A DNA stretch of 15,048 nucleotides from an uncultured Intrasporangium sp. (GTDB lineage Bacteria > Actinomycetota > Actinomycetes > Actinomycetales > Dermatophilaceae): NCBI GenBank assembly GCA_937873285.1, contig CALMNV010000282.1:1-15048 (forward strand), read 5' to 3'. The position numbers and the translations under genes were made by a program. Positions 1 through 15,048 of this stretch are shown piece after piece (position 1 is the stretch's first letter; each line of letters opens with the position of its first letter). The notes beneath the pieces are model-generated. The model ran no database searches and was not told the origin of the DNA. It saw only the letters and a program-made list of their open reading frames with translations.

Positions 1-1
1 C

Positions 2-637
2 GCCGAGCCGGACTACCAGTGGGCCCGGACGGTCGAGGCGGTGACCCGGCTCATCCGGGCGCTCGGTGTCACGCTCACGGTCTCCGTGCACGGCATACCG
101 ATGGCCGTCCCGCACACTCGGCCGCTCGGTGTGACGAGCCACGGCACCAACCCGGACCTCGTCTCCGACAACGACCCCGTGTTCGGCTCGGTCCAGGTGC
201 CTGCGAGCTTCGCGTCCCTGCTGGAATACCGGCTCGGCGAGGCCGGGCACGACGCGATCGGCTTCGCGGTGCACGTGCCCCACTACCTGGGCCCCAGCGA
301 GTTCGCCGACGCCGCGGTGCTCGGGCTCGAGCGGCTGCGCAGCGCGACTGGGCTCGACCTCGAGGTCGCCGCTCTCGAGGCGGCGGCCGGCCGCGGCCGA
401 GCCGAGATCAAGCGCCAGATGGACGAGTCGGAGGAGGTGGCGGCGGTGGTCCACGCGCTGGAGCGGCAGTACGACACGTATCTGGAGGGGCTACGCCAGC
501 GTGGTGCCCTGGCCACCGACCTCGGGGACCTGCCGACCGCCGACGAGCTCGGCGCCCAGTTCGAGGCCTTCCTCAAGGACGTGACGCAGGACGGGCCCGG
601 CGAAGGTGGCGACGCGGCAGCCGGTCGCGGAGCGTAG
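2..637 (+). CDS. PAC2 family protein (5'-truncated by window edge)
   Basis: The frame is open from base 2 to the TAG at 635-637, so the start lies left of the window; the GTG at 41 is internal. The visible 211 residues match the C-terminal two thirds of actinobacterial PAC2 (proteasome assembly chaperone-like) proteins. The signatures are a VSVHGIPMAVPHTRP stretch, then GTNPDLVSDNDPVFGSVQVP, then LLEYRLGEAGHDAIGFAVHVPHYL. A charged, probably helical tail follows (about residues 120-195), typical of the long actinobacterial members. The family's cellular role in bacteria is not settled; a link to the proteasome system is inferred from the eukaryotic PAC2 fold. The gene converges on the polymerase gene, whose stop lies 39 bp away. 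The TAC-poor codon use is normal for the window. Family assignment is firm, exact function unknown. Confidence 0.88.
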   Translation, partial: AEPDYQWARTVEAVTRLIRALGVTLTVSVHGIPMAVPHTRPLGVTSHGTNPDLVSDNDPVFGSVQVPASFASLLEYRLGEAGHDAIGFAVHVPHYLGPSEFADAAVLGLERLRSATGLDLEVAALEAAAGRGRAEIKRQMDESEEVAAVVHALERQYDTYLEGLRQRGALATDLGDLPTADELGAQFEAFLKDVTQDGPGEGGDAAAGRGA

Positions 638-676
638 GCGCCCAGCCCGTGGTGGCAGTCTTTGGTGGGCAGCCGG

Positions 677-2500
677 TCAGCCCTTCGCCTCGCTCCAACG
701 TCGGATGATGCTGGTGTCCGCCACGAAGCGGACCTCCTCGCTGCCGGCCCATCCCCGCACCGCGACGGCGAGCGACTCCTCGAGCGCCCGGGCCGCTGCC
801 TCGGCGGCGACCTGGGGGACGTGGACCAGCAGCTCGTCGTGCAGGCACAGCACGATCTGGCCGCCCAGCGGCCGCACCGCCCACCGCACCGTGGCCGCCC
901 ACGCCTTGAACAGCTCGGCGGCCGAGCCTTGGACCACCGCGTTGCGGGCGTAGCGGGCCCTGGCGGCCGCGCCGTCGTCACCCGGCTGACGTGCTGAGCC
1001 GGGAGCGGGCGGCGAGACGTCGAGGTCATCCAGCGAAGCGTCCCCGCTTGAAGGCGCCGCCGACAGGGCGGTCCGGCCGAGCGGAATGAGCCGGCCGCCG
1101 TGCGTGCCGACGGACCCGCCGTCGGCGGCGGCGGCATACGCCCGGTCGAGCAGGCCCATCGCGACGGGGTAGGCCCGCTCGAGGTCGCGCAGCGCCTCGC
1201 CTGCCGCTCCGGAGCGCTGGCCGTACATCGCGGCGAGCACCGCGATCTTGGCGCGGGGCCGGTCGACGCCGAGCTTGGCCGCGACCGGCGCATAGAGGTC
1301 GTCGCTGCGGGTCGCCTCCGCGAGCGCCCGGTCTCCGCTCACCACTGCGAGCACGCGCGGCTCGACCTGCCCGAGGTCGGCTCGCACGAACACGTGCCCC
1401 GGCTCGGCGCGCACCGCGGGCCGTAGGGGAGCGGGCAGGTTGTGCAGCCCGTGCTGGGCCGTCATCCGCCCCGCCCCGCCGTCGCACGCGCTCCACGAGC
1501 CGCGCAGCCGGCCGTCGGCGCCGACGTGCTCGTCGAGCCACCGGTAGCCGTAGGTCGTGGCCATCCGCTCCTGCTTGCGCCAGCGCAGCAGCGCGTCGAC
1601 GACGGCGTGGGCGTGCCGGTATGGCTCGAGCACGCCCGCCCGGGTGCTGCTCACCTGCACACCGACCGAGGCGAGCAGCTGCCGGACGGCGCCGGGGCTG
1701 CGCAGGTCGGTGTCCTCTCGGCCAGGGGTATGCCGCAGCACGGCACGGTCCCGCTCGGCCCGCAGCCGGGCGGCGTCGGCCTCGCCCGTGGGCCGGGGCC
1801 CGGCCGCCGCGGCGATGAGGTCCTCGGCGGCCAGCCGGTCCAGGGGCAGCCCGTCGCGTTCGAGCTCGAGACAGAGCACCGCGGCGGCCGACTCCGACCA
1901 GGCGCTGCGCTGCAGCCGGTCGCCGCTGCGACCCCCTCGCCGCCGCAGCGCATCGGCCTGGTGTGCCTGGCACCGCAGGGCGAGCTGCCCCAGCAGTCGC
2001 AGCCGCTCGTCGGTGGTCGGCCACGACGTCAGAGCCTCGGGCCGCAGGTGACCGTCGGGCTGCAGCACGTGATCGCCCGAGTCGTCAGCAGGTGCCGACG
2101 CGGCCGCATCGAAGAGGTCGGCCTCGAAGCCCGCGAGCCGGGGTCGAGCCGGGAGGGGGACCTTGTCCAGCGGCAGGCCGCTGCTGGCGGCCCACACGTG
2201 CCCGGGCGAGGCGCGCCAGCCACCGTGGATCAGCCGGTGGGCCTCGGCCAGGTCCCACGTGCGGTCCACCGCCACCCGGGCGGCAACCGCGTCGAGCAGC
2301 CCAAGACGGGCCGACCAGACCACCCAGCGTGCGGGCTGAAGGTGCGCCAGCTCGGAGACGAGCGCGGGCACCCCCGCGCGGGGACAGCCACGCTCGATGC
2401 CCGGCCCGACGGCATACGCCCGGCGCGGCCCGACCACGAGGGCGACGAGGGGGGTGTCGGCCGCCGGCCGCGGCACCCCCGCATCACGCACGGTCACCAC
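677..2500 (-). CDS. Family A DNA polymerase (PolA-like, no 5'-nuclease domain)
   Basis: A 607-residue polymerase of the actinobacterial group usually labelled bifunctional 3'-5' exonuclease/DNA polymerase. All three family A motifs are visible. Motif A is ADLGQVEPR (D375, E380). Motif B is R414-x3-K418-x3-L422-x3-Y426-G. Motif C is LHDELL (H554, D555, E556). The two metal-binding aspartates and the motif B Arg/Lys/Tyr are therefore present. The E. coli Pol I residue Phe762 is Leu422 here. The N-terminal third sits where the proofreading domain would be, but I see no D-x-E exonuclease motif, so proofreading is doubtful. The 5'-3' nuclease domain is absent, making it shorter than PolA (about 900 residues). 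The start is a GTG 24 bp behind the stop of the upstream aminotransferase gene, so the two are probably co-transcribed. A separate full PolA presumably lies elsewhere. The role is likely DNA repair or gap filling (inference). Confidence 0.9.
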   Translation of the reverse strand: MVTVRDAGVPRPAADTPLVALVVGPRRAYAVGPGIERGCPRAGVPALVSELAHLQPARWVVWSARLGLLDAVAARVAVDRTWDLAEAHRLIHGGWRASPGHVWAASSGLPLDKVPLPARPRLAGFEADLFDAAASAPADDSGDHVLQPDGHLRPEALTSWPTTDERLRLLGQLALRCQAHQADALRRRGGRSGDRLQRSAWSESAAAVLCLELERDGLPLDRLAAEDLIAAAAGPRPTGEADAARLRAERDRAVLRHTPGREDTDLRSPGAVRQLLASVGVQVSSTRAGVLEPYRHAHAVVDALLRWRKQERMATTYGYRWLDEHVGADGRLRGSWSACDGGAGRMTAQHGLHNLPAPLRPAVRAEPGHVFVRADLGQVEPRVLAVVSGDRALAEATRSDDLYAPVAAKLGVDRPRAKIAVLAAMYGQRSGAAGEALRDLERAYPVAMGLLDRAYAAAADGGSVGTHGGRLIPLGRTALSAAPSSGDASLDDLDVSPPAPGSARQPGDDGAAARARYARNAVVQGSAAELFKAWAATVRWAVRPLGGQIVLCLHDELLVHVPQVAAEAAARALEESLAVAVRGWAGSEEVRFVADTSIIRRWSEAKG

Positions 2501-2524
2501 CAGCTCGGCCGCCCGGGCCGCGTC

Positions 2525-3676
2525 TCACGTCACGGCCCGGGCCATGCGGGCCACCGCCTCGGCCAGCACGTCGGGCGAGGTGGCCAGGTTGAGCCGGGCG
2601 TGTCCGATCCCGGCCGCGCCGTAGCGGGGGCCGGGCGAGAGGGCCACGCTGCCGCGCTCCCGAAACACGACTGCAGGGTCGTCGCCGAGACCGAGCCCGC
2701 GGCAGTCCAGCCACGCCAGGTAGGTGGCCTCCGGCGGCCGGTATCGGATGTCGGGCAGATGCTGCGCGAGCAGCCGCTCGAGCAGCCTCCGGTTGGCGTC
2801 CACCTCGCGGCGCAGCTGGGCGAGCCACTTCCGGCCGTCGTCGTAGGCCGCCGTCTGGGCCAGCACGCCGAGATGGGTCGCCGAGTGCGTGTGCCACGGA
2901 TGCAGGAGGCGCAGGTCGCCGGCCGCGTCGGCACCGGCGACGAGGACGGCGGCCTTGAGCCCGGCGAGGTTCCACGCCTTGGACGCCGACGTCACGGTGA
3001 AGGCATCCTCCGACCCCGGCACGCGCAGATAGGGGGTGAATCCGGCCGGTTCGTGCACCAGTGGGGCGTGGATCTCGTCGGAGACCACCCGCACCCCGTG
3101 CTGGCGGGCGAGTGCGGCGACCGCGGCGAGCTCTGCGGGTGTCGGCACAGTGCCGGTCGGGTTGTGCGGGTTGCACAGCACGTATGCCGCGCGCTGGCCC
3201 CCCGCCGTCGCGTCGCGGAAGGCGGCGGCGAGGACGTCGAGGTCGAGCCGGCCGGTCTCGCCGAGCGGCGCCTCGAGTGGCCTGCGCCCGATGGCATCGA
3301 CGGCGGAGAAGAAGGCGTCGTAGCCAGGCGTGCTGAGCACGACCGGGCCCTCGTCATCGGTGAGCAGGCGCAGCAGCTCGGACAGGCCACCGATCACGTC
3401 GCGGACGACGGCGACCAGCGCGGGGTCCGGCTCCCAGCGCCACTCGTCGCGGGCAAAACGGACGAAGGCGGCGGCATACGGCTGCGGCCAGGCATATCCG
3501 GTGTCGCCGCGACGCATGGCGCTGGTCACCGCCTCCACCACCGCTGGGCACGGCTCGGCGTCCATCTCGGCCACCCAGAGCGGCAGGACGTCGGCCGGAT
3601 ACAGGCGCCACTTCAGGCTCGTGCGCGATCGACGCAGCTCGTCCTCGGATCCGTCGAGGAGCCGGTGGGAGAGCAT
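2525..3676 (-). CDS. PatB/MalY-type PLP-dependent aminotransferase / C-S lyase
   Basis: A 383-residue class I/II fold-type I PLP enzyme. It has the MalY/PatB hallmarks: an N-terminal LPLWVAEMDAEPCPAVVEA segment, CNPHNPTG at about residue 168, SDEIHAPLV (the cofactor-binding Asp) near 200, SASKAWNLAG with the Schiff-base lysine K233, and a C-terminal HARLNLATS containing the carboxylate-binding arginine. Members cleave the beta C-S bond of cystathionine or cysteine S-conjugates to pyruvate, ammonia and a thiol, and some act as aminotransferases. The length is normal. The ATG at 3674-3676 is chosen because a TAGAGT -10-like hexamer ends exactly 6 bases upstream with no Shine-Dalgarno, which fits a leaderless mRNA. 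It is first in a two-gene unit with the polymerase. A role in methionine synthesis, beside metX about 3 kb away, is possible but inferred; substrate cannot be read from the sequence. Confidence 0.88.
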   Translation of the reverse strand: MLSHRLLDGSEDELRRSRTSLKWRLYPADVLPLWVAEMDAEPCPAVVEAVTSAMRRGDTGYAWPQPYAAAFVRFARDEWRWEPDPALVAVVRDVIGGLSELLRLLTDDEGPVVLSTPGYDAFFSAVDAIGRRPLEAPLGETGRLDLDVLAAAFRDATAGGQRAAYVLCNPHNPTGTVPTPAELAAVAALARQHGVRVVSDEIHAPLVHEPAGFTPYLRVPGSEDAFTVTSASKAWNLAGLKAAVLVAGADAAGDLRLLHPWHTHSATHLGVLAQTAAYDDGRKWLAQLRREVDANRRLLERLLAQHLPDIRYRPPEATYLAWLDCRGLGLGDDPAVVFRERGSVALSPGPRYGAAGIGHARLNLATSPDVLAEAVARMARAVT

Positions 3677-3682
3677 GGGCAG

Positions 3683-3688
3683 ACTCTA
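3683..3688 (-). promoter_or_regulatory. -10 element of a leaderless promoter for the PatB/MalY-type gene
   Basis: Read on the minus strand, TAGAGT is followed by six bases (CTGCCC) and then the ATG. A start point 7 bases past the hexamer would be the A of the ATG. No recognisable -35 box lies 16-18 bp upstream and no Shine-Dalgarno precedes the ATG. Leaderless genes of this layout are common in Actinobacteria. Inference from spacing only. Confidence 0.45.
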
Positions 3689-3757
3689 GGAGACGACGCC
3701 GACATCCTGCGTCGGCCGCCCGACGGGCCGCAGGGCGTGTCGGCGCTTCCCGTGGCA

Positions 3758-3763
3758 TAGGTT
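3758..3763 (+). promoter_or_regulatory. Candidate -10 element (TAGGTT) for the EcsC-family operon
   Basis: TAGGTT lies 30 bp before the chosen GTG at 3793, giving a predicted start point near 3770 and a leader of about 23 nt that contains the AGAGGAG ribosome-binding site. The -35 region is not close to consensus. The divergent promoter of the minus-strand PLP enzyme gene lies about 70 bp to the left, so 3677-3792 is a two-way promoter region. Confidence 0.4.
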
Positions 3764-3780
3764 CTACGGTGGCGGCAACG

Positions 3781-3787
3781 AGAGGAG
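3781..3787 (+). promoter_or_regulatory. Ribosome-binding site deciding the EcsC start
   Basis: AGAGGAG is a good Shine-Dalgarno match. Its 5-base spacing favours the GTG at 3793 over the adjacent GTG at 3790 (2 bases), and it lies downstream of the GTG at 3769. Confidence 0.5.
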
Positions 3788-3792
3788 CAGTG

Positions 3793-4500
3793 GTGGGCAT
3801 CTTCGGACGAGAGTTCGGATCTGGGAAGCAGGACGCCGGGGCGACCCCGGCATCGGTCGGCTCCTCCGGGGCGGCGACCCAGCTGGTCCGGCGGCTGCTC
3901 GACGTCGGCATCGACGGGCGGGGCCCTTTCCGCTCCGCCTCGCAGGTGGCTGAGTCGGCGCTGCAGCGGGCGCGCGGCGACGTGGAGGAGGCCATCCGTA
4001 TCGTGCGCCGCGACCACCGCCGGCTCGCGGCGGTCGGTGGCTTCGGGACCGGCCTCGGCGGCTTCTTCACCATGCCGGTGTCGCTGCCGGCCAACGTCGT
4101 GGAGTTCTACCTGCTCGCGACCCGGCTGACGGCGGCCACCGCGCGCCTACGTGGCCACGACCTCGACGCGCCGCAGGTGCGCACCGCGATCCTGCTCACG
4201 CTCGTAGGGGGCGGCGCTGAGGAGTGGCTCCTCCCGGCCGGGCTTCGGGTGGCGCCGGGGGGTCGGCTGGTTGCGCTTGCCGGTGAGCGGCTGCCGGCGC
4301 CGGCGCTCATGGTGGTGAACAAGGCCGTCGCGTTCCGTCTGCTTGGCCGGTTGGGTCAGGGGGCATTCGCCCGGCTGGGCCGCGCGGTGCCACTCGTCGG
4401 GGGGCTCGCCGGCGCCGCGCTCGATGCCTACCTCCTCGGCCGCATCGCCACGTCCGCGGCCAAGGAGTTCCCGCCCGCCTCGAAGCGGTTGGGCGCGTGA
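3793..4500 (+). CDS. EcsC family protein
   Basis: About 235 residues. The central segment from the RARGDVEEAIRIVRRDHRRLAAVGGF region to GTGLGGFFTMPVSLPANVVEFYLLATRLTAATARL is typical of EcsC-family proteins: a glycine-rich hydrophobic stretch and an amphipathic helix. A second hydrophobic segment, VPLVGGLAGAALDAYLLGRIA, near the C-terminus could associate with membrane. The biochemical role of the family is not established; it is named after a gene beside a Bacillus ABC transporter, but no transporter is present here. Start choice: AGAGGAG at 3781-3787 is 5 bases before the GTG at 3793. GTGs at 3790 and 3769 are in frame; the one at 3769 could serve a leaderless mRNA. It is followed after 28 bp by a DUF1232 gene, a likely operon partner. 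Confidence 0.8.
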   Translation: MGIFGREFGSGKQDAGATPASVGSSGAATQLVRRLLDVGIDGRGPFRSASQVAESALQRARGDVEEAIRIVRRDHRRLAAVGGFGTGLGGFFTMPVSLPANVVEFYLLATRLTAATARLRGHDLDAPQVRTAILLTLVGGGAEEWLLPAGLRVAPGGRLVALAGERLPAPALMVVNKAVAFRLLGRLGQGAFARLGRAVPLVGGLAGAALDAYLLGRIATSAAKEFPPASKRLGA

Positions 4501-4528
4501 CGGCGGCGCCGGTGAGGCTGCGTCGGGG

Positions 4529-5020
4529 ATGAGCCGTCTCAAGCTCTTCACGACGGTCGCGGCCGTGCTGCGGATGGCCGGCCGACCGGGCGCTCCGGGT
4601 ATTTCCGAGCGGGTCGACGCCCTGCCGCGGCTGGTGCGGGCGACCGTCGACGGGTCGTATGCCGGGACCACCGTCAAGCGGTTGGGTCTGGTCGTCGCCG
4701 CGGTGGCCTATGTCGCCTCCCCCGTGGACCTGCTTCCGGAGGCGCTGATGCCTGTGCTCGGCATGGCGGACGACGCCGTCGTCGCGTCGTGGGCGATCAA
4801 GGCGCTTCTCGAGGAGACCGACCGCTTCCTTGCCTGGGAGCTCGGCCAGGGACGAAGGCCGGGCCGCACGGTGGTGCCCGGCACGGTCGTCGGCGAGCCC
4901 CCCGCCCCGCAGCAGCGGGCGAACGCCGCGGGGGAGCGGGACGCGCCGCCCGCCGCGGGCCTCCGCGAGGCGGCGACCACCTATCTCCTGGAGTCGGTCC
5001 GGCGGCGGCTCGAGCGCTGA
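4529..5020 (+). CDS. DUF1232 (YkvA-like) membrane-associated protein
   Basis: 163 residues. The diagnostic DUF1232 block is a hydrophobic helix, LGLVVAAVAYVASPVDLLPE, followed by ALMPVLGMADDAVVASWAIKALLEE: the SPxDLxPE and LGxxDD signatures near residues 63-82. The remainder is a charged, proline-rich C-terminal tail. The function of the family is unknown; one membrane segment is expected. The ATG at 4529 is the first good start in frame after the EcsC stop (28 bp gap). The frame stays open farther upstream but there overlaps the EcsC gene, so that part is not used. There is no strong Shine-Dalgarno, in line with translation coupled to the upstream gene. Confidence 0.82.
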   Translation: MSRLKLFTTVAAVLRMAGRPGAPGISERVDALPRLVRATVDGSYAGTTVKRLGLVVAAVAYVASPVDLLPEALMPVLGMADDAVVASWAIKALLEETDRFLAWELGQGRRPGRTVVPGTVVGEPPAPQQRANAAGERDAPPAAGLREAATTYLLESVRRRLER

Positions 5021-5042
5021 CACTCGGGCGGCGAGCCTGCGG

Positions 5043-5082
5043 ATGTCCACAGGCCTGCTTGTCGACGTTCGCGCTGTCCACC
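5043..5082 (+). other. Cluster of three DnaA-box-like 9-mers
   Basis: Within the 113-bp gap between the DUF1232 and DUF4192 genes lie ATGTCCACA (5043-5051, one mismatch to the actinobacterial box TTGTCCACA), TTGTCGACG (5059-5067, two mismatches) and CTGTCCACC (5074-5082, two mismatches), all in the same direction with starts 16 and 15 bp apart. No AT-rich unwinding element or dnaA/dnaN gene is nearby, so this is not an origin. Binding by DnaA is only a possibility. Confidence 0.25.
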
Positions 5083-5133
5083 GGTGCGACGGTCGGCCTG
5101 TCCCGCGGGGCGCCGGGTGGCCAGGCTCGGGAC

Positions 5134-6627
5134 GTGGAGAAGATCTCGGTCAGCGGGCCCGACCAGCTGCTGGCGGTGCTGCCCTACCAGCTTGGCTTCC
5201 AGCCCCGCAGCAGTGTCGTGATCGCGTGCTTCAGAGGCAGGCGCATGGAGCTCGTGGCCCGGCTCGACGCGGTCCCAGACCCGGCCGCGGCCGTCGCGGC
5301 AGCCGAGGTCCTGCCGCCATTGCTGCACGAGGCCCCGGACTGGGTCCTTCTCGTCGGCTACGAGGAGCAGCCGGGCGAGTGCCTGCCGCTGTCCCAGGCC
5401 CTTGCCGCCGCCCTGCGGCGGGAAGGCATCGAGATCGGCCAGCGCGTCGTCGTGCGGGCCGGTCGCTGGTTCTGCCTCAGCTGCGAGGACTGCCCCGCCG
5501 ACGGCACACCGCTGCTGCGCGACGCCGACGTGCCGGGACTGGCGGGATATGTCGGCCTCGGGCGGTCGGTGCTGCCGGGCCGCGACGACCTCGGCGCCCT
5601 CGTTCGGCCCGCATCCTCCCGAGACGCTCGCGGAGCGGAGCTCGGAGAGCAGGTGCAGGCATGGCAGCGCCGACTCTCCAACGCGCACGCCGACTATCGC
5701 GCCTGGCAGGCGGCTCGGTGGGATCGCGCCTTCCATGACGAGGTGTTGGCCGGGAACGCCGGGAACGCCGGGACCGCCGGGAACGCCGGGAACGCCGGGA
5801 ACGCCGGGAACGCCGGGAACGCCGGGAACGCCGATGACCTCGTCCGCGCCGAGCCGGCCAGCGGTTCACAGCCGAAGGGCCCGGCCCGACCCACCGACCT
5901 GCAGCGGCTGCTCGGAGAGGCTCTGCGGACGTGGAGGCTGCTTCTCGACGGGCGGCTCGACCGCCTGCTCGCGCTGTCTCCCGGCGGCCCCTTCGTGGTG
6001 GAAGGGGGCCCGGGACTCGGCGCAGGGGGAGGGGGCACCCGCGACGGCGGCTGCAGCCCGGGCTCGGATGCTGCCCATCTCGCCGTGCTGGTCGGCTCGC
6101 TGCGGCATCACGGGCTGCGAGACGCGCTCATCGCCTGGCTGTGCCCCGGCACTCTGGGCAGAGAGGCGCTCGACCCGGACGTCGCCCGCGCCCTCGAGCA
6201 GCATCTCGGCCCCCCGCGTCGCAGTCCCGACCCCCGGGTTGGCGGCCGGACGTCCGGCGCGGGAGAGGACGCGCTCGCGGTCTGGTCAGCTGATGCGTGG
6301 CCCGAGCTGGTGGCCGCTCGGCTCGCGGCTCTGGCCCGCCGGGTTCCGGGCGAGCACGCCACTCCCGTGCTCGCGGTGGCGGCGTGTCACGCGTGGTGGC
6401 GAGGCGACGGTGCCCGCGCCGCGGTGGCTCTCGAGCAGGCCGCGCTGCTGGAGCCGGACCACCGGCTCTGCCACCTGTTGCGACAGATGGTCTCCCAGTG
6501 CATCCGACCGGGTGCACGGTCGGCCACAACCGGGCGCTTCGACGCCTGGACCGGCGACACGGTGGGCCTCAGGCACCGGTTTCGAGACGTGGACCGGCGG
6601 CTCGATGACCGCGCGGAGGACAGGTAG
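5134..6627 (+). CDS. DUF4192 domain-containing protein
   Basis: 497 residues from the GTG at 5134. The N-terminus, VSGPDQLLAVLPYQLGFQP followed by RSSVVIACFRG, is the standard opening of actinobacterial DUF4192 proteins and supports this start. A Cys pair (CLSCEDC) with downstream DGTPL and the C-terminal AVAACHAWWRGDGARAAVALEQAALLEPDH block also match the family. The function is unknown; it is probably cytoplasmic, as no signal or membrane segment is seen. Two low-complexity insertions stand out: nine Gly-Asn-Ala/Thr units at about residues 207-233 coded by a perfect 9-bp tandem repeat, and a glycine-rich loop near residues 290-310. No good Shine-Dalgarno precedes the GTG. The stop codon overlaps the probable -10 box of the riboswitch promoter. 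Confidence 0.82.
   Translation: MEKISVSGPDQLLAVLPYQLGFQPRSSVVIACFRGRRMELVARLDAVPDPAAAVAAAEVLPPLLHEAPDWVLLVGYEEQPGECLPLSQALAAALRREGIEIGQRVVVRAGRWFCLSCEDCPADGTPLLRDADVPGLAGYVGLGRSVLPGRDDLGALVRPASSRDARGAELGEQVQAWQRRLSNAHADYRAWQAARWDRAFHDEVLAGNAGNAGTAGNAGNAGNAGNAGNAGNADDLVRAEPASGSQPKGPARPTDLQRLLGEALRTWRLLLDGRLDRLLALSPGGPFVVEGGPGLGAGGGGTRDGGCSPGSDAAHLAVLVGSLRHHGLRDALIAWLCPGTLGREALDPDVARALEQHLGPPRRSPDPRVGGRTSGAGEDALAVWSADAWPELVAARLAALARRVPGEHATPVLAVAACHAWWRGDGARAAVALEQAALLEPDHRLCHLLRQMVSQCIRPGARSATTGRFDAWTGDTVGLRHRFRDVDRRLDDRAEDR
5752..5832 (+). repeat. Nine tandem 9-bp units (GGGAACGCC) inside the DUF4192 gene
   Basis: Nine copies of GGGAACGCC lie head to tail; only the third differs (GGGACCGCC, giving Thr for Asn). 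Eight identical copies imply recent slippage or selection against drift. As the unit is three codons, copy number can change without breaking the frame. It codes for (Gly-Asn-Ala)n between the helical region after the Cys pair and the C-terminal domain. Confidence 0.97.
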
Positions 6628-6630
6628 GCT
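6625..6630 (+). promoter_or_regulatory. Probable -10 element for the SAM-IV riboswitch / metX transcript
   Basis: TAGGCT starts on the stop codon of the DUF4192 gene and predicts a start point near 6637, three bases before the riboswitch P1 strand at 6640. That placement is what a riboswitch promoter needs. ATGACC at 6605-6610 is a weak -35 candidate with a short 14-bp spacer. An overlapping TAGGGG at 6630-6635 is the alternative. Confidence 0.45.
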
Positions 6631-6639
6631 AGGGGCCGA

Positions 6640-6755
6640 GGTCATGAGTGCCAGCGTCAAGCCCCGGCTCGCTGGTCGGCAACCCTCCTGCGCGGCGGGG
6701 TGCCCCGGGTGAGGACCTGGCCGCACCCCATCCAGGTGCGTGCAAGTGCGCGACC
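6640..6755 (+). ncRNA. SAM-IV riboswitch upstream of metX
   Basis: The sequence matches my memory of the SAM-IV consensus nearly base for base. GGTCATGAGTGCCAGCGTC is at 6640-6658. P1 pairs GGTC (6640-6643) with GACC (6714-6717). P2 pairs CCAGC (6651-6655) with GCTGG (6671-6675). The conserved GGCAACCCTCC and GGGGTGCCCCGGGTGA blocks follow. A downstream hairpin GCACC/GGTGC (6723-6737) is followed by the GTGCAAGTGCGCGACC 3' element typical of type IV. It binds S-adenosylmethionine. The 3' end is only two bases from the AAGGAG ribosome-binding site of metX, so control of translation initiation by SAM is the simplest reading (inference); no separate terminator hairpin with a U run is seen. Confidence 0.92.
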
Positions 6756-6756
6756 G

Positions 6757-6762
6757 AAGGAG
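6757..6762 (+). promoter_or_regulatory. metX ribosome-binding site directly after the riboswitch
   Basis: AAGGAG is 6 bases before the ATG at 6769 and fixes the metX start. CCCTCC in the riboswitch P3 arm (about 6683-6688) is complementary to this purine run and could mask it in one conformation; that pairing is inference. Confidence 0.65.
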
Positions 6763-6768
6763 CCTCCG

Positions 6769-7950
6769 ATGACCCTCACCGTCGACCCGCGGGGGACCCG
6801 GCACACCGGGGGCGCCTGGCGGCCCGGGGACCCCGTCGGGCGGCGGTCGTTCCTCACGATCGGGGACCTGCCGCTCGAGCTGGGCCGCATCCTGCCCGAC
6901 GTGGTGGTCGCCTACGAGACGTGGGGCACGTTGAGCACCGCTCGCGACAACGTGGTGCTCGTCGAGCACGCCCTGACCGGCGACAGCCACGTCGTCGGTC
7001 CCGCAGGGGACGGGCACTCCTCGCCCGGCTGGTGGGAGGGCCTGATCGGGCCCGGGTGCCCGCTTGATACGAGGACGTGGTTCGTCGTGGCGGCAAACGT
7101 CCTCGGGGGATGCCAAGGGACGACCGGACCCGCGAGCCGGGCACCCGACGGCCGACCGTGGGGCGGCCGATTCCCGGCCATCACGATCCGCGACCAGGTG
7201 CGCGCGGAGGCATCCCTGCTGCAACGGTTGGGGATCTCCCGCCTGGCGGCGGTCATCGGTGGGTCGATGGGTGGCATGCGAGCCGTCGAATGGGCAGCCT
7301 CCTATCCCGAGCGCGTGGAGCGATCCATCGTGCTGGCGAGCACGGCATACGCCACCGCCGACCAGATCGCATGGTGCCAGCCCCAGCTGCTCGCGATCCG
7401 GCAGGACCCGGCCTTCGCTGGGGGGGACTACTACGACACGGGACGCAGCCCGGACGCCGGCCTCGGCCTGGCCCGACGCATCGCCCAGATCACCTATCGC
7501 ACCGACCTCGAGCTCGACGAGCGCTTCGGCCGAGAGCCGCAGCACGGCGAGAACCCCTTCGTCGGTGCAGACCGTGGCAGGTTCGCGGTGGAGAGCTATC
7601 TCGACCATCACGCAGGCAAGCTCGCGCGCCGGTTCGACGCGAACTCGTATGTCGTGCTCACGGAGGCGATGAACTTCCACGACGTCGGTCGGGGCCGTGG
7701 AGGACTGGCTGCCGCTCTCGCGAAGGTCACTGCAGCGTGCACGGTCGTTTCCGTCGACACCGACCGGCTCTACCCTCCGCGGCTGTCGGACGAGCTGGCG
7801 AGCCTGCTCCCGCACGCGGTTCGCGCCACGATCTCGTCGCCGCATGGCCATGACGGCTTCCTGCTCGAGGCCGAGCAGGTCGGGCTGGTGATCCGCGCCG
7901 CCCTGCAGGGTCCTGCAGGTCGGCGCGACGGGCACCGGCCCGAGTGTTGA
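6769..7950 (+). CDS. metX: Homoserine O-acetyltransferase
   Basis: 393 residues, normal for the family. MetX transfers acetyl from acetyl-CoA to L-homoserine, giving the O-acetylhomoserine used for methionine synthesis by sulfhydrylation or trans-sulfuration; it is cytoplasmic. Family marks are VVVAYETWGTLS, then NVVLVEHALTGDSHV, the oxyanion-loop NVLGGCQGTTGP, and an alpha/beta-hydrolase nucleophile elbow GGSMGG with S166. The other catalytic residues are D332 in VDTDRLYPP and H361 in HGHDGFL. The Cys/Gly-rich NVLGGCQGTTGP is typical of MetX rather than MetA. The ATG at 6769 is fixed by AAGGAG 6 bases upstream and by the SAM-IV riboswitch. An in-frame upstream extension from 6700 lies within the riboswitch and is not coding. 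No metY is adjacent. A hairpin follows directly after the stop, so metX appears to be a single-gene transcript. Confidence 0.95.
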   Translation: MTLTVDPRGTRHTGGAWRPGDPVGRRSFLTIGDLPLELGRILPDVVVAYETWGTLSTARDNVVLVEHALTGDSHVVGPAGDGHSSPGWWEGLIGPGCPLDTRTWFVVAANVLGGCQGTTGPASRAPDGRPWGGRFPAITIRDQVRAEASLLQRLGISRLAAVIGGSMGGMRAVEWAASYPERVERSIVLASTAYATADQIAWCQPQLLAIRQDPAFAGGDYYDTGRSPDAGLGLARRIAQITYRTDLELDERFGREPQHGENPFVGADRGRFAVESYLDHHAGKLARRFDANSYVVLTEAMNFHDVGRGRGGLAAALAKVTAACTVVSVDTDRLYPPRLSDELASLLPHAVRATISSPHGHDGFLLEAEQVGLVIRAALQGPAGRRDGHRPEC

Positions 7951-7952
7951 GC

Positions 7953-7966
7953 CGCCCCGTGGGGCG
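7953..7966 (+). terminator. Hairpin terminator behind metX
   Basis: CGCCCC-GT-GGGGCG begins two bases after the metX stop codon; the stem would open to five pairs with a CGTG loop. There is no U run, which is usual for hairpin terminators in high-GC actinobacteria. Confidence 0.5.
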
Positions 7967-8068
7967 CACCGGCCACCTCCCGAGGATCGCCGAGCGAGGG
8001 TGGCCTGCATCGGCGGCGCCGGTTGGGCCCGGTGACTCGGCGGCTGCTCGTGCCGGCGTCATTTCCGG

Positions 8069-8074
8069 TAGCGT
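8069..8074 (+). promoter_or_regulatory. Candidate -10 element (TAGCGT) for the universal stress gene
   Basis: TAGCGT sits 47 bp before the GTG in the 165-bp gap after metX, in a locally less GC-rich patch (ATTTCCGGTAGCGT). It would give a leader of about 35 nt containing the AGGAGGT site. No clear -35 box is visible. Confidence 0.4.
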
Positions 8075-8101
8075 CGCAGGACACGCCTCAATCGTCGTCA
8101 C

Positions 8102-8108
8102 AGGAGGT
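8102..8108 (+). promoter_or_regulatory. Consensus ribosome-binding site for the universal stress gene
   Basis: AGGAGGT, a full match to the anti-Shine-Dalgarno core, lies 7 bases before the GTG at 8116. It decides against the earlier in-frame GTG at 8023. Confidence 0.75.
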
Positions 8109-8115
8109 CCGACAA

Positions 8116-8517
8116 GTGGCCATCGTCGTTGGTTACCTCGCCACCAAAGAGGGTCGAGCCGCGCTGAGACGAGCCGCGGAGGAGTGCCTCCTGCGCAACA
8201 CCAAGCTCATCGTCGTCAGCTCGCATCGTGGCGGCAAGGACTTCGACGCGGAAGAGGCCGCCCGGTTCGAGGACGAGCTGCTGCGGGTCGGCGAAGCCCT
8301 GCAGGAGCGGGGCCTGGAGCACGAGGTGCGTCAGCTGGTGCGAGGCAACGACCCCTCGGAGGACCTCATCGCGGTGGCGGAGGAGGCCGGAGCCGACTTC
8401 ATCGTCATCGGCCTGCGCCGTCGCAGCCCGGTCGGAAAGCTCATTCTCGGCTCCAACGCGCAGCGAATCCTGCTGGACGCCAGCTGCCCTGTCCTGGCGG
8501 TCAAGGCGACGGACTGA
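8116..8517 (+). CDS. Universal stress protein (UspA family)
   Basis: 133 residues, a single Usp domain. It starts with the first beta strand (AIVVGYLATKEGRAALRRAAEE) and ends with the ATP-binding signature: ADFIVIGLRRRSPVGKLILG then SNAQRILLDASCPVLAVK, with the G-x2-G-x9-G-S/T pattern near residues 99-114. This suggests the nucleotide-binding rather than the UspA-like non-binding class. One oddity is the first loop: the usual D in VGVDGS is replaced (VGYLATKEG), so ATP binding may be altered. The protein is cytoplasmic and its partner unknown. It has its own promoter candidate and a very strong ribosome-binding site, so it is probably well expressed. It lies between metX and the sigma factor gene as a single-gene unit. 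Confidence 0.92.
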   Translation: MAIVVGYLATKEGRAALRRAAEECLLRNTKLIVVSSHRGGKDFDAEEAARFEDELLRVGEALQERGLEHEVRQLVRGNDPSEDLIAVAEEAGADFIVIGLRRRSPVGKLILGSNAQRILLDASCPVLAVKATD

Positions 8518-8574
8518 CGAGGCCCCCGTCGGCGCCAGGTCCGGCCGGCGTCGCGCGGCTCGGCCTCGGCGTTT

Positions 8575-8580
8575 TATAAT
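8575..8580 (+). promoter_or_regulatory. Perfect -10 element (TATAAT) of the sigma factor gene promoter
   Basis: TTTTATAATGG is an isolated AT-rich island in very GC-rich sequence, with the exact consensus TATAAT. The predicted start point is near 8586, giving a leader of about 160 nt before the GTG at 8748. No TTGACA-like -35 is seen 16-18 bp upstream. The leader holds short inverted repeats (for example GGTC/GACC near 8660-8674) but nothing I recognise as a known RNA family. Confidence 0.7.
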
Positions 8581-8747
8581 GGTCGAGTAGCCGGAGCGCA
8601 AGAGGGAAAGCAGCGAATTCCACGCAGGGTTCGACCACGACAAGCCCCCGGTCCGGCACGAGACCAACCCCCCAAGCCGATCGTCATGGCGCCTGCCCGT
8701 TCGAGTGGCGCGCCGGACGACCTCGTGCGACGAAAGGCGACCCCAGC

Positions 8748-10493
8748 GTGCCGAAGGCGACACCCACCGGAGCCCCCCGAACCCTGCCCAAAGTGTTCCA
8801 ACACGACCCCATCCGAGCCCTGCTCGCCAAGGGCACTGCAACCGGGCAGGTGACCGGCGCCGACATCGCCAGCGCTCAGTCGCAGGCCGGTCTGGACCTT
8901 CGGCAGATGAAGCCGGTGCTCACCACGCTCGAGGCCCACGACATCGAGATCGTGGTCGTGCCGGCCGAGCGGACGGACGCGAACGGCGCGTCGAGCAATC
9001 GTGGAGCCAAGGGAGGCAGCGTGGCCACCAAGCCGAGGACCAGCGCAGGGACCAAGCAGGAAGCGACCAAGCAGGAAGCGACCAAGCAGGCCGCGACCAA
9101 GCAGGCAGCGAGCAAGCGCACCGCAGCCAAGGCGACCTCGGCGAAGGTTGCCGCAGGGTCGGGCGCAGCCGCTGCCGAAGCGGCGCCCAAGGGGGCGGCG
9201 GCCGCGGGCGCGCCCCCGACCGCGCGTCGCACGTCCAGCAAGGCCACGACCAGCGCAGGCTCGACCAGCAAGGCCGGAGCCGCGCGGGGTGGCGGCAAGG
9301 CTGCAAGCCCTGCCGACGGAGCAAGCGCCGAGCCCGCCGAGGCGGACCTCGGGCCGATCGACGGTGAGCCGGTCGAGCTCGGCGACGTCCAGCTCGACGA
9401 CGCCGACGTCGTCGTGGTCGAGGCCGACCTCGTGGACGCTGCCGACGAGCCGGACGGTCCCGCCGACCCGGCGGGCACGGCCACCGAGGCTGGCGCCGCC
9501 GCAGAGGAGACCGAGGAGACCGGCTTCGTCATCCGCGACGACGACGAGGACGACGCTCCGGCGCAGCAGGTCGTGACCGCCGGTGCGACCGCTGACCCGG
9601 TCAAGGACTACCTCAAGCAGATCGGCAAGGTCGCGCTGCTCAACGCCGAGCAGGAGGTCGAGCTCGCCAAGCGGATCGAGGCCGGGCTGTTCGCCGAGGA
9701 GAAGATCAACGCCGGCGACAAGATCGAGATGAAGCTCAAGCGCGAGCTCTGGTGGATCGCTCAGGACGGCAAGAAGGCCAAGAACCACCTCCTGGAGGCC
9801 AACCTCCGCCTCGTCGTCTCCCTCGCCAAGCGCTACACCGGTCGAGGGATGCTCTTCCTCGACCTCATCCAGGAGGGCAACCTCGGTCTGATCCGGGCGG
9901 TCGAGAAGTTCGACTACACCAAGGGCTACAAGTTCTCGACCTACGCGACGTGGTGGATCCGGCAGGCCATCACACGCGCCATGGCCGACCAGGCGCGGAC
10001 CATCCGCATTCCCGTGCACATGGTCGAGGTGATCAACAAGCTCGCCCGAGTGCAGCGGCAGATGCTGCAGGACCTCGGTCGTGAGCCCACCCCGGAGGAG
10101 CTCGCCAAGGAGCTCGACATGACCCCCGAGAAGGTCGTCGAGGTCCAGAAGTACGGCCGGGAGCCGATCTCGCTGCACACGCCGCTCGGAGAGGACGGCG
10201 ACAGTGAGTTCGGTGACCTCATCGAGGACTCTGAGGCGGTGGTCCCGGCCGACGCGGTGAGCTTCACCCTCCTTCAGGAGCAGCTGCACTCCGTGCTCGA
10301 CACCCTGTCCGAGCGCGAGGCTGGAGTCGTGTCGATGCGGTTCGGCCTCACCGACGGCCAGCCGAAGACGCTCGACGAGATCGGCAAGGTCTACGGGGTG
10401 ACGAGGGAGCGGATCCGCCAGATCGAGTCCAAGACGATGAGCAAGCTGCGCCACCCGTCCCGCTCCCAAGTGCTGCGCGACTACCTCGACTGA
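8748..10493 (+). CDS. sigA: Primary (housekeeping) RNA polymerase sigma factor
   Basis: 581 residues, group 1 sigma-70. Domains in order: a region 1.1-like N-terminus (about 2-70); an Ala/Lys-rich linker with TKQ[EA]A pentapeptide repeats (102-126); an acidic stretch (about 200-280, ending RDDDEDD); region 1.2 from [21 protein letters not shown] (283 on); region 2 with [37 protein letters not shown] and the -10-reading [20 protein letters not shown]; region 3; and region 4.2 with the [21 protein letters not shown] helix-turn-helix that reads the -35 box. The length and RpoD/HrdB-like conservation make this the essential sigma factor. The GTG at 8748 has only a weak GAAAGG site about 10 bases upstream. 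It has its own promoter (TATAAT at 8575) and a hairpin behind it. The N-terminal 280 residues are low-complexity and fast-evolving, while the C-terminal 300 are highly conserved. Confidence 0.96.
9051..9125 (+). repeat. 15-bp repeats encoding TKQxA in the sigma factor linker
   Basis: Four 15-bp units, ACCAAGCAGG plus AAGCG, AAGCG, CCGCG and CAGCG, followed by one degenerate unit (9111-9125, SKRTA). They code for [20 protein letters not shown] in the basic linker between region 1.1 and region 1.2. The first two units are identical at DNA level, which suggests recent slippage. Confidence 0.92.
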
Positions 10494-10507
10494 CCGTGTC
10501 TTGGTCG

Positions 10508-10536
10508 CCTCGGCCACACGGCGTATGCCGCCGAGG
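10508..10536 (+). terminator. Hairpin behind the sigma factor gene, carrying the GTATGCCG octamer
   Basis: Outer arms CCTCGG (10508-10513) and CCGAGG (10531-10536) enclose an inner stem CGGC (10519-10522) and GCCG (10527-10530) with a GTAT loop; a CCACA bulge lies on the 5' side. It begins 15 bases after the stop and has no U run. It fits a rho-independent-like terminator of sigA, or an RNA 3'-end stabiliser. The loop and 3' inner arm form a copy of the dispersed octamer. Confidence 0.5.
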
Positions 10537-10600
10537 GCTGGGCTGGGTGCCGCAGGGCCGGGGCGGGTTGCCCCCGGCTGGGCGTGGGTAGGGGGTCGCC

Positions 10601-11398
10601 ATGGACTTCGTGCCCGCCACCGCCATCGTCACCGGGTCCGACTCCGGGATCGGCAGGGCCACCGCGGTGGCCCTCGCAGCCGCCGGCATGGACGTCGGAA
10701 TCACGTGGAACAGCGACGAGGCAGGCGCGGAGGCAACGGCGGCTGAGGTCCGCGAGCACGGCCGGAGCGCGTTCGTCGCCCACCTGGACGCGACCGACCT
10801 GACCCGCTGCGGCGACGTCGTCGACGGCCTCGCCTCGCGGCTCGGCGGCCTGGACGTCTTCGTCAACAACGCCGGCACCGGCGACAACGGGCCCTTCCTC
10901 GAGATCTCGCTCGACGCGTGGCGGCATACCGTCGCCACCGACCTCGACGGCGCGTTCGTCTGCCTGCAACGAGCCGCACGGCACATGGTGCGGGCCGGTC
11001 GCGGCGGCCGTCTCGTCGCGGTGACCAGCGTGCACGAGCACCAGCCGCGGGTGGGGTCCAGCGCCTACGACGCCGCCAAGCACGGGCTTGGCGGGCTGGT
11101 CAAGACCATCGCGCTCGAGCTCGGGTCGCACGGGATCACCGCCAACGCCGTGGCACCCGGTGAGATCGCGACGCCGATGACCGGCCAGACCGACGAGGAC
11201 CCACGCCGCACCTCCCGGCCGGGGGTGCCGCTCGGCCGTCCGGGCGACGCCCGCGAGGTCGCCGCCGTCATCGCGTTCCTCGCGTCGCCCGCCGCCGGCT
11301 ACGTGACCGGCGCCTCGTGGGTCGTCGACGGCGGAATGCTCCAGATGGGCCCGCACGCCGGGTCGCATCTGGACAGTAACGCCTGGCGCGAGGGCTGA
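10601..11398 (+). CDS. SDR family NAD(P)-dependent oxidoreductase
   Basis: 265 residues, classical short-chain dehydrogenase/reductase. The Rossmann cofactor motif is TGSDSGIG (11-18); NNAG is near 88-91. The catalytic S143 sits in VTSVHE, and Y156-x3-K160 in AYDAAKHG. The structural N-x-V-x-PG motif appears as ANAVAPGEIATPM, and the C-terminus ends FLASPAAGYVTGASWVVDGG. The fingerprint is that of 3-oxoacyl-ACP reductase-like or glucose 1-dehydrogenase-like SDRs, but the substrate cannot be deduced. Absence of an acidic residue at the end of strand 2 (ITWNSDEAGAEAT has Asn/Ser there) leans towards NADP(H). The ATG at 10601 has GGGGGT 4 bases upstream. It is followed 10 bases later by a phosphoesterase gene, so the two are probably one transcript. 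Confidence 0.92.
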   Translation: MDFVPATAIVTGSDSGIGRATAVALAAAGMDVGITWNSDEAGAEATAAEVREHGRSAFVAHLDATDLTRCGDVVDGLASRLGGLDVFVNNAGTGDNGPFLEISLDAWRHTVATDLDGAFVCLQRAARHMVRAGRGGRLVAVTSVHEHQPRVGSSAYDAAKHGLGGLVKTIALELGSHGITANAVAPGEIATPMTGQTDEDPRRTSRPGVPLGRPGDAREVAAVIAFLASPAAGYVTGASWVVDGGMLQMGPHAGSHLDSNAWREG

Positions 11399-11408
11399 GG
11401 GCGGGCCA

Positions 11409-11918
11409 GTGCGGCTGCTCGTGATGGCCGACACCCACGTGCCGCGGCGGGCCCGGGCGCTGCCGCCGCCGCTCTGGGCGGAGGTCGAGCGGGCCGACCT
11501 CGTCGTGCACGCGGGGGACTGGGTGCAGGCCACCCTGCTCGACGAGCTCGAGGCGCGGGCGCACCGGGTGCTCGGGGTGTGGGGCAACAACGACGGGGCG
11601 GACCTGCGGTCGCGGCTGCCCGAGGTGGCCTACTGCGAGATCGAGGGCGTCCGCGTGGGCGTCGTGCACGAGACCGGCCCGAGCCAGGGGCGCGAGCATC
11701 GGCTCCGCGCCCGGTTTCCAGACCTCGACCTGCTCGTCTTCGGGCACTCGCACATCCCCTGGGACACCGACGTCGACGGGTTGAGGCTGCTCAACCCGGG
11801 CTCGCCGACAGACCGCCGGCGTCAGCCGCACGGCAGCTACCTCACGCTCACCGTCTCGCGGGGCGAGATCTGCGACGTGTGCCTCCATCGGGTGCCGCCG
11901 CGGCCGGGGCACGACTAG
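11409..11918 (+). CDS. YfcE/MJ0936-type metallophosphoesterase
   Basis: 169 residues of the calcineurin-like superfamily. All metal-ligand motifs are present in order: D8-x-H10 (MADTHVP), HAGDW (about 34-38), GNND (about 58-61), VVHE (about 85-88) and GHSHIPW (about 112-118), followed by LLNPGSPTDRRR, which is characteristic of the YfcE group. Such enzymes are small Mn- or Ni-dependent phosphodiesterases of unclear natural substrate. The start is the GTG at 11409, ten bases after the SDR stop, implying coupled expression. The gene ends at a palindromic hairpin shared with the converging gene. Confidence 0.9.
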   Translation: MRLLVMADTHVPRRARALPPPLWAEVERADLVVHAGDWVQATLLDELEARAHRVLGVWGNNDGADLRSRLPEVAYCEIEGVRVGVVHETGPSQGREHRLRARFPDLDLLVFGHSHIPWDTDVDGLRLLNPGSPTDRRRQPHGSYLTLTVSRGEICDVCLHRVPPRPGHD

Positions 11919-11930
11919 CGAGCACGCGTC

Positions 11931-11960
11931 GCCCGCCGGCGGGCTCAGCTGGCCCTGAGC
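11931..11960. terminator. Two-way terminator between converging genes
   Basis: GCCCGCCGGCGGGC (11931-11944) is a perfect 14-bp palindrome lying in the 26-bp gap between the phosphoesterase stop and the stop of the minus-strand ATP-binding protein gene. Directly beside it GCTCAG (11943-11948) and CTGAGC (11955-11960) form a second hairpin within the last codons of that gene. Being palindromic, it can act in both directions. No U run. Confidence 0.6.
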
Positions 11961-12346
11961 CGAAGGTGCAGCCTCACGCTCGTCTCTCGAGCGGCGTGCG
12001 AGATGGTCAGGGCGTCCGCGAGGTGCTGGGCCAGCCACAGGCCGCGACCGCCGAGCGCGTCGGGGGTGGGAGAGCGGACGGCGGGCACGACACCGCTGCC
12101 GTCAGCGTCCCGCACGTCGAAGACGAGCTCGTCGCCGGTGTGCAGCACGTGCACGACGCCCTCACCGCCGCCGTGCATGATGCTGTTCACGGCGAGCTCG
12201 TGGACGGCCAGCACGATGTCGCTCACCCGGTCGGGCGTGTGCGCGGAGGCCACGTCCGCCACCGCCGAACGCAGGTCGTGCAGGTCGGAGCGCCCGAAAG
12301 CGATCCGAGCCAGCTCCCGACCTGTTTCAGGCGTGGCGTCGTCCAC
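11945..12346 (-). CDS. RsbW-like ATP-binding protein (GHKL/HATPase_c_2 anti-sigma type)
   Basis: About 133 residues, a single GHKL ATPase domain. The N box is AVHELAVNSIMHGGG, the G1 box DVRDADGSG, and the G2 box GGRGLWLAQHLADAL; the N-terminus (SDLHDLRSAVADVA) matches stand-alone RsbW/SpoIIAB relatives that are common in Actinobacteria. Such proteins often bind sigma factors or anti-anti-sigma factors, but no sigma-B-type gene or STAS partner lies beside it, so the target is unknown. Start: GTG at 12344-12346 gives a compact domain. An ATG at 12398-12400 would add 18 residues; it has GAGGAGG 13 bases upstream, but its codons are far poorer in third-position GC and include a TTA, so I prefer the GTG. 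It lies downstream of the transglutaminase gene on the same strand, with a hairpin between. Confidence 0.82.
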   Translation of the reverse strand: MDDATPETGRELARIAFGRSDLHDLRSAVADVASAHTPDRVSDIVLAVHELAVNSIMHGGGEGVVHVLHTGDELVFDVRDADGSGVVPAVRSPTPDALGGRGLWLAQHLADALTISHAARETSVRLHLRLRAS

Positions 12347-12435
12347 GTGATCATCGTGCCACCTCGAATCCGCCGGAGGGGCGGTTGGGACTAACAGCAT
12401 TCGCGCCGACCGGCCTCCTCGGTGCGGGGCGAGCC

Positions 12436-12459
12436 GCGCCACCGGGTGCCGGGCGGCGC
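12436..12459 (-). terminator. Candidate hairpin terminator behind the transglutaminase gene
   Basis: GCGCC (12436-12440) pairs with GGCGC (12455-12459), with an inner CGG/CCG stem, 13 bp past the transglutaminase stop on the minus strand. It lies in the 126-bp gap before the ATP-binding protein gene, which suggests that the two genes may not be a strict operon. No U run, moderate stem only. Confidence 0.35.
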
Positions 12460-12472
12460 CGGACGCCATCGG

Positions 12473-14806
12473 CTAGCGCCCCGAGCCGCGCCGATCTCGC
12501 CCGTGGCCCAGCCGGTCGGGAAGCCGACGCCAAACGGACACGCCAGCCGCCGGCCACAGGAAGGACCGCGCCCGGGTGCGCCACGCCCGGGTCCGGCTCA
12601 CCCCGTGGCGGATGAAGCGGATGTCGCGGTGCAGGGTCTCGGCCTCCTGCGCCGACGTGCGGTCCGGCCGGTCGTAGCGGGCCTTCTCCAACGTCGCGGT
12701 CACCCGGCGCATCGCCTCCGCCTGCTCGGCGTCGAGGTCGCCGTGCCGGATGAAGTGCTCACGCCACTGGCGCAGGGTGCCGCCTTCCGGCGCGTCGATG
12801 CCGAGGTCGCGCAGGTGGAAGGTGAGCTCCTCCCACTCGGCCTCGATGAGCTCGCGTTGGCTCACCGCCGCCCGGCGTCGCCGCAGCCGGACGAGCCAGG
12901 CGGTGAGCGGCAGCGTGAACGTCGCGAGCAGACCGACGAGGAGGGCCGCGGCGAGGACGGCGTTGCGCGTGCTGAGGATGCCCCTGACACCCGAGCCCGC
13001 CGACTCGGCCCCGGTCGGCAGGGACCCGGCAGCCGTCGTCGCCGCGGTCGCGCTCGGCGTCGCGCCGCCGATCGGTTCGTCGACCGCGGCCGAGCGCCCA
13101 CCGCCGGTCGGTCCCGCGCCGCTGCCCGTGACGGCATACGGCGGGGGGCTGCCGGACCGGACGCCCGGGGTCGGCTCGAACCGGAGCCAGCCGAAGGAGC
13201 CGAAGTACAGCTCCGGCCAGGAGTGGGCGTCGGAGGCGCGCACGACGTACTCCTCGCCCGCTCGGGTGCCGGGCAGGAAGCCGATCGCCATCCGGGCCGG
13301 GATGCCCTGGGCGCGGGCGAGCATGATCATCGCCGTGGCGAACTGGACGCAGTAGCCGCGCCGGCTCTCGTAGAAGGAGCGGATCGGCTCGACGGTCCGG
13401 CCCTCGGCGTCACGCACGGGGGGACCGAGGTCGAGGCTGTAGGTGTAGCGCGTCGTGTCCCGCAGGTGGTCCTGGATGGCGATCGCCTTGTCGAGAATGT
13501 TCGTCCGCCCTGCCGTCACCTCGTCGGACCAGGTGGTCAGCAGCTGGCGCGCCACATCAGGCAGGGCGAGGTCCTCCATCGAGACGTCGGGACCGTGCGC
13601 GCTCGCGCTCGACGTTGCGCGCAGCAGCGGTGGGGGCGGGGCGAGGTCGGCGTAGGTGACGCGGTAGCCGCCCACGGGTGCGGCCACGCGCACGTCGCGC
13701 GTCACCGGGTCGATGGACCACGGCGTGCCCTCCATGGACACGGCAACGACCGGGTAGGGCGCGGCGACGCGCGGCGGCCGCAGGCTGTTGGCCGTGACGG
13801 TGAGCAGGTAGTCCCTGCGGCTGGAGGCTGGAGGCAGCGGCGCCGGCTGCTGCCCAGCGCCCGGTCTGCCCACGGTGAGCCACTCGCCCCGGGTGTAGTT
13901 GCTGGTGGCGACGACGCGCAGCGGGCTCGGGGACGGCGCGGTGGTGGTGTAGGTCAGCACCGGGGTCTGGTCGCGGTCGATCAGGCTCTGGGTCACGTCG
14001 AGGGTGTCGTTGAAGCCGACCGTCCCACCTCCTCCCGCCCCGGTGGTGCGGCCCAGCCCTTCGGTGAGGTATCGCGTCGGGAGGTGCGGCACGACGACGG
14101 GCACGGCGAGCGCCAGCGCGACGCCCGCGGCGCCGAGGCGCACCGCCCCGCCGCTCAGCGACCGGAGCGCCCGACGGGCACCCACGACGTCCTGGATGGC
14201 GCGGTCGTCGGAGCGCACGCCGGTGGTGCCCCACCGGCCGAAGGAGGCGCGGGCGGTGGTGTGCAGCATCGCCAGCCACAGCACCGTCGGCACGAGGAAG
14301 AAGCGCACGTCGAGCGCGGCGTCGCCGTTGGCGGACGTGATGAGGTATGCCGTGAGCAGCGCCAGTCCCGCAGCCGCCGGGCTGCGCCAGGTGGCCGCGA
14401 ACGCGTCGACGAAGAGTGCGACGACGGTGACGGCGATCACGAGCCAGACGGCGACCCCGGTGGTCAGCGGCGCCGGCGCGGTGTACTTCTGGATCGTCTC
14501 CTGCGCCTCGAGGCCGAGCTCGTTGAACCGCAGCACCGTCTCCCAGGTGGGCAGCCCCCACGAGAAGGTCGACCCGGCGAAGCGCAGGCACAGGGCGTAG
14601 GCCAGCACCCCCGTCTGGCTCCCGACGACCGCCAGACGGGAGCTCAGGGCGCCCCGAGCCAGCACGCCGACCCCGCCGACGAGGGCAATGGCTCCGGCCG
14701 CGTTCGCCATCCACGCGGCGCTCGTGAACAGCGTCGTCAGCGGATAGAGCGCCGACGCGGTGGCGAGTGCGGCGAGCAGCGTGATCCGCCATCGGCGCCG
14801 GCTCAT
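12473..14806 (-). CDS. TgpA-like membrane transglutaminase (DUF3488 + transglutaminase core)
   Basis: 777 residues. The N-terminal third has several hydrophobic helices separated by short loops (about residues 8-260), as in the DUF3488/TgpA_N region. A large extracytoplasmic part follows with the transglutaminase core: C486 in RRGYCVQFATAMIMLARAQG, H528 in SDAHSWPELYF, and the third catalytic-position acid as Glu in WLRFEPTPG (E544), usual for this family. A Ser/Ala/Gly-rich linker precedes one more membrane helix (about 612-640, VLAAALLVGLLATFTLPLTA), and the C-terminal tail resembles DUF4129 and is cytoplasmic. The enzyme is presumed to act on peptides or proteins outside the membrane; no substrate is known here. 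The ATG at 14804-14806 overlaps the TGA of the DUF58 gene as ATGA, showing translational coupling; the frame is open upstream but that part would overlap the DUF58 gene. Confidence 0.93.
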   Translation of the reverse strand: MSRRRWRITLLAALATASALYPLTTLFTSAAWMANAAGAIALVGGVGVLARGALSSRLAVVGSQTGVLAYALCLRFAGSTFSWGLPTWETVLRFNELGLEAQETIQKYTAPAPLTTGVAVWLVIAVTVVALFVDAFAATWRSPAAAGLALLTAYLITSANGDAALDVRFFLVPTVLWLAMLHTTARASFGRWGTTGVRSDDRAIQDVVGARRALRSLSGGAVRLGAAGVALALAVPVVVPHLPTRYLTEGLGRTTGAGGGGTVGFNDTLDVTQSLIDRDQTPVLTYTTTAPSPSPLRVVATSNYTRGEWLTVGRPGAGQQPAPLPPASSRRDYLLTVTANSLRPPRVAAPYPVVAVSMEGTPWSIDPVTRDVRVAAPVGGYRVTYADLAPPPPLLRATSSASAHGPDVSMEDLALPDVARQLLTTWSDEVTAGRTNILDKAIAIQDHLRDTTRYTYSLDLGPPVRDAEGRTVEPIRSFYESRRGYCVQFATAMIMLARAQGIPARMAIGFLPGTRAGEEYVVRASDAHSWPELYFGSFGWLRFEPTPGVRSGSPPPYAVTGSGAGPTGGGRSAAVDEPIGGATPSATAATTAAGSLPTGAESAGSGVRGILSTRNAVLAAALLVGLLATFTLPLTAWLVRLRRRRAAVSQRELIEAEWEELTFHLRDLGIDAPEGGTLRQWREHFIRHGDLDAEQAEAMRRVTATLEKARYDRPDRTSAQEAETLHRDIRFIRHGVSRTRAWRTRARSFLWPAAGVSVWRRLPDRLGHGRDRRGSGR

Positions 14807-15048
14807 CGGTTGCCTCCGACGGCAGCCGCGGTCAGCGCCGCCCACGCGCGGGACACGTCCTCGTCCGAGTCGACCGGCACGACCCGCCACCCGGCGAGCC
14901 GCAGGACGTCGACGTGCGCGGTGACGGGGTCGGCTGCTGGTGCGGCGCCGAAGGCGCCAGTGTCGAGGACGAAGGCCAGTCCGGTGATGCCCGGCTGCCG
15001 CAGCGTGGCGACCCGCCCGGTGACACGCGGGTCGCTGGCGCCGAGCAC
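14803..15048 (-). CDS. DUF58 domain protein, C-terminal end (cut by right window edge)
   Basis: The last 81 residues of a longer protein running past the right edge. The sequence (GITGLAFVLDTGAF followed by a variable loop, then LRLAGWRVVPVDSDEDVSRAWAAL) fits the C-terminus of actinobacterial DUF58 proteins, and the position directly before a TgpA-like transglutaminase is the standard MoxR-DUF58-TgpA order, so a moxR-type AAA+ ATPase gene is expected just beyond the window. The GTG at the very edge is not a proven start. Its TGA overlaps the ATG of the next gene by ATGA. On sequence alone the assignment would be weak; context raises it. Confidence 0.7.
   Translation of the reverse strand: MLGASDPRVTGRVATLRQPGITGLAFVLDTGAFGAAPAADPVTAHVDVLRLAGWRVVPVDSDEDVSRAWAALTAAAVGGNR

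Follow-up and report, generated by a model that had tools for sequence, protein, structure and literature searches.

Why does one exact octamer, GTATGCCG, recur throughout a stretch of DNA from an uncultured Intrasporangium sp., and what might read it? A sequence-only reading of the 15,048-nucleotide stretch (the window) had reported 12 copies as a strong over-representation. Indeed, we recovered all 12 at the same positions (Table 1), with the same strand counts (5 on the plus and 7 on the minus strand), against an expectation of 0.19 (standard deviation, 0.41; maximum, 2 over 200 dinucleotide shuffles). With an order-2 Markov model (0.41 expected), GTATGCCG was the top-ranked octamer of the window. 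Genes called with a crude, self-written gene caller placed five copies in sense at Tyr-Ala, three in antisense at Ala-Tyr, two in antisense at His-Thr, one in antisense at Gly-Ile-Pro and one between genes, which matches the codon readings made earlier.

Table 1. Copies of GTATGCCG in the window; gene coordinates and sense/antisense calls are from a crude, self-written gene caller
Position	Strand	Location	Reading	Residues or structure
91..98	-	gene 41-637 +	antisense	Gly-Ile-Pro
1132..1139	-	PolA-like gene 677-2500 -	sense	Tyr-Ala
1728..1735	+	PolA-like gene 677-2500 -	antisense	His-Thr
2410..2417	-	PolA-like gene 677-2500 -	sense	Tyr-Ala
3182..3189	+	gene 2525-3676 -	antisense	Ala-Tyr
3472..3479	-	gene 2525-3676 -	sense	Tyr-Ala
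4657..4664	+	gene 4529-5020 +	sense	Tyr-Ala
7343..7350	-	gene 6769-7950 +	antisense	Ala-Tyr
10523..10530	+	intergenic		predicted hairpin, GTAT = loop, GCCG = stem
10922..10929	-	short-chain dehydrogenase-like gene 10601-11398 +	antisense	His-Thr
13132..13139	-	transglutaminase-like gene 12473-14806 -	sense	Tyr-Ala
14345..14352	+	transglutaminase-like gene 12473-14806 -	antisense	Ala-Tyr

The 1.84-Mb draft genome of the source organism contained 1,341 copies (673 + 668 by strand), compared with 189 (89 + 100) of the reversed word. Synonymous-codon shuffling reduced the in-gene copies from 11 to 1.2 in the window (standard deviation, 0.8; maximum, 3 over 50 shuffles), from 105 to 11.6 in a 157-kb sample of the source genome and from 491 to 45.6 in 800 kb of Phycicoccus elongatus Lp2. 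Copies also lay between genes (21 of 127 in the source-genome sample, 174 of 674 in P. elongatus Lp2); an intergenic excess was not found in the source-genome sample. In 44 carrier loci, 508 copies stood against 19.1 expected, and most one-base neighbours occurred at about their expectation. Thus, the excess is real and is maintained against the codon habits of the host. The synonymous shuffles and the near-miss controls rule out codon-pair bias as the cause, as the sequence-only reading had argued for codon-pair and protein preference; the outcomes it had named as fatal, a genome-wide count near expectation or an enrichment explained by codon pairs with no non-coding copies, were not found.

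Adapter contamination was considered as well. As far as the available part of the source goes, CGGCATACG overlaps a sequencing primer, which we take to be the Illumina P7 adapter. The flanking sequence varies among the copies in the window, and copies align across species; therefore, the excess of GTATGCCG is not adapter contamination.

A word without function, piled up by mutation bias or by codon or residue-pair preference, would suit the fact that genic copies fall on few residue pairs (Tyr-Ala, Ala-Tyr), as those of any fixed word must. Since only about one-tenth of the in-gene copies survive synonymous shuffling, intergenic copies occur, the exact octamer is conserved and its spacing depends on orientation, we regard such an origin as most improbable; the shuffling result strongly disfavours it.

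Carriers, defined as genomes with at least 2 copies per 10 kb, made up 20 of 36 genomes of the Dermatophilaceae, a family known from soil and sludge, to which genomes were assigned on the basis of named relatives; among 290 genomes from the rest of the class there were none. Strand counts in carriers were near equal, and the load ranged from hundreds to thousands of copies per genome. Within the family, the carrier state changed repeatedly. Moreover, the word has dialects that follow lineage: GGATGCCG, a relaxed GTATGNCG, and the unrelated CGAAGGG[G/A] of Janibacter and Marihabitans. The exact octamer was conserved between species more than near-miss control words. In Humibacillus, GGATGCCG occupied none of the 140 places aligned with a GTATGCCG copy; conversion of one dialect into another in place can thus be rejected, and the GGATGCCG copies sit at new places. 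Dialects are also described for uptake words in the part of PMC3630211 available to us.

Orientation governed the spacing. Same-orientation copies avoided one another within about 1 kb, whereas opposite-orientation copies did not: in P. elongatus Lp2, 151 of 475 pairs within 1 kb were in the same orientation (237.5 expected), and in nine other sets it was 448 of 1,102 (539.9 expected). The avoidance failed to reach significance for the CGAAGGG[G/A] word of Janibacter, for the dialect of Humibacillus and for the copies in Tetrasphaera and Leekyejoonella. With the strands pooled, spacing was no more regular than random, and regular spacing regardless of strand, when tested, was weak or absent. 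Avoidance confined to the same orientation argues that the word is read directionally, and the spacing rule means that its reader, whatever its nature, acts by strand over about 1 kb. The earlier statement that there is no strand bias thus holds for counts but not for spacing. Along 800 kb of P. elongatus Lp2 (345 plus, 329 minus), the strands were intermixed in each of eight 100-kb bins and no replication-strand bias was observed, which agrees with the earlier view that this is no KOPS-like polar signal. In 400 kb of the same genome, reading frames contained 148 sense and 97 antisense copies. Since both orientations are common in genes, a role at the RNA level is unlikely. One orientation is also the commoner in reading frames for uptake words, according to the accessible portion of PMC2346458.

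In 800 kb of one genome, a restriction-modification island and a mobile element were among the longest stretches free of the motif; GTATGCCG was absent from a relaxase/integrase/type I restriction-modification region and from a methylase island. In phage TJE1 it was near background (2 copies, 0.94 expected). Opposed pairs less than 45 bp apart in plus-minus arrangement, which form terminator-like hairpins, numbered 16 in P. elongatus Lp2 (5.3 expected); none was present in the source-genome sample.

None of seven gene families searched (PilM, ComEC, T2SSF, PF01555, RecC, AdnA/AdnB and ComEA) tracked the word. ComEC was found in 33 of 36 Dermatophilaceae genomes, including genomes without the word, the Tad-type T2SSF in 54 of 55 genomes regardless of the word, and the type IV pilus part PilM in just 2 of 36 Dermatophilaceae genomes. 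The N6/N4 methylase family PF01555 was represented in 26 of 55 genomes, and many strong carriers lacked it (G003, G004, G007, G021, G022, G031, G034, G071, G076, G101 and G106). Thus, PilM, ComEC, T2SSF and PF01555 were each rejected as the discriminating gene. ComEA was also present in genomes without the word and had no additional domain in carriers.

The reading we favour, tentatively and short of calling it probable, is by analogy that GTATGCCG is a self label akin to a DNA uptake sequence and read by strand. A sequence-specific protein would recognize it in one orientation, competent cells would favour DNA bearing it, and transport or processing would begin at the word and proceed to one side or take one strand. 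Import and recombination would be more frequent for alleles near a linked copy, and copies would thereby spread and be retained (molecular drive). Within about 1 kb, a further copy in the same orientation would bring little gain; one in the opposite orientation would serve the other direction, so that the two strands would be spaced independently. If the specificity of the reader shifted, old copies would erode and new ones accumulate elsewhere, giving dialects; if the reader were lost, the word would vanish. This reading is favoured by the family-restricted carriage with its repeated changes of state, by the sharp octamer, its dialects and its exact conservation, by the dialect copies at new places, the same-orientation avoidance and the excess in sense frames, and by the hairpin pairs of P. 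elongatus Lp2, the absence from some mobile DNA, the near-background count in phage TJE1 and the wide presence of ComEC and T2SSF. It is weakened by the fact that no reader emerged from the seven families searched, the occurrence of ComEC, ComEA and T2SSF in genomes without the word, the rarity of PilM, the lack of inverted pairs and intergenic excess in the source-genome sample, the sets in which avoidance was not significant and the irregular spacing of pooled strands. Also, an uptake word bound as duplex, blind to orientation, does not predict the strand rule.

Other readers would also act directionally. An end-resecting helicase-nuclease, AdnAB in this phylum, might read the asymmetric octamer one way as a Chi-like site, so that each strand would need its own copies; the way in which AdnAB manages a step resembling Chi recognition is called unclear in the part of PMC13309787 that we could consult. 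Paired frames of AdnA/AdnB size occur in many carriers, but such frames occur in non-carriers as well, and the strong carrier Tetrasphaera australiensis had no AdnB-size match among the matches listed. RecC was found in 8 of 35 strong-carrier entries versus 16 of 30 non-carrier entries, which excludes RecBCD as the reader. In 500 kb of Escherichia coli, Chi (125 copies, 94 of them on one strand) showed no same-strand avoidance, the tendency being rather the opposite. Chi reading by RecBCD or by AdnAB was thus rejected as tested, and we consider a Chi-like site improbable. Similarly, an orphan methylase might mark one strand, for repair, segregation or self-recognition. Such a mark would yield strand-wise spacing, and cyanobacterial HIP1 and its replacements accompany methylases (PMC4390886, as far as its accessible text goes), but GTATGCCG is not palindromic (its reverse complement is CGGCATAC) and PF01555, the one methylase family searched, was missing from 11 named strong carriers; a methylation target is likewise quite unlikely. 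Another direction-reading process, such as repair, strand-specific nicking or a defence system sparing word-bearing DNA, is somewhat unlikely but to be taken seriously: all of the sequence features are compatible with any carrier-favouring factor that is specific for a sequence and reads its orientation, and none of the seven families tracks the word, but nothing found points to one process in particular.

Going beyond the favoured reading, and with slightly less assurance, this may be the first uptake-type self-label system in Gram-positive bacteria. Its word would be directional, read by strand and split into dialects, including a wholly unrelated one (Janibacter/Marihabitans); drive acting by natural transformation would have spread it in many lineages of the Dermatophilaceae, and several lineages would have lost it. 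To our knowledge, iterated uptake words are established only in Neisseriaceae and Pasteurellaceae; Campylobacter recognizes methylated DNA, as far as the source at hand goes. In the titles and abstract openings of the open-licence PMC matches listed, we found no report of this word, which does not prove it unpublished, and no uptake-word paper on Actinobacteria was found in that literature, which does not prove that none exists. The dialects, replaced words, exact-octamer conservation, strand-wise spacing and the contents of the longest motif-free gaps are new here. If the reading is true, high-GC Gram-positive bacteria provide an independent case of an uptake word, and close carriers, dialect switches and losses would allow the origin, switching and disappearance of a word to be studied. 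Avoidance between copies of the same orientation opens a new approach to the mechanism, and the reader, whichever is found, would be a protein shaping thousands of sites per genome.

The earlier candidates were an uptake sequence, a HIP1-like element, a nucleoid-protein site and a methylation target. The last is not supported with PF01555, the one methylase family searched, as the common factor, and a nucleoid-protein site is unlikely because the word is so sharp. HIP1 resembles GTATGCCG as an octamer with hundreds to thousands of copies in coding and non-coding DNA, replaced in some lineages, but the present word is non-palindromic, its orientation matters and it is unlinked to PF01555. KOPS is a short asymmetric iterated word too, but GTATGCCG lacked polarity along the 800 kb of P. 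elongatus Lp2. E. coli Chi is likewise an asymmetric, over-represented octamer read one way, and Chi words vary between species; the present word differs in having no replication-strand bias, in the absence of RecC from most carriers and in its same-strand avoidance. The uptake sequences of Neisseriaceae (DUS) and Pasteurellaceae (USS) come nearest. They differ from the present word in host (here a high-GC Gram-positive), core length (here 8 bases), the type IV pilus apparatus (PilM is rare here), the wholly different word of one lineage here and the avoidance of the same orientation within 1 kb here; we know of no report of such avoidance for uptake words, nor of natural competence or a receptor in these genera. 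What they share with GTATGCCG is an exact asymmetric word at about 1 per kb on both strands, genic and intergenic, with lineage dialects and losses, inverted pairs at terminators (here in P. elongatus Lp2 but not in the source-genome sample) and one orientation more frequent in reading frames.

The sequence-only reading had counted 12 copies of the octamer GTATGCCG (the word) in the window, and all of them were found where it had placed them, 5 on the plus and 7 on the minus strand. GTATGCCG is the top-ranked octamer of the window (12 copies versus 0.41 expected from an order-2 Markov model), and 200 dinucleotide shuffles gave a mean of 0.19 and a maximum of 2 copies. The genome-wide count and the codon-choice control proposed by the same reading both bore it out: the draft genome of the window (own genome; 1,836,834 bases, 344 contigs, 58% complete) holds 673 + 668 copies versus 89 + 100 of the reversed, uncomplemented word, and synonymous shuffles inside genes, called with a simple and crude home-made caller, left 1.2 in-gene copies in the window (11 real), 11.6 in a 157-kb own-genome sample made up of the window and 20 contigs (105 real), and 45.6 in 800 kb, a quarter of the genome, of Phycicoccus elongatus Lp2 (491 real). 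Taken together, the Markov, dinucleotide, reversed-word and synonymous-shuffle results leave an excess that is not explained by base composition, protein sequence or codon choice. The GCCGGGAAC tandem repeat is the source of most of the window's other high-ranking octamers and decamers.

Features of the window and word-free gaps in 800 kb of Lp2
Sequence	Position or length	Strand	Feature	Content or context
Window	5749-5833		Tandem repeat, 9-base unit GCCGGGAAC, 9.4 copies	Inside DUF4192-type gene
Window	6640-6754	+	SAM-IV riboswitch, 99 bits	Directly upstream of alpha/beta-hydrolase-fold gene, probably metX
Window	9050-9131		Tandem repeat, 15-base unit GACCAAGCAGGAAGC, 4.5 copies	Inside predicted gene 8793-10493 (+)
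Lp2	13.9 kb		Gap	Phage integrase; type I HsdM, HsdS, HsdR
Lp2	9.0 kb		Gap, adjoins the 13.9-kb gap	TrwC relaxase; HepT
Lp2	11.4 kb		Gap	N6/N4 methylase next to res-like gene (by eye)
Lp2	10.2 kb		Gap	KdpD
Lp2	5.7-6.4 kb		Three gaps	Apparently ordinary genes (by eye)

The word is sharply defined. Forty-four loci rich in it (carriers) held 508 copies versus 19.1 expected, and most of the 24 one-base neighbours were near expectation, the top ratio being 4.0, on 9 copies. The following base was preferably C or T, with G next in Lp2. When GTATGCCG-poor loci were screened for other words, related dialects were found: Humibacillus sp. DSM 29435 had 93 copies of GGATGCCG in 100 kb (8.5 expected), and Flexivirga endophytica had 58 of GTATGGCG, 52 of GTATGACG and 58 of GTATGCCG. 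Among 64 genome entries, in which DSM 29435 stands twice by equal counts (G016 and G069), GGATGCCG reached 3,816 copies in DSM 29435, 3,838 in another Humibacillus genome and 3,949 in entry G026, followed by Nostocoides sp. Soil756 (1,336), Terrabacter MAHUQ-38 (1,239) and the others (260-1,038). GTATG[A/G/T]CG occurred 5,477 times in Flexivirga, 4,011 in entry G027 and 3,747 in G003, was middling (~500-2,150) in G004, G005, G011, G018, G033, G034, G078, G091, G100 and G101, and numbered ~20-330 in the remaining carriers. No comparable word was found in 100 kb each of Phycicoccus sp. HDW14 and Mobilicoccus caccae. Loci L023 and L032 are sisters on the tree: one, from a MAG, contains both GTATGCCG (6.2 per 10 kb) and GGATGCCG (7.8 per 10 kb), and the other, 6.5 kb long, has only GGATGCCG (16.9 per 10 kb). 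The pair possibly marks a dialect transition beside Phycicoccus.

Copies of the word are maintained. In 11 Terrabacter-group loci, GTATGCCG was intact in 752 of 958 aligned pairs versus 54,849 of 125,092 for control octamers of the same composition, although these pairs are not independent, having ancestry in common, as do many other counts here. The T at base 4 was retained in 0.81, 0.87 and 0.65 of aligned pairs in the Terrabacter, Knoellia and Pedococcus groups, respectively; the corresponding values were 0.09, 0.27 and 0.20 in HTATGCCG near misses (only 5, 3 and 1 query sites), 0.30, 0.35 and 0.41 in other nTATGCnn, and 0.51, 0.16 and 0.55 in other nTATGnnn, and the margin in Pedococcus is therefore small. 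The single copy in strict Phycicoccus was not retained. In-place editing at the Humibacillus dialect change was rejected: of 140 aligned GTATGCCG copies, none read GGATGCCG and none GTATGCCG, the usual Humibacillus readings being GTACGCCG, GTACACCG and GTAGGCCG (together 60 of 140). Conversely, 40 of 164 aligned GGATGCCG copies were also GGATGCCG in relatives.

The word belongs to one family, the Dermatophilaceae as judged by named relatives. In a set with one genome per genus, the own genome included, 20 of 36 had at least 2 copies per 10 kb (highest load, 4,724 in 4.2 Mb) and the remaining 16 had ~0.8 or fewer. All 22 genomes from other families of the order had ~0.6 or fewer, and in a class-wide draw of 296 genomes the carriers were 4 of the 6 family members, with none of the 290 others exceeding ~0.6. 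Fifty genomes reached via named loci, partly overlapping the 36 as judged by equal counts, had at least 2 per 10 kb in 30 cases (e.g., Terrabacter, Humibacillus xanthopallidus, Intrasporangium, Knoellia, Janibacter sp. HTCC2649, Pedococcus bigeumensis, P. cremeus, Phycicoccus elongatus, Tetrasphaera australiensis, Flexivirga, Leekyejoonella and Arsenicicoccus cauae), 0.5 to 1.9 in 4, and 0.15 or fewer in 16 (strict-sense Phycicoccus, true Janibacter, Marihabitans, Piscicoccus, Mobilicoccus, Kineosphaera, Luteipulveratus, Arsenicicoccus piscis and Nostocoides sp. Soil756). On a quick PolA-like protein tree (81 rows; a single gene, weak in places), carrier state, defined by a locus density of at least 1.5 copies per 10 kb, changed at least 13 times.

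The Janibacter-Marihabitans clade lacks words of the GTATGCCG/GGATGCCG type; instead, CGAAGGG[G/A] is over-represented (loci L042, L046, L062, L063, L064, L066, L077 and L128-L132). Seven loci had 90 copies of CGAAGGGG (14.0 expected) and 35 of CGAAGGGA (8.8 expected), and 100 kb of J. melonis had 69 of CGAAGGGG (11.8 expected), which was near or below expectation in 11 of 12 other groups (outgroup locus, 2 versus 0.8). This word is less sharp than GTATGCCG, and its orientation test was not significant in J. melonis (24 of 54 pairs same-strand, P = 0.25) or Marihabitans (6 of 15, P = 0.34). It sits on both strands and mainly within genes, with 15 of the 69 J. melonis copies lying between genes, and opposed copies forming a hairpin were seen by eye.

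The spacing of GTATGCCG depends on orientation. The 674 copies in 800 kb of Lp2 (345 plus, 329 minus) formed too few same-strand pairs below ~1 kb (ratio 0.46-0.70 at 100-1,000 bp, 0.92 at 50-100 bp, and 1 pair versus 11.9 expected below 50 bp); opposite-strand pairs had ratios of 0.79-2.0. With positions held and strand labels permuted 2,000 times, 151 of the 475 pairs no more than 1 kb apart were same-strand versus 237.5 ± 10.9, and in nine other sets pooled 448 of 1,102 versus 539.9 ± 16.2; none of the 2,000 permutations was as low in either case. Tested singly, entry G007, Terrabacter, Flexivirga, the own genome, the set of six com loci and that of ten PolA loci each gave P < 0.015; significance was not reached in Leekyejoonella (P = 0.10), Tetrasphaera (P = 0.44) or the Humibacillus dialect (P = 0.77). 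At 1-2.5 kb no significant strand effect was seen (P = 0.39 in Lp2, 0.14 pooled), and with both strands pooled the spacing in Lp2 was no more regular than random (CV 1.06). The same-strand depletion within 1 kb means that reading of the word is confined to a single orientation.

Opposed copies less than 45 bp apart were in excess in Lp2 (+- 16, -+ 8; 5.3 expected each), and several form terminator-like hairpins; the own-genome sample had no such excess (+- 0, -+ 1). Density was higher in intergenic than in coding DNA in Lp2 (12.0 versus 7.5 per 10 kb); in the own-genome sample it was not (6.7 intergenic, 8.4 coding). Word-free gaps in Lp2 numbered 7 above 5.5 kb (6.5 expected) and 4 above 8 kb (0.8 expected). 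Tetrasphaera phage TJE1 (49 kb) had 2 copies versus 0.94 expected.

Seven gene families were searched for candidate readers, i.e., proteins that might recognize the word, and none of the seven tracked it. ComEC (PF03772) was present in 33 of 36 family genomes, word-bearing or not (not found in G000, G032 and G033, all drafts). A sequence pattern detected ComEA in 18 of the 19 com loci, and its architecture was the same in carriers and non-carriers. Tad-type T2SSF was present in 54 of 55 genomes, PilM in only 2 of 36 family genomes, and the PF01555 methylase in 26 of 55, many strong carriers being without it. RecC turned up in 28 of 76 entries: in 8 of the 35 whose word density reached 2 per 10 kb, in 1 of the 6 that were weak or had GGATGCCG, in 16 of the 30 remaining family entries (G026 among these) and in 3 of 5 outside the family. 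It is patchy in the family and commoner without the word than in strong carriers. PDDEXK_1 (PF12705) was found in 55 of 55, and paired frames of AdnA/AdnB size occurred both with and without the word, with none among the matches listed for Tetrasphaera australiensis.

The word is exact, is retained in the face of codon preference, has lineage-specific dialects, is absent from some acquired islands and keeps a separate spacing on each strand; the best explanation for this combination is a protein that recognizes the sequence and its direction and would favour word-bearing DNA. If import or processing began at the word and proceeded one way, the strand rule would follow. Micrococcus luteus is reportedly transformed through Flp pili, which shows that the process exists elsewhere in Actinobacteria. 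Among known kinds, uptake words match most features, and uptake may be the function here.

Chi of E. coli has the opposite tendency: in a small yardstick of 500 kb of K-12 (NC_000913.3, L277-L286; 125 copies), 33 of 46 pairs within 1 kb were same-strand (28.3 expected, not significant). Chi copies on the same strand also lean towards clustering at distances under 2 kb (66 pairs; expectation, 39.2), contrary to GTATGCCG. HIP1 is alike in density and replacement but differs as a palindrome tied to methylases (PMC4390886). Uptake words share dialects and, as far as Lp2 is concerned, inverted pairs with GTATGCCG (PMC3630211), and in both one orientation is commoner in reading frames (PMC2346458); in 400 kb of Lp2, 148 reading-frame copies were sense and 97 antisense. 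Because the tested pilus marker, PilM, is mostly absent, GTATGCCG is not classed with the DUS/USS of Neisseriaceae and Pasteurellaceae; we claim only a likeness, in that it would work as they do.
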